From Leifsonia sp. 71-9 (lineage in GTDB: Bacteria > Actinomycetota > Actinomycetes > Actinomycetales > Microbacteriaceae): a stretch of DNA of 49,639 nucleotides. The position numbers and the translations under genes were made by a program. Positions 1 through 49,639 of this stretch are shown piece after piece (within the stretch, counting starts at the first letter, position 1; each line of letters starts with the position of its first letter). The notes beneath the pieces are model-generated. The model was not told the origin of the DNA. It saw only the letters and a program-made list of their open reading frames with translations, and ran no database searches. Where the stretch lies: the NCBI RefSeq assembly GCF_001898805.1, contig NZ_MKVJ01000012.1:1-49639 (forward strand), read 5' to 3'.

Positions 1-40
1 CGAGACGGATCACCGCCTCGTCGTACTTCCACCATTCGGC
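1..40. repeat. 40-bp terminal overlap, copy 1 (circular molecule)
   Basis: The first 40 bases are identical to 49600-49639. An open coding frame runs continuously through the join, which is expected for an assembler overlap on a circular replicon. The deduced circle is 49,599 bp. Confidence 0.93.
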
Positions 41-460
41 CGCCCACACCCGGTTCTTGCCGTCGATCTTGCGCCGGTACACGCTGCGCAGATACTCACG
101 CAAGAACTCGTCGACGCTGCCGTAGGTCAGGACCGACTCTGCCGCGTCCGGCACATCCGCCGCGGTGCCCTCGTCGAGCCCGGAATTTTCGAGCTGTGCG
201 GCGATCGCCGCGGCGGCCGCCGTCTCAGCCCGAGCACGAAGCGCGTCCAGCACATCGTCGGTCAGGGCGTCCTTGACGGCATCGGCGGCGACGGCCGACA
301 CTTCCTTGCGCACCAACGACTTGACCGCGGCATCAACCAGCTCGTCGGCCAGGCCGCCCACGTCGATCCCGAACGCCCGGCCACCGGCCGGAGCTGCCGC
401 AGTCGTCGACGAACTGCCGGCGTCCTGCGGCTCGTAGTCGTCCTCGCCCCAGTCGCTCAC
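1..460 (-). CDS. DUF4913-like conjugation-operon protein, N-terminal part (continues at 49599-49367)
   Basis: This is the first 153 codons of a 230-residue protein that crosses the window ends; because 49600-49639 repeats 1-40, reading continues at 49599 and stops at 49367. The GTG start at 460 overlaps the TGA of the VirD4-like gene (GTGA), so it is translationally coupled as the last gene of the conjugation operon. The N-terminal third is Ala/Asp-rich and low complexity. It is followed by a conserved part containing YRRKIDGKNRVWAAEWWKYD, and the C-terminal part has LWRSWEFLRRDP and MSVWWRDHADTHMAVLMDP. That pattern is what I associate with DUF4913, a family common next to actinobacterial TraG-like proteins and of unknown function. 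It is probably cytoplasmic; no signal or membrane segment is visible. Confidence 0.82.
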   Translation of the reverse strand, partial: MSDWGEDDYEPQDAGSSSTTAAAPAGGRAFGIDVGGLADELVDAAVKSLVRKEVSAVAADAVKDALTDDVLDALRARAETAAAAAIAAQLENSGLDEGTAADVPDAAESVLTYGSVDEFLREYLRSVYRRKIDGKNRVWAAEWWKYDEAVIRL

Positions 461-2253
461 GATCGCGCCTCACTCCCGATGGTCGCCTCAACGGCGGCGA
501 CCTCGTGCTGCGCCTCGCTGATCGTGTGCTGCGCCTGCGGGTCGTGCGCGGCGATCGACGCCCGCACATCGGCCGCGTGCGGGCCGGTCATCCACGGCTG
601 AGTGCGGATCAGCGTCGGCCGAGAACCCGAGGAAAGCACCACGGCGCGCCCCTTGGGCAACGCGGCCAGGTCCGCGACGTCCAGGATGCGCTCACGGTGG
701 AGCTGCTGCGACACCGTGCGCTGCCCGCGCCCGCTCGACGTCGACGAGGAGAGCCGGTCGTAGTCACCGATCACCCGCGAGAGGTCTTCGAGGAAGCCGG
801 CCTCCGAGACGCCACCGCCGTATACCTTCACGTTGGAGGCCGACCACAGCTTGCGCATCCCGGACTCGCCCCACACTTCCACACCCTGCGACCAGCTCTG
901 CAAGATCGTCATCAGGACGATGCCGCGCGAACCGTAGTGCGAATAGAGGTTCGGCAGGTCGCGCCAGCGGCAGACGTTCGCCGCCTCGTCCAGGACGCCC
1001 AGAAGCGGCGTGCTGAGGCGCCCGCCAGCCGACCGAGCGGCCAGCTCCTCCGCCGCTTCCACCACGGCGACCGTGAGCGCGGTCACCAGCGGGCCGGCGG
1101 TGCCCTGGCCCTCCTTGGAGAGGCTGTAGAGCGTGCCGCCCTCGCGCACGAACGCCTCCGGGCTGAACTGCGGCCGCCGATCGCTTGCGTTCCCGCCCAA
1201 CGGGGTCACCCAGCGGGCGACCTGACGGTTCGTCAGGCACGATGCCATCTGCTGGGCGGTGCCGTAGACGCCGCCGCGCTGCTTCTCCGGCGCGTCGATG
1301 ACGCCGGCCACCTGGTCGGCGGTCAGCGGGAAGCCGTGCTGTCGAAGGATCTCCACCGCCGTGTCATCGGCGGGCCGGGTCAACCACGTGTACACGTCCG
1401 TGATCGGGCGGCCGTCCAGCGCTGCGGCGAGGAGAAGGCCGGCCAGGAGGTCTTTGCCGGCCGGATCGAAGTAGGAATCTGTCTTGGCGTCCGCGTCGCG
1501 GGAGCCGGAGGCGAAGTGCTGGGCCATCTTGGCGGCGCGTACCTCGTCGGTGACGTAGCTCAGCGGGTTCCACCACCAGGTGGGCTCCTCCAAAGCGATG
1601 CCCTGCGGGTCGAACACCCACACCTGCCCGGCCTTCTCCCGCACGTCGCGGGTGGCGTCTACGACGTCGCGCTTGTTCGAGGTGACGAGCACCCCGCCGG
1701 GAGCGGCCAGGATCGCCGGCACGGCGCGGCTGGTCGTCTTACCGGTGCGCGGCCCCCAGATGTCAATGTGCATGTCCTCCCAGGAGCCGTAGAGCGGCTG
1801 CCCTGACGCGACAGTGCGCCCGATGGGAACACCGGGCGCGTCGGGCACGCCGAGGCGCTGAGCCTTCTCCAGAGCGCTCTTGCGGCTGAGGTCCGCGACG
1901 TCGCGGCCGCGGCCCAGGTACGCGGCCGATCGGTCGACGCGGGTCCGCCCCTTCCGGTAGCGGGCGATCGCCACAATGATCAGCACGGCGAGGACGAGCA
2001 CGATCGCCGCGACCACGGCGATGATCCACGTGCCCGACGCCGGCCACGGCACCTTGCCCATGAGGACCTCGAACGTCAGCGTGAAGGGGTCACTACTGAG
2101 AGTGATCCCCGTGTGGTCGAGCTGGTGGCCGAGCCGAACCGCGAGGTTCACCCCGACCACACCGACCATGACGATCACGATGCCGGCGGCGAGCAGAATC
2201 GACTCCGCCGACAGGCCGCCCGGGTCGCGGCGGCGGTTGTTCGGCGTGCTCAC
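457..2253 (-). CDS. VirD4/TraG-family conjugative coupling ATPase
   Basis: Coupling protein that would deliver the relaxase-DNA complex to the secretion channel at the inner face of the membrane. The protein is 598 aa with two N-terminal membrane segments (about residues 18-38 and 75-97), Walker A WGPRTGKTT (166-174), and a Walker B region LLGVLDEAANVCRW in the C-terminal half, as in TraG/VirD4. The start is set at GTG 2253: its GTGA overlaps the upstream stop, and GGAGGAGG lies about 8 nt before it. The longer open frame to 2454 reads through the neighbouring gene and has no such support. It is the penultimate gene of the operon and overlaps the DUF4913-like gene by 4 nt. The short N-terminus and absence of a large all-alpha insert fit the actinobacterial T4SS type. 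Confidence 0.93.
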   Translation of the reverse strand: MSTPNNRRRDPGGLSAESILLAAGIVIVMVGVVGVNLAVRLGHQLDHTGITLSSDPFTLTFEVLMGKVPWPASGTWIIAVVAAIVLVLAVLIIVAIARYRKGRTRVDRSAAYLGRGRDVADLSRKSALEKAQRLGVPDAPGVPIGRTVASGQPLYGSWEDMHIDIWGPRTGKTTSRAVPAILAAPGGVLVTSNKRDVVDATRDVREKAGQVWVFDPQGIALEEPTWWWNPLSYVTDEVRAAKMAQHFASGSRDADAKTDSYFDPAGKDLLAGLLLAAALDGRPITDVYTWLTRPADDTAVEILRQHGFPLTADQVAGVIDAPEKQRGGVYGTAQQMASCLTNRQVARWVTPLGGNASDRRPQFSPEAFVREGGTLYSLSKEGQGTAGPLVTALTVAVVEAAEELAARSAGGRLSTPLLGVLDEAANVCRWRDLPNLYSHYGSRGIVLMTILQSWSQGVEVWGESGMRKLWSASNVKVYGGGVSEAGFLEDLSRVIGDYDRLSSSTSSGRGQRTVSQQLHRERILDVADLAALPKGRAVVLSSGSRPTLIRTQPWMTGPHAADVRASIAAHDPQAQHTISEAQHEVAAVEATIGSEARS

Positions 2254-3827
2254 GACACCGCCTCCTCCGGCTCGACGGCGTGCAGGCGCCGGCCGACACG
2301 GGATTGCGCGTGCCACCGCTTGTTCGTGTCGTTGGTCGAGCGCTCCGTCTCGGTCAGCTTGACCGTGATCGGGATGCCGGGGCGGCCACCCACCTTGATC
2401 AAGAACTTGCCGCGGCCGGGAGGCTCCGTTTCCTTGCCGGTCGTGGCGTCCCACGACGGCGGCGCAGACCAGCCGGTGAGGAGACTCTGCTCCGCCAGCG
2501 AGAACGGCACGGCGGTGGTCAGCAGCGGCATCTCCGAGTGCGGAAGGCCGCCGACCACGACCATGCCGGCACGCTCGACGAACCCGCGCGCCTTCATCCG
2601 GTCCTCCTCCGTGGGGAGAGCGTCGAGGTCGCGCATCGTGTGGGTGATCATCGCCTGCCCGACACCGAACTGGCGGTTCAGACGGGTGAGCGAGTCGACC
2701 CGATCCACCATGCCGCTACCGGAGCGGAGCGCCTGCCACAGCTCGTCCATGATCACGAAGTAGTGGCGCTGCGGCTCTAGGCCGGCCTCAGCTAGAGCGT
2801 TCGCCACGTTCACCGTGGCGAACCCGTTCGACCAGCAGGCAAGCAGGGTCGCGGCGCGCAGGTCGACGTCGGTCTCTTTTAGCCCGGAAATGTCGTAGAC
2901 CACCGGACGGTCACGGCGCATCGGATTCGTGGTCGGCCGAGAGAACGTCTCCCCGAGGCGGCCGCCGCGGGCGAGGCTGATCAGCGATGCTTCCAGCCCG
3001 CGGGTCGTGCGCTGGTACTCGGCAAAGTCGCCACGGTCGACGGCGACCTCGCGCAGCTCGGCCGGGCCTTCCTGGACAATCGCTAGCAGGTCGGCGAGCA
3101 CCGGCACCTGGTCGACGAAGCGACGATCCAGGATGCGGAGCGCCTGGTCGACGATCGACTCCTCGACGTCGGACGGCGGCTGCTTGCGCAGGATCGTCAG
3201 CAGGGCAGAGACGATCGTGAGGCGTCGGCCGTGGGCATCCGCCTCAACCTCCTCCGCCTCCTTCTCATACCCGGCCTCACGCAGCCGCAGCGCGGCTTCT
3301 GTCGACTCGCCAGGGTCTAGAACGTTCAGGTGCCCGCGGCCGCGGCCCAGGCGGATCACCTGTCCGCCGAGGGCCTCGATCAGGTCAACATAGTCCGGCT
3401 TCAAGTCTCCGAGGATGAACGGGATGGAGCCGAAGCCGGCCAAGCCGGCGGCCATCCGTCGAACCGTCGTCGACTTCCCCAGGCCCGGCAAGCCGAGCAC
3501 GAACACGCTCGGGTTGCTGATCAGCTTCGCGCGCTGGAACCACGAAATCGGGTCCGCGCAGACCGTCGCACCCGTGTAGAGGTGCCGCCCCAGCGGCACG
3601 CCCACGAGCGGTGCGCCCGTACCCACCGAGAACGGCCACAGCCCGCACACCTGAACGGTGGTGCCGCGGTACTCGACGGGTGCCTGCACGTATCCGGCAG
3701 TACCGCGGCCGCGACCGATCCAGCCGCGCCCACTGGGGCGCAGCGGGCGCGGCTCGGTCGTCGTCTGCGCCTTCTGAGCGGGGCTCTTGGTGCTCTTGCG
3801 CTTCTTGTTCGTCGCCATCGTCATCAC
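2250..3827 (-). CDS. VirB4-like conjugation ATPase
   Basis: A 525-aa hexameric-type ATPase expected to energise the transfer channel. Walker A is GLPGLGKST (residues 112-120) and Walker B is VIMDELW near residue 345. The N-terminus (1-45) is Lys/Arg-rich. The large N-terminal domain of classical VirB4 is missing; in actinobacterial systems that part appears to be a separate SCO6880-like protein, which is encoded immediately upstream here. ATG 3827 overlaps the preceding stop as ATGA; ATG 3818 is an alternative start with no strong preference. The downstream gene starts inside the stop codon. Confidence 0.9.
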   Translation of the reverse strand: MMTMATNKKRKSTKSPAQKAQTTTEPRPLRPSGRGWIGRGRGTAGYVQAPVEYRGTTVQVCGLWPFSVGTGAPLVGVPLGRHLYTGATVCADPISWFQRAKLISNPSVFVLGLPGLGKSTTVRRMAAGLAGFGSIPFILGDLKPDYVDLIEALGGQVIRLGRGRGHLNVLDPGESTEAALRLREAGYEKEAEEVEADAHGRRLTIVSALLTILRKQPPSDVEESIVDQALRILDRRFVDQVPVLADLLAIVQEGPAELREVAVDRGDFAEYQRTTRGLEASLISLARGGRLGETFSRPTTNPMRRDRPVVYDISGLKETDVDLRAATLLACWSNGFATVNVANALAEAGLEPQRHYFVIMDELWQALRSGSGMVDRVDSLTRLNRQFGVGQAMITHTMRDLDALPTEEDRMKARGFVERAGMVVVGGLPHSEMPLLTTAVPFSLAEQSLLTGWSAPPSWDATTGKETEPPGRGKFLIKVGGRPGIPITVKLTETERSTNDTNKRWHAQSRVGRRLHAVEPEEAVS

Positions 3828-5335
3828 ACCCGCTCCCGGAGCGTGGAGGGAACCTGAACGTGCTTGGTCGGGATCAGCCCCAACGGCAGCGCCATCGCGA
3901 AAGCCGAGTCCTGCGACCCGTACACACGGCGCACGCGCAGGCGCGCGCCGGCCGACAGGTTGTCGATCGCGGCGGCCGCCTCCGGCTCCCTGGCCGGGTC
4001 GAGCACCGTCGCGGTGACCAAGATGGCGAAGTTCACCAGTCCGGCGCCGGATGCCTCCTCCTGCGCGGTCGCGGCCGCGGCGCGCACCGCGAGGGTGTCA
4101 CGCGCCTGCGGCTTTCGCGTCGCGCTGGCACGGAACTGCGCGGCCGTCAGGTCGGACTCCACGAGTCCGGCCGCACGGGCCGGATCGATCGGCTTGTAGA
4201 GGATCGTCACCCGCTTGCGAGCGATATCCCGATGCGGGGCCAGCAGCCGGGCGAGAACACCCGACTGCACCGTTCCCCGCGGAGCCTGAGTCATCGCCCA
4301 GGTGACCGACGTCGCAGAATCGTGGCGGTAGTCCGACCACGACGCCTGATGCGCGGTCGGCCCGACGTCCGGCCACGACAGCTCGGGCGTCTCACCTTGG
4401 GCGTGCGCTTCGTCGATGAGCTGTGCGGCCGCCGGGTCGTAGGCGATCCGGATCGTCTCGCACAACTCCTGCGCCGCGAGGGGGCGAGCGGCACCCGCCC
4501 CGGTGGCCTGCAAGTTGCCGGTCAGGCCAGGCAGGCGTGCCGCGAGCTCGCGCGCCATCTCGTCCGGCTTGCGAGGCTGTGCACCCTTCCGCGGGATCGC
4601 GTTGAAGGTCAGGGTCACGAACGCCTTCACCGTCGACGAGCCGGCGGGGTAGGTGTCGATGACTTCCCGCAGCATCGCCTGGGCGAACTCGGGAGCGTCC
4701 GGGTCGAGATTCAGCTCGACCTCGCGGCGCAGGCGGGTGCCGGACTCCGGGGCCGTCTCGATTACGACCGAAGCGCCCTCGATACCCGGCTCGTCGGCCA
4801 GGTGGGACAGCCAGTGACCCCAGTCGGCAACCCAGGTGTCGACCTGCAACGGATCGACCAGCGACGCGCCGTCAGGCTCGGTCCCGATCACCACGGCGTA
4901 GGTCTTGCTGACGGGCGTGTAGACGAGCGCGAACGGACGCCCGTAGGAGTCCGTGTGCTCGCTGAGCCGCGTCGCTGCCGCAACGCCGGGAAGCTGGTAG
5001 GTGCCCCACTCGGTGCGGCCCAGAGGGCCGGACCGGTAGAGGTGCGTCCCGCGCGAACGGGCGGAGGCCCATCCGATCCGGTTGGAGGCGCGGGAGAGGA
5101 CGCTGCGCCCATCGGCGTTCTTGAGCACCAGGAGGAGCAGCAGACCGCCCGCGATCGCCGCGGTGATCAGCGCTGCCAGGATGCCGGCAGACATGAGCGC
5201 GATCAGGATCGCGAACAGGGCCACGAACAGCAGGCCCGTACCCACCGTGCCCAGACCCAGCAGGCCCGGCGACGTCGGACGCCGCCAGTTGCCGTAGGTC
5301 CGAGGGCCTTCCTGAGTTGAATCAACGGCCACCAC
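3824..5335 (-). CDS. SCO6880-like (PrgI-type) conjugation protein
   Basis: About 503 aa. The N-terminus begins with two closely spaced membrane helices (GLLFVALFAILIALM and GILAALITAAIAGGLLLLL). A long soluble domain follows, with a WGxWLSHLADEPGIEG-type segment and a PRKPDEMAREL segment typical of SCO6880 proteins. These are thought to substitute for the N-terminal membrane-docking part of VirB4. Tandem GTG codons at 5335 and 5332 follow GGAGGGAGG, and either could start translation. The long upstream frame to 5806 overlaps the TrbL gene and is an artefact. It overlaps the upstream gene by about 14 nt and the VirB4-like gene by ATGA. Confidence 0.88.
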   Translation of the reverse strand: MVAVDSTQEGPRTYGNWRRPTSPGLLGLGTVGTGLLFVALFAILIALMSAGILAALITAAIAGGLLLLLVLKNADGRSVLSRASNRIGWASARSRGTHLYRSGPLGRTEWGTYQLPGVAAATRLSEHTDSYGRPFALVYTPVSKTYAVVIGTEPDGASLVDPLQVDTWVADWGHWLSHLADEPGIEGASVVIETAPESGTRLRREVELNLDPDAPEFAQAMLREVIDTYPAGSSTVKAFVTLTFNAIPRKGAQPRKPDEMARELAARLPGLTGNLQATGAGAARPLAAQELCETIRIAYDPAAAQLIDEAHAQGETPELSWPDVGPTAHQASWSDYRHDSATSVTWAMTQAPRGTVQSGVLARLLAPHRDIARKRVTILYKPIDPARAAGLVESDLTAAQFRASATRKPQARDTLAVRAAAATAQEEASGAGLVNFAILVTATVLDPAREPEAAAAIDNLSAGARLRVRRVYGSQDSAFAMALPLGLIPTKHVQVPSTLRERV

Positions 5336-6956
5336 TGGGGCCTCCCTCCGTAGATTGTTCGCCAACGCTCTGAACGGCCTGTGCGGCCTTCTTCGCGCCG
5401 TCAGCGACCACGCCGGCCGCTGCCCCCACGCCCATTCCGATCGGCCCGGCAGCCGCACCCGCGGCCGCACCACCCGCCGCGCCACCCGCAGCAGCACCGC
5501 CTCCAGCGGCCGCGCCACCGGCCGCAGCTCCGCCACCGGCCGCAGCTCCACCACCGGAGCCCGTGGCCGCACCAGTCGACTTCGCTGCACCCGTGGACGC
5601 ACCACCGCCGCCGCCGGGCTGAGACGTAGGCGCACCGCCGCCGCCGCGGCTGCCCGAGGGCGATCCGGTCGAGCCGGTCGAACTCGTGCTCCCAGTGCCC
5701 CCATCGGAGCCGCTGCTACCGCTACCCGTCCCGAGACGTCCCAGCGCCGCAGCTCCGGTCGGAAGCGCGGCCATAGCGGCCACGCCCATCGCGCCACCCG
5801 CGCCACCAGCCATCGAGCCGACCAGCGGAGTGACGAACCTCATCAGTGCCGGCATCGCGAACAGCGCGATCACCATCAGCATGAGGCCCGTGAGCACGGC
5901 CAGCAGGCCCGTCCCGTCGTCCTTGAACACGTTCGTGCCGACGAGCTGGAACGCGGCCGCGTACACCAATGCCGCCGCCGGCTTGTAGAGGATGAACGCC
6001 AGCAGCCAGCCGACGTTCTTGCGGAACCACGCCTTGCCGGTTTCGAGATTCGTGAACGACGCCGACAGCGGCAGGATGCCCGTCAGGATAACGAGCATGC
6101 CCCCGCGGGCGACCATGAGCACGATCTGAAACGCCGTCGCGAGGATCGCGATCAGCCCCAAGATGATGATCAGCAGCGAGCCCAGGCCGCCCGCGGCCGG
6201 GTTCGTCGTCAGCGCCAGCAGGTTCAGCACGTTCGTGCCGAAGCACGTGGACCCGGTCGCGGCCACATCGCAGTCCAGCGACTTGTTGATGATCCACACC
6301 GAGAACGAGTCGGACGCCGCGACGAGGAGGCCGACGACGGTCACGCCGGCACCCGCGACGATGATCAGCGTCACGAGGCTTTTCAGCGTCTCCCGTCCCG
6401 GTTCGGCGCGCTGTTCCCACGCCATCCGGGCACCGCCGATGATCACCGACAGCACGGCCAGCGCGCCCATGTACCACCAGAGCCCCGCCTGCAGAAACGC
6501 GACCGCGCCTCCGGCGCCGCTTGGCCCCGAGGCGATGATCGTCGAGACGAGCGAACTCGCCCCGCTGATCAGGACCACCGCGCCCAAGATGATGCCGGCG
6601 CGGCCGACCGCCGCAATCCCCTGCCCCGATCGCAAGCGAGAAGCCACGATCATCCCGAGGATGATCATGGCGATACCGCAGATGGCCAAGGACACCCACG
6701 TCACATAGCTGAGCACCGTCGTGATGCCCTCCGAATTCGGAGCCGACGACCCCGCGGCGATCGACGAGCTGCCACCCGATCCCGTCAGGTTCGGAGTGCC
6801 GATGTTCACCCACACCGTTCCCAGCGAGGCCACCGCCTTACCGAAAGCCTCCTGGACCGCCTTCGCCATGTTGTCGATCGCATTACCGACCGCGCTGTTC
6901 ACCCAGTCCTGCACGACGCAGCCGGTGCCGAGGAATCCGCAGTCTTGTCCAGCCAT
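5322..6956 (-). CDS. VirB6/TrbL-like conjugative channel membrane protein
   Basis: A 544-aa polytopic membrane protein. After an extracellular-looking N-terminus with two cysteines (DCGFLGTGCVV) come about eight hydrophobic helices, including GIAMIILGMIVASRL and LLIIILGLIAILATAF. The C-terminal ~160 residues are an extreme Gly/Ala/Ser low-complexity tail with repeated GGAAAGG-type units, common in actinobacterial TrbL-like proteins. The ATG at 6956 lies 3 nt after the stop of the VirB8-like gene. It would form the inner-membrane pore of the conjugation machine. Product name rests on topology, tail and operon position. Confidence 0.85.
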   Translation of the reverse strand: MAGQDCGFLGTGCVVQDWVNSAVGNAIDNMAKAVQEAFGKAVASLGTVWVNIGTPNLTGSGGSSSIAAGSSAPNSEGITTVLSYVTWVSLAICGIAMIILGMIVASRLRSGQGIAAVGRAGIILGAVVLISGASSLVSTIIASGPSGAGGAVAFLQAGLWWYMGALAVLSVIIGGARMAWEQRAEPGRETLKSLVTLIIVAGAGVTVVGLLVAASDSFSVWIINKSLDCDVAATGSTCFGTNVLNLLALTTNPAAGGLGSLLIIILGLIAILATAFQIVLMVARGGMLVILTGILPLSASFTNLETGKAWFRKNVGWLLAFILYKPAAALVYAAAFQLVGTNVFKDDGTGLLAVLTGLMLMVIALFAMPALMRFVTPLVGSMAGGAGGAMGVAAMAALPTGAAALGRLGTGSGSSGSDGGTGSTSSTGSTGSPSGSRGGGGAPTSQPGGGGGASTGAAKSTGAATGSGGGAAAGGGAAAGGAAAGGGAAAGGAAGGAAAGAAAGPIGMGVGAAAGVVADGAKKAAQAVQSVGEQSTEGGPSGGR

Positions 6957-6959
6957 TGG

Positions 6960-7706
6960 TCATCCCACCGCCCAGGCCGTGTACCCGGCAAGATTCGGAA
7001 GCTGATCAACCTGCGCCGGGTTCTGCGCGGACGAGTCGAGCTTCCAGTCGCCGCCAGACCAAATGAGCTTCGCGACGAACGACCCAGTGACGATCTGGCC
7101 GGAAGTCGTGGCCTGGAAGGCGACGTCGACCTGCGCGTGCTCGCCGTCGTACGACAGCACGCGGAATCCCGCGATCGACGCTCGAATGCCGGATGGGTTC
7201 GCTGCATTGAGCCCGGAGCTGAGCAGGCTGTCCCTGTTCTGGCCGGGGGCCAGTACGTACGGGAGCCACGTGCTTCGGAGCGACTGATCGAACGACATAA
7301 TCGCGAAGTTTGCTGAGGCAAACAACGCTCCTTCGGGGGTGTGCTGGAAGCAGTATCGGTATCCGGACGCGGCCGTGGCACCGGGGCCGGCGGTCTGCGA
7401 CGTCGGGTAGGCGAGCACATCTTGGTACTTCCATGACGTCTCGGGAGCCGCGCTGACGGTACCGGAAAGCTGGACCCCACGGAGGCCGCAAACGCTCGAG
7501 TCGCCCGACACGGGGCCGGGCGACGAGATGACGCTGGGAGACGTGCTCGTACTGGACGTGGGAGCCGCGTTAGGGCTCCCCTTGCCCACGTTGACGGCCA
7601 CGAGGATGATCCCGCACACGACGATCAGCGCGACGACGATTGCGGCGGCGATGAAGCCCGGACGTGTGAACGGGCTCTGGCTCTCGTTCTGGTTCTCGTC
7701 GCTCAC
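6960..7706 (-). CDS. VirB8-like membrane-anchored conjugation protein
   Basis: A 248-aa protein with a hydrophilic N-terminus, one membrane helix (GFIAAAIVVALIVVCGIILV), a Ser/Thr/Pro linker and a globular external domain ending in YTAWAVG. Single-helix plus NTF2-like-domain architecture is that of VirB8/TcpC proteins, which assemble the channel outside the membrane; this assignment is inferred from architecture and operon position, not from a motif. GTG 7706 is chosen because GGAGGGTGAGG lies just upstream. The frame extending to 7754 begins inside the previous gene without a ribosome site. Confidence 0.72.
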   Translation of the reverse strand: MSDENQNESQSPFTRPGFIAAAIVVALIVVCGIILVAVNVGKGSPNAAPTSSTSTSPSVISSPGPVSGDSSVCGLRGVQLSGTVSAAPETSWKYQDVLAYPTSQTAGPGATAASGYRYCFQHTPEGALFASANFAIMSFDQSLRSTWLPYVLAPGQNRDSLLSSGLNAANPSGIRASIAGFRVLSYDGEHAQVDVAFQATTSGQIVTGSFVAKLIWSGGDWKLDSSAQNPAQVDQLPNLAGYTAWAVG

Positions 7707-7713
7707 GACTACC

Positions 7714-8022
7714 TCACCCTCCTGCGATGGTGCCGATCCACGCGGCACCCGCACCGATCACGATCGCGCCGGCCATCGGCCAGAGAATCTTCGGGAGGGC
7801 GTCGTGGCCCTCGCCGCGGCGGAAGCTGAGCGCGATCAGGATGCCGCCAACGATGATCGAGCCGCCGACCACCGCGTACCCGATCCACTTCAACCACGCC
7901 ATGATCGTGGTGATGCCGCCCGTGCCGGGCGGCTGCTGCGGGTTCGGGTTCGGAATGTCGACCGCCGGGACATGCGCCAGGAAGTCGTTCGCCGCGGTCA
8001 GGATGGTGTGCAGCGTGCTCAT
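7714..8022 (-). CDS. Small pilin-like (VirB2/TrbC-type) membrane protein
   Basis: A 102-aa protein with two hydrophobic helices (MAWLKWIGYAVVGGSIIVGG and WPMAGAIVIGAGAAWIGTIA) separated by a short charged cytoplasmic loop (FRRGEGHDALPK). This is the topology of VirB2/TrbC pilins and of small T4SS membrane subunits. The ATG overlaps the stop of the DUF6668-like gene (ATGA), and GGAAC-type sequence precedes it. It has no long classic signal peptide; the N-terminal 38 residues are mildly polar. Confidence 0.75.
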   Translation of the reverse strand: MSTLHTILTAANDFLAHVPAVDIPNPNPQQPPGTGGITTIMAWLKWIGYAVVGGSIIVGGILIALSFRRGEGHDALPKILWPMAGAIVIGAGAAWIGTIAGG

Positions 8023-8651
8023 CGCTGTTCCTTTCGGTAGGTGGTGCCCGTTGCACCGGGTGTGACCAGCGCGCTCAGCTCATCGACGAGTCGATGAACC
8101 TCCCGCGGAGCATCCGCAAGAGCCGGCGGCTCCCCCAGACGCCACGATTCGACCCACGGCACGTTCCACGTGCGCGGGACACCGCCGCCGACCACCTGGG
8201 CCAGGTCGCGCAGCGGGCGCGGCAGCCGGCCGGGGGCATCAGCGACGAGAACGAGGCCGAGCAGTTCCACGTGCGGAACGAGGCCGGCCGCCCATTGCGT
8301 TGCGGCCGCCTGGGCGGCACGCAGCCCATAAGCGTGGGAGCGGGCGACGAGAACGACACGCGCCGGCATCCCCGCTGGGGGACGCGGCCAACCGTGATCG
8401 GCAGCAAGCCAGTCAGGCACGAGCGCGGCCAAGCTCGACTCACCAGAACCACCGTGCGCTCCGAGCCACCACAGGGGCGCTGTCTGCGGGCGATCGTACG
8501 TCGGCAGCTGGTCGACGCGATCCGGGGCCGGAACCCCACGCTGAGGCCCGACCGGGCCTGTGGGCGGCGCAACAGACGGTGCGCTGGTCGTTGGAGATGC
8601 CGGCTCAGGGTCAGTGGGTCGGGATATCCATGGATTAATGCCGTCGCTCAC
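8019..8651 (-). CDS. DUF6668-like protein with degenerate P-loop
   Basis: A 210-aa protein, first in the conjugation operon. After a Pro/Ser-rich N-terminal 60 residues it carries WWLGAHGGSGESSLAAL, which aligns with a Walker A loop except that the catalytic lysine position holds Glu (GGSGES). The family resemblance (DUF6668) is from memory of similar actinobacterial operons; function unknown. The start is placed at GTG 8651, preceded by GGGGGGAACG; the longer frame to 8750 would run over the promoter. The lost lysine suggests a non-hydrolysing ParA/MinD-like partner. Confidence 0.75.
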   Translation of the reverse strand: MSDGINPWISRPTDPEPASPTTSAPSVAPPTGPVGPQRGVPAPDRVDQLPTYDRPQTAPLWWLGAHGGSGESSLAALVPDWLAADHGWPRPPAGMPARVVLVARSHAYGLRAAQAAATQWAAGLVPHVELLGLVLVADAPGRLPRPLRDLAQVVGGGVPRTWNVPWVESWRLGEPPALADAPREVHRLVDELSALVTPGATGTTYRKEQR

Positions 8652-8679
8652 CGTTCCCCCCTCGATAATTGTGTTCGAC

Positions 8680-8693
8680 GTCGCTAACGCGAC
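8680..8693. promoter_or_regulatory. Inverted repeat in the conjugation-operon leader
   Basis: GTCGCTAACGCGAC is a 5-bp inverted repeat with a 4-nt centre. It lies at the expected transcription start of the minus-strand operon, so it could be an operator or a leader hairpin. Confidence 0.35.
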
Positions 8694-8694
8694 A

Positions 8695-8723
8695 AGAATA
8701 CTCGATCGTTCTACTGGGAGCAA
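8695..8723 (-). promoter_or_regulatory. Sigma70-type promoter of the conjugation operon
   Basis: On the minus strand, -35 TTGCTC (8723-8718) and -10 TATTCT (8700-8695) are separated by exactly 17 bp. They lie about 45 nt upstream of the GTG at 8651. Confidence 0.6.
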
Positions 8724-8780
8724 CAGCATGCTACAGGGATACACACGCATAAACAGCGTGCAACAGAGCCACTTTTCGTT

Positions 8781-8786
8781 TACACT
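8781..8786 (+). promoter_or_regulatory. -10 element of leaderless HTH gene
   Basis: TACACT fits TANNNT and is 6 nt from the ATG at 8793, so the mRNA should start at or very near the start codon. It faces away from the conjugation-operon promoter. Confidence 0.5.
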
Positions 8787-8792
8787 GTCTGC

Positions 8793-9068
8793 ATGCGCTT
8801 GCGGCTTCCGGTGTTCCCCGTGACGTCAGGGCTTGATGCGCTGTTCAAGGGGCGCAAGGAGACACTGACCGTCCCAGAGGTTGCAGAGATGCTGGGCCTC
8901 ACGAAGCCCGGCGTCTACAAGTGGCTCAAAGACGGAGTGATCCCCGGCTACAAGCTCGGAGCTACATGGTTCATCCTGCGGGATGAACTAAAGGAAGCTC
9001 TAGAGCAGGGGGCGAACTCACGGCGGACACAGCCGCCAGCGCGGGGTGAGGAGCACGAGGAGGGGTAA
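8793..9068 (+). CDS. Helix-turn-helix (excisionase/MerR-like) regulator
   Basis: A 91-aa protein whose core TVPEVAEMLGLTKPGVYKWL followed by VIPGYKLGATWFILRDELKEAL matches small HTH-17/excisionase-type DNA-binding domains. The C-terminal tail is hydrophilic. The ATG at 8793 is favoured because a -10 TACACT is 6 nt upstream, giving a leaderless mRNA; a GTG at 8820 is possible. It is divergent from the conjugation operon, so it may control that promoter as well as its own. The next gene begins at its stop codon (TAATG). Confidence 0.82.
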   Translation: MRLRLPVFPVTSGLDALFKGRKETLTVPEVAEMLGLTKPGVYKWLKDGVIPGYKLGATWFILRDELKEALEQGANSRRTQPPARGEEHEEG

Positions 9069-9622
9069 TGGGGGGAAAGCGCACGCTCGGTCTAGCCGGC
9101 GTCGTCTTGGTCACGGTTGCGCTGGCCGGATGCGCCGGTAACAGCGAACAGCGACCGACCGAGAGCCCTTCCCCCACACCCTCCGGTGTCTCCATCCCGG
9201 ACCTGAACACGTTCACACCGGCTCCCCCCGGCACCCAGCTCGACGACGAGTCCGGCGGCGGAACCGTCAACCCGAACCCGGCACCCGCCTGGGACGCCAC
9301 GCAGCGCAGTAGCGCCGTTGCCGCGGCCGAGAAGGCGCTCACGGCGTTCGCGCGCCCGGACCTCAGTTCCACTGAGTGGTGGGCGGCCCTGTCGCCGCTC
9401 CTGACGCCGCAGGCGCAGCAGGACTACCAGTCCGTCGACCCCGCCAACATCCCGGCGCACAAGCTCACCGGCAACGGGACCATCGTCGACGACAGCAGCA
9501 CCTACGCCGTCTCGGTGGACGTTCCCACCGACGCCGGCACCTACACGATCATCCTCACGCGACGCGACGGCGCGTCGCCCTGGCTCGCCAGCCGATTCAC
9601 CCCTCCGGCAGGGACACACTGA
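9068..9622 (+). CDS. Conjugation-associated lipoprotein
   Basis: A 184-aa protein with a lipoprotein signal; the lipobox LAGC places the lipidated Cys at residue 22. The mature part opens with a Ser/Pro/Thr linker and then a small alpha/beta domain (SSTEWWAALSPLLTPQAQQD onward). The fold could be NTF2-like, as in other actinobacterial transfer proteins; this is inference. Its ATG overlaps the stop of the HTH gene, and GAGGAGGGG provides the ribosome site. It is followed after 2 nt by the peptidoglycan hydrolase gene, suggesting a role in the cell-wall part of the transfer machine. Confidence 0.75.
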   Translation: MGGKRTLGLAGVVLVTVALAGCAGNSEQRPTESPSPTPSGVSIPDLNTFTPAPPGTQLDDESGGGTVNPNPAPAWDATQRSSAVAAAEKALTAFARPDLSSTEWWAALSPLLTPQAQQDYQSVDPANIPAHKLTGNGTIVDDSSTYAVSVDVPTDAGTYTIILTRRDGASPWLASRFTPPAGTH

Positions 9623-9624
9623 CG

Positions 9625-10683
9625 ATGGATCGCAAGTCTGGGGGGCTCGTAGCGATCATCACCGTGCCCGTGCTGATCCTCGCCACGGTGTTCGGGATGC
9701 TGCTACTCACGTCGTCGGCGTCCGCGAGCTGCAACCCCACCGGGAACAGTGCTGCCGCGGTCACCATCGACCCCAAGACGGTGCCCGCCACCACGATCAG
9801 CGGCTACGGGCACGACCAGCTCGTGAACGCCGCGTACGTGATCCAGGCCGGCAAGGATCTCAACCTCAGCTCCCGCGACCAGACCATCGGCGTCATGACG
9901 GCGATGGGCGAATCCGGTCTGCGTGTGCTCAACTACGGCGACGCTGTAGGGCCGGACAGCCGCGGCCTGTTCCAGCAGCGCGCGAACGGGGCATGGGGGT
10001 CGCTCAGCGACCGCATGGACCCCTACATCAGCGCAACGAACTTCTTCAAGAAGCTGGCCACGATCACCGACCGCGACTCCCTCGCGCCCACGATCGCCGC
10101 GCACAAGGTCCAGGTCAACGCGGACCCGTACTACTACGCCAAGTACTGGGACGCCGCCGTGGCCGTCGTCGAAGGGCTCACCGGAGCCAAGCTCGGCCTG
10201 AGCACCGGCACCGGCAACCAGGTCTGCTCCGGGGTCGGCACCGGCACCGGTACCGTCAGCGCTCAGGGCTGGGCGCTTCCGGCCGCCGGCCCCATCAGCG
10301 ATCCCTTCGGGATGCGCGTGAACCCGATCAGCGGCGTGTACAAGCTCCACGCCGGCGTCGATATCGCCGGTGGCTGTGACTCCCCCATCTACGCCGCCCA
10401 GACCGGCACCGTCATCGCCACCGGCTTCGGCGTCGGCTACGGCTCCAACGGCACGATCGTGATCGACCACGGCGGCGGCGTGCAGACGGTCTACCTGCAC
10501 ATGTACGCCTCCGGCATCCTCGTCCAGGACGGCCAGAAGGTCACCGCAGGGCAGCAGATCGCCCGTATCGGCTCCTCTGGTGACTCCACCGGCTGTCACC
10601 TCCACTTTCAAGTGATGATCAACGGCTCCCCCACCGATCCCGTGGCCTTCATGAAGACCGTGGGAATCACCATCGGCGGATGA
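9625..10683 (+). CDS. Bifunctional lysozyme-like/M23 peptidoglycan hydrolase (VirB1-like)
   Basis: A 352-aa protein anchored or secreted through an N-terminal hydrophobic helix. The first domain (about residues 60-200) has the lysozyme-like signature VMTAMGESGLR with a catalytic Glu, then GLFQQR. The second is an M23 LytM-type endopeptidase with HAGVDI (zinc His and Asp) and CHLHFQV (second His motif). It would cut glycan strands and peptide crosslinks to open the wall for the conjugation channel. It sits between the lipoprotein and the ParA-like gene. Both active sites look intact. Confidence 0.92.
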   Translation: MDRKSGGLVAIITVPVLILATVFGMLLLTSSASASCNPTGNSAAAVTIDPKTVPATTISGYGHDQLVNAAYVIQAGKDLNLSSRDQTIGVMTAMGESGLRVLNYGDAVGPDSRGLFQQRANGAWGSLSDRMDPYISATNFFKKLATITDRDSLAPTIAAHKVQVNADPYYYAKYWDAAVAVVEGLTGAKLGLSTGTGNQVCSGVGTGTGTVSAQGWALPAAGPISDPFGMRVNPISGVYKLHAGVDIAGGCDSPIYAAQTGTVIATGFGVGYGSNGTIVIDHGGGVQTVYLHMYASGILVQDGQKVTAGQQIARIGSSGDSTGCHLHFQVMINGSPTDPVAFMKTVGITIGG

Positions 10684-10703
10684 GCGGAAGGAGAAACACC
10701 CAC

Positions 10704-12035
10704 ATGAGCACGACAACGGAAGCAGCCGCCTGGCCCCGCGCCACCGCGACCCTCAACGAGGACGGCACCGCCCAGGTATCCATCGGTGGCACCGTCACGG
10801 AGGTTGCCGCAGGCGACGTCGACGAGGCGCGCGCTCAGGTCGTCGCGATCGTCGCGGCCCGCGCCGAACAGCTAGGCCGGCCGCTGCACGTCCTCACCCG
10901 TGACCCCGCCGGGGAATGGCCGCTGATCATCCACCCGGACCAGACCGTGACCGAGGACGACAGCCGCGAAGCACGACCGCAGGCCCCTGAGCCCGCTGCG
11001 GAACCTGCCCCCCAGCAGGCGGAGGCCGACGAGACCGGCGCGGCGTCGGCCGGCCCCGGCTCATGGGTCACCGCCACGGCCGCCGCGGCGCCGAGGGCAG
11101 ACCTTCCGACACGTCGAGCCATGCGCCAGTCGTTTCTGGTGCGGGAACAGATCGAGGAGCCGGCCACCACCGGGTGGCGCGGCCTGGCAACGCGCGCCGG
11201 CATCCGCATGAGCCCCAGCGAGGAGGAGCGCGCAGAGCGCGCCGACGTGCTCGCCGTCTCCCAGCACTGGCCCGGCCCGCGCACGATCGCGATCGTCAAC
11301 GGCAAGGGCGGCGCTGGCAAGACCCCCAGCACGGTCCTCCTCTCAGGCGTGTTCGCCCGCTACGGCGGCGCAGGCGTGCTCGCCTGGGACAACAACCAGA
11401 CCCGCGGCACGCTCGGCTGGCGGACCGAGCAGGGGCCGCACGAGTCGACGTTGCTCGAGTTGTTGCCCCAGGTCGATCGGCTCCTGAGCACCAGCGCCCA
11501 GTCCGCCGACCTCGCCCACTACGTGCACCACCAGACCCGCGACCGTTTCGACGTTCTCCGGTCCAAGCCGATGGCGCTCGCCCAAGAGCAGCGCATCGAG
11601 CCCGAGGACGTCGACGCCATCCACGCCGTCGCCAGCAAGTACTACCGGCTGATCTTCATCGACTCCGGCAACGACGAGTCCGATCCGATGTGGCGGCGGA
11701 TGATCGATCACGCCGACCAGCTCGTGGTGGCCACCACCACCCGCGACGACCACGCCGAGGCCGGCGCGCTTCTCCTGGAAGCGCTGGCCGACCGCGACGA
11801 GCGATCCGCTCGGCTGGCCGACAACGCCGTGGTGATCGTCACGCAGGCCGACCCCAAGGCCACCCCGGCCGACATGCAGCGCGTCGCCGCCGGCTACCGC
11901 GACATCACTCGCGAAGCCGTCACGATCCCCTTCGACCAGGCAATGGTCGACGGCGTGCTGCACTACGGCGCTCTGCGACCCTCGACGCAACGGGCGTGGC
12001 TGGCCGCCGCGGCCGCCGTCGCCCGCGGGCTATGA
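10704..12035 (+). CDS. ParA/MinD-like ATPase with proline in the Walker A motif
   Basis: A 443-aa protein. The N-terminal ~180 residues are a plasmid-specific extension with a Pro/Ala-rich linker. The deviant Walker A motif KGGAGKTP is at residues 201-208, with the usual second Thr replaced by Pro, followed by LAWDNNQTRGTLGW and the Walker B-like LIFIDSGNDESDP. ATG 10704 is preferred because AGGAG lies 10 nt upstream; an ATG at 10680 overlaps the previous stop but has no such site. The position within transfer genes suggests a VirC1-like role in bringing the relaxosome to the channel rather than plasmid partition, for which another ParA is present at 19071. Confidence 0.85.
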   Translation: MSTTTEAAAWPRATATLNEDGTAQVSIGGTVTEVAAGDVDEARAQVVAIVAARAEQLGRPLHVLTRDPAGEWPLIIHPDQTVTEDDSREARPQAPEPAAEPAPQQAEADETGAASAGPGSWVTATAAAAPRADLPTRRAMRQSFLVREQIEEPATTGWRGLATRAGIRMSPSEEERAERADVLAVSQHWPGPRTIAIVNGKGGAGKTPSTVLLSGVFARYGGAGVLAWDNNQTRGTLGWRTEQGPHESTLLELLPQVDRLLSTSAQSADLAHYVHHQTRDRFDVLRSKPMALAQEQRIEPEDVDAIHAVASKYYRLIFIDSGNDESDPMWRRMIDHADQLVVATTTRDDHAEAGALLLEALADRDERSARLADNAVVIVTQADPKATPADMQRVAAGYRDITREAVTIPFDQAMVDGVLHYGALRPSTQRAWLAAAAAVARGL

Positions 12036-12946
12036 GCGCCACACAGGCCCTCCGCGCATCAGAAGCCGTCGCGGACTGGCCCAAAGTCGTCGCCAGCATC
12101 CACGGCCCCAGCGACCAGCTCACAGATGCTCCACCGACGTACATCGGCAGCATCACGATCAACGGCACTGAGCGGCCCTGCGAAGCCACCAGCGTCGAGG
12201 AGCTGCGAACCGGCATGATCGCCCGATGCGTAGCGATCGCCATCCGCTTGCACCGGCCGGTGCGCCTCACCGTCAAGGACAGCAGCCAGACATGGACGCT
12301 CGGGGTTCGGCCCGAGGGCATCGTGCAGCTCCTCGATGCCGCCGGCACGATCCCGCCGGCAGACGGGCTCACCGTCCACGAGGGACGCTGCCGCATCTGC
12401 CGGCGACTCCAACCCGTCACCGAGGCCGTGTGCGTCCAGTGCAAGACGCCCGAGCCTCACCGCGTGGAAGCCGACCCCATCGACGTCAAGGCCGTCGTCC
12501 CCGACGCCGCGACCACCGTCGAGGAGCTGCCCTTCGTGCGCGCCGTGGTGGTCCCCGTCGAGGAGCTGGACCACACGGTCATGGCCAAGCCCACTCCCCC
12601 GGCCAACACGCGGCCGCGCCTGCGCCTGCGCTTCACCACCCAGGAGTCGGTCGACACCAGCGAGAGCGTCGTGCTCGGCCGCCATCCCATCGCCGTAGGC
12701 GATCGCAAGCCGATCGCCGTCGAGAGCCCCGAGCGGATGCTCTCACGCACCCACGCCCTCATCGACGTCGACGACGAGGGCCGCATCGTCGTCACCGACT
12801 ACCACAGCGGCAACGGCATCGAGACGCAGACCGACCCACCCCGCCGGTTCGAGCCAGGCGTGCCCTACACGATCGAACCCGGCACCAGCCTGCGCATGGG
12901 CGACGTCGTATGCACGATCGAGGTCACGCCATCGGAGGCGAAGTGA
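12032..12946 (+). CDS. Zinc-ribbon and FHA-domain protein
   Basis: A 304-aa protein with three visible parts. First comes an N-terminal alpha/beta domain (1-110), then a zinc ribbon CRIC (120-123) with CVQC (134-137). A C-terminal FHA domain has GRHP (216-219), SRTH (238-241) and a DYHSGNG turn near 256-262. FHA domains bind phosphothreonine, so the protein may link conjugation to a host Ser/Thr kinase; no kinase is encoded here. The ATG overlaps the ParA-like stop (ATGA), indicating coupled translation and probable partnership with that ATPase. Confidence 0.87.
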   Translation: MSATQALRASEAVADWPKVVASIHGPSDQLTDAPPTYIGSITINGTERPCEATSVEELRTGMIARCVAIAIRLHRPVRLTVKDSSQTWTLGVRPEGIVQLLDAAGTIPPADGLTVHEGRCRICRRLQPVTEAVCVQCKTPEPHRVEADPIDVKAVVPDAATTVEELPFVRAVVVPVEELDHTVMAKPTPPANTRPRLRLRFTTQESVDTSESVVLGRHPIAVGDRKPIAVESPERMLSRTHALIDVDDEGRIVVTDYHSGNGIETQTDPPRRFEPGVPYTIEPGTSLRMGDVVCTIEVTPSEAK

Positions 12947-13239
12947 TGCAACACGCCCGCGTGGCCTACCAGAATCAGTTTCTTAACGCCCCTAGGCTCA
13001 CGAACATGACAGCGCAGCGATACCGTGGCGGCCGCCACAGCAAAGGCGACCGTCAGGCCCTCATCTCGCGTGTAGCTAACCCTCTCGGAGAGGCCGTCCG
13101 CGAAGAAGCGGAGGCCCGAGGAATGAGCGTCAACGATTACATCGCGTCCTTGCTCGCGCGCGAAGTCGGCATGCCCGAATACGCGCCCGCGCTCCCCCCA
13201 CGTCACGAATACGAGGAGCTGCCCATCACAGCGGCTTAA
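12946..13239 (+). CDS. Small ribbon-helix-helix-like protein
   Basis: A 97-aa basic protein. The segment EAVREEAEARGMSVNDYIAS resembles the second and third elements of ribbon-helix-helix DNA-binding proteins. ATG 12946 is chosen because GGAGG is 7 nt upstream and TGATG couples it to the FHA gene; an internal ATG at 13006 would give 77 aa. It is last in the operon, before a hairpin. It could be a relaxosome accessory factor or an operon regulator; I cannot distinguish these. Confidence 0.65.
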   Translation: MQHARVAYQNQFLNAPRLTNMTAQRYRGGRHSKGDRQALISRVANPLGEAVREEAEARGMSVNDYIASLLAREVGMPEYAPALPPRHEYEELPITAA

Positions 13240-13246
13240 CGAGCAA

Positions 13247-13272
13247 GCCCCCGCCTCTTGCGAGACGGGGGC
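13247..13272 (+). terminator. Hairpin after the second transfer operon
   Basis: GCCCCCG (13247-13253) pairs with CGGGGGC (13266-13272), with a few more pairs towards the loop. There is no T-tract, so it is a weak or factor-assisted terminator between this operon and the rep leader. Confidence 0.5.
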
Positions 13273-13286
13273 CGAAGCTAAGTGCC

Positions 13287-13346
13287 TGATCTGGACTGTT
13301 TGGCGACGGAAACAGATCAAGCGATGTGAGGAACCGGTTTGGCGAC
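13287..13346. repeat. Repeat cluster upstream of rep (candidate origin or Rep operator)
   Basis: The direct repeat GTTTGGCGAC occurs at 13298-13307 and 13337-13346. Nested inverted repeats TGATCTG/CAGATCA (13287-13293 and 13313-13319) and CTGTTT/AAACAG (13296-13301 and 13310-13315) surround the first copy. It sits just before the initiator gene, a usual place for an origin or an autoregulatory site. Confidence 0.45.
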
Positions 13347-13372
13347 CGGGGCCTGTTTGTGTCAACCACTAC

Positions 13373-15373
13373 GTGAAAGACGGTGCCATCATAACCCTCG
13401 CGACGGATTATGCATATTCCGGCGCTCCTGGCGCGTCGTGGATACTCACCGCGGCCATCAGCCCTCGGCCGAGCGTGCGCGTCGCTGTCGTCGACGCCTA
13501 CGGCGACGTTCAGAACCGCTACCCCTCGCACCGCCGCGTCGACGGCAAGGAGCCCACGCGCCCGTGGGCGATGTACCTGGCCGACGCCAGCGGACGCTTC
13601 CGCTTCCTTGGCTTCGACCTCGACGCCAAGACGCCCGGTGCCGCGGCCGCGGCAGCTCGTGACGCTGACGTGATCGCCGGCCTCCTCACGGACGCCGGCA
13701 TTCAGCACGTAGTCTGCGAGTCCGGCCCCTCACACGGCCGCCACGTCTGGGCCGCTCTCTCCGAGAGCGTCGACGCAGGCACGATCGCCACCCTCGCGCA
13801 CTTCCTGCGCAACGTGTGCCCAACACTCGACATCGTTCCCCTGACGAACCCGCAGACCGGTTGCCTGCGCCCGCCAGGTGCCCCGCACCGCCACGGCGGC
13901 CGCTCGACGGTGCTGCGCGGCGACCTCGGGATGCTCACCACCCCCACGACCACGGCCGCGCAGGTGCGTGGCCTGGTCGAGGCCCTGGCCAAGCTCAGTA
14001 ACGGCGCTGAGCCCGCAGGGCGTATCGACCCCAAGCGCCCGATCCCCGTCGACGAGCACGGCCGCCTGTACCTCCCCGGCCCGCGCCGCGAGCTCACCGC
14101 ACGCAGCGCCGCCGCACTGCGCGAGGACGCTGCCTCTGGCGACGCCTCCGCAGTACTCTGGCGCATCCTCGTCGGCGCCGCGGCCGCCAGATGGCGTCAC
14201 GCCGACGTCGCTGCGCTCGTCGACGACGCACCGGGCCTAGAGCACGTCCGGTCCTACCGCGATCGCCTACAGCGCCGCCCTCGCGGCCGCGGCGGAGCCG
14301 CACACGTCCTCCGCCGGCAATGGGACAAGGCCGTACGGTTCGTGGCCACCACAGACCGGCAGGTCGGAGACGACCCCACCTTCGACGCCCGCGCCGACGC
14401 GATCGCCGCCCACGTCCGCCACGTCCAGGCGCGAGCGGACGCATCTGCCGGCCGCTGGGCCCACCGAGGAGGCCCAGCCGACCGCCGCGTGCTCGACGTC
14501 CTGTGCATGCTCGCCCTGAAAGCCCTCAGCGCCTCTCTAGAGGCCGATACCCGCCGCCTCGCCCTGTTTGCCGGGATCGGCCGGGAGACGGCCAGGACGG
14601 CGCTCCTACGGCTCGCCGCGGACGGGTGGGTCGCCCAGACCCGCGCTGCCGATGGTCCACATGGTGCGCACTGGACCATCGACCCTCAATCGGTTATCCC
14701 CAGCTCTGCATCTACAAGTCGGTCACAAGCGGACCCGCGCCCCGCAGGGGCAGGGTCCGCAGAACGATCCACCCTCCTGGCTACCCTGACCCAGAGAACC
14801 CGGGACGCTGCCCACGACCTCTTCACGCTGGGACCGGGGCTCGGCTTCCACGCGGGGAACATGTACGCCCGCACCACAACGGATCCTCAACCCGTCGACG
14901 CGCTCGCTCGTTCCGCAGGATGCACCGTCAACCAGGTGCGGCCGGCCCTCGATCGGCTCACCCGTGCCGGCGTCCTCGTCCTCACCCGCCACGGATGGCG
15001 ACGGCGATCGGTGGATTACCGTCGAGCCGCCGCCGTGCAGCTCGACGTCGACGGCCGACTGCAGGCGCGCGCAGCCCGCTACACGGTCGAGCGCGAGCTG
15101 TGGGCGTGGTGGCAGGCCGAGGAGACGTGGATGCGCGCCCCACGCCGCACCCACCCGAGCCGCCGACCCGGACCCGGCCAGCTCGCACTCCTCCCCGACT
15201 TGGGAACAAACGCCTATGGCGCACACCCGCGGGACGCTAACGGTCGAGCCGACTTCCGGATGGCACGTGCACTGCTGAGCGGCGCGGCTACGGCATCGAC
15301 GGCGAGCAAAGGCCGCCGAGCGATCGCGCCCGATCCTGTCGACACGATGCTGGGAGACGAGCGGATCGCCTGA
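13373..15373 (+). CDS. Replication initiator with archaeo-eukaryotic primase-like domain
   Basis: A 666-aa protein. The N-terminal half resembles AEP primase/polymerase-type Rep proteins. FRFLGFDLDAK carries the metal-binding DxD pair (82 and 84), ESGPSHGRHVW resembles the second AEP motif, and GCLRPPGAPHRHGG resembles the third (R-x-PG-x-x-H). The C-terminal half contains two winged-helix-like stretches (RETARTALLRLAADGWV and NQVRPALDRLTRAGVLVL), probably for origin binding. GTG 13373 is the only plausible start in the frame; no Shine-Dalgarno sequence is seen. No helicase domain is present, so host helicase would be needed. This is the only rep candidate on the plasmid. Confidence 0.75.
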   Translation: MKDGAIITLATDYAYSGAPGASWILTAAISPRPSVRVAVVDAYGDVQNRYPSHRRVDGKEPTRPWAMYLADASGRFRFLGFDLDAKTPGAAAAAARDADVIAGLLTDAGIQHVVCESGPSHGRHVWAALSESVDAGTIATLAHFLRNVCPTLDIVPLTNPQTGCLRPPGAPHRHGGRSTVLRGDLGMLTTPTTTAAQVRGLVEALAKLSNGAEPAGRIDPKRPIPVDEHGRLYLPGPRRELTARSAAALREDAASGDASAVLWRILVGAAAARWRHADVAALVDDAPGLEHVRSYRDRLQRRPRGRGGAAHVLRRQWDKAVRFVATTDRQVGDDPTFDARADAIAAHVRHVQARADASAGRWAHRGGPADRRVLDVLCMLALKALSASLEADTRRLALFAGIGRETARTALLRLAADGWVAQTRAADGPHGAHWTIDPQSVIPSSASTSRSQADPRPAGAGSAERSTLLATLTQRTRDAAHDLFTLGPGLGFHAGNMYARTTTDPQPVDALARSAGCTVNQVRPALDRLTRAGVLVLTRHGWRRRSVDYRRAAAVQLDVDGRLQARAARYTVERELWAWWQAEETWMRAPRRTHPSRRPGPGQLALLPDLGTNAYGAHPRDANGRADFRMARALLSGAATASTASKGRRAIAPDPVDTMLGDERIA

Positions 15374-15377
15374 GCGA

Positions 15378-15413
15378 GTCGGCCGCCGGCCGACACGAGG
15401 GCCGGCGCCCTCG
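15378..15413 (+). terminator. Two tandem hairpins after rep
   Basis: GTCGGCC-gcc-GGCCGAC (15378-15394) and CGAGGGC-cggc-GCCCTCG (15396-15413) follow the rep stop within 5 nt. They may terminate rep transcription and also form the first stems of the noncoding element that follows. Confidence 0.5.
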
Positions 15414-15680
15414 CACTCCCCGCGACCCTGCGGGCCGTGAACGACGGCCGCACGCGGCCGGCTGCTTCTCGCGCCTGCGGCGCTCGTTTTCTCGCCGTGA
15501 AGCCTGCGGCATTCTACGGGCCTCGTCGTCCGCGCAAGCGGCTGCGCCGCCGGCTCCTCCGAGACTTTTCGGCCGCGTCGCTGCGCTCCTCACATCGGCC
15601 GAAAACTCTCTCCCCCACCGCCCTGCGGGTTGCACTCCCTCCTCTGCCCTGAATGGCACTTCGTGCCTTCACGGCAAGAA
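15378..15680 (+). ncRNA. Structured noncoding element A (RNA-like leader upstream of ardC)
   Basis: A stretch of about 300 nt without a credible gene. It shares ordered conserved blocks with 17520-17800: a 21-nt identical block at 15499-15519, TCCGCGCAAGC near 15529-15539, a second identical 21-nt block at 15618-15638, and GGCAC-ttc-GTGCC near 15655. A long stem joins 15561-15575 (GAGAC TTTTCGGCCG) to 15596-15610, with one C-C mismatch. In copy B the same stem has different bases that still pair, and the 1x1 mismatch is kept. Conserved order plus compensatory change argues for a functional RNA, perhaps a leader of the antirestriction operon; no known class is recognised. Confidence 0.5.
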
Positions 15681-15705
15681 AACGTGGAGGGGGTCTGAGT
15701 GGCCC

Positions 15706-15719
15706 TAATAGTACTAATA
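15706..15719. promoter_or_regulatory. Palindrome site 1 (TAATAGTACTAATA), upstream of ardC
   Basis: A 13/14 match to the palindrome TAATAGTACTATTA, 20 nt before the ardC start and just ahead of its GGAGG. First of seven related sites. Confidence 0.7.
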
Positions 15720-15739
15720 CCGTCACCGGAGGTAGCGAG

Positions 15740-16624
15740 ATGGCCCGCAAGATCACCAGCACCAAGAGCGCCGAGGAGCGTCGTGCCGAGGCCGAGGAGC
15801 TGCAAGCGACGATCGCGACACAGGTCGAGGCGCTGCGCGAATCCGAGGCATGGGCGGCCTTCCTGAACTTCGCCCAGTCGTTCCACCGCTACAGCCTGGG
15901 AAACCTGCTGCTGATCTTCGCCCAGCGGCCCGAGGCGACCCACGTCGCCGGATACAGGACCTGGCAGAAGCTCAACCGCCAAGTGCGCAAGGGCGAGCGC
16001 GGTATCCGCATCTTTGGCGGCCGCGAGATTCGCGAGACGGTCGAGAACGAACGAACCGGCGAGGAAGAAGAACAGCGCCGCGTGCGGTTCTTCCCCGTCT
16101 CCGTGTTCGACATGGGACAGACCGACCTCATCGACGAGGAAGCCGGCGACCCGGCCGACATCGCGCGACCGCTCACCGGAGACGACGCCCGCGGCATCTT
16201 CGAGGCCACCGCCGACTACCTCACCGGCACCGGCTGGACCGTCGAGTGCGAGCCCATCGCGGGAGCTGCCAACGGCTACACCGACCCCGAGGCCCGACGC
16301 ATCGTCATCGACGCGAACCTGTTTCCCGCCCAGGCAGCCAAGACGGCCCTGCACGAGGCCGCGCACGCGATCCTGCACGCTGAGGAGGATCAGGCCGAGT
16401 ACATCGAGCACCGCGGCGTGAAGGAAACCGAAGCCGAGAGCGTCGCCTACGTCGTCGCCGGCATTCTCGGACTGGACACCAGCGCCTACAGCGTCGGCTA
16501 CGTCGCCGGGTGGAGCAACTGCGACTCCGACACCATCAAGGCCACCGCGGCCAACGTCCTGCGCGCCGCGCACACCCTCGCGGACGCGCTCACCGAGCCC
16601 GCGGCCGAGCTCGCCACCGCCTGA
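15740..16624 (+). CDS. ardC: ArdC-like antirestriction protein with metallopeptidase domain
   Basis: A 294-aa protein. The N-terminal ArdC-type ssDNA-binding domain (about 25-120) shows FHRYSLGNLLLIFAQRP, GYRTWQKLNRQVRKGERG and a terminal IRIF strand. The C-terminal domain has HEAAH (205-209), a HExxH zinc-peptidase motif as in ImmA/IrrE proteins. Such proteins protect incoming single-stranded plasmid DNA from restriction during establishment. ATG 15740 follows GGAGGTAGCGAG, so the longer frame from 15653 through the noncoding element is rejected. Regulation: palindrome site 1 lies between the expected promoter and the ribosome site. Confidence 0.88.
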   Translation: MARKITSTKSAEERRAEAEELQATIATQVEALRESEAWAAFLNFAQSFHRYSLGNLLLIFAQRPEATHVAGYRTWQKLNRQVRKGERGIRIFGGREIRETVENERTGEEEEQRRVRFFPVSVFDMGQTDLIDEEAGDPADIARPLTGDDARGIFEATADYLTGTGWTVECEPIAGAANGYTDPEARRIVIDANLFPAQAAKTALHEAAHAILHAEEDQAEYIEHRGVKETEAESVAYVVAGILGLDTSAYSVGYVAGWSNCDSDTIKATAANVLRAAHTLADALTEPAAELATA

Positions 16625-16627
16625 CCC

Positions 16628-16641
16628 TAATAGTACTGTTG
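16628..16641. promoter_or_regulatory. Palindrome site 2 (TAATAGTACTGTTG)
   Basis: Lies in the 29-nt gap between ardC and the next gene and abuts GGAGG. If bound by a repressor it could block both a local promoter (TACTGT as -10) and translation. Confidence 0.65.
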
Positions 16642-16653
16642 GAGGTAACTGCA

Positions 16654-17271
16654 ATGACCGGTGAGCCCACCCTGTTCGACCTGGCCGAATTCGAGCGCGA
16701 GGCGGTCGCCGCCACCCCCTGGGATGGCGCGCCCCTCAGCTACACGGCGGACTACTACGAACCCGCCGCCCTGGTCGCCGCGTTCGAGCGCTATTGCGCC
16801 GAGCACGGGCACTTCGGCTGCATCCCCCGCAGCCACATGTGGCACCGCGCCTACTACTTGGACGGCCCGACCGTCACCGAGGGTCACGAGCTGCACATGT
16901 TCACCGCGGACGCCTGGTGCCGTGAGGTTGACCACGACCACAGCGCCGCCCCGCTGCCCGGCGGCGGCCGGTATCAGGCCAACTGCCCGCGCTGCGCCTG
17001 GCACGTCATCACCGACAACGAGAGCGCCGCCGTCGAGGCGTGGCACGACCACGCCCTCCCCGGATGGCGCGAGCTGCCGATCCTCCCCCGCAAGCTCGCC
17101 CGGTTCGAGAACAAGCAGCGGATCGCGGCCGTCGCCGCATGGGTCACCGCCACCTATCCGGCCGCCTGGCAGCGGCCCGGCGTCCCGATCCTCACCGAGC
17201 GCGGCGAGCACGGACGCCGCCACGTCCCCGGCCGCTCTCCGCTCGGCGGCTACGACCTCGCCGCCGACTAA
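16654..17271 (+). CDS. DUF6349-like protein
   Basis: A 205-aa soluble protein rich in His, Trp and Cys. Recognisable features are FDLAEFEREA at the start, SYTADYYEPAALVAAFERYC, a CPRCAWH motif and EAWHDHALPGWRELPILP in the middle. This is the pattern I associate with DUF6349, common beside ArdC-like genes on actinobacterial plasmids; the biochemical role is unknown. CPRC with nearby His residues suggests metal binding. GGAGGTAACTGCA precedes ATG 16654. Expression is presumably coordinated with ardC through palindrome site 2. Confidence 0.7.
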   Translation: MTGEPTLFDLAEFEREAVAATPWDGAPLSYTADYYEPAALVAAFERYCAEHGHFGCIPRSHMWHRAYYLDGPTVTEGHELHMFTADAWCREVDHDHSAAPLPGGGRYQANCPRCAWHVITDNESAAVEAWHDHALPGWRELPILPRKLARFENKQRIAAVAAWVTATYPAAWQRPGVPILTERGEHGRRHVPGRSPLGGYDLAAD

Positions 17272-17274
17272 CCC

Positions 17275-17288
17275 CAACACCACTATTG
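17275..17288. promoter_or_regulatory. Palindrome site 3, degenerate (CAACACCACTATTG)
   Basis: Only the right half ACTATTG is intact. It has the same placement as the other sites, directly before the GGAGG of the next gene, suggesting a decayed copy. Confidence 0.45.
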
Positions 17289-17296
17289 GAGGACTC

Positions 17297-17506
17297 ATGA
17301 CCACCGAGACGCACACCACACCCGCATGCATGTTTTGTCACCGGTCGAGCGTCGTCGAGCTCACGGCCGCGGAAGCCGCCGCGCTGCGCGCGGGCGCGCT
17401 GATTCAGGACGCCGCCCCCGCGAGGCCGGCCGCGGAACGCGAGCTGATCCGAACCGGCATTCATCCGCAATGCTGGACCGACAATTTCGGCCCCGGCTTC
17501 GACTGA
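17297..17506 (+). CDS. Small cysteine-containing protein
   Basis: A 69-aa protein with a CMFCHRSS motif near the N-terminus and a His-Pro-Gln-Cys (HPQCW) pair near the C-terminus, together a plausible zinc site. The middle is Ala-rich helix. ATG 17297 follows GGAGGACTC. It is third gene in the ardC run and last before noncoding element B. No function recognised. Confidence 0.7.
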   Translation: MTTETHTTPACMFCHRSSVVELTAAEAAALRAGALIQDAAPARPAAERELIRTGIHPQCWTDNFGPGFD

Positions 17507-17519
17507 ACACCGTCCAGAG

Positions 17520-17800
17520 CGGTCGGCGCCGGACGGAGCCGGCGCCGACAACGGACGGCCGGACGGAGCCGGCCGACTGTACGGCCTTCGGCCCCTGTCT
17601 TTTGCCGGGAAGCCTGCGGCATTCTACGGTCGGCGGCCTCCGCGCAAGCTCCCTGCGGGAGCCAGCTCCGCCGAGATTTTCCGCACGCGGTCGCAAGCTC
17701 CCTTATTTCGCGCGGAAATTCTCTCCCCCGCCGCCCTGCGGGTTGCACTCCAACCGCTCTCCCTGAACGGCACTACGTGCCTTCCCGGCAAAACAACATG
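17520..17800 (+). ncRNA. Structured noncoding element B (second copy)
   Basis: Noncoding stretch with the same ordered blocks as element A: 17609-17629 identical to 15499-15519, and 17731-17751 identical to 15618-15638. The stem GAGATTTTCCGC (17673-17684) pairs with 17712-17723 with one T-T mismatch, at the same place as the C-C mismatch in A. Its 5' end has two hairpins sharing the loop sequence GACGGAGC (17522-17549 and 17557-17574). A small hairpin GGCAC-tac-GTGCC differs from A only in the loop. The element ends just before an AGGGAG-repeat leader and the 93-aa gene. Confidence 0.5.
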
Positions 17801-17820
17801 AGGGAGAGGGAGAGGGAGAG
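17801..17820 (+). repeat. AGGGAG tandem repeat acting as extended ribosome site
   Basis: About three tandem AGGGAG units sit immediately upstream of ATG 17826, giving several overlapping Shine-Dalgarno options. Slippage here could tune translation. Confidence 0.5.
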
Positions 17821-17825
17821 AAGCG

Positions 17826-18107
17826 ATGAGCACACTCATTACCAACACCAGCGACGTCACTCGATTCGCGGCGGTGTTCTCCGCCGGAGACATGGCAGGC
17901 GACCTGGGGCCGACCCTGAGCTGCGGCGAGGTCGAGGCCCTGGCGGGGATGCTTCGAGCGATCGGGGAGCCAGCCAGCGCGGACATGTGGATCGAGGCGC
18001 ACGCCGCGGGCGACGACGAAGGCGATGCCCACTACCGCTCCCCTGCGGCCGAGTACGTGGTGCCCATCGACCCGATGGAAGCCCTGCAATGTGACAGCTG
18101 CCAGTGA
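17826..18107 (+). CDS. Small protein ending in VPIDPMEALQCDSCQ
   Basis: A 93-aa protein. Residues 1-70 look like a small helical domain (SCGEVEALAGMLRAIGEPAS), and the last 18 residues end YVVPIDPMEALQCDSCQ. The same ending, YAVPVDPMDEMGCDSCQ, closes an unrelated 30-aa protein at 44541-44449, so the tail is likely a functional peptide, perhaps a metal site or targeting tag. It is preceded by structured element B and a purine-rich leader; palindrome site 4 follows 18 nt after the stop. No function recognised. Confidence 0.72.
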   Translation: MSTLITNTSDVTRFAAVFSAGDMAGDLGPTLSCGEVEALAGMLRAIGEPASADMWIEAHAAGDDEGDAHYRSPAAEYVVPIDPMEALQCDSCQ

Positions 18108-18139
18108 CTTGACCCCCAACGCCGGTAATAGTACTATTA
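18098..18139 (+). promoter_or_regulatory. Promoter with perfect palindrome site 4 over the -10
   Basis: -35 TTGACC is followed by a 17-bp spacer and -10 TACTAT. The perfect palindrome TAATAGTACTATTA (18126-18139) covers the -10. No gene begins directly downstream: GTG at 18143 gives only five codons. The 96 bp to the next palindrome may therefore be a leader or the scar of a lost gene. Confidence 0.6.
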
Positions 18140-18221
18140 GAGGTGAACGAAGGGCCATAAGTAGCCCAGTCGACATCCACCGGCACGAACCAGCAGGAAC
18201 ATAAAACAGCCCCAACGACCC

Positions 18222-18235
18222 TAACAGTACTATTA
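18222..18235. promoter_or_regulatory. Palindrome site 5 (TAACAGTACTATTA)
   Basis: A 13/14 match, 27 nt before ATG 18263. With site 4 it makes a pair on the same leader. Confidence 0.7.
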
Positions 18236-18262
18236 CCGTTAGATCACTCCATAGGAGAAGCC

Positions 18263-18499
18263 ATGTCCAAGATCATCGTCACTCGACTCGCAGACCTGCG
18301 GATCGGGGACCGCATCCTCAGCCACGGCGGCCGCATCTACCGCACGCCGCTGCGCGTCACCGACGAGCTGGGGCCGATCGAGTTCGGCTCGCCCGTGCGC
18401 GGCGTCCGCGTCGAGAACCCCAACCCGGTCAGCGGCATCGAGTGGGTGCTGTACCCGCCCCAGATGGACGGCCGAGAGATGGAGGTCGAGCGCTACTAG
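18263..18499 (+). CDS. Small hypothetical protein (beta-rich)
   Basis: A 78-aa protein, mostly predicted beta strands (LRIGDRILSHGGRIYRTPLR), ending in MDGREMEVERY. The early RIGDRIL segment resembles small SH3/PUA-like barrels, but I do not assign a family. ATG 18263 follows AGGAGAAGCC. It is flanked by palindrome sites 5 and 6, placing it in the same regulon as ardC, ssb and parA. Confidence 0.65.
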   Translation: MSKIIVTRLADLRIGDRILSHGGRIYRTPLRVTDELGPIEFGSPVRGVRVENPNPVSGIEWVLYPPQMDGREMEVERY

Positions 18500-18521
18500 G
18501 TCATTGCAACTCTATAAACCC

Positions 18522-18535
18522 CAACAGTACTGTTA
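18522..18535. promoter_or_regulatory. Palindrome site 6 (CAACAGTACTGTTA), promoter of ssb
   Basis: TACTGT within it can serve as -10, with TTGCAA as -35 at 18-bp spacing. It lies 29 nt before the ssb start. Confidence 0.65.
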
Positions 18536-18564
18536 GAGGCACCATCATTCTGGGAGGAATCGAA

Positions 18565-18951
18565 ATGAGCTACATCACTCGCACTGGAAACCTGGCCGAG
18601 ACGCCCACGCTCCGGGAGGGGGAGCACGGCCCGTACACCTACGCCCGCGTCATCGTCAGCGACCGCATCCGTCAGTCGGATGGCTCCTACAGCGACGGTC
18701 CGGCCACGGCCTACGACGTCGCCGTGAGCGGCAACCAGGCGCAGAACCTCGTGGACGCGGCCGAGGCAGGCGGAAACATCCGCGTTACCTTCTCCGGCGG
18801 CTACCGCATCACCGAGTACAAGGGCGAGCAGGGAACCCGGCTTCAGCACGAGGTCCGCGCCGACGAAATCGGTGTGAGCCTGCGCGGACAGAGCGTCACC
18901 GTCCAGCGCGCGACGGCCGCCGCCGACACCAACGACGACACCCCGTTCTGA
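18565..18951 (+). CDS. ssb: Single-stranded DNA-binding protein
   Basis: A 128-aa OB-fold SSB-like protein. It starts MSYITRTGNLAETPTL, has the typical GNLAxxPxL opening strand and AYDVAVSGNQAQNLVDAA, and ends in NDDTPF, the acidic tip that recruits partner proteins in bacterial SSBs. It is shorter than chromosomal SSB because the linker is brief. It would coat plasmid single strands during replication and after conjugative entry. GGGAGGAATCGAA precedes ATG 18565. It is controlled from palindrome site 6 and followed by a strong hairpin. Confidence 0.85.
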   Translation: MSYITRTGNLAETPTLREGEHGPYTYARVIVSDRIRQSDGSYSDGPATAYDVAVSGNQAQNLVDAAEAGGNIRVTFSGGYRITEYKGEQGTRLQHEVRADEIGVSLRGQSVTVQRATAAADTNDDTPF

Positions 18952-18960
18952 GTCGAAGCA

Positions 18961-18993
18961 GGGCCGGGGAGCTGCCCGACAGCTCCCCGGCCC
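18961..18993 (+). terminator. Strong hairpin after ssb
   Basis: GGGCCGGGGAGCTG (18961-18974) pairs perfectly with 18980-18993 across a 5-nt loop. There is only a weak T-rich tail. Confidence 0.65.
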
Positions 18994-19035
18994 TGTCACG
19001 CCACGCGCACACAACGCAGCAGCATGACGTGACGG

Positions 19036-19049
19036 TAACAGTACTATTA
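19036..19049. promoter_or_regulatory. Palindrome site 7 (TAACAGTACTATTA), upstream of parA
   Basis: A 13/14 match, 21 nt before the parA GTG. TACTAT inside it is a possible -10. It puts partition genes under the same control as ardC and ssb. Confidence 0.7.
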
Positions 19050-19070
19050 GACCCATTGGAGGTAACCAAC

Positions 19071-19868
19071 GTGACCGCTCGAATCTTCGCCCTCTGCAAC
19101 CAGAAGGGCGGCGTCGGCAAGTCCACGACCACGTTTCACCTGGCGCGCGCCGCGGTGCGTGCAGGCCGGCGCGTGCTCGCCGTCGACAACGACCCACAAG
19201 GCAACCTGACGACGATCGCCGCGGCCGAGGATGTAGGGGAGGACCAGGCCGGCCTTGCCGACGCGCTCAGCTCGCGCGCACCTGAGACCATCCGCGACGT
19301 CATCGTTCCCGGCGTCTGGCCCGGCCTCGACGTCGTGCCCACCAGTGGCGTCACGCTCGGCTACGTGCGCGACGAACTCGTGATCGCCGGAGCCGGCCGA
19401 GAAGGCCGCCTGCGCGAGGCCCTGGCCAGCGTCGTCGACGACTACGACCTGATCCTGATCGACTGCGCACCCAGCCTCGACCAGCTCACCATCAACGGCC
19501 TGACGGCCGCCGATGCCGTTGTGGTTGTCACCGAATCCAAGCTGTTCAGCGCCAACGGGCTCGGCCAGCTCCTCGACACGATCGAGAACGTCAGGGCCTA
19601 CTACAACCCCGGACTGAGCGTCGCGGGCGTCATCGTCAACAAGCACGAGGAAAAGACCGTCAGCGGCCGCACATGGCTGGACGAGCTGGGACAAGCCATC
19701 ACGGCCCGAGGGCTGCGGATGCTCTCACCCGTCGTCCCCAAGCGCGTCGTCATCTCCGACGCGGCCGAGGCCGCACGCGGCCTCGACGAGTGGGGCGGCT
19801 CCGAAGCGACAGAACTCGGAGCCATCTACGCCGACCACCTGACTGCGATCGAAGGAGCCGCATCATGA
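19071..19868 (+). CDS. parA: ParA partition ATPase
   Basis: A 265-aa protein with the deviant Walker A KGGVGKSTT (12-20), the DNDPQGN switch and LILIDCAPSLDQLTINGL, all canonical for ParA. Its small size, lacking an N-terminal HTH, is typical of type Ib partition ATPases. It drives segregation of plasmid copies on the nucleoid with the adjacent gene product. GTG 19071 is supported by TTGGAGG 8 nt upstream. Palindrome site 7 lies at its promoter, so either the regulon repressor or its own partner may regulate it. Confidence 0.92.
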   Translation: MTARIFALCNQKGGVGKSTTTFHLARAAVRAGRRVLAVDNDPQGNLTTIAAAEDVGEDQAGLADALSSRAPETIRDVIVPGVWPGLDVVPTSGVTLGYVRDELVIAGAGREGRLREALASVVDDYDLILIDCAPSLDQLTINGLTAADAVVVVTESKLFSANGLGQLLDTIENVRAYYNPGLSVAGVIVNKHEEKTVSGRTWLDELGQAITARGLRMLSPVVPKRVVISDAAEAARGLDEWGGSEATELGAIYADHLTAIEGAAS

Positions 19869-20290
19869 ACCGACCAGCACCACGCAAATCCAGCCTCGCC
19901 GGATCGAGCCCCATCACGCCGCCACCCGCGGCCGCGCCGACTGCCGTCGACGCCACCCGGTGGACGCAAGAACAGCACGAGGACGCCGACCAGGTAGAGC
20001 AGACCCGCCAGCTCCAGGCTGCCGAGCGCGCCGCGACGAAGCCCGCGCCACGCGAGCCGAAGTCACGGGCGAAGGTGTCGTTCTACCAAGACCCCGCCGA
20101 CACCGACCGCGTGCGCGGCGCGATCCTCTACACGATGACCACTGAGGGCAGCCGCAACCTCTCGCAGTTCATCCACAAGGCCGTCATGGCCGAGGTCGAG
20201 CGCCTGGAAGCCAAGTACAACAACGGGCAGCCGTTCCCGCCCGTGGGAGCCCGTGAGCTGCCCCAGGGGGCCGCTGCGGCCAACCTGTAG
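19865..20290 (+). CDS. ParA partner, ParB-like centromere-binding protein
   Basis: A 141-aa protein overlapping parA by ATGA. The N-terminal half is Pro/Ala-rich and disordered. The C-terminal half KVSFYQDPADTDRVRGAILY followed by SRNLSQFIHKAVMAEVERLE has the strand-helix-helix layout of ribbon-helix-helix partition proteins. It would bind a centromere near the operon and stimulate ParA. Assignment is by position and architecture. Confidence 0.75.
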   Translation: MNRPAPRKSSLAGSSPITPPPAAAPTAVDATRWTQEQHEDADQVEQTRQLQAAERAATKPAPREPKSRAKVSFYQDPADTDRVRGAILYTMTTEGSRNLSQFIHKAVMAEVERLEAKYNNGQPFPPVGARELPQGAAAANL

Positions 20291-20325
20291 ACCGTCCTCG
20301 AGTATCGATCCGGAAGGACCACACG

Positions 20326-21084
20326 ATGACCACCACACTGCAGGCGGTCGAGCCTGCCGAGCCCAACCCGGTAGCCGACGCGATCGCCGCACTCACCGCG
20401 GCGGCGCGTCAGACGCGCGTGCGCGGCGCCGGCACCGAGCAGGCCACCGTCGAGCCCGTCGATTTCGGAGAAATCGCCACCTACGTCCTCACGGCCGTTG
20501 CCGCCAACCTGGGCGGCGTTGAGGAGCTGTTGGCCGGCCGGCCCGGATCATGGGAAGCCGACTACGTGCGCCAGATCGTCCACAGCACCGCCGGCGACGA
20601 CGACGCCGAGCTGCTGCGCTACCGCACCGAGCCGGTGCGGCTGCCGTTCGACGCGGAGGATGTGTTCTACGACTTCGGTCTGGGCGACCTGTACGACGAC
20701 GAACGCGACGCGGCCGCAGAAGCCACGTTCACCGAGGGGATGACCGAGGAGCGGGCCGCGGCCGCGCAGCAGCTCGTCGAGGACGTCGAAGCGCTGTTCG
20801 CGCGCGACCTGGCCGCGTACGCCGAGGCGTACCTCACGGCAGCCCGCCAATACCTCACCGAACAAGGGATCACGTGCGGCGTCGAGCTGGTCACCACTCC
20901 GGTGGGTGAGATCCCAACCTGGGACGCACTCAGCGACCAGGTGCACGAGTACGCCCGCGCGAATGCGCCGCTGCCGATGACGGGGGAGGCCCCCGACTAC
21001 AGCGACGGCACGCCGGCCGACGCCCTGCGCCGTGCCGGCCTCACGTACACCGGTCGCGCACGGACGAACGGCGGCACCGCATGA
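20326..21084 (+). CDS. Hypothetical acidic protein
   Basis: A 252-aa soluble, strongly acidic protein of unknown family. It has an Ala-rich helical N-terminus, DAEDVFYDFGLGDLYDDERD in the centre, and a C-terminal helix followed by YSDGTPADALRRAGLTYTGR. GGAAGGA lies 9 nt before ATG 20326. It is separated from the partition pair by 35 nt and coupled to the next gene by ATGA, so these two probably act together. I do not recognise it. Confidence 0.7.
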   Translation: MTTTLQAVEPAEPNPVADAIAALTAAARQTRVRGAGTEQATVEPVDFGEIATYVLTAVAANLGGVEELLAGRPGSWEADYVRQIVHSTAGDDDAELLRYRTEPVRLPFDAEDVFYDFGLGDLYDDERDAAAEATFTEGMTEERAAAAQQLVEDVEALFARDLAAYAEAYLTAARQYLTEQGITCGVELVTTPVGEIPTWDALSDQVHEYARANAPLPMTGEAPDYSDGTPADALRRAGLTYTGRARTNGGTA

Positions 21085-21605
21085 CGAACTCCCGACTGGC
21101 AGAGGCCGCCCTTTCCAAGTACCGCTCTGAGCTGGCCGAGATTGAGGCCAAGCGCGCACAGGAAGCGGCCGAGCAAGAAGAACTCCGCTCCGAATGGTTG
21201 GCGCAGGAGACGAGCAAGCTCGCCCCGACGTACACCCGGCTCTTCCTGGCCAAGATGGGCTTGCCGGCGGACTCCGGATTCGCGGCCGATCTGCTCTGGT
21301 ACATGCCTCCCACCGCGACTTCCGCGGGCACGTTCGAACGGCGCGGCGACGGCACAGTGGTCATGACAGGAGGAATTTCTGGTGAAGACGTCCTCCACGC
21401 CGACATCGATGCCATCACGATCCGCGCCGCGGTCAACAACCGTTCAGAGGATGAGAACCCTCTCGAAGTCACGCTCGTCGACGACTCCGGCCTTGGCAAC
21501 CCGGAGGCCATCCCCTCCCTGTTCGCGCTCGGCCGGCTGATCACCGAAGCCCGGGAGCGGCTGGAACAACAGGCTACGGAGCGGTCGGCTGGCGACCGAG
21601 CCTGA
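21081..21605 (+). CDS. Hypothetical protein with N-terminal coiled coil
   Basis: A 174-aa protein. Residues 5-45 form a heptad-like charged helix (EIEAKRAQEAAEQEELRSEW), followed by a mixed domain and a closing helix LGRLITEARERLEQQATER. It is translationally coupled to the preceding gene (ATGA). No family recognised. It ends 10 nt from the stop of a convergent gene. Confidence 0.68.
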   Translation: MTNSRLAEAALSKYRSELAEIEAKRAQEAAEQEELRSEWLAQETSKLAPTYTRLFLAKMGLPADSGFAADLLWYMPPTATSAGTFERRGDGTVVMTGGISGEDVLHADIDAITIRAAVNNRSEDENPLEVTLVDDSGLGNPEAIPSLFALGRLITEARERLEQQATERSAGDRA

Positions 21606-21615
21606 CAAGGGACTC

Positions 21616-21942
21616 CTATCGCCGCGGGGGAATCGGCGGCCGGTCCCAACCATCCTCGATCGCGCCCCGCCACACCCATGCCGTACGCACGATGCCGTTG
21701 ACCGACGTCCAACGGACCTGAACGGCGCGATCCGTCCAGGCGATCGCCTCGCACTCTGGGCGGATCACCGTCTCCGGGAAACGCACCCACGCCCGCACCG
21801 GCCGCGGCTCCGCCGGCCGGTGAATCGGGTGGTGCTCGACGTCGAGCTCCGCATCGGTCAGACTCACCGGCTGGGCTCGGATCAGAATCTCCTCCACGCC
21901 GCGGCCGATCCCCATTTCGGGATATCGGCGGTTCGTGCTCAT
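21616..21942 (-). CDS. Hypothetical protein, divergent from a LexA-like box
   Basis: A 108-aa protein with an RPVRAWVRFPETVIRPE segment and a Trp-rich middle (VRWTSVNGIVRTAWVWRG); family unknown. The ATG is 6 nt from TCTAAT, consistent with a leaderless mRNA, and a LexA-like palindrome lies immediately upstream. It is therefore a candidate damage-inducible gene together with the divergent gene at 21987. Confidence 0.62.
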   Translation of the reverse strand: MSTNRRYPEMGIGRGVEEILIRAQPVSLTDAELDVEHHPIHRPAEPRPVRAWVRFPETVIRPECEAIAWTDRAVQVRWTSVNGIVRTAWVWRGAIEDGWDRPPIPPRR

Positions 21943-21962
21943 GCCCCCATTAGACCAGAGAT

Positions 21963-21978
21963 TCGAAAGTATGTTCGA
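21963..21978. promoter_or_regulatory. LexA-like SOS box between divergent genes
   Basis: TCGAAAGTATGTTCGA matches the actinobacterial LexA consensus TCGAAC-N4-GTTCGA with one difference. It contains TATGTT, a possible -10 for the rightward gene, and lies at -35 distance from the leftward one, so one site could repress both. Confidence 0.55.
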
Positions 21979-21986
21979 ATGGATTC

Positions 21987-22325
21987 GTGCGAACGATTCG
22001 GGTGGGGGAGAGCGACTGGCTGGTGCTCGACGACGCGATCCAACCGCGCTTCTTAATCCACCACGGGCCGGCCGTGAACAAGATCACCCGCGAAACGCTG
22101 ATGATGTACCGCGTCGACCATTGGGTCCTGAAACGTGCTGACCGGTGGCCATTGGGCTACTACGAAAGCCTCGCTGAGGCACAGGCCGCCGCCGAAGGCG
22201 AGCTAGGCACGCCGAAGTTCCTCGTCCCCATCACCGACCCGCACGGGCAGATCGTGACCCCGGAGGAACAGCGCGAGCGATGGAAGGCTGGCCTCGACCC
22301 ACGCAGCGGGACGCCGAGGCCGTGA
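21987..22325 (+). CDS. Small hypothetical protein under the LexA-like box
   Basis: A 112-aa protein starting at GTG 21987 (GTG 22002 is an alternative), with ESDWLVLDDAIQPRFLIHHG, a YYESLAEAQAAAEGEL helix and VPITDPHGQIVTPEEQRERW. The layout resembles small single-domain plasmid proteins, but no family is recognised. No Shine-Dalgarno sequence is visible, suggesting leaderless or near-leaderless translation from a promoter inside the box. It ends facing the 22329 gene with a 3-nt gap. Confidence 0.62.
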   Translation: MRTIRVGESDWLVLDDAIQPRFLIHHGPAVNKITRETLMMYRVDHWVLKRADRWPLGYYESLAEAQAAAEGELGTPKFLVPITDPHGQIVTPEEQRERWKAGLDPRSGTPRP

Positions 22326-22328
22326 AGC

Positions 22329-22601
22329 TCAGCCGGCCTGGCGACCGTCTGGATCGAAGGTCGTACCCCCGTCGTTGAGTAGCCGACTCACGTCCGCGTT
22401 GAGCGCCATTACCTGTTCCGGATCGTCCACGATCGCATCCACCATGAGTTCGAGATAGGCGTACGCCTCCGGCGGAGCCGTCGACGTCCCATTTCGCGCG
22501 AAGGCGCGCACCAGCTCGCGTATCTCGTTGAGCTGCCACTGCTGCCTGGCGATCAGCAACGCATCCCGAAGGTGAGGGTTCGCTTCTGGTTCATCGCTCA
22601 T
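22329..22601 (-). CDS. Hypothetical 90-aa helical protein
   Basis: Starts MSDEPEANPHLRDALLIARQ and is predicted mostly helical, with an acidic C-terminal half (LELMVDAIVDDPEQVMALNA). No family recognised. The start is set at ATG 22601; the frame open to 22694 overlaps the upstream gene. It lies 55 nt downstream of the membrane-protein gene in a three-gene minus-strand group led by an HTH regulator. Confidence 0.6.
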   Translation of the reverse strand: MSDEPEANPHLRDALLIARQQWQLNEIRELVRAFARNGTSTAPPEAYAYLELMVDAIVDDPEQVMALNADVSRLLNDGGTTFDPDGRQAG

Positions 22602-22656
22602 GCCATCGACACTCTCATACCCAGAGCTGACGAGCCCTCCCGCATTACCGGGCGGC

Positions 22657-22989
22657 CTACTTCCGGGACGCGACCGGTTCCATGCGGCCGACATGGTAGC
22701 CGGCCACCCAGGCGGGTGCGTCCTGGTCGCTCAGCTCTGCCGGAGCGACCACCGGTGCACCCTGCCGGGCAGCTCGTCGCCCAGCGTGGAACGGTCGAAA
22801 CGCATGCAGCCCTCCATCTGGGCGCCGACGCTCAGCGCGATCGCTCAGGACCATCCACACAACGACACCGATGCCGGCGACGATCACCACGCCGACGATG
22901 AACAGCACGGCGTTGTCCACGATGTTGGCCGCCCACTGCGGCAGGGTGGGCATGGGCCACGGGTCCGGGACCGCTGTGTACCCCCGCAT
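22657..22989 (-). CDS. Small single-pass membrane protein
   Basis: A 110-aa protein with one membrane helix (NAVLFIVGVVIVAGIGVVVW) after a short N-terminus containing two Trp-Pro pairs; the C-terminal 60 residues are basic and cytoplasmic. ATG 22989 is coupled to the stop of the HTH gene (TGATG). Function unknown; co-expression with a DNA-binding protein suggests an accessory transfer or exclusion role, which is speculative. Confidence 0.65.
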   Translation of the reverse strand: MRGYTAVPDPWPMPTLPQWAANIVDNAVLFIVGVVIVAGIGVVVWMVLSDRAERRRPDGGLHAFRPFHAGRRAARQGAPVVAPAELSDQDAPAWVAGYHVGRMEPVASRK

Positions 22990-23384
22990 CAGCGGTGACC
23001 CCACGCGGCGCGGATGCCGTCGCGCACATCGTCTGCGGCTCCCAGGGGCGCTAACGTCGCGTGCGACACCAAGGTGTCACCGTCCCGTTCAAAACGCTTG
23101 GCGATGCGTCCCACCTCGCTCTTGCTGAGCCCGGTGCTCGCGGCGACGTCGCGGACGCTGTGGCCGTCGACGAGGAGGGCGAACACCGCTTGCTCCTCCA
23201 CCTGGTCGAGCACGTGGGATGCGATGGACGCCTGCCGGCGCGCGCGGTCGATTGCGCCTTTACCGTGCTCGCCACGGCCTACTGCGAACGCGGACTGAAA
23301 AGGCCCGCGGGCGATCCGCTCCTCAGTGGTGAGCGAGTCATGCCATCTGAGCCAATCGAGGTATCCGCCGTCTTGCTGTCCCAT
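22989..23384 (-). CDS. HTH DNA-binding protein, probable autoregulator
   Basis: A 131-aa protein. The segment AVFALLVDGHSVRDVAASTG followed by LSKSEVGRIAKRF is a sigma-region-4-like helix-turn-helix. The ATG at 23384 lies inside GTCCCATGCTTGGGAC, and a second copy, GTCCCGACATTGGGAC, lies 27 bp upstream. A -10 TAGTGT sits between them, 7 nt from the ATG. Two operators bracketing a near-leaderless start strongly suggest negative autoregulation. It leads the three-gene group that continues to 22329. Confidence 0.75.
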   Translation of the reverse strand: MGQQDGGYLDWLRWHDSLTTEERIARGPFQSAFAVGRGEHGKGAIDRARRQASIASHVLDQVEEQAVFALLVDGHSVRDVAASTGLSKSEVGRIAKRFERDGDTLVSHATLAPLGAADDVRDGIRAAWGHR

Positions 23385-23420
23385 GCTTGGGACACTACAC
23401 CATCGTCCCGACATTGGGAC
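23378..23420. promoter_or_regulatory. Two GTCCC-N6-GGGAC operators around the HTH promoter
   Basis: 16-bp palindromes at 23378-23393 and 23405-23420, centre to centre 27 bp (about 2.5 helical turns). The first overlaps the start codon of the HTH gene. Confidence 0.68.
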
Positions 23421-23489
23421 AGGGGGCAGGTTCAGAAACGATCGTTAGCGCAAGCGACCCGGCGGGCCATAGCGGTGCCCGACGACCAG

Positions 23490-23516
23490 GCTGGTGCCGC
23501 CCGAGATGGCACCAGC
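23490..23516 (+). terminator. Hairpin terminator or attenuator before the secreted-protein operon
   Basis: GCTGGTGCC (23490-23498) pairs with GGCACCAGC (23508-23516), followed by TTTGATGTT on the plus strand. It insulates the island from upstream transcription or attenuates its leader. Confidence 0.6.
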
Positions 23517-23628
23517 TTTGATGTTCTCGGATGCTCGTGGAGCTCTCGCGCTTGGTACTTGCGTCCCCTAGACAGGGCGTTCTAGACTCCGGCTCAGCTT
23601 CACGTTCACTGAGGATTGGGGAGATATC

Positions 23629-23985
23629 GTGAAAAAGCGTTCAATCATTGGGGTTGCAGGTGCTGCAGCTCTTGTCGCTGCTTCTGTCATTGGATTCAGC
23701 GCACCGGCACAGGCATCCATCACTCAGTGCGGCAGTAACCGCGCGTGCGCCTGGACTGACTCCAGCTATGCCGGAGCCTTCGGATCGTGGACCAGCAGCC
23801 AGTCGTCGCTTGCGGGGTTCCACGACGTCATCTCCTCCGTCGCCAACAACCGAACTGCCTATATCGGCTGGTTCAGCGACCCCGGTTACTCGGGTTCATT
23901 GTTCCAGCAGCCCGGAGGAGCCGCGGGCTTCTTCAATTGGCCTGACTGGCGTAACGACTCGTTCGACTCCCTCTACTTCTACTGA
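23629..23985 (+). CDS. Small secreted two-repeat protein (crystallin/I36 inhibitor-like)
   Basis: A 118-aa precursor. Residues 1-29 are a Sec signal ending APAQA; the mature ~89 residues begin SITQCGSNRACAW with two Cys likely in a disulfide. Two repeats follow the beta/gamma-crystallin or peptidase-inhibitor-I36 pattern: CAWTDSSYAGAFGSW and IGWFSDPGYSGSLF, each followed by a turn. The C-terminus is aromatic (DSLYFY). GTG 23629 follows GGGGAGATATC. It heads a five-gene island with a lipoprotein, membrane-fusion protein and MacB-like transporter. It could be a secreted inhibitor or a bacteriocin; I cannot decide which. Base composition is lower in GC than the plasmid backbone. Confidence 0.75.
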   Translation: MKKRSIIGVAGAAALVAASVIGFSAPAQASITQCGSNRACAWTDSSYAGAFGSWTSSQSSLAGFHDVISSVANNRTAYIGWFSDPGYSGSLFQQPGGAAGFFNWPDWRNDSFDSLYFY

Positions 23986-24821
23986 TGGCGGGTGGGCGGC
24001 TGACAGCGACGACTTCAGCAGCAGCGCTCATCTTCGTCGTTGCATTGACCGGGTGTTCGTCCGGGCCGTCGCAAGCGCACGCCAACGTGCGCGCGCAGCT
24101 CAATCCGGCGACGGCACAGATTCTGTTGCCGCTTGAGTCATATGCGATGAGTTGGGGTGAGGTTCAGACGGTCAACCATGCGAACTCGATTGCGATCGAA
24201 AAGTGCATGGCCAACAAGGGGCTGACTTTCCCCCGCGCGTCTCAGGATTGGTCGGCGCTCGCGCCTCTACCGGATCGTCGGTATGGGTTATGGGCGCCGG
24301 CCGACGCTGAGGCCAATGGGTACGAGCTACCCGAGTCGAGTCAGTCGAAAGATGTTCAAGCCCAGGAGGATGCGCTCGGTCCCGATTGGTGGCAGGACTA
24401 TCGGGCGTGCTTCAAATCAACCAAGCAGCTACCCGTGATGGGGGTAAACACGTCGCCGGATCAGTCGGTGGTAGATCGCGGGATGAATGAATCGTTCGAG
24501 GCTCTTCTTGCCAGCGACGAGTTTAAGTCGGTCCGGGAGAAGTGGCTCAGCTGCATACAGGACGGGGGCCTGGCGGCCAACAAGGATGCCCGGGTTCTGG
24601 TGCCTCAATTCCCTTCCGCTGGAGAAGAGCAGCTCGAGGTCGCTGCAATCGACGTACGGTGCAAAGAATCACTCAATTCCGTCCAGACGCTGGCGGACTG
24701 GGAAGCGACCAAGCAGGCAGGGTACATCGATGATCACGAGGGCGAATTGACGGCCTACCGCGACAAGGTCAAGAAGGTGGTCGCCCAAGCACAGAAATTG
24801 GTCACGACCGTTGGCGGGTGA
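23985..24821 (+). CDS. Cysteine-rich surface lipoprotein
   Basis: A 278-aa lipoprotein; lipobox LTGC with the lipidated Cys at residue 24. The mature part has regularly spaced Cys in CMANKGL, ACFKS, SCIQDGG and RCKES contexts. This resembles a family of actinobacterial extracytoplasmic proteins with a C-M-x-x-x-G-F/L motif whose function is unknown. The ATG overlaps the stop of the secreted-protein gene (TGATG). As a surface protein coupled to the secreted protein it could be its immunity or receptor partner; inference only. Confidence 0.75.
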   Translation: MAGGRLTATTSAAALIFVVALTGCSSGPSQAHANVRAQLNPATAQILLPLESYAMSWGEVQTVNHANSIAIEKCMANKGLTFPRASQDWSALAPLPDRRYGLWAPADAEANGYELPESSQSKDVQAQEDALGPDWWQDYRACFKSTKQLPVMGVNTSPDQSVVDRGMNESFEALLASDEFKSVREKWLSCIQDGGLAANKDARVLVPQFPSAGEEQLEVAAIDVRCKESLNSVQTLADWEATKQAGYIDDHEGELTAYRDKVKKVVAQAQKLVTTVGG

Positions 24822-25908
24822 GCCGCGGCGGCTGCGTCGTTTGGATCATCCCTTCCGCGCACTCGCATTTGTCTTAATCACGGTCCTTATCGCGGGTGCG
24901 GCATTCCTTCTGGGTATATGGGTGCGTTCGCCGGACTCGGCTGTGCTTGACGCTCGCGGGACGAATGTGCCCGTATACGCCCCGGTTGAATCCAGGACCG
25001 TGACCGCCGACATCCGCATCCAAGGCGAGGTCTCGGGGACACAGGAACAGCCGGTGACGGTTGGCCCACCGGCGGGCGCAGAGCGCATCGTTGTCACTTC
25101 TGTTTCGGCTAACCCCGGCCCACTTACCAACGGACAGCTTCTTGGTACTGTCTCGAACAGACCCGTGTTTCTGTACAGCGTGGATATACCGCTCTTCCGG
25201 AACCTGGTCGCTGGAGATACTGGCAGTGACGTCGCCAGCTTGCAAAAGGCGCTTGGAGTCCCGCAAACGGGGAAGGTCGATAGCGCCACCCTCAGTGCAG
25301 TGCGCTCCGCCTACTCAGCCGCAAATGTCGAGCCACCTGGTGGTCGATACTCCACGACGATCACCACCGCAGAGTTCTACACCGTTCCAACCTCGCTCGG
25401 CGCCCTCTCCTTGGTCTCTGTCGCTCCGGCCGGCACTTCCGTGGACAACGATCACCCCTTCGCTGTGCTGGGAATGGGATCCCCCTACGTCAGTGTGCGA
25501 GCCAGTGTCAGCGAGGCCGAACAAATCAAACTGAACGACAAGGTGACAATCACCGGCTCTGGCGGGAAAAAGGGCACCGGCGCCGTGGCCAAGATCAGTG
25601 ACTTCCAGTCGAGCCCCACCAGCGGCGGACGGCCACCCGGCCGCGACATCCAAATCAACCTTGATGCCGGCGGAAACCTGACGGCAGGCGACGCCGTCGC
25701 AGTCCTCTTCGGCACCGAGTCAAAACCCGACATGGCAGTGCCTACAATCGCCATCCGGTCGGACTCTGGCGGTGACTACGTGATCAAGCGCAGCAAATCG
25801 GATACTCCTGCGCGCACTCCAATCGTCGTGGTACGAAATGCGGACGGGTGGACGGCCATCAAAGCTGAGGGCCTCGCAGTCGGGGACGAGATATTGGTGT
25901 CCCAATGA
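24811..25908 (+). CDS. Membrane-fusion protein with peptidoglycan-binding domain
   Basis: A 365-aa protein. Helix FVLITVLIAGAAFLLGIW anchors it. A barrel-sandwich segment follows, then a PG-binding-1 domain (GDTGSDVASLQKALGVPQTG, residues roughly 130-170), and later HlyD-like beta segments. It would couple the ABC transporter to the cell wall, as MacA-like adaptors do. The start is uncertain: TTG 24811 is used by default and TTG 24841 is an alternative, neither with a strong ribosome site. It overlaps the lipoprotein gene end by 11 nt and the ABC gene by ATGA. Confidence 0.82.
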   Translation: MAGEPRRLRRLDHPFRALAFVLITVLIAGAAFLLGIWVRSPDSAVLDARGTNVPVYAPVESRTVTADIRIQGEVSGTQEQPVTVGPPAGAERIVVTSVSANPGPLTNGQLLGTVSNRPVFLYSVDIPLFRNLVAGDTGSDVASLQKALGVPQTGKVDSATLSAVRSAYSAANVEPPGGRYSTTITTAEFYTVPTSLGALSLVSVAPAGTSVDNDHPFAVLGMGSPYVSVRASVSEAEQIKLNDKVTITGSGGKKGTGAVAKISDFQSSPTSGGRPPGRDIQINLDAGGNLTAGDAVAVLFGTESKPDMAVPTIAIRSDSGGDYVIKRSKSDTPARTPIVVVRNADGWTAIKAEGLAVGDEILVSQ

Positions 25909-27836
25909 CCGTTTCACCGCCACGGCTCACGCTCAACCATATCCAGCGCCGTTACGGAGAGTCGCAGCAGTGGTTCGCTGTCCGAGAGGCGTCCTTGGTC
26001 GTCGAACCGGGCGAATTCCTCGCGATCGTGGGGCGATCCGGATCGGGAAAGTCGACACTCCTCAACATCATCGGATTGCTCGACTCACGCTGGGAGGGGA
26101 GCTACCACCTCGGCGACATTGACGTTCGCGGTCTGAGCGCAACACAGATCGATCACCTGCGCAGCACAACCTACGGATTTATCTTCCAGTCCTCCTACGC
26201 CAACCCATACGAAAGCACCGAACGAAACGCGACGCTGGCCCTCGCAATTCAAGGAGCACCGCTCCGCGAGCAATCCGAAAAGGTCTCGCGAGCGTTAGAA
26301 GCCGTGGGCCTTGATCAAAAGGCCGCTGCACTGGCACGGTCACTCTCCGGTGGGGAACGTCAAAGACTTGCCATCGCGCGGGCCCTTACAACGAATCCTT
26401 CGATCATCGTCGCGGACGAGCCCACCGGAAACCTGGACAGCGAGACCGGCGATCAAGTGATGGAGGCCCTGCTCGAGCTCAATCGACAGGGAGCAACGGT
26501 CATCCTCGTCACCCATGATCCGAGGATTGCCGCCTACGCCGACCGAACGGTCCGGATGGCTGACGGTGTTCTAGAGATCACGGGGGCAGAAAATTCTGTT
26601 GGCTCGAAACTTGACGGACAGGAACGGCCGTCGCTGGCAGTGACTCCCTCAAAGGAGCGTCGTGGCACACGGTCACGACGGGCATCGGATCGCCTCACTC
26701 GGGCGATCAACAACGTGACGTCTCGACCGCTGCGTTCTGTCGCTCTGATTGCGGCCTTCGCTCTCGCATTCGCGGGACTCATCGGCGCGGCCGGCATCGG
26801 CGCGACTGCCTCGCAGCAGATCGCCGGACGGCTAACGGCCGCAGCTCGGGACGAGGTTCGGGTGAACGTACCGGCGGGTACATCAGACGAGGAGGCCGCC
26901 GCCTGGCTAGACCGACTCGGGGAGCTCCCACATGTCCGAGAGGTCGGGCAGGTGGCACCCCTCGACGCCAACACCGCACGGACAAGCCGGTTCGCATTCA
27001 CTTCGGCCAGCGGTAACTCGCCCTTTCAAGGGAGCACCGTGGCCGTTGATAGTGGACTCTTCGGGGTGCTGGATATCGGAACGTCCCCCCAGAGCCTGAG
27101 CAGGCTCTTCTCATCGACCAAGGAACACGTGGCGCTCGTTGGTGCGGACGCGGGCGCACAGCTCGGCCTGTCCGACAGGGGCGGAATTGGAGCTGAGGTC
27201 TGGGTCAACGGCGAACCGTATACAGTCGTGGGCACTATCACTGCTGCGCCTCGGGAACCGAACCTCTTGACGAGTGTTGTCGTACCGTTACCGCCTTTTT
27301 CGGCCGGTTCTCGACAAATCGTGGTCCGAACTGATCCTGGCTTTGCCGGACCCTTAGCCAGCGCGATACCGCTCGCTCTCTCCCCGGCATCCCCCGCAGA
27401 TATCTCAGTCGAGACCGCTGCCGAGCTACGGAACTTGCGGGTAGGAGTGCAGACCGACCTCAACGGGTTACTCGCCTCGTTGGCGATCGCGCTTCTGGCC
27501 CTCGCCATACTTAGCGGCGCCTCAGCGATGTTCATCTCAGTTCAAGCACGCACGCAAGAACTTGCGCTAGCCCGGGCCGTGGGACTGGGACAACGCGGCG
27601 TAGCGGCAATCTTTCTCTGGGAAGGCGTCGTTATCGGCCTCGCTGGCGCACTTGCCGGAATCGCAGGCGGATTAGCAATTTCCGTCGCAGTCGCCGCCGC
27701 GCGCGGATGGACCGCGATCGCGCCTTGGGAGACGATCGCGATCGCGCCGGTAGCCGGCGCCGTCTGTGGGGCTCTCGCGGCCTTCCTTCCCGCCGTACGC
27801 GCCGCGCGAATTGACCCCGCCGACGCCATTCGATAA
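25905..27836 (+). CDS. MacB-like ABC transporter, ATPase fused to permease
   Basis: A 643-aa fusion. The N-terminal ATPase has Walker A GRSGSGKST (43-51), signature LSGGERQR, Walker B IIVADEPTGNLD and the THDPR switch. The permease part has one helix near 280-300, a large external domain, and three C-terminal helices with the FtsX-type segment ELALARAVGLGQRGV and the ending ARIDPADAIR. MacB-type transporters act mechanically on lipoproteins or peptides outside the membrane. With the adaptor and the two secreted proteins it forms a complete export or resistance unit. Confidence 0.9.
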   Translation: MTVSPPRLTLNHIQRRYGESQQWFAVREASLVVEPGEFLAIVGRSGSGKSTLLNIIGLLDSRWEGSYHLGDIDVRGLSATQIDHLRSTTYGFIFQSSYANPYESTERNATLALAIQGAPLREQSEKVSRALEAVGLDQKAAALARSLSGGERQRLAIARALTTNPSIIVADEPTGNLDSETGDQVMEALLELNRQGATVILVTHDPRIAAYADRTVRMADGVLEITGAENSVGSKLDGQERPSLAVTPSKERRGTRSRRASDRLTRAINNVTSRPLRSVALIAAFALAFAGLIGAAGIGATASQQIAGRLTAAARDEVRVNVPAGTSDEEAAAWLDRLGELPHVREVGQVAPLDANTARTSRFAFTSASGNSPFQGSTVAVDSGLFGVLDIGTSPQSLSRLFSSTKEHVALVGADAGAQLGLSDRGGIGAEVWVNGEPYTVVGTITAAPREPNLLTSVVVPLPPFSAGSRQIVVRTDPGFAGPLASAIPLALSPASPADISVETAAELRNLRVGVQTDLNGLLASLAIALLALAILSGASAMFISVQARTQELALARAVGLGQRGVAAIFLWEGVVIGLAGALAGIAGGLAISVAVAAARGWTAIAPWETIAIAPVAGAVCGALAAFLPAVRAARIDPADAIR

Positions 27837-27872
27837 TCGCCCAGAGGCGTGCCACCTCGCCACCCACAGGAC

Positions 27873-27878
27873 TACCCT
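27873..27878 (+). promoter_or_regulatory. -10 element of leaderless SHOCT gene
   Basis: TACCCT, 6 nt from ATG 27885, with no Shine-Dalgarno sequence; indicates an own promoter for the last gene of the island. Confidence 0.45.
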
Positions 27879-27884
27879 CGACGC

Positions 27885-28322
27885 ATGAGCGCGAAAGTTC
27901 TCACATCCGAGCTGAGTGAAGCCCACACCGAGCGCGGATCACACGGTGCACTGCTGTGGATGGTTGGGGCGGCTGCCGCGATCTCCGGAACGATCATTTT
28001 TCTGATTCAGGCCGATCGCGCAGGCATTGCAGAGGTCCGTGCTTCTCAATTTGACCCGGCCGCTGCTTCAGCCGCTGCAGACGCGAGGCTGTGGATGTGC
28101 GGAGGGATCCTTCTGGCTGTAGTGGGAATCTGCCTCGTTGGCGGGTATCTCGCTTCTCGAATGCGGACGTCGTGGCGGCGTCACCAATGGGCCGCCCGCC
28201 AAACCGTGCGCCACATGCCGCCGCGATTTGCTCGACAGCTCCGCCAGCTGGCCGCTCTTCACGACGAAGGAGTTCTTACTGATGCGGAGTACGAGCAGGG
28301 CAAGCGAAAGCTCCTAGAGTAG
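27885..28322 (+). CDS. Two-helix membrane protein with C-terminal SHOCT-like motif
   Basis: A 145-aa protein with membrane helices at about residues 22-42 (LLWMVGAAAAISGTIIFLI) and 72-95 (CGGILLAVVGICLVGGYLAS). The C-terminal QLRQLAALHDEGVLTDAEYE is the SHOCT signature of short helical membrane-associated domains. ATG 27885 is leaderless by context. Gene order suggests an accessory or immunity role for the secreted-protein system. It is the last gene before a degraded stretch. Confidence 0.72.
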   Translation: MSAKVLTSELSEAHTERGSHGALLWMVGAAAAISGTIIFLIQADRAGIAEVRASQFDPAAASAAADARLWMCGGILLAVVGICLVGGYLASRMRTSWRRHQWAARQTVRHMPPRFARQLRQLAALHDEGVLTDAEYEQGKRKLLE

Positions 28323-28519
28323 GGCAGCCTTGGCGCAGAGCCTGAATCCGACCGCGCTGACACCGAAAGCGATCGTTTCTGGGACGCTGAGGCGATCGCT
28401 CTCGTCTGTGACTTTGGTCGCTGTGTGGCGGTGTTCTGTTATCGCTGCGTGGCGGCATCGCTGGTACGTAAGCGGATCCTTCAGCGGGCGGGTACGACAT
28501 CTCCGACCGTGCGGGGCAG

Positions 28520-28639
28520 ATGCGGTCGAGGCGTGCGTGGATGGAGGGCCTGTTGGCGTGCATTCATGAGGCGTGCCATTTGCGTGGGCGTATCGCGCGG
28601 CTGAGCCAGGAGGGCGAAGCGTTGCGCATCACCTACTGA
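28520..28639 (+). pseudogene. C-terminal gene remnant in a degraded intergenic stretch
   Basis: The 310 bases between 28322 and 28633 hold no intact gene. A 39-codon frame from 28520 ends HLRGRIARLSQEGEALRITY and has protein-like composition, with an amphipathic C-terminal helix, suggesting the tail of a lost gene. Its upstream continuation is interrupted by frame changes. It overlaps the end of the CDF gene by 7 nt. The parent family is not recognised. Confidence 0.35.
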
Positions 28640-29295
28640 TCGTGGTCGCTCCCGTCCTCTAGCACCATTCCAACAGATGTCGCGCAGGCATCGCCTTTCC
28701 AAGCCTCCAGCCCTTCACGCAGTGCGAAAACCGCGATGACGAGGCCCGCGATCGGGTCTGCCCACCACCAGCCGAAGGCGCTGTTCAGAACAAGCCCGAT
28801 CAGCACCGCTGCTGACAGGTAGGTACAGATCAATGTCTGTTTGGAGTCGGCAACCGCTGTCGCAGAACCGATTTCCTTCCCAGCGCGACGCTCGGCGAGG
28901 GAAAGGAAGGGCATGATCACGACACTGACCGCGGTGAGGATGATCCCAAACGGTGAGTGTTTTACATTGACAGCTCCGACCAGGGCCAGCAGCGAGCTCA
29001 CGGTTACGTAGGCCGCGAGCGTGAAGAACGCGACCGCGATGACGCGCAGCGTGCCCTTCTCCCATCGCTCCGGATCTTTCCGAGTGAATTGCCAGGCGAC
29101 CGCGACAGCGGAGAGCACCTCGATGGTTGAGTCCAAGCCGAAGCCGACGAGTGCGGCTGAGGATGCGGCGCTTCCGGCGGTGATCGCGACGACGGCCTCG
29201 ATGAGGTTGTACCCGATTGTGATCGATACGATCCATCGGATTCGTCGACGCAGAACGCCGCGGCGGGCGTCTGTGAGTGCGGTCGCCGTCGTCAT
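28633..29295 (-). CDS. Cation diffusion facilitator (metal exporter)
   Basis: A 220-aa, six-helix CDF protein without the usual C-terminal cytoplasmic domain. GFGLDSTIEVLSAVAVAW and the later ADSKQTLICTYLSAA plus WWADPIAGLVIAVFA are the conserved CDF transmembrane segments; Asp residues there form the metal site. The C-terminus is short and acidic, with HDQ. It would export a divalent metal such as Cd, Zn or Pb, given the CmtR-like sensor upstream. ATG 29295 overlaps the sensor stop (ATGA); the longer frame to 29325 lies in the sensor gene. Confidence 0.87.
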   Translation of the reverse strand: MTTATALTDARRGVLRRRIRWIVSITIGYNLIEAVVAITAGSAASSAALVGFGLDSTIEVLSAVAVAWQFTRKDPERWEKGTLRVIAVAFFTLAAYVTVSSLLALVGAVNVKHSPFGIILTAVSVVIMPFLSLAERRAGKEIGSATAVADSKQTLICTYLSAAVLIGLVLNSAFGWWWADPIAGLVIAVFALREGLEAWKGDACATSVGMVLEDGSDHDQ

Positions 29296-29636
29296 GTGCA
29301 GTTGCACTCCTCGCCCTCGCAGCACCCGGGTTCAACGTAGAGGACCACCCGAAGCAGCTCATCCAGTGCAGGGGCGATGTGCCCATCGGCAAGTCGGTAC
29401 CAGGTGCGTCGGCCATCCGGGATGGCCTCGACCAGGCCGCAGCCGCGCAGACAGGCCAGCTGATTCGACATCACCTGACGGCTCACGTCCAGGGCGTCCG
29501 CGAGGTCAGATGGATAGGCGGGTGCTTCCCGCAGGGCCAGCAGGATACCCACTCGTGTGGGGTCGGACAGCGCGTGGCCGAAGCGGGCGAGAGCGGCGGT
29601 GTGTGTGATGGTCGCCGCCGGCATGACGATGCTCAT
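29292..29636 (-). CDS. ArsR/SmtB-family metal sensor, CmtR-like
   Basis: A 114-aa winged-helix repressor. LSDPTRVGILLALRE and DVSRQVMSNQLACLRGCGLV place two Cys in the recognition helix (CLRGC), as in the Cd/Pb sensor CmtR. A C-terminal cluster GCCEGEECNCT supplies more thiols. It represses itself and the CDF gene until metal binds. The ATG is 6 nt from -10 TACATT, so the mRNA is likely leaderless, and a 9+9-bp inverted repeat overlaps that -10. An ATG at 29624 is a second possibility. Confidence 0.88.
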   Translation of the reverse strand: MSIVMPAATITHTAALARFGHALSDPTRVGILLALREAPAYPSDLADALDVSRQVMSNQLACLRGCGLVEAIPDGRRTWYRLADGHIAPALDELLRVVLYVEPGCCEGEECNCT

Positions 29637-29645
29637 TCCACCAAT

Positions 29646-29679
29646 GTACAGCGAATGCTGAATTAATGCATCGCTGTAC
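29646..29679. promoter_or_regulatory. Operator of the CmtR-like sensor
   Basis: GTACAGCGA (29646-29654) is inverted as TCGCTGTAC (29671-29679), flanking an AT-rich centre. It overlaps the -10 (29643-29648) of the sensor gene. Confidence 0.68.
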
Positions 29680-29701
29680 TGTTGCCCTCCGGGGCTTGGA
29701 C

Positions 29702-30697
29702 TTACAGTCCCGAGTAGGTGTGCAGGCCCTTGAAGAAGACATTGACGATACCGAAGTTGAACAGCACGGCGGCGAAGCCGATGATCGCGAGCCACGCGGA
29801 GCGAGAGCCACGCCAGCCGCGCGTGGCGCGGGCGTGGATGTAGCCGGCGTAGATCACCCAGATGATGAACGTCCAGACCTCCTTCGTGTCCCAACCCCAG
29901 TAGCGACCCCAGGCTGCGGAGGCCCAGATGGCTCCAGCGATGAGCGTGAACGTCCAGGCGATGAAGCCGACGATGTTGATCCGATAGGCGAGGTTCTCTA
30001 GCGCGACCGAGTCTGGCAGGGTAGCCAGGAACCGGAATTGCTGCGGAAGAAACTCCTTGACCTGGCCTTCACGCCGGTACTGCAGCAGTTGGAGTCCGGA
30101 TAGCGCGAATCCCAGGGCGAAGAACGCGGTCCCCAGGACGGCGACGATGATGTGGATGACCAACCAGTAGGACTGGAGCGCCGGCTGCAGGGGAACGACA
30201 GGAACGTAGTACCGCAACAGTGCCACGCCTTGCAGCACAAGCACCAGGCCGACGATGAACGTGCCAAGGTACTTGATGTCCCACTTGAGGTTGGCGAGCA
30301 GGAAGACACCAACGATGACCAACGTGCCGGTCATCGAGAACTCCCACATGTTTGCCCAGGGAACTCGGGCCGCAGCGACGCCGCGCAGCACCGTCGCGAT
30401 GAGATGGAAGGCGAAGCCCGCGATCGTCAGACCGAATGCCCATCGTGTGACGCCGCGGGCGGCGCGGGACGGCGCTCCTTTCGATTTGGTCGACTGCTCG
30501 CTGGATTCCTCGCCGATGACAACGGTCGTCGGTGGCTGTGTTGCCGCGATCCGTCGTGCGACCGCGCTGGGGACGGTCGTTGTCGCTTCGGCTCCGCGTC
30601 TGGCCAGGTCGATGGAGAAGACCACGAAAGCCGCCGTGTAGAAGCCCATCGCGACGTAGAGTGCCACCGTCGAGAGTGCGGAGAGGGTCCCGGTCAT
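29702..30697 (-). CDS. ccsB: Cytochrome c biogenesis protein CcsB (ResC-like)
   Basis: A 331-aa polytopic membrane protein with the haem-handling WWD-type motif WGRYWGWDTKEVW and downstream conserved His in YIHARATRGWRG. In system II this protein delivers haem for cytochrome c assembly, normally with CcsA/ResB, which is not on the plasmid. It overlaps lspA by ATGA and belongs to a minus-strand envelope operon (33475 to 29702) also containing thioredoxin-like and M23 genes. Why a plasmid carries it is unclear; it may support an envelope copper or redox function. Confidence 0.9.
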   Translation of the reverse strand: MTGTLSALSTVALYVAMGFYTAAFVVFSIDLARRGAEATTTVPSAVARRIAATQPPTTVVIGEESSEQSTKSKGAPSRAARGVTRWAFGLTIAGFAFHLIATVLRGVAAARVPWANMWEFSMTGTLVIVGVFLLANLKWDIKYLGTFIVGLVLVLQGVALLRYYVPVVPLQPALQSYWLVIHIIVAVLGTAFFALGFALSGLQLLQYRREGQVKEFLPQQFRFLATLPDSVALENLAYRINIVGFIAWTFTLIAGAIWASAAWGRYWGWDTKEVWTFIIWVIYAGYIHARATRGWRGSRSAWLAIIGFAAVLFNFGIVNVFFKGLHTYSGL

Positions 30698-31269
30698 GCG
30701 CCGGTCACCGTGTCGTGAACGGTCGCCGCCGCGACGCCCTGCGCGCGGCGGTTTTGGACAGTTGCGGCAACTACCGCGGCCGCGATGCCGCCCACAGTGA
30801 AGACGTCGGCGAGGTTAAAGATGGCGAACCAGCTGACGGAGAGGTAGTCGACCACGGCACCGCTGAGGACGCCGTGCTCTCCTCGGAGCGCGCGGTCGAC
30901 CATGTTGCCCCAGCCGCCACCGGCGGCGATCGCGAGCAGTATTGTCACCGTCGGGTTCTCCCGACGAATCACTCGTCGGATGATCCAGGCCGTGAGGACG
31001 GTCAGGACGATGAGGATTCCGGCCGCCAACAGGGGGCCGACTCGGGCGCCGAGCCCGAACGCCGCTCCAGCGTTCAGGACCAGATTGAGATCCAGGCTGG
31101 GGATCACCGTCGGCACGGGCTGGCCATACGGGAGTGAAAGGATGGCGATGCCCTTGACTGCCTGGTCTACAGCAATCGCGAGAAGGCCTGCGGACAGCGC
31201 ACGCAACGCCACGCGTCGACGGTCGACGTCTCCAGTGGTCGCCGTCTCTACGGCTTGTTCGGTCAACAT
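30694..31269 (-). CDS. lspA: Lipoprotein signal peptidase (signal peptidase II)
   Basis: A 191-aa membrane aspartyl protease with the LspA signatures NAGAAFGLG, GNMVDRALRG and VVDYLSVSWFAIFNLAD (the last two with the catalytic Asp residues). It removes signal peptides from lipidated prolipoproteins. It lies directly downstream of a lipoprotein gene (7-nt overlap) and may process that and other plasmid lipoproteins, or replace the host enzyme. The N-terminus has a ~25-residue hydrophilic extension. Confidence 0.92.
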   Translation of the reverse strand: MLTEQAVETATTGDVDRRRVALRALSAGLLAIAVDQAVKGIAILSLPYGQPVPTVIPSLDLNLVLNAGAAFGLGARVGPLLAAGILIVLTVLTAWIIRRVIRRENPTVTILLAIAAGGGWGNMVDRALRGEHGVLSGAVVDYLSVSWFAIFNLADVFTVGGIAAAVVAATVQNRRAQGVAAATVHDTVTGA

Positions 31270-31688
31270 AGGGTGGTCAGCGCCTTCATCTGTTCGGAGA
31301 GCTTCTTGGTGAGCACGTCCGAGCTGGTGCCCGTCGACGACCCGGTGGATTCCGCTTTCAAGACGGGGATGAGTTTGTCGATGGTGTCGACCACGTTCTG
31401 CACGGCAGTCTGCTGCTTCCCCGCGGGCAGTTGATCGGCGATCGGCGCCAGGATCGTCCGGGCGGCCTTCAGCTGGTCGAGGGCCGCCGCGGGGTCGAGC
31501 ACCGCGGACTTCAAGGCGGCATCGATGTCGGATGCCACCTTGTCGGTGATCGGGGTGACCAAGGGGCAGGCGGCGTTCTGCGCTTGCTTGGATACGGTGT
31601 CCCCGATCGAGCAGCCGGAGAGCAACAGGGGTGCCGCCAATGCGACCGCTGTAGCGGCGATGAGGACGGGCCGGTTAGTAGTGGACAT
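31263..31688 (-). CDS. Small lipoprotein next to lspA
   Basis: A 141-aa lipoprotein; lipobox LSGC with lipidated Cys 26. The mature part is an Ala-rich helical domain (LDQLKAARTILAPIADQLPA), one Cys near its start and one at the very C-terminus (TTLC), possibly disulfide-linked. Nearby LspA and a DsbA-like protein could mature it. No family recognised. Confidence 0.72.
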   Translation of the reverse strand: MSTTNRPVLIAATAVALAAPLLLSGCSIGDTVSKQAQNAACPLVTPITDKVASDIDAALKSAVLDPAAALDQLKAARTILAPIADQLPAGKQQTAVQNVVDTIDKLIPVLKAESTGSSTGTSSDVLTKKLSEQMKALTTLC

Positions 31689-31701
31689 GATTCTTCTCGA
31701 T

Positions 31702-31953
31702 TCAGCGGGTTGGTCGATGACGCTTGATGATCCGAATGAGGGTGTCGATGTCGTCGCTGAGTGCCTCGAGCTCCACGTCAGAGTCTGCGGGCCTGCGGCG
31801 GAGGAGGACCTGGAGCTGGACGGAGGCCGCGGTCGCTGCTTCGATCAGCTCCCGGTACACGGCTGCCGGGATGGTCTCGTGTGCTTCTGGTGTCCTCCAC
31901 AGCCGTTGCATCTGGCGGCGGATCCGGCGGTCACCCAACATCATCGCCGCCAC
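31702..31953 (-). CDS. Small helical hypothetical protein
   Basis: An 83-aa protein starting at GTG 31953 (GGAG 5 nt upstream) and overlapping the end of the DsbA-like gene. It is basic at both ends with a helical acidic stretch (DSDVELEALSDDIDTLIRII). It sits between the thioredoxin-like and lipoprotein genes. No function recognised. Confidence 0.58.
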   Translation of the reverse strand: MAAMMLGDRRIRRQMQRLWRTPEAHETIPAAVYRELIEAATAASVQLQVLLRRRPADSDVELEALSDDIDTLIRIIKRHRPTR

Positions 31954-32636
31954 GCCTTCTCCAGCTCGGCGGCGAATTGCTCTGTGGAGGTCAGCGTGAG
32001 CTTCTCGCCGTTCAGGAAGAACGTTGGTGTACCCGCCACACCCAGCTGGACACCGTCGGTTTGATCCTTCATCACCCGGATCCGGAGTGTCGGGTCGGCG
32101 ATGTCTTTGTCGTACTGGCGCATGTCCAGGCCGAGCGACTCGGCCACAGATCGCAGAACAGTCGACTGGTCATCCTGTCGTTCGGCCCACTGCGTCTGAG
32201 TTTGGAAGAGCTTCGAGTACATCTCGGTGAACTTGCCTTGACGGCCGGCTGCTTCGGCAGCCATCGCCGCGTTCATCGCGTTCTTGTGACTCGGGATGGG
32301 GAAGTAGCGAGCGATGAATGTGACACGGTCCTTGTACTGCTCACGCAGCTGCTCGACCACGGGGTAGGCGGCGCCGCAGGCTTCGCACTCGAAGTCGAGG
32401 AATTCCACCACCGTCACCTTGTCCGTCGGCGCCTTCTGCAGGATTCGGCTGTCGGCTCGCACTACGGCGGGCGCTGCGTCCTGTTTCGATGCCGATTGCG
32501 CCCGGCCGACGAGCACGATGACGATCACGACGATGAAGGCGAGCGCGATGACGATGGTGTTGGCCCAGAATCGCGCGGAAAGCCGGCGGGTCGGCTGTGG
32601 CTTCCGGCGTGGCTGTTTCGGCATGGTGGTACTCAT
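31941..32636 (-). CDS. DsbA-family thiol oxidoreductase, membrane anchored
   Basis: A 231-aa protein with one N-terminal helix (TIVIALAFIVVIVIVLVG) and an external thioredoxin fold. The active site is FECEACGAAYP (CEAC) with cis-Pro loop GVAGTPTFFLNG. It would form or exchange disulfides outside the membrane, and could act on Cys-containing plasmid lipoproteins or on haem/copper-binding proteins. ATG 32636 overlaps the M23 stop. Confidence 0.9.
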   Translation of the reverse strand: MSTTMPKQPRRKPQPTRRLSARFWANTIVIALAFIVVIVIVLVGRAQSASKQDAAPAVVRADSRILQKAPTDKVTVVEFLDFECEACGAAYPVVEQLREQYKDRVTFIARYFPIPSHKNAMNAAMAAEAAGRQGKFTEMYSKLFQTQTQWAERQDDQSTVLRSVAESLGLDMRQYDKDIADPTLRIRVMKDQTDGVQLGVAGTPTFFLNGEKLTLTSTEQFAAELEKAWRR

Positions 32637-33475
32637 CTCGCTCGTGCTCGGAGCCAGGAGTACGGGTCGATCGGTGTCTCGCCGTTCGCCCAGATCTCCA
32701 GGTGGAGGTGATTGCCGGTGCTGGCGCCCGTCGTGCCGACCCGTCCGATGATCTGGCCAGCCGCGATGCGGTCGCCGGCCCGGACCTGCAACGACCCGAA
32801 CTGCATGTGCGCGTAGAGGCTTGCGAATCGCTCACCATTGACCCGGTGGTCGATGATCACATTCACGCCGAACCCGACATCGGACTCTTCGGCGGAACGG
32901 ACCACGCCGTCAGCGATCGCGGCGATCTTGGTGCCGCCGCCGGGGGTCATGTCCAGGCCCTTGTGGTTGCTGGAGCACCCGGAGCAGGGCGCGGAGCGCG
33001 ACCCATAGCCGTCGCTGATCGGGACATCGCCGGCGAACGGCCACTGGATCGGGCCAAGCGTGTTGCCCACGAGAGTGCCCGCGGGGTCCGTTCGCGCCGC
33101 AGCCTTGAGTTCGGCTTCTGAGGTCGCGCTGGGTGCGTCACGATTCACCGGAACGGCTGCGCCGCCGGTCTGCCCGATAGCCTGCGGCACACCCGCGACG
33201 ATGGTGTCGGCCACCGTTTCGAGGGCGCCGTCAGGTTGTACAGCTTCGGCTGGAACCGAGGTCGCCACGCTCAAAGTCACGGCGAAGACGGCCCCCGCCA
33301 GAGGAAGTAGCAGGGAACGGCGGGCAGGCCGACCCTTGGAGCGCGGCCGGCTGCGGCGTCGCCGTCTTGGGACGCTCCGTTCAGCGGAGAGAGCCTCACG
33401 ACGTGATCGAGGTTCAGCGGGGGCGGGGGTGAAGGTTGCGCGGCGAACCGGCCGCGCGCGGCGGGTGATGAGCAT
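32633..33475 (-). CDS. M23 peptidase (LytM-type)
   Basis: A 280-aa protein. The N-terminal 50 residues are Arg-rich and cytoplasmic, followed by an anchor or signal helix (LLLPLAGAVFAVTLSVATS). The M23 domain has NHKGLDM (zinc His and Asp) and NHLHLEI, both complete. It is a cell-wall endopeptidase, distinct from the conjugation hydrolase at 9625, and leads the envelope operon. No ribosome site is evident before ATG 33475. Confidence 0.88.
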   Translation of the reverse strand: MLITRRARPVRRATFTPAPAEPRSRREALSAERSVPRRRRRSRPRSKGRPARRSLLLPLAGAVFAVTLSVATSVPAEAVQPDGALETVADTIVAGVPQAIGQTGGAAVPVNRDAPSATSEAELKAAARTDPAGTLVGNTLGPIQWPFAGDVPISDGYGSRSAPCSGCSSNHKGLDMTPGGGTKIAAIADGVVRSAEESDVGFGVNVIIDHRVNGERFASLYAHMQFGSLQVRAGDRIAAGQIIGRVGTTGASTGNHLHLEIWANGETPIDPYSWLRARAR

Positions 33476-33550
33476 TTAGGGTTTCCGGACTCGGCCCTAT
33501 GCGGGCACGGACAAGAACGACGAGGGCACCGTGGGTGCGCGAAAGTGTCG

Positions 33551-33964
33551 TCAGGTCCGGCTTATGGCCAGAGATTCCAGAGAAGGCGCGAGTGGTCGCT
33601 CGAGCTGCAATGACGCGCCCAGGCGTCGCACGACGCGCAGAAGAGTCAGGCGGACGTCTCGTCGCAGCAAACCCACGAACAGGGCTAGAGCTAAGGCGGC
33701 CGCAGCAAGTCCGAGGACGCACCCCAGGACCAGCACCTGGTCGTGTGGGACGCCGTTCTCTGATGAAGCGAGCGCGGCGGCGGCGGCTTTTGCTGCTGCC
33801 GGAGCGGCGTTGCCCTCAATGGCGGATGCCGCGGGCCCGGCGGTTTCGTTGACCGGGTGTGCCGTTTCGAACATGTGCGCCAGCAGCAGAGCGAACACGA
33901 CGGTGAGCGCTGCGACGGCGAGGACGACCCAGCGTCGGATTCCTCTTGCACTCAGCGCGTTCAC
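33551..33964 (-). CDS. Two-helix membrane protein with His/Ala-rich loop
   Basis: A 137-aa protein with helices VVLAVAALTVVFALLLAHMF and LGCVLGLAAAALALALFVG, separated by an external Ala/Gly-rich loop with HPVNETAG and VPHD. Topology is like the DUF6153-type proteins frequent in actinobacterial copper clusters, an assignment I hold loosely. The start is a GTG (33964). It diverges from the zinc-ribbon gene at 34122. Confidence 0.62.
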   Translation of the reverse strand: MNALSARGIRRWVVLAVAALTVVFALLLAHMFETAHPVNETAGPAASAIEGNAAPAAAKAAAAALASSENGVPHDQVLVLGCVLGLAAAALALALFVGLLRRDVRLTLLRVVRRLGASLQLERPLAPSLESLAISRT

Positions 33965-34121
33965 CTCACCTCCACGGTCACAGTTCGATAACAGCCAGCT
34001 TTTGGTGGGAAGCGTAGCAAACGGCTCCTGACTGCCGCATCCGAGTCGCGTCCGCGATCAGCCGACTCTCAGACGAGGCCCCTACGCTCCGGCAACCATA
34101 CCGACCAGAAGGGTAAGAACC

Positions 34122-34433
34122 ATGAAATGTCCCGTTGACGGCGAGACACTCCTGCTCTCCGATCGCTCCGGAATCGAGATCGACTACTGTCCCGCCTGCC
34201 GAGGCGTTTGGCTGGATCGGGGCGAGCTCGACAAGATCATCGAACGCTCACTGACCCAGAGCCCATCGACTGGATACGCCGCCCCGGCTGACCCGCAAGG
34301 ATGGTCGGACCCGAATCGATCCGGACATCACAACAAGAGCGGCCACGGAAACGCCGGCCACGGTAACTCCGGCCACAACGGCTACGGCAACAAGCGCCGC
34401 GGTGGCTGGCTGGGGGATCTCTTCGGCGACTAG
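34122..34433 (+). CDS. TFIIB-type zinc-ribbon protein with His-rich repeats
   Basis: A 103-aa protein. The N-terminal zinc ribbon CPVDGETLLL...CPACRGVWLDRGELDKI matches the zf-TFIIB family. Next comes a His/Gly/Asn repeat block (GHHNKSGHGNAGHGNSGHNG), and the protein ends WLGDLFGD. The His repeats suggest binding of zinc, copper or nickel in the cytoplasm. AGAAGGG lies about 10 nt before ATG 34122. Its end overlaps the convergent sensor gene by 4 nt, so the two transcripts are antisense at their 3' ends. Confidence 0.82.
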   Translation: MKCPVDGETLLLSDRSGIEIDYCPACRGVWLDRGELDKIIERSLTQSPSTGYAAPADPQGWSDPNRSGHHNKSGHGNAGHGNSGHNGYGNKRRGGWLGDLFGD

Positions 34434-34744
34434 TCGCCGCCCGGCTGGGCGTGGCCGAGGTGCAGCAGTGCCTGGTCGAAGAACTCGACGACGTGGTCAT
34501 CGAACAGCCGGTAGGTGATGGAGCGTCCGTCGCGGTCGCCGATGACGAGCTTTGCCTGGCGGAGGATGCGCAGGTGGTTCGATAGCGTCGCCTGTCCGAT
34601 CTCCAGCTCCTCCGCCAAGACGGTCACGCTCGATGGACTCTGCCGAAGTCTGGCGAGCACGCGCAAGCGCGTCGGCGATGCCAGGCCATGGAAGACCTCC
34701 GCCAGCTCGCCGGCGCTCTCGATGTTCAACGTCAATTCGTCCAC
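34430..34744 (-). CDS. ArsR/SmtB-family sensor, alpha5 (zinc-type)
   Basis: A 104-aa winged-helix repressor with GLASPTRLRVLARLRQSP and GQATLSNHLRILRQAKLV. The C-terminal helix FDDHVVEFFDQALLHLGHAQ places Asp and His as in CzrA/SmtB alpha5 zinc sites. GTG 34744 has GGAG 6 nt upstream. Divergent from the CzcD exporter, which it probably represses through the palindrome at 34815. Confidence 0.87.
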   Translation of the reverse strand: MDELTLNIESAGELAEVFHGLASPTRLRVLARLRQSPSSVTVLAEELEIGQATLSNHLRILRQAKLVIGDRDGRSITYRLFDDHVVEFFDQALLHLGHAQPGGD

Positions 34745-34814
34745 GACTCGCTCCTCGATTCTTCATCGTACCGAGAACGGTTCTGATTACGGTTCTCAAC
34801 TACATTAACTAATT

Positions 34815-34830
34815 TACATATTCGCATGTA
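34815..34830. promoter_or_regulatory. ArsR-type operator between sensor and czcD
   Basis: TACATATTCGCATGTA, a nearly perfect palindrome in AT-rich DNA, 36 nt before the czcD start. A repeated ACGGTTCT also lies at about 34775-34795, nearer the sensor gene. Confidence 0.68.
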
Positions 34831-34865
34831 TTGACGTAAAGTGGGTGATGGCGAAAGGAGGTCGC

Positions 34866-35801
34866 ATGGATGGCCACGACCATGGCAGCACGATGGAACT
34901 CTTCGGCGAGGCCGCCAAACGCCATCGCGTTCGCCTCTCGATCGCGTTCGGCATCACTTTCGTCATCCTGATTGCCGAGGTCGTCGGCACGGTCCTCACC
35001 GGCTCCCTGGCGTTGCTCGTCGACGCCGGCCACATGCTTACCGATACTGCCGGGCTGGCGATGGCGTTGGTGGCGTCGTACCTGAGCACCAAACCGGCTA
35101 CGAACAAGCGCACTTGGGGCTACCGGCGGGCTGAGGTGCTCGCCGCGACCGCGCAGGCCGCCGTCCTCCTCGGGGTCGGCGTGTTCGTCTTGATCGAGGG
35201 CATTCGGCGGCTGTTCGAGCCGCCGGAGATTCCCTCCACCGAGCTGCTGGTCTTCGGCATCATCGGCTTGGTCGGCAACATCGCCTCGCTGACCGTGCTG
35301 GCCTCCAGCCGAAGCGAGAACTTCAACCTCCGCGCCGCCTTCCTCGAGGTGATGAACGACGCGCTCGGTTCGGTTGCGGTCATCGTCGCTGCGATCCTGA
35401 TCGGACTGACCGGATGGGGTGCCGCTGACGCGCTGGCCGGAATGTTCATCGGAGTACTGATCCTCCCGCGTGCGTTCAAGTTGCTGCGGGAGACGACCAG
35501 CGTGCTGCTGGAATCCACACCGCCCGGCCTCGACCTCGACTCCGTGCGCAATCACGTCCTGGAGCTGCCGGAGGTAGTCGACATCCACGACCTGCACGCC
35601 ACGCAGATCGCCACCGGGCTGCCGGTCCTCACCGCACACGTCATCGTGGAACCCGATACCTTCGAGAACGGGCGTCTGCCCGAGCTCCTGGACAAGCTGC
35701 AGGACTGCGTTGCAAGTCACTTCGAGGTCAGTATCGAACACTCCACCTTCCAGTTCGAGCCCCCGCAGCACAGCCGCCACGAGCATTCCGCACACGAGTA
35801 A
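34866..35801 (+). CDS. czcD: CzcD-type cation diffusion facilitator
   Basis: A 311-aa CDF exporter with six helices and a C-terminal cytoplasmic domain. The first metal-site half is VDAGHMLTDTAGLAMA (HxxxD). The second is AAFLEVMNDALGSV, where the usual His is Glu (ExxxD), which may shift specificity. The C-terminal tail QHSRHEHSAHE is His-rich. ATG 34866 follows AGGAGG; ATG 34845 would add seven residues. Exports zinc, cobalt or cadmium; regulated by the divergent ArsR. Confidence 0.9.
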   Translation: MDGHDHGSTMELFGEAAKRHRVRLSIAFGITFVILIAEVVGTVLTGSLALLVDAGHMLTDTAGLAMALVASYLSTKPATNKRTWGYRRAEVLAATAQAAVLLGVGVFVLIEGIRRLFEPPEIPSTELLVFGIIGLVGNIASLTVLASSRSENFNLRAAFLEVMNDALGSVAVIVAAILIGLTGWGAADALAGMFIGVLILPRAFKLLRETTSVLLESTPPGLDLDSVRNHVLELPEVVDIHDLHATQIATGLPVLTAHVIVEPDTFENGRLPELLDKLQDCVASHFEVSIEHSTFQFEPPQHSRHEHSAHE

Positions 35802-35815
35802 CACAGGGACCATTG

Positions 35816-36451
35816 ATGACTGCCCCCAGCGCCGCCGCCGAGCCCAGCCGTTTCCTGTGGAGGGTCCTTGCCCTCCTGGGAGTCGTCGCGCTCGCTCTGG
35901 TCGCCAACTGCCTGACCGCGCCCCCTGCCGAAGCACACGATGCTCTCACTGAATCCAATCCGGCCCAAGGCCAAACCGTCACCGAAAAGCTGGACCAGAT
36001 CGTGCTGACCTTCAACGAGGCACCGCTGAGCGGCCTCCAGGGCGGCATCGTCATCCAGGCCGTCGGTCCGGGCGGCCACGAGGTCACCACCGGCGAACTC
36101 CGCATCCAGGACCGGACCCTGTCCCGTGCCGTTCTGATGACCGATCAAGGCGATTACACAGTGTCCTGGCGCACGGTCTCCGCCGACGGGCATCCGATCG
36201 ACGGCAGCTACACCTTCAGCTACGCCGGGCCCATCCCGGCCGCTGCCACCGCGACCGTGACGCCGACGTCATCGGCAACGCCGACCCCCTCCGTTGTCGC
36301 CTCACCAACCAGCCCCCCGACGGCCGCGAACTCGTCCTCCGGGACGCCGATCGCGCTGGTGGTCGTGATCATCATCGTCGTGCTGATCCTCGCCGGCGGC
36401 GGACTCTGGCTCGCCACCGAACTCAACCGGCGACGCGCCAGCAAGGAATAG
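35816..36451 (+). CDS. copC: CopC-like copper-binding protein, membrane anchored
   Basis: A 211-aa protein with a signal peptide cleaved before HDALTESNPAQG, giving the N-terminal His of the CopC Cu(II) site. HPIDGSYTFSY carries a second conserved His. A Thr/Ser/Pro stalk and a C-terminal helix (IALVVVIIIVVLILAGGGLW) tether it. It sequesters copper outside the membrane and can pass it to CopD. ATG 35816 has AGGGA about 9 nt upstream. It converges with ctaG. Confidence 0.92.
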   Translation: MTAPSAAAEPSRFLWRVLALLGVVALALVANCLTAPPAEAHDALTESNPAQGQTVTEKLDQIVLTFNEAPLSGLQGGIVIQAVGPGGHEVTTGELRIQDRTLSRAVLMTDQGDYTVSWRTVSADGHPIDGSYTFSYAGPIPAAATATVTPTSSATPTPSVVASPTSPPTAANSSSGTPIALVVVIIIVVLILAGGGLWLATELNRRRASKE

Positions 36452-36456
36452 CTTGC

Positions 36457-37395
36457 TCAGCGGCGATTCAGCCGCAACAGCCAAGCGTTGTACGCATCGA
36501 GCTCCGCGTCGCCTTCCACATCTTTCCGGCGGTCGGCGGCCTCCGCTCGGCGGGTGTCGTCGGACGCCCACGCGAACAACAGGATCAGCACGATAATCAG
36601 CGACGGCAGCTCACCATAGGACCACGCCAACGCGCCAGCGATGCGCTGATCAGCAACAGCGTCAACGCTCCACGCCGCCGGCGGCCGGGCGAAGAAGCCC
36701 ACCAGCGGTACGGTCGCCATCATCGCGATCACCCCGAAGAACGCATGAAGGGGCATCTCGATGAACATGTCCAACAGGCGACCGAGATGCGATTGGCGAT
36801 GTGGCAATGGGTCAGGAGAGATCAGCGGCAGAGTGAAGAGGACGCCCGCGGCCAAGAACACCACCTCGAGTGAGAGGTGCCCGGCCACGGATCCCAGCAA
36901 TGTCGACGCGATGCCGCTGAAATAGAGCCCGTAGAACACCATCAGGAACAGCGGGACCATGAACCCCGGATGCAACAGCAGACGGGCAAGCCGGGACCTC
37001 AGACCGGTGAGAGCCAATCGCCGAACGAGGCGCCAACGCCCCCTCGCCGGCGCCGCCTTCAGTAGGAGCGTGCCCGGCGCCCCCAAAATCAGCAGCGGCG
37101 GGATCGTCATCATCAGGGTGAGCTGCTGAAACATGAACACCGAAAACATCCGATAGCCGTAGCCCTCCAGCCCCGTACCGGTCAATGCGACGAGAACTCC
37201 GCAGCCGGTCACGAAGAGAGTGGTGCGCCACCACGGCCATGCAATACGCCGGCACGCTAGCAACCAAACGCCCCACCCATAGGCGAGGGCGAGAAGGACG
37301 CCTACCACTGGGAGAAGCGGCACCGGTTGCGGAGCCCAGGTTAGGAAGGCCTCCAAGCCCGGTGGCTCCTCCGGCAAGTACACAGGCCCATCCAT
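36457..37395 (-). CDS. ctaG: CtaG-like cytochrome c oxidase assembly/copper membrane protein
   Basis: A 312-aa protein with about seven helices. GYRMFSVFMFQQLTLMMTIP, LLLHPGFMVPLFLMVFYGLY and FIEMPLHAFFGVIAMM are CaG/CtaG (caa3 assembly) signatures with conserved His, Met and Tyr. In actinobacteria these are often fused to or beside CopD and function in copper transfer. ATG 37395 is 1 nt after the CopD stop. The frame to 37479 overlaps CopD and is not used. Confidence 0.87.
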   Translation of the reverse strand: MDGPVYLPEEPPGLEAFLTWAPQPVPLLPVVGVLLALAYGWGVWLLACRRIAWPWWRTTLFVTGCGVLVALTGTGLEGYGYRMFSVFMFQQLTLMMTIPPLLILGAPGTLLLKAAPARGRWRLVRRLALTGLRSRLARLLLHPGFMVPLFLMVFYGLYFSGIASTLLGSVAGHLSLEVVFLAAGVLFTLPLISPDPLPHRQSHLGRLLDMFIEMPLHAFFGVIAMMATVPLVGFFARPPAAWSVDAVADQRIAGALAWSYGELPSLIIVLILLFAWASDDTRRAEAADRRKDVEGDAELDAYNAWLLRLNRR

Positions 37396-37396
37396 C

Positions 37397-39307
37397 TCAG
37401 GCTCGCTCCGGTCTTGGAGACTCCGGCCGAGCCTCGACCACCCGCTGACCCAAAACCAGCAGCAGCACGAACACAGCAATGGCGGCGATCGCCCAGAGCA
37501 GCACGGCCGCGATGAGCTGATCGAGCGCGGGAGTCACGCCCAACGCGGGCAAGGTCACCCCGTACCACGCAGGGAGGATACCTCCGGGGACGAAAGCGAC
37601 CACGACCGCGAGCAAGCCCACTGCCAGGACCACCGCCATGGCGATCCCCACCGCCTGCGCCAACAGGCGCTGTCCTTCGCCGAGCGTGCGCAACAGTGAC
37701 GCAGCGAACAGCGTCGTCACCCCGAACACCAGGACTGTCGTGAGGGTCCGGCCCACCGGGTCCTGCACCGCCCAACCCAGCCACGGCGATAGAAACACGG
37801 TGCCGAGCAGCACAACCAGAGCACAAGCCGACAGCCACGGCGTCCGGAGCGGCACTGCCATCGCTCGACTTCCTAGTACCCAGCTCGTCCATTCGCGCGT
37901 ACCGAGGCTGCCGTCCCCCCGAAGTCTCACGACCGTCTGAAGCAAGCGAATCGGCTGCGCTGCGACAACCAGAATTGCCGAAAGCACACCACCGAGCAGA
38001 AGCAGAGTCGTGTACGCCGCAAACGAGAACGTTGCATAAGCCCCGGGAAGCGAACAGAACGCGAACACGATGACCACGGCACACCCGATCGCGGCGACCA
38101 TCCGCGATCGGGGCCAGCTGCCGCTTCGACGTGCCGCGATCGCGCCGTAGAGGTAGGACCCAAAGCCGAGGACTACAACGAGCACCGCTGCGGCGTCGAA
38201 CACCCACGCGTCCATGAGCCGGGCGATGCCCGGTGCCAACGGTAACCGGTCACCAGTGAGCTGCTCAGCCTTCGTCGCCAACAGGATCTGACCACCCGGA
38301 GTCTCTGTCCGAGAGAGCGTTGCTCCTGTCCCCATCGCGACGCCCATAACCACAAGCTCCCAGAGAGCGAGGGAGCCAAAGGCGAGCCGGCGCCGCAGCG
38401 CAGGCGCATCCATGGAACCGAACCGTCGAATCACGTAGGTTCGTTGCGCCCATCCGAACGCCACCAGAAGGAGGAGGGCGACCACCTTCACGGACAGGAG
38501 CCGACCGTAGTCCGTGGTCAGGAGCTGTGCTGGATCGCTCAGACGAACGAGTGCGCCTGCCAACCCGGAAATGGTCACCGCGCACAACCCCGCCAGTGCG
38601 ATCGCTGAATAGCGACGCACCAACGCAACAAATGTGCGCCCATCAACGGTCGCGACATAGACCACCGCGGCCAGACCACCAACCCACACCGCCGCTCCCG
38701 CGACGTGCAGCCACAGCGCAACCGTCGCCGTGACGTGATTTCCAGCCCCGGCGGCGTGCCCCTGGAGCGCGAGTGGAACCAGCGCAGCGAAAGCCAAGAT
38801 GGCAGCCGCGGCCACGCCTGCCTGCCCACGGGCCGCGAACGCCACAACACTGATCGTCGCAGTCATCAGGATTGTGGCGAACCACCCTTGGCCGACCGCG
38901 ATCTGTGTGAAGAACTGAGCAAGGCTAGGACCGAGCATGTTCGCCTCAACCGGCCCCGTCAAGCTGATCGAGGTCATGACCGCAGCAATGCAGCTGGCGA
39001 CCAGCCAGCAGGCGGAACACCAGGGCGCCGCGTCCAGGAGCCGGTTCCACGACCGTAATCCGACCGGTACGCAGAAAGCTGCAACGACGAGCACACCGAT
39101 CGTGGCCGCAGCCGCCAGATCGACGACCACTTTCACAGCCGGCAACCCATACGTCACCGCCGGCCCCGGATTGAAGATCGACCCATCCGGCTGGACGGTG
39201 AGCAATGCCAGCACCAGCGCAGCAGACAACGCTGTAATGGCGAGAGCGGCAAGCGCAGCGATCGCACCTCGCGTTGGGGCGGATCGCGTCGACGTTGCCC
39301 CGGTCAC
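37397..39307 (-). CDS. copD: CopD-domain copper membrane protein
   Basis: A 636-aa protein with about fourteen helices. The CopD region contains ATVALWLHVAGAAVWVGGLA and YSAIALAGLCAVTISGLAGA, which hold the conserved His/Trp pattern. The remaining C-terminal ~290 residues are hydrophobic helices without clear CtaG motifs, whereas the adjacent gene supplies CtaG; the usual actinobacterial CopD-CtaG fusion is thus split here. Role: copper transport across the membrane, with CopC as donor. Confidence 0.87.
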   Translation of the reverse strand: MTGATSTRSAPTRGAIAALAALAITALSAALVLALLTVQPDGSIFNPGPAVTYGLPAVKVVVDLAAAATIGVLVVAAFCVPVGLRSWNRLLDAAPWCSACWLVASCIAAVMTSISLTGPVEANMLGPSLAQFFTQIAVGQGWFATILMTATISVVAFAARGQAGVAAAAILAFAALVPLALQGHAAGAGNHVTATVALWLHVAGAAVWVGGLAAVVYVATVDGRTFVALVRRYSAIALAGLCAVTISGLAGALVRLSDPAQLLTTDYGRLLSVKVVALLLLVAFGWAQRTYVIRRFGSMDAPALRRRLAFGSLALWELVVMGVAMGTGATLSRTETPGGQILLATKAEQLTGDRLPLAPGIARLMDAWVFDAAAVLVVVLGFGSYLYGAIAARRSGSWPRSRMVAAIGCAVVIVFAFCSLPGAYATFSFAAYTTLLLLGGVLSAILVVAAQPIRLLQTVVRLRGDGSLGTREWTSWVLGSRAMAVPLRTPWLSACALVVLLGTVFLSPWLGWAVQDPVGRTLTTVLVFGVTTLFAASLLRTLGEGQRLLAQAVGIAMAVVLAVGLLAVVVAFVPGGILPAWYGVTLPALGVTPALDQLIAAVLLWAIAAIAVFVLLLVLGQRVVEARPESPRPERA

Positions 39308-39504
39308 GACGGATCCTGCTCACCGGCCTGCGCGGAACCGGCTGCCGACACGCGTTGCGCGCGCTGCCGCTTCTCCTCGCGCGCGTACGCTTCACGTTCA
39401 CGCCGATCAGCGCGAAATATTGATCGCAGCACGAACCAGAAAACGAGTCCCACCAACACCGTTGGTGTCAGAGACCACAGAGCATTGGTCCAAAAGTCGT
39501 CCAT
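39304..39504 (-). CDS. Small membrane protein upstream of copD
   Basis: A 66-aa protein beginning MDDFWTNALWSLTPTVLVGL, with one membrane helix (TVLVGLVFWFVLRSIF) and a highly charged tail RADRREREAYAREEKRQ. Similar short proteins are widespread in actinobacteria, function unknown. ATG 39504 follows GAAGGTGAAG; the longer frame to 39561 is rejected. It overlaps copD by ATGA. Confidence 0.75.
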   Translation of the reverse strand: MDDFWTNALWSLTPTVLVGLVFWFVLRSIFRADRREREAYAREEKRQRAQRVSAAGSAQAGEQDPS

Positions 39505-39581
39505 CTTCACCTTCACAAACCGTCGAACACACGGCTCGCCGAGCAGGGCGTGCGCGTGCAAAATCCCGGAACGGACGGTGA

Positions 39582-39929
39582 TCAGATTCGAAGTATGCCC
39601 AGCAGTCCCAACAGTGAAGGCGGCGCGGGCGACTCTCGTTGCGGAATGGCCACAGCAGCCGGCGTCGGCCGCTCGGTCCTGAATCGGACTTCGACCACGA
39701 CCAACGAATCATGAATCGGGGTCGCAGCGCCCGCCGTGGCGCACAACGCCGCGCAGAATTCGGAATCGCTGTGATTGGAATCCGTGTCGCCGACACTCAC
39801 TGGCTGTGACCAAGACGTGCCCACGGCTGCGTGTGCTGCATCGGAAGAGTGGCCGAAGCCGACGCCGGCGATCACCGCGGCGACAAGGACGAGTAGGAAG
39901 ATGTGCACCACGCGCAGCGTTCTACTCAC
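39582..39929 (-). CDS. DUF6153-like envelope protein
   Basis: A 115-aa protein with one N-terminal helix (IFLLVLVAAVIAGVGFGH), an external loop with FCAALCATAG (two Cys) plus several His, and a hydrophobic C-terminus (SLLGLLGILRI). It is of the type annotated DUF6153 near copper genes; its Cys/His content suggests metal binding outside the membrane. GTG 39929 is favoured because GGAGGTAGAG precedes it; ATG 39941 would include that site. Confidence 0.7.
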   Translation of the reverse strand: MSRTLRVVHIFLLVLVAAVIAGVGFGHSSDAAHAAVGTSWSQPVSVGDTDSNHSDSEFCAALCATAGAATPIHDSLVVVEVRFRTERPTPAAVAIPQRESPAPPSLLGLLGILRI

Positions 39930-40062
39930 CTCTACCTCCATTTGCTCGGCTCAGCGTACCCAGTTCAACTGTGAGAGGCCCCTCTCAGAGCCCATCGGTC
40001 GCACTTCGTCGGCGCAGCGGCTCCTCTTGCCACCGCGGACCGGCAAACGGATGATGTGAACC

Positions 40063-40611
40063 ATGACCGGTCGGGGCTCACTGAGCCCACCCTCGCACGC
40101 GCCGACCGACGACGCACGCCGTACGTTATTGGGGCACATCGGTACCCCCGCTGCGATCTACGGCACGATCGTCTATGCGAGCGTCGTCGCTGCGACTTCG
40201 ATCGGTCTCAAGGAATCAAGCTCGGCATGGCAAGTGCTCATCTTCGCCGTCGTCAGCGTCGTCGTGTTCTGGGTCGCTCACGTCTATTCGACTGCGCTCG
40301 GTTCCCACGGGCATGCCGACCATCTCCGAGACCGGATAAGAGATTCGATCAGACAAGCGCTGAAGGAATCCAGCGGCATGTTGGAGGCAGCCGTCGTCCC
40401 ATCCATTCCCCTGCTGCTCGCGGCCTTCGGTGTGATGACGACCGACACCGGCATATCGATCGCACTCTGGGTCGCCGTCGTCATGCTTGCTCTGCTGGGC
40501 TACCTCGTCCTCTGGCTTCGCGCTCGACCATGGTGGGCCTGCATAACCGCAGCGCTGATCAGCGCTCTACTCGGCATTCTGGTGATCCTGCTCAAGACGG
40601 CACTCTATTGA
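40063..40611 (+). CDS. Hypothetical four- to five-helix membrane protein
   Basis: A 182-aa protein with helices near YGTIVYASVVAATSIGL, WQVLIFAVVSVVVFWVAHVY, AVVPSIPLLLAAFGVMTTD, IALWVAVVMLALLGYLVLW and ITAALISALLGILVILL. A soluble loop, SHGHADHLRDRIRDSIRQ, is His/Arg-rich. No family recognised. It lies at the edge of the metal island, convergent with a CDF pseudogene. No clear ribosome site. Confidence 0.65.
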   Translation: MTGRGSLSPPSHAPTDDARRTLLGHIGTPAAIYGTIVYASVVAATSIGLKESSSAWQVLIFAVVSVVVFWVAHVYSTALGSHGHADHLRDRIRDSIRQALKESSGMLEAAVVPSIPLLLAAFGVMTTDTGISIALWVAVVMLALLGYLVLWLRARPWWACITAALISALLGILVILLKTALY

Positions 40612-40685
40612 CCAGGAGCCGTGAGTGGTCCCGTCGTGGCCTTGCGTATCCGCCGGAAGTCCGCCTCTCAAGGCGCACGGTTTGA

Positions 40686-41398
40686 TCAGCGATCGGCGGC
40701 GATGGGGGTGACGACGAACTCGTCGAGGTTGCGCAGCTCGCCGCGGACGTGTTCGGTCGCGTGCTCTGCCACGTGCGTGGCGTCGCGGAGGTTTTCGGCG
40801 TTCGTCGTGATGACTGCCGAGCCGAGGAGCCGGTGGCCGACCCAGCGCAGCTTGACGCTCCGGATACCGGTCACGCCCTTCGTGTGCGTCAAGCTGCGCT
40901 CGACGCGGTCGATCAGACCCGGGTCGACAGCATCCATCAGGCGCGCCCCGACGGACTTCGCGGTCCCCCCCAGCAGGATCAGGATCGAGATCGCAATGAG
41001 GAGGCCGATGATCGGGTCGGCGATCGGAAACCCGAGAAGGACGCCGATTGCGCCGAGCACAACCGACAGCGAGGTGATGCCATCCAGTCGCGCGTGCACA
41101 CCGTCGGCGACGAGCGCCGCGGAGCCGATCTTCCGGCCAACGCGGTTCGGTAGATTGCGACAAGCTCGTTGCCGGCGAAGCCGACCAGACCGGCGGCGAT
41201 CAGCCACCACGCGTTCTCCACCGGGCGCGGATGGACGAACCGGTCGATCGCCTCCCACCCGGCGACCACGGCCGACAGTGCGACGACGAAGATGATCAGC
41301 TGTCGCCAAACGACGCGGACGAGTTGCAATCGCGTGTCCGATAGGCGGTCGACCAGCGCACAGTCCTCGACTGCTGGGGCCTGCGTGTGTGAACCGCG
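40686..41398 (-). pseudogene. Truncated and frameshifted CDF metal exporter
   Basis: The frame from about 41153 upstream encodes RQLIIFVVALSAVVAGWEAI through AGLVGFAGNELVAIYR. The conserved continuation VGRKIGSAALVADGVHARLD and the rest down to stop 40686 are one frame over. A single-base deletion between 41136 and 41153 explains it. Upstream, the frame meets TGA at 41399 and the first two helices are missing, so the gene was cut before the shift mattered. The resolvase region at 41491 lies just beyond the cut. Confidence 0.85.
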
Positions 41399-41490
41399 TC
41401 ATCACGCGGGAGTGCGGGCGAAGGTCAATGCCCGTTAGACCCGCCCGATGAAATGCCCGCTGATGGGACGCTAACTGCAACACTGTTCTC

Positions 41491-42060
41491 ATGCTGATCG
41501 GATACGGCCGCGTCTCCACCGCCGAACAAGACCTCACCGCGCAACGCGACGCGCTCAGGGCGCTCGGCGTCGATGTCGAGAACATCCACGTCGACCACGG
41601 GCTGACCGGCACCAACCGAGAGCGGCCCGGGCTGCGCGCGGCACTGGCAGCGGTGCGCTCCGGTGACACCCTCGTGGTCACCAAACTCGACCGGCTCGCC
41701 CGCTCCCTACCGGACGCACGCGACATCGCAGCAGAACTCACCCGCAAAGGCGTCACGCTCAGCCTCGGCGGCAGCATCTACGACCCCACCGACCCGGTAG
41801 GCCGGCTCCTGTTCAACGTCCTCGGCATGGTCGCCGAATTCGAAGCCGACCTCATCCGCATGCGAACCCGCGAAGGAATGGCCGTTGCCCGCGCCAACGG
41901 CAGACTGAAAGGTAAGAAGCCGAAACTCTCGTCAGCCCAGCGCAAGCACTTACTCGCCCTCCACGCCGCCGGCACTCACACCCAGAGCGAGCTCGCCGAA
42001 CTGCTGCGCGTCTCCCGCGCGACGATCTACCGAGAACTCCAACGCGACCGCGCCAAATAG
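41491..42060 (+). CDS. Serine recombinase (resolvase/invertase) 1
   Basis: A 189-aa protein of the Tn3-resolvase size class. The catalytic Ser is in IGYGRVSTAEQDL, with supporting Arg in LVVTKLDRLARSL. The C-terminal HTH is SELAELLRVSRATIYRELQR. It could resolve plasmid multimers or be left from a transposon. Upstream 41400-41490 contains AATGCCCG twice (near 41428 and 41450), a possible part of its res site. It abuts the truncated CDF gene, consistent with a past recombination event. Confidence 0.9.
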   Translation: MLIGYGRVSTAEQDLTAQRDALRALGVDVENIHVDHGLTGTNRERPGLRAALAAVRSGDTLVVTKLDRLARSLPDARDIAAELTRKGVTLSLGGSIYDPTDPVGRLLFNVLGMVAEFEADLIRMRTREGMAVARANGRLKGKKPKLSSAQRKHLLALHAAGTHTQSELAELLRVSRATIYRELQRDRAK

Positions 42061-42266
42061 CGCTGCCAGAAAGCCGCCATTTAGCGCCGCGACTCACAAC
42101 CAAGCCGCCACCAAGAACCGCCAGAAAACCGCCACACAGCGACCAAAGTCACAGCCGAGAAATCCCGTCCCGAAACTCAGTCCCGAAACCAATTTGACCC
42201 GAAATGCCGCCTATAACGTTTTCGGGATAAGTGATAGAATGGACGGAACAGGCGAGAGGAGCCAGC
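42061..42266. other. Intergenic stretch with short repeats and a toxin-antitoxin promoter
   Basis: About 206 nt of C/A-rich DNA with several CCGCCA units and TCCCGAAAC twice, the latter inverted as TTTCGGGA near 42220. TAGAAT at 42235-42240 is a good -10 for the antitoxin gene; no strong -35 is seen. No gene. Confidence 0.5.
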
Positions 42267-42461
42267 ATGGCCCGCAGCACCGCGACGATTCAACCGACTG
42301 TCGACGTTGATGGCGAGCTGTCGATGATTGAGAAGGCTCAGCAGCTTGCCGGTCACTTCCCGGATCACGAAGCGCTTGATCGCGCTCGTCGCATCCTCGA
42401 CGGTCGTGTGACCGCTGCTGAGGCGTACGTCGAGCTGGACGCGAAGTACGCCCAAGGGTGA
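42267..42461 (+). CDS. VbhA-like antitoxin of a Fic toxin
   Basis: A 64-aa protein, mostly helical, with HFPDHEALDRARRILDGRVT followed by AYVELDAKYAQ. Small VbhA-type antitoxins supply an inhibitory helix that blocks ATP in the Fic active site. The canonical S/T-x-x-x-E-G motif is not obvious here, so the class is assigned mainly from its size and coupling to the fic gene. ATG 42267 follows GAGAGGAGCC. Confidence 0.68.
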   Translation: MARSTATIQPTVDVDGELSMIEKAQQLAGHFPDHEALDRARRILDGRVTAAEAYVELDAKYAQG

Positions 42462-43237
42462 GTGAGGACGACAAGTACACCTACCCCGACAGCGGGGGAG
42501 TGCTCGTCAACTCGAAGGGGATACGCAACGCCGCCCGGCTCGATGCCGCGATGAACGACTATGCCTCTGTCGCAATGGCGGAGCTGCGCACCGAGCCGAC
42601 GCCGGATCGGTTGGACTACGACTACCTGCGCCGCATCCATACGCGGCTGTTCGAGCGCATCGTGCCTGGCATCGCCGGTAAGCTCCGCGACGTCGACGTG
42701 CAAGCGACCGGGGTCGGGATCGCGTACTGCCGTCCCGAGTACATCGAGCCCAACCTCACTCGCCTGTTCGACCAGCTCGACCGCGAGGACTACCTGACGG
42801 GGCTGGACGCCGACACGTTCGCTGCGCGGCTCGCAGACCGTTGGGGGGACCTTTCGGCCATCCATCCCTACCGTGACGGGAACACGCGCAGCCAAAGCCT
42901 CTACGTCACCGTGCTCGCTGAGCGAGCCGGGCACCCGATCGACTGGCGGCGCGTCAACGTGGACGAGCTGCGCACCGCTCGGCTGCGCGCCGTCGTCGGC
43001 AACACCAAGCCGCTGGCCGATTATCTCGGTGCCAGGCTCATGAGCTCCGAAGCTCCACGGCAGAGCCCGTCCCTGTCGAGCACGGCGGGCGTCAGCTCGG
43101 CGCTACACGCGAGTTTTCCGCAACCCGCTACTGAAGCCACGCGGAGAACGCCGCCGGCAGGCGGCATCCAGGAGCGCGGGAGTGCCCCCCACACGTCCGG
43201 AGCTCGGTATGGCATGGATCGAGGGATGGGGCGATGA
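42458..43237 (+). CDS. fic: Fic-domain toxin
   Basis: A 259-aa protein; the Fic motif HPYRDGNTR (136-144) retains the catalytic His and the GN-R anion site. Fic enzymes usually transfer AMP to target proteins such as topoisomerase subunits. The last ~60 residues (from about 200) are Ser/Pro/Gly-rich and look disordered, unlike the usual compact ending. GTG 42458 overlaps the antitoxin stop (GTGA); the downstream resolvase gene overlaps it by ATGA. Together they likely stabilise the plasmid. Confidence 0.87.
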   Translation: MSEDDKYTYPDSGGVLVNSKGIRNAARLDAAMNDYASVAMAELRTEPTPDRLDYDYLRRIHTRLFERIVPGIAGKLRDVDVQATGVGIAYCRPEYIEPNLTRLFDQLDREDYLTGLDADTFAARLADRWGDLSAIHPYRDGNTRSQSLYVTVLAERAGHPIDWRRVNVDELRTARLRAVVGNTKPLADYLGARLMSSEAPRQSPSLSSTAGVSSALHASFPQPATEATRRTPPAGGIQERGSAPHTSGARYGMDRGMGR

Positions 43238-43815
43238 GCAACGTTGTCGGATACGCGCGGGTGTCGCGTCATGACCAGAACCCGGCAGCCCAGGAGGCCG
43301 AGCTGCGCGCGGCAGGCGCCGGGCGGGTGTTCGTCGACCACGGCGAGTCCAGCCGTGTGAAAGACCGCCCGCAGTGGCTCGCATGCCTGGACTACCTGCG
43401 CCCCGGCGACACACTGCTGGTGCGCCGGCTCGATCGCCTCGCGGGCAGCGAGAAGATGGCCATCGAGACGATCACGGACCTGCACGAGCGGGGCGTGAAC
43501 ATCAAGAGCCTCACCGAGCCGGACATCGACACGACAACCCCGATGGGCCGAGCCCTGTTCGGCATCGTTGCCGTGTTCGCGCAGCTCCGCGTCGACACGA
43601 TCCGGGAGAACACCGTACGGGGCCTGGCTCACGCGCGCGCTGAGGGTCGCGTGGGAGGCCGACCCTCGGTGATGACAGCGGAACGGACCGCCGCGGCCGC
43701 GCGGATGCGTGAGCAGGGCGACAGCATCGCACAGATCGCGGCCGTGCTCGGCGTCGGCAAGTCATCCGTCGCGCGCGCGCTTGCGAAGCACGACCAGAGC
43801 CAGCCGTCGGCCTGA
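43234..43815 (+). CDS. Serine recombinase (resolvase) 2
   Basis: A 193-aa protein with catalytic VGYARVSRHDQNP, LLVRRLDRLAG, and C-terminal HTH GDSIAQIAAVLGVGKSSVAR. It is clearly different from the recombinase at 41491, so it is not a recent duplicate. It is third in the fic operon, an arrangement combining killing and multimer resolution for plasmid maintenance. Confidence 0.9.
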   Translation: MSNVVGYARVSRHDQNPAAQEAELRAAGAGRVFVDHGESSRVKDRPQWLACLDYLRPGDTLLVRRLDRLAGSEKMAIETITDLHERGVNIKSLTEPDIDTTTPMGRALFGIVAVFAQLRVDTIRENTVRGLAHARAEGRVGGRPSVMTAERTAAAARMREQGDSIAQIAAVLGVGKSSVARALAKHDQSQPSA

Positions 43816-43829
43816 AGGAGGTATGGACG

Positions 43830-44237
43830 ATGAGTGAACACCAGGCGAGCGCCCCATCACAGCTCATCATGGCGGGCGCGTTCATCAAGCGACCTGGCAT
43901 GTTCCTGGGATTGCCGATCCGGTTCGACCGGGTAACAGCCTTCATCGCCGGATACACCCTCGCGATCGACCAGGTGCGCGGGGCTCTGTCGCCCAACGAC
44001 GCCAACCGGTTCCGACCGCTCGGAATCGAGGGACAGTTCCAGGAGCAACTACGCGAACAAGGACGGTTGCGGTGGAACCGATGGGATCTGACGATCGCGG
44101 CAGAAGCCACCGGCTGGACGGACGACGACCCGCCTCTGATCGAGGAGTTCACGGAGGAACAGCACCGAGCTGCAATCGCGCATTTAGAGCCGCTTCTAGA
44201 TCGCATGTTCAGCCTGCCCGAGCAATTCATCCCCTAG
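43830..44237 (+). CDS. Hypothetical 135-aa protein
   Basis: Soluble protein with IKRPGMFLGLPIRFDRVTAF near the N-terminus, QFQEQLREQGRLRWNRWDLT in the middle and an acidic helical C-terminus (EEFTEEQHRAAIAHLEPLLD). AAGGAGG precedes ATG 43830 by about 8 nt. It follows resolvase 2 by 14 nt, perhaps in the same operon. No family recognised. Confidence 0.7.
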   Translation: MSEHQASAPSQLIMAGAFIKRPGMFLGLPIRFDRVTAFIAGYTLAIDQVRGALSPNDANRFRPLGIEGQFQEQLREQGRLRWNRWDLTIAAEATGWTDDDPPLIEEFTEEQHRAAIAHLEPLLDRMFSLPEQFIP

Positions 44238-44263
44238 CCCAAAATCCCCCAAATCGGAGCTGT

Positions 44264-44452
44264 TCACTGCTCGTCGTTCAGCCACTCTGCGACCTCTGAG
44301 CTGAGGTATCGGACGGTGCGGGGAGTGATGCGGATGTAGGCCGGCCCGATGCCCTGATCCCGTAGGCGGCGCAGGTGCTCGACGTCGACGCCGAGCTGCG
44401 CGGCGAGGGCCTTGGGTGTGAGCATCGTGGGCCGCTTCTGGTCGTCGTTCAC
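44264..44452 (-). CDS. Excisionase-like HTH protein
   Basis: A 62-aa protein with a small MerR/excisionase-type HTH: LTPKALAAQLGVDVEHLRRL followed by GIGPAYIRITPRTVRYLSSE. GTG 44452 overlaps the stop of the 30-aa gene upstream (GTGA), so the two are coupled. It could control the resolvase/fic region or the small-peptide gene itself. Confidence 0.75.
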   Translation of the reverse strand: MNDDQKRPTMLTPKALAAQLGVDVEHLRRLRDQGIGPAYIRITPRTVRYLSSEVAEWLNDEQ

Positions 44453-44541
44453 TGGCACGAGTCGCATCCCATCTCGTCCATCGGGTCGACGGGTACGGCG
44501 TACCCTCCGATGTTCTCGATCTGCTCGGTTTCCCTGTTCAT
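44449..44541 (-). CDS. 30-aa protein ending in VPVDPMDEMGCDSCQ
   Basis: A tiny gene: ATG at 44541, GGAAGG 7 nt upstream, TGA at 44449 overlapping the next start. Residues 1-13 are acidic (MNRETEQIENIGG) and the rest is YAVPVDPMDEMGCDSCQ. The same ending closes the 93-aa protein at 17826-18107. The shared tail, ribosome site and overlap with the HTH gene together make this a real gene in spite of its length. Two Cys in CDSC may bind metal. It lies downstream of noncoding element C. Confidence 0.72.
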   Translation of the reverse strand: MNRETEQIENIGGYAVPVDPMDEMGCDSCQ

Positions 44542-44639
44542 CGTTCGGCCTTCCGGTTGTTGTGTGTCCGATTGAAAGTTGGCAGTTCGGCGCTTGCGAC
44601 GAGCTGGCTGCTTTCAACGGAACACTGGCCGACTTGCAC

Positions 44640-44741
44640 GCAGTGGAGAGGCGGTCAAGGGGAGCCCGTAGGGCTCTCCCGAAGGGACGCGTAGCGCCCT
44701 TGACGGCCTCGTAGCGGAGTGCAACCCCCGCAGCGCGGGGG
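44640..44741 (-). ncRNA. Structured noncoding element C (partial third copy)
   Basis: On the minus strand, hairpin CCCCCGC-gct-GCGGGGG (44741-44725) runs into GGGTTGCACTCC (44727-44716), the same hairpin-plus-12-nt arrangement as in elements A and B. It then has a long stem GTCAAGGG/CCCTTGAC (44704-44697 and 44661-44654) enclosing a GGGAG-type hairpin. Only the GGGTTGCACTCC part is shared with A and B. Confidence 0.4.
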
Positions 44742-44745
44742 CATG

Positions 44746-44786
44746 CGAAAGGCCCCACGCCGCAGAGCGGAACGTGGGGCCTTTCG
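44746..44786 (-). terminator. 14-bp hairpin terminator
   Basis: CGAAAGGCCCCACG (44746-44759) pairs perfectly with 44773-44786. It lies 12 nt after the stop of the gene at 44798 and insulates element C from it. Confidence 0.72.
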
Positions 44787-44797
44787 TGAGTGCGTGG

Positions 44798-45169
44798 TCA
44801 ACCCTGCGAGGACGTCTCCTGCGCTGGTTCGGTGGCCGCCTCGGAGACGGGTCGGTTCGCTGGCTTGCGCGTTGCGCGTCGCCGGGTGCGAGCCTTCTTG
44901 TCGGGCTCGGAGAACCCGATCTTGCGAAGCTCCTCCGCGGTCCATCCGGCGCTCACTGCGGCGGAGTAGGCGCGCACGTCGTCGCGCTCTGCGTTGGCGA
45001 TCCGCTCCGCGATCCTCGCTTGCAGCTCGCTCAGCTCGCGGTCGGTCTGCTCGCGCACATCGACGAGCGCCTGGCGCGCCTCCGCGACGCTGCGAACGGC
45101 GTTGAGCCGGTCGTCCTGTAGACGTCGCGCGCGCTCGATTGCTTCCTCTGGTGTCAGTTGCGTAGCCAT
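44798..45169 (-). CDS. Coiled-coil protein near the mobilisation region
   Basis: A 123-aa protein: an N-terminal helical part rich in Arg/Glu (LVDVREQTDRELSELQARIA), a WTAEELRKIGF motif, then a basic Ala/Thr tail with RTRRRATRKP. The ATG is 6 nt from -10 TACCAT, indicating a leaderless mRNA. It is divergent from mobC and may be a relaxosome accessory protein; inferred from position only. Confidence 0.65.
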   Translation of the reverse strand: MATQLTPEEAIERARRLQDDRLNAVRSVAEARQALVDVREQTDRELSELQARIAERIANAERDDVRAYSAAVSAGWTAEELRKIGFSEPDKKARTRRRATRKPANRPVSEAATEPAQETSSQG

Positions 45170-45175
45170 GCACTA

Positions 45176-45181
45176 ATGGTA
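45176..45181 (-). promoter_or_regulatory. -10 element of leaderless coiled-coil gene
   Basis: TACCAT on the minus strand, 6 nt before ATG 45169, the same spacing as at 8781, 27873 and 29643. Confidence 0.45.
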
Positions 45182-45313
45182 CGGAGCTGAGCGCCTCTCG
45201 TCGACGCCCATCGACACACTGACAAGCAGCCGCGGCGAAGCCGCGACCACTCCCGTCTGACGATGTTAGCAAATGCGATTGGAGTCCCGGACGGAGGGAC
45301 GGAGCAAGCTATA

Positions 45314-45400
45314 CGATCCGGTAACCGGATCGGGCTTGATCCTCGACACAAGGTCGAGGATGCGGCACACTGGACGTGTGGTCCCCGCGTTAGGCGGGGT
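45314..45400. other. Candidate oriT: run of inverted repeats upstream of mobC
   Basis: Four inverted repeats stand in a row: CGATCCGGT-A-ACCGGATCG (45314-45332), ATCCTCGAC/GTCGAGGAT (45339-45361), CACAC/GTGTG (45367-45381) and CCCCGC/GCGGGG (45384-45400). Position directly upstream of the relaxosome genes is where oriT usually sits. No nic consensus is confidently recognised. Confidence 0.5.
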
Positions 45401-45430
45401 CGCTGCGCTGGGCCGAGAGGAGGTGACGGC

Positions 45431-45850
45431 ATGGCCGTTTCTGACACCGCGGGGGAGCAGGAGCCGCGCCGCCAGGCACGCCGCCGTCGCGTCGAGGGCG
45501 GTCGCCGGCACCGTCATGTCGTCCGCGTCACTCCGGAGGAAGAGGGGCAGCTCCTCGCGCTCGCCTTGCAGTACAAGGTGAGCGTGCCCAAGCTGCTTGT
45601 GGATTCCGCTCTCGCTGGAGGAGCTGCGGCCGCCGCGTCGAATGCGTCGGTGCGGCATGAGGTCATTGCGCAAATGTTCTCCACGCACCGGCTGCTGGCC
45701 ACGATTGCGAATAACGTGAACCAGATGGCGAAGGCGACGAACGCGACTGGCGACGTGCAGGCTGAGATGGTGGCGACGCTGCGGAAGGTCCGCGAGGTGG
45801 CCGATCGGATCGACGCATTCGTCGACGAGCTGAGCGGTGCAGCGTCGTGA
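45431..45850 (+). CDS. MobC-like relaxosome accessory protein
   Basis: A 139-aa protein with a basic N-terminus, HRHVVRVTPEEEGQLLALAL and VSVPKLLVDSALAGG (ribbon-helix-helix-like), then a helical STHRLLATIANNVNQMAKAT segment typical of MobC. It binds oriT and helps the relaxase. GAGGAGG is 7 nt before ATG 45431. The relaxase start overlaps its stop (GTGA). Confidence 0.85.
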   Translation: MAVSDTAGEQEPRRQARRRRVEGGRRHRHVVRVTPEEEGQLLALALQYKVSVPKLLVDSALAGGAAAAASNASVRHEVIAQMFSTHRLLATIANNVNQMAKATNATGDVQAEMVATLRKVREVADRIDAFVDELSGAAS

Positions 45851-47571
45851 TGCCGAACGTCGTCCGCGGCGATCGCATGTCGGGACTGATGACGTACCTC
45901 ACCGGCCCGGGCCGGTCGAACGAGCACACCGAACCGCACCTGGTCGCGGGCGATCCGGCGCTGATGGCGTGGCACGACGACGCGGAGCTCGGACGCGACG
46001 CGGCGCTGTCGATCGCGCGTCACTTGGACAAGCCGCGGGCTGTGTTCGGTGTCGAGGTTCCGGGCGGTCACGTGTGGCACTGCTCGCTGTCGCTGCGCGC
46101 CGACGAAGGGCAGCTCGCGGACGAGCAGTGGGGCGCGATCGCCAACGACTTCATCGCGGCGATGGAGTTCGACGACAACGAGGGGACGAAGGCGCCGTGC
46201 CGGTGGGTTGCCGTCCGTCACGGTGTGTCCTCGAACGGCAACGACCACATCCACATCGCTGTGAACCTGGTTCGCGAGGACGGCACCAAGGCATCGATCC
46301 ACAACGACTTCCACCGCGCCCAGGTCGCGGCCCGAGCGCTTGAAGTGAAGTACGGATTGGAGCAGCTGGAATCGGTGCGCGCAGAGCGCTCCACACGCGG
46401 GTACGACCCGGCCGAGCGGGAGGCTCAGGCACGGTCGCGAGCACGCGCGAAGTACGAACGCACCCGCCCGCAGTTGGGCGATGACGCCCTACGCTGGGAA
46501 CATCTGACCGGCCCCGATCGGCAGGCTCGGATCAGCGCCGAGCTGCGCACCGATCAGCCCCGCTACCTGCTGGCGTTGAAGGTCCGAGGGTGTGCTGGCG
46601 CTAGTCGGAGTGAAGCCGAGTTCGTGCGCCGGATGCGGCGTGAAGGGTTGCTCGTACGCCCTCGCTACGCTGACGGGCGTACTGACGTCGTGACCGGCTA
46701 CTCGGTGGCCGAACGACCCACGGCCGGGGAACGTCCGATCTGGTACGGCGGCGGCCACCTTGGCCGCGACCTCACGCTGCCGCGGCTGCGCGACGGGTGG
46801 GAGGACACCCCGCAAGGCGCTACCGCGGCGGTGGCCGAATGGAACGCGGCCAAGCGTGGCCGGCGAGTTGTGGCACCTGGTCGCGAACGGCTGGAGCCGA
46901 CGAACGATCAAGCACTGCGACACAGCGAGCGACTGGCGCGTACTGTCGACGAGCTGGCGCGCGTTCCGCTTGACGATCGCGAGACGTGGGCCACGGTGGC
47001 ACGGCAGACCGCTGGCGCTCTCGCTGCATGGTCGAACGCCGTGGAGGAGACGCCAGGTGATATCGCTGCGGCCGCTGAGGCGTTGTCTCGATCGGCGCAG
47101 ACGTATCGACGCACCCCGCCTCCGGCGAAGGCGGGAACGATCGCTATTTCCGGGGCTGCGCTGTTCCTGGCAAGCGCGGTACGCGGAGGGCAAGGCACTG
47201 TCGGTGAAGCGGCTCTTGTGCGAGAGATGCTGACACTCACCGTTGCCGTCATGAAGGTGGCGGAGGCCGCACGTCAGGACCGCTACGCGCGTACCGCTCT
47301 AGCGGATGCGCGCGACCGATTGGAGCGTGTACACGCAGCGTTGCCGACTCCGCCAGCCCGTAGCGTCGGCCAGGCTGCCGTAGTCGAGGAGCAGGGCAGC
47401 GTGGCGACAGAGGCTCCCGCGCTCGACGCTGAGACTCGTGCCATGCTCGACCGGCTGAACGCCGGCCGGAGCGGCACGCCAGGCTCGCCCGTCCCGCGGG
47501 AGCTGCGACCCGATGACTCACCAGCTCGCCGGCCGGCACCACGTCCGGGACGGGACGGGACAGAGCGATGA
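45847..47571 (+). CDS. MOB-P-type relaxase
   Basis: A 574-aa protein with the relaxase nuclease domain in the first ~170 residues. The likely catalytic Tyr is in GLMTYLTGPG (Tyr17); HVWHCSLSL is the second motif, and NDHIHIAVNLV with His134, His136 and Asn140 is the metal motif HxHxxxN. It nicks oriT and leads the strand into the recipient. The remaining 400 residues are helical without a helicase motif. With MobC, VirD4 and the T4SS genes, the plasmid looks self-transmissible. Confidence 0.9.
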   Translation: MMPNVVRGDRMSGLMTYLTGPGRSNEHTEPHLVAGDPALMAWHDDAELGRDAALSIARHLDKPRAVFGVEVPGGHVWHCSLSLRADEGQLADEQWGAIANDFIAAMEFDDNEGTKAPCRWVAVRHGVSSNGNDHIHIAVNLVREDGTKASIHNDFHRAQVAARALEVKYGLEQLESVRAERSTRGYDPAEREAQARSRARAKYERTRPQLGDDALRWEHLTGPDRQARISAELRTDQPRYLLALKVRGCAGASRSEAEFVRRMRREGLLVRPRYADGRTDVVTGYSVAERPTAGERPIWYGGGHLGRDLTLPRLRDGWEDTPQGATAAVAEWNAAKRGRRVVAPGRERLEPTNDQALRHSERLARTVDELARVPLDDRETWATVARQTAGALAAWSNAVEETPGDIAAAAEALSRSAQTYRRTPPPAKAGTIAISGAALFLASAVRGGQGTVGEAALVREMLTLTVAVMKVAEAARQDRYARTALADARDRLERVHAALPTPPARSVGQAAVVEEQGSVATEAPALDAETRAMLDRLNAGRSGTPGSPVPRELRPDDSPARRPAPRPGRDGTER

Positions 47572-48383
47572 GTGCCACGGTCGTTTCTATCGACATCGAG
47601 CCAGGCGGAATTGACCAGCCCGTAGGCTTCATCGGCCTGGCCGAGGTTGACGCAGCCGGCGTCGGTGCAGTCCAGCTGCACCGCTTCATGCGACCAGACA
47701 TTGGTTACTCGTGGGACGACTGGTGCGCCGCTCAGCGCGTCGAGGCGTGGAAGGTATGGATGGCCCGCAAGAGCGATCAGGTGGAGCCGCCGCTGCACGG
47801 CGCGTTCACTCCTGACGAGCTCGCGGAGCTCGTCGACATGAGCGAAAGCTTCATGCCGGAGCACACGAGGGCTCGACCGCCGTCGCTGCGCGAGGTCTGG
47901 TCGACGTTGGAGCCGCGGCTACGCGAGGGTTACACGGCCGCATACGGCGCGCGATTCGATCGCGCGCAACTACGCCGGCTCCTTGACCTTGCCGCTATCC
48001 AACAGCCAAATTTGCGTTGGTTGGATGGCATGGAAGCGATACGACACCTAACCCCACAAGAGTGGGGAGTGCCGGGCACCGATACCGACCTGGAGCTGTC
48101 GATCGAGGCATTCACAGCCGGGGGAAACACGCTGGATGCGCAGGTGGTGCGGTACGGGCTCGTAGACCCCACCACGGCGTCCCGCCGGTGGTCGCTCCAC
48201 GTCGGGCTCGGTGTCGGTAACAAGGCAACCTCCTTCGATGCCGCCGAGGACGCGCGCCTAAACGCTGTGATCTTCTCTCGCGTGATCGCGGAGCACGGGT
48301 CGATCGAAGCAGCCATCAAGGCCTTGGGGCTGCATGTGAAGTCGCACAACAAAGTCACGTCGCAACGCGGCGGGCAGGAATAG
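47568..48383 (+). CDS. DEDD (DnaQ/RNase T)-like exonuclease-fold protein
   Basis: A 271-aa protein overlapping the relaxase by ATGA. VVSIDIEPGG near the N-terminus resembles exonuclease motif I (DxE). AAYGARFDRAQLRRLLDLA resembles motif II, and ATSFDAAEDARLNAVIFSRV resembles motif III with its Asp. The catalytic set is plausible but not certain because motif II has Arg-Phe-Asp and the final His is not in the usual place. Coupled to the relaxase, it could trim transferred DNA ends; inference. Confidence 0.5.
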   Translation: MSATVVSIDIEPGGIDQPVGFIGLAEVDAAGVGAVQLHRFMRPDIGYSWDDWCAAQRVEAWKVWMARKSDQVEPPLHGAFTPDELAELVDMSESFMPEHTRARPPSLREVWSTLEPRLREGYTAAYGARFDRAQLRRLLDLAAIQQPNLRWLDGMEAIRHLTPQEWGVPGTDTDLELSIEAFTAGGNTLDAQVVRYGLVDPTTASRRWSLHVGLGVGNKATSFDAAEDARLNAVIFSRVIAEHGSIEAAIKALGLHVKSHNKVTSQRGGQE

Positions 48384-48398
48384 GAAGGGGGGCCGATC

Positions 48399-49247
48399 AT
48401 GGCCGAGGAGAGCGACGGGATCGCGGAGGCGTTCGAGGGACAGCTCCGTGTGCTGGTGACCGCTGCGGGACAGGTGGGCGAGCGCATCGCCCGAGCACGG
48501 GAGGACGCGCTGCGGCGAGCCCAGGCCGCGAGCGAGCGTGAGGCGCGCGAGCTGCGGACACGGTTCGAGGCCGAGCAGCGCACGGCACGCACCGAGTACG
48601 CCGACGTCTACCGGTCGGACTGGTGGGAGCGATCGACGCCCGAGCAGATCGGCCGCACGTACCAGACCACCCGCGCGTGGGCGCAGGACGACCCGGAGGC
48701 CGCCCGCGCCGAGGAGAGGATGCGCGAGGAGCTGCGCACCCGCTACGGCGTCGACCCGGCCGACACGGGCGCCGACGCGGCCGCGGTCCGTACTGCCGTG
48801 GAGCGCGCCGAACAGGAGCGTGCGCAGGCCGACGCGGAACGACAGCGCTCTGCGGTCGAGAACGTCGAGGCACAGCAGCTCCTCACCCAGGCGGACCAGC
48901 AGGACCGCCTGGCGGAGCAGGAGCGCGCCGCGGCCGAGTACGAGCCCGACCCGGAGGAGCGTACTCGAGCTCAGGCCGACGCGGACGAGCGCACCGTGAG
49001 CGCCGGCGCTGCCCGAGAGGACAGCGCGGCCACCTACGACAGCTCCGAACGGCGCGCGTCCACCGCGGCGGAGTTGGAGAGCAAGGGCATCGATCAGGAG
49101 GTCATCGCGACCCGGATGCGCGCAGACGTCAGCCAGGCGAAGCCGGCCACCGCCGCTGTGGCCGCTGGCGGTCCGGCCAAGGCACCGAAGGCGCGCAAGG
49201 CGCGCGGCCGCGGGGTCCAGGTGCAGCGCAACGAACAGAGCCGCTGA
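48399..49247 (+). CDS. Long coiled-coil protein of the mobilisation operon
   Basis: A 282-aa highly charged, Ala/Glu/Arg-rich protein with heptads over residues 25-75 and 130-220 (EQERAQADAERQRSAVENVE), a WWERSTPEQIGRTYQTT motif near residue 75-95 and a basic tail KAPKARKARGRG. Similar proteins follow relaxases in actinobacterial plasmids; function unknown, possibly scaffolding of the relaxosome. GGAAGGGGGGCC lies before ATG 48399. Confidence 0.72.
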   Translation: MAEESDGIAEAFEGQLRVLVTAAGQVGERIARAREDALRRAQAASEREARELRTRFEAEQRTARTEYADVYRSDWWERSTPEQIGRTYQTTRAWAQDDPEAARAEERMREELRTRYGVDPADTGADAAAVRTAVERAEQERAQADAERQRSAVENVEAQQLLTQADQQDRLAEQERAAAEYEPDPEERTRAQADADERTVSAGAAREDSAATYDSSERRASTAAELESKGIDQEVIATRMRADVSQAKPATAAVAAGGPAKAPKARKARGRGVQVQRNEQSR

Positions 49248-49266
49248 ACCGGACACCGGACAGGGA

Positions 49267-49300
49267 GAAGGGCCGCGCTGAGGGAGCGCGGCCCTTCTTC
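49267..49300. terminator. Bidirectional terminator between converging operons
   Basis: GAAGGGCCGCGCT (49267-49279) pairs perfectly with 49285-49297, followed by TTC. It separates the mobilisation operon from the end of the conjugation operon (DUF4913-like). Confidence 0.75.
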
Positions 49301-49366
49301 GTGCCCCGTCGCTGGGGGATCGACGGTGGGTCAATTATTGGGTGACCGGCCGAGGCGGCAACACCC

Positions 49367-49639
49367 CTAGTCGGCGGTCGCTTCGCGGACGTCGGGGAAC
49401 AGCCCTTCCGGTGGTCGCTTGTAGGGCAGCGGGTCACCCTTGCTGCATTGGTTCTCCGCGGCCATCGCGTCGGCCGGCGCGAACGGCCCCTGCGGGTCCA
49501 TCAGCACCGCCATGTGCGTGTCAGCGTGGTCACGCCACCACACACTCATACCGGTCGAGGGATCGCGGCGCAGGAACTCCCAGGAGCGCCAGAGCGCTTC
49601 GAGACGGATCACCGCCTCGTCGTACTTCCACCATTCGGC
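49367..49639 (-). CDS. DUF4913-like protein, C-terminal part (begins at 460 across the circle junction)
   Basis: These are the last codons of the DUF4913-like gene that starts at 460. Bases 49600-49639 duplicate 1-40, so only 49367-49599 are additional sequence. An internal ATG near 49612 looks like a start but is only Met-Ile inside the full protein; the frame is open and well conserved upstream of it. The gene ends converging on the coiled-coil gene at 48399-49247, with a strong hairpin terminator between them. Confidence 0.82.
   Translation of the reverse strand, partial: AEWWKYDEAVIRLEALWRSWEFLRRDPSTGMSVWWRDHADTHMAVLMDPQGPFAPADAMAAENQCSKGDPLPYKRPPEGLFPDVREATAD
49600..49639. repeat. 40-bp terminal overlap, copy 2 (circular molecule)
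   Basis: Identical to positions 1-40. This is an assembly overlap rather than a biological direct repeat, because a single uninterrupted protein is read across the join. Confidence 0.93.

Follow-up and report, generated by a model that had tools for sequence, protein, structure and literature searches.

Two otherwise unrelated small proteins encoded in a stretch of 49,639 nucleotides from Leifsonia sp. 71-9 (contig NZ_MKVJ01000012.1; hereafter, the window) share the C-terminal ending VP[IV]DPM-x4-CDSCQ. What is this ending, and why does it recur on unrelated proteins? The window is a plasmid that carries two copies of it. On the grounds of homology, we identify the ending as the C-terminal redox tail of the class I ribonucleotide reductase (RNR) alpha subunit, NrdA, in a detached form.

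Two window proteins with a common ending

The preliminary description correctly placed the two open reading frames (ORFs), both of which end in this motif, at 17826..18107 (forward strand, 93 aa) and 44449..44541 (reverse strand, 30 aa), and the remainders of the two proteins are indeed unrelated to each other. Residues 1-72 of the 93-aa protein are of a phage or plasmid type, with residues 6-72 matching phrog_1178, a family of unknown function (E = 8.2e-23). Residues 77-93 correspond to the RNR tail, the tail module YVVPIDPMEALQCDSCQ with its stop codon occupying 18054..18107 (forward strand), as defined by ORF reading and a tail profile (E = 2.2e-11). Among 22 aligned homologs of this protein, CD[SG]CQ is retained in 19 and absent in 3. 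The 30-aa protein, MNRETEQIENIGGYAVPVDPMDEMGCDSCQ, is a predicted free-standing tail microprotein, identified by ORF reading and by the tail profile (E = 3.0e-15, this protein, P0002, being one of the 25 rows of the profile); its tail module, YAVPVDPMDEMGCDSCQ with the stop codon, was read from the ORF at 44449..44502 (reverse strand). As suspected earlier, annotation has overlooked this gene: on NZ_CP043643.1, the matching RefSeq plasmid, no separate CDS is annotated for it. The annotated start of a neighboring gene outside the tail system, encoding a helix-turn-helix protein (44264..44467, reverse strand; coordinates transferred from the NZ_CP043643.1 CDS), overlaps the 3' end of the 30-aa ORF. 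The start codons of the small tail ORFs are assumed.

The window contains two matches to a DNA pattern encoding C-D-S-C-Q-stop, whereas 100 dinucleotide shuffles gave 0.00 on average. The genome as a whole has three, and the reversed control pattern is not found there at all. Matches are present in all 27 Leifsonia genomes and in 132 of 299 Microbacteriaceae genomes, some of them by chance (e.g., L154, L163, and L189, the last being a chance match among 33 neighborhoods). Many other genomes thus encode the pattern, and it is not peculiar to this one. In a phylum-wide sample, it was detected in 7 of 396 genomes including that of Leifsonia sp. 71-9, and none of the other matching genomes encodes the DPM...CDSCQ tail. 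Among 222 distinct DNA versions of the tail, in which D, P, M, C, C, and Q are fixed by the search pattern, 123 encode serine by AGY and 96 by TCN. The residues are kept while the codons vary, in line with the earlier proposal that the ending is a selected module common to otherwise unrelated proteins. Both window proteins have a CxxC pair at the extreme C-terminus, which for most of the wider set is part of the search pattern.

The tail itself yielded no useful match in Pfam, PHROGs, or NCBIfam (best sub-threshold hits: a zinc finger, E = 0.038, and CpcD, E = 0.13), and the free tail used as a query produced no match in the PDB. We found no paper on "CDSCQ" in the open-licence literature.

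Homology to the NrdA tail and its loss from NrdA

The ending has a fused counterpart. NrdA proteins from three other families of actinobacteria, 71-75% identical to the NrdA of Leifsonia sp. 71-9, end in CPVDPQERLQCESCQ, and the consensus C-terminus across 11 such loci is CPxDPxExxxC[DE][SA]CQ; a twelfth locus, cut inside the tail by a contig end, is not counted among these. This fused tail and the detached tail align over their full length, end to end, and comparison of the two profiles with hhalign gave a probability of 98 (E = 3e-13). Searched against whole genomes, the detached-tail profile found the fused tail within the nrdA frame of G214 (E = 3.4e-7), and the fused-tail profile found the single detached tails of G436 (7.4e-7) and G474 (3.8e-6); in the NrdE control genomes G422 and G423, the fused-tail profile found nothing.

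The NrdA of Microbacteriaceae, exemplified by that of Leifsonia, stops short of the tail and has no C-terminal cysteine. The protein of Leifsonia sp. 71-9 retains the active-site motifs and contains only four cysteines (227, 305, 441, and 456), of which C227 and C456 are assigned to the active site by motif. The last 60 residues are cysteine-free in 120 of 120 NrdA homologs among the matches listed (120 of 1683). No cysteine follows KTTYY in 38 of the 39 NrdA ends that were read, the exception being G430, where the nrdA frame continues through an apparent frameshift, nor in any of 79 complete NrdA ends from named genomes. All 39 NrdE ends read contain CVSC[MAT]L.

The preliminary description had suggested a metal ligand, a targeting tag, or a peptide signal. 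A C-terminal CxxC and a conserved end following a variable start would fit such a role without any relation to RNR, but the homology to the fused NrdA tail and the co-occurrence with tailless NrdA leave these suggestions unsupported and, in our estimate, extremely improbable. Several other candidates were dropped: a leader or arrest peptide, given that the protein sequence is kept across unrelated contexts and that fused forms exist; a Pup-like tag, the C-terminus of Pup being GG[QE]; and a toxin-antitoxin or RiPP system, for which a non-systematic look revealed no partner gene.

Genomic distribution and mobile copies

Every examined Microbacteriaceae genome with NrdA (40 of 40) has free tail genes, and no genome with NrdE (0 of 38), an enzyme whose tail is still attached, has one; these are not independent events because the genomes are related. 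For this comparison, 77 genomes of the family were sampled one per genus, 34 with and 43 without a match to the CDSCQ pattern, and the RNR type was determined only after sampling. Five pattern-negative genomes (G453, G457, G478, G486, and G494) turned out to be of the NrdA type, with CESCQ tails. The RNR alpha of G443, broken over contig ends, was typed from match length rather than from reading, and G430, given its apparent frameshift, was entered as nrd-linked by eye. In another family, G930 encodes a tailless NrdA, no detectable tail gene, and a second RNR alpha.

In NrdA-bearing Microbacteriaceae, the short tail ORF mostly lies between nrdA and nrdB; it adjoins nrdA in 77 of 79 named genomes, and in most nrd operons, it overlaps the nrdA stop or directly follows it. 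This arrangement, together with the dominance of one relative frame (27/36 and 65/77), is compatible with the tail being made solely as a C-terminal extension of NrdA, via programmed frameshifting or stop readthrough, so that the enzyme would not be truly split. We consider this very improbable: all three relative frames occur (27/5/4, n = 36; 65/7/5, n = 77), an in-frame stop separates nrdA from the tail ORF in L192, and phage and plasmid copies mostly have no nrdA nearby. Moreover, in four genomes (G474, G436, Naasia lichenicola, and a Homoserinimonas metagenome-assembled genome), the nrdA-nrdB gap contains no tail, and the tail gene is located elsewhere; in these, the tail should therefore act in trans.

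Besides nrdA and nrdB, recurrent neighbors of tail genes are hadA-like genes with murB and phage genes. For the names nrdA, nrdB, murB, and hadA/hadB-like, one representative each was checked by a family search, in which the HadA and HadB matches fall below the NCBIfam cut-offs. Long wrong-strand ORFs, frequent in the neighbor clusters, were treated as high-GC shadow ORFs, and terminator-like hairpins, judged by eye, are located 3' of many chromosomal tail copies.

The detached tail is commonly a microprotein of ~21-33 residues or the end of another small protein. One 33-aa plasmid tail protein carries the RefSeq name of an RNR subunit. Tail genes are present in at least 120 viral stretches, on several plasmids, and on multicopy chromosomes; one Leifsonia genome contains 11 tail-profile matches, 9 of which extend to the last position. 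The tail is also fused to other domains: to the C-terminus of an NrdH-like redoxin in two genomes, to the phrog_1178 domain, in L195, and in a 232-aa Clavibacter plasmid protein. The fusions to unrelated domains and the tails far from nrd genes might indicate that detached tails have become small, general-purpose dithiol carriers for non-RNR enzymes. This possibility appears quite unlikely, considering that the tail sequence remains near the NrdA-fused form, that tails are restricted to NrdA-type RNR among the 78 family genomes examined, and that two of the fusion partners resemble NrdH, an RNR reductant.

Phage tail copies are found among late genes, on the lysis side or between terminase and portal, a position that dNTP supply does not explain. 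Given this placement, late for dNTP supply, and the coexistence of several tail variants within single genomes, phage and plasmid tails could serve as decoys or regulators, tying up NrdA or the redoxin and reducing dNTP synthesis in the host, with only the chromosomal copies carrying electrons. We consider this unlikely, albeit less so than the other alternatives, since the phage copies found retain both cysteines and the final Gln. The independent evidence here comes from four named phages, which were found without the exact pattern and keep CxxCQ; in the 120 viral stretches, CxxCQ was required by the pattern, and its conservation there is therefore not independent evidence.

A detached tail as a probable variant of split ribonucleotide reductase

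Nearly all cells rely on RNR for their DNA precursors, and the C-terminal tail is regarded as part of the enzyme. In NrdA-bearing Microbacteriaceae, the redox tail has become detached, and we propose that it acts in trans, with mobile copies supplementing the supply; as a whole, this explanation is highly probable. The sequences themselves establish the homology with fused tails, the truncation of NrdA, the co-occurrence, the genomes whose tails are all unlinked, and the NrdH fusions; electron transfer in trans, the identity of the reductant, and any gain for phage or plasmid are inferred. The two active-site cysteines of NrdA (C227 and C456, by motif) would be oxidized at each turnover. The free tail would then enter the active site in trans, and its CxxC dithiol would reduce the active-site disulfide; the oxidized tail could be re-reduced by NrdH, thioredoxin, or mycoredoxin. 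The cell would be supplied by the tail genes that adjoin nrdB or lie close to hadA-like genes, and those on plasmids and phages, including the two in the window, may add to this supply or take it over when the replication of these elements requires dNTPs.

NrdH-redoxin is likewise a small, separate dithiol protein serving RNR. NrdH, however, is a folded glutaredoxin-like protein that gives electrons to the tail, whereas the detached tail is the tail itself. The free tails are too short for a glutaredoxin-like domain of the NrdH type and show no glutaredoxin family match in Pfam or NCBIfam; the two NrdH-like fusions are a separate case.

A C-terminal CXXC is reported for 1737 of 2022 class I RNR sequences (PMC9531940). 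The detached tail is homologous in sequence to this alpha tail but is separately encoded, with mobile-element copies of its own; not being covalently part of alpha, as a separate and sometimes unlinked ORF, it is thus a variant of the RNR alpha tail. A close parallel is NrdJa/NrdJb of Pseudomonas aeruginosa, a split RNR in which both parts are required for activity; the catalytic subunit has no redox cysteines at its C-terminus, and dithiol exchange is performed by a smaller polypeptide encoded separately (PMC4520616). NrdJab, however, belongs to class II, and NrdJb, with 229 residues, shares an operon with the catalytic subunit. The enzyme considered here is class I; its detached piece in most cases consists of just the tail (~21-33 residues), frequently exists in several copies, is unlinked in some genomes, and is present on phages and plasmids. 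In Aeromonas phage Aeh1, the class Ia NrdA is also encoded by separate genes and still functional, but nrdA-a and nrdA-b are split by an inserted homing endonuclease gene, mobE (PMC3653736), whereas in the present case the separation concerns only the terminal redox tail. No endonuclease was seen in the nrdA-nrdB gap sequences read. Judged from sequence, the Leifsonia-type system has the makings of a split RNR: the catalytic subunit is tailless yet keeps its active-site cysteines and co-occurs with a second polypeptide that carries the tail. The detached, mobile tail would make it a further form of split RNR; we did not come across a free RNR tail in the open-licence literature searched.

A bolder reading, to which we give slightly less than an even chance, is that the RNR redox arm now exists as a third subunit in its own right, autonomous and horizontally mobile. 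It would be a diffusible microprotein of ~25 residues, indispensable to many hosts as a component of their sole RNR and multicopy in some genomes. It would travel on plasmids and in many actinobacterial phages, whose own tails, some welded to a redoxin or other domains, would steer host dNTP synthesis to themselves.

If the tail indeed acts in this manner, a free, mobile tail of ~25 residues would constitute a natural trans-complementation system, and the reduction step of RNR could be titrated, swapped, or inhibited separately from catalysis. The tail is also a possible phage auxiliary gene, mostly invisible to annotation, and a phage that carries it probably infects a bacterium with a tailless NrdA. 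In Microbacteriaceae, whose members live in soil and freshwater, the detached tail accounts for a group of small ORFs that are unannotated or misnamed.

Tail-bearing genes of the window

Both endings claimed in the preliminary description were borne out: the 93-aa open reading frame (ORF) (17826-18107, + strand) and the 30-aa ORF (44541-44449, - strand) terminate in the tail VP[IV]DPM-x4-CDSCQ exactly as first noted, and the CDSCQ-stop pattern occurs twice in the window compared with a shuffle mean of 0.00. The suspicion that annotation misses the 30-aa gene was correct, given that it has no CDS of its own on the matching plasmid NZ_CP043643.1. The window is a plasmid, with 85% of its first 24.8 kb covered at 100% identity by plasmid unnamed2 of Leifsonia shinshuensis INR9 (NZ_CP043643.1). 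Genes of the window include those for a ParA-like ATPase and a type IV secretion coupling protein; relaxase and MobC genes are present on NZ_CP043643.1, yet its PLSDB type is non-mobilizable. The window also carries metal genes encoding a CopD/CtaG-type copper protein (37397-39307, - strand) and a cation efflux protein (40686-41777, - strand). A TAATAGTACTATTA palindrome (18126-18139) and three AACAGTACT sites (18223-18231, 18523-18531, and 19037-19045) are scattered between and near the small genes following the 93-aa gene and resemble operators of a single regulator.

Residues 6-72 of the 93-aa protein match phrog_1178 (E=8.2e-23), a family without assigned function. CD[SG]CQ is kept in 19 of the 22 aligned rows (this protein and 21 of the 31 homologues found) and absent in three. 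A tail-free form of this domain is found in mycobacteriophage PainterBoy and in Rathayibacter and Cryobacterium plasmids, and the domain also forms part of a 232-aa tailed protein of a Clavibacter plasmid. Thus, the tail is an add-on to a mobile-element protein. In the Rathayibacter festucae plasmid NZ_CP047181.1 (locus L473), an annotated nrdH gene, encoding a redoxin that acts as a reductant of ribonucleotide reductase (RNR), is located two genes downstream of a tail-less relative of the 93-aa protein, a possible sign that the phrog_1178 domain is likewise connected with RNR.

The search of other genomes for the terminal pattern, proposed along with the two endings, yielded CDSCQ-stop matches in 27/27 Leifsonia and 132/299 Microbacteriaceae genomes, some of these being chance matches. 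A third CDSCQ gene of the same Leifsonia sp. 71-9 genome encodes a 27-aa protein, MDYENDTVGGYAVPVDPMDLLQCDSCQ, upstream of a hadA-like gene. A profile built from 25 detached tails identified five tail genes in total in this genome, including MNSTKIEEYYVPVDPMDDLQCESCQ, which lies between nrdA and nrdB, and 11 matches in Leifsonia sp. TF02-11, 9 of which extend to the last position; one of the two shorter matches (L470) proved on reading to contain no tail ORF. Across 222 distinct DNA versions of the tail, the protein is kept while the codons vary.

Tailless NrdA and the detached tail

The genome of Leifsonia sp. 71-9 encodes a single RNR alpha subunit, an 829-aa NrdA in which KTTYY and the motifs surrounding the catalytic cysteines are retained, with cysteines at four positions only (227, 305, 441, and 456). 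A close relative gives its best match to class I alphas (5im3, E=1.3e-192). None of the 120 listed of the 1683 homologues of the C-terminal region of the Leifsonia NrdA has a cysteine in the last 60 residues. Named genomes, represented by the best 80 of 556 relatives, yielded 79 complete loci, all of them without a cysteine beyond KTTYY; the tail adjoins nrdA in 77. Such loci occur in, among others, Leifsonia, Clavibacter, Naasia, Amnibacterium, Glaciihabitans, Microcella, Salinibacterium, Frigoribacterium, Humibacter, and Pontimonas.

NrdAs from three further actinobacterial families, 71-75% identical to the Leifsonia protein, carry a fused tail, ending, for example, in ...VVDGSACPIDPQERLQCESCQ (11 loci were read to the end; a twelfth is truncated within the tail where the contig stops), and seven less closely related class I alphas (38-43% identical) terminate in ...PECEACQ or ...CE[AV]CQ. 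The detached tail profile aligns with the fused one across 23 columns (probability 98, E=3e-13), and in whole-genome searches, each recovers the tails of the other kind. We consider this sequence comparison with fused NrdA tails decisive for identifying the detached tail as an RNR alpha tail. A genome of another actinobacterial family (G930, locus L312) also encodes a tailless NrdA, with 64% identity to the Leifsonia protein; we found no tail ORF downstream of this nrdA and no profile match genome-wide, and a second RNR alpha is present there.

Co-occurrence was analyzed in 78 genomes, one from each of 77 Microbacteriaceae genera plus that of Leifsonia sp. 71-9. Forty encode NrdA and 38 encode NrdE (the type in one genome, G443, being assigned by match length), the RNR alpha that keeps its own C-terminal tail, CVSC[MAT]L in all 39 loci read. 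The profile search detected tail genes in 40/40 NrdA genomes vs 0/38 NrdE genomes (Fisher's exact p = 4e-23, a value that ignores the relatedness of the genomes). A script found nrdA followed by a tail ORF in 36 of 39 loci, or 37 counting one read by eye (G430). Two genomes, G474 and G436 (0.9 Mb), each encode one RNR alpha and exactly one tail profile match, with no tail in the nrdA-nrdB gap; the single tail lies about 1.1 kb from hadA-like genes in G474; in G436, it is flanked by hadB-like and murB-like genes. A linked tail is likewise missing from Naasia lichenicola and from a Homoserinimonas metagenome-assembled genome, each of which has an unlinked tail adjoining a hadA-like gene. Because these four genomes contain unlinked tails only, the tail would have to serve in trans if NrdA needs it. 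In other organisms, R1 tails serve the neighboring subunit in trans.

Gene neighborhoods and links to redoxins

Among 33 neighborhoods, with neighbor gene names checked by family search on representatives only, the tail ORF lies upstream of hadA-like, hadB-like, and murB genes in 19 (within 200 nt in 14), between the genes for the alpha and beta subunits of a class I RNR in 6, and elsewhere in 7; the remaining one (L189) was dismissed as a chance pattern match. In the six nrd neighborhoods, the alpha gene ends with a stop codon of its own, and the tail is encoded by a separate ORF, once beyond an in-frame stop.

In Naasia lichenicola (L466), a 101-aa protein named NrdH-redoxin by NCBI ends in PVDPEDGLDCDSCQ. 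It matches a solved NrdH (4fiw, E=1.5e-9) and scores below the cut-offs of the NCBIfam NrdH models; in the alignment, another residue replaces one of the two cysteines of the NrdH active site. An NrdH-like stretch in another genome (G489, contig 26, L353) ends in VPIDPMDALYCESCQ (4fiw, E=3.1e-8; TIGR02194, E=2e-6, below cut-off), with the frame apparently broken upstream and no glutaredoxin match in Pfam. The 33-aa tail protein WP_223361114.1 of the Leifsonia sp. ZF2019 plasmid NZ_CP065038.1 (4980-5081, L379) is named "ribonucleotide-diphosphate reductase subunit beta" in RefSeq. Its sequence does not show a beta subunit; the name suggests that the association between the tail and RNR has already been partly noticed.

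Tail genes in phages and the likely mode of action

A scan of a viral collection identified at least 120 stretches with the tail pattern, in which ORFs with putative starts end in similar tails. A peptide search of 50,697 phage records gave 7 weak matches (E from 0.004 to 10). Five matched records and two duplicates led to four phages whose ORFs were read, Pontimonas phiPsal1, Clavibacter CN1A and CMP1 (each in two records), and Pseudanabaena phage Pan2; the seventh matched record, an ssRNA phage, was taken as chance. In the 124 phage loci examined (the 120 listed collection stretches and these four phages), the tail gene lies with late genes in two clusters, on the lysis side in 60 (close to an M23 peptidase or to two small ORFs that recur) and near genes for the terminase large subunit, the portal, and the head in 36; 28 loci belong to neither cluster. 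The last group includes CN1A, CMP1, and Pan2, in which holin or endolysin-like genes are annotated upstream of the tail. A WhiB-like regulator cluster follows the tail gene by about 1 kb in 32/124 loci. Pan2 (ON968453.1, L127), described from a cyanobacterium, carries the RNR tail ORF MDDFDTIDGFACPNDPADLVSCESCQ at 6001-6075; an actinobacterium with a tailless NrdA may be its true host. Only 2 of the 120 listed stretches, which are partial, also contain nrdA or nrdB, so phages seem mostly to carry the tail alone, for use with the NrdA of the host.

According to three papers, the active-site disulfide of class I and II RNRs is reduced again by C-terminal cysteines, for which cellular redoxins serve as the reductants (PMC9531940, PMC6382339, PMC4520616). 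One of these, a 2015 paper, describes NrdJb of P. aeruginosa as a separate polypeptide able to perform dithiol exchange for RNR and the proteobacterial split NrdJ as the only split RNR in a non-viral organism (PMC4520616). The likeness is that redox cysteines are encoded apart from the catalytic subunit, as described there for NrdJb and as seen here for the Leifsonia tail. No paper describing a free RNR tail turned up in our searches of an open-licence library. The most likely mode of action, by inference, is that the free tail would re-reduce the active-site disulfide of the tailless NrdA, with redoxins reducing the tail.
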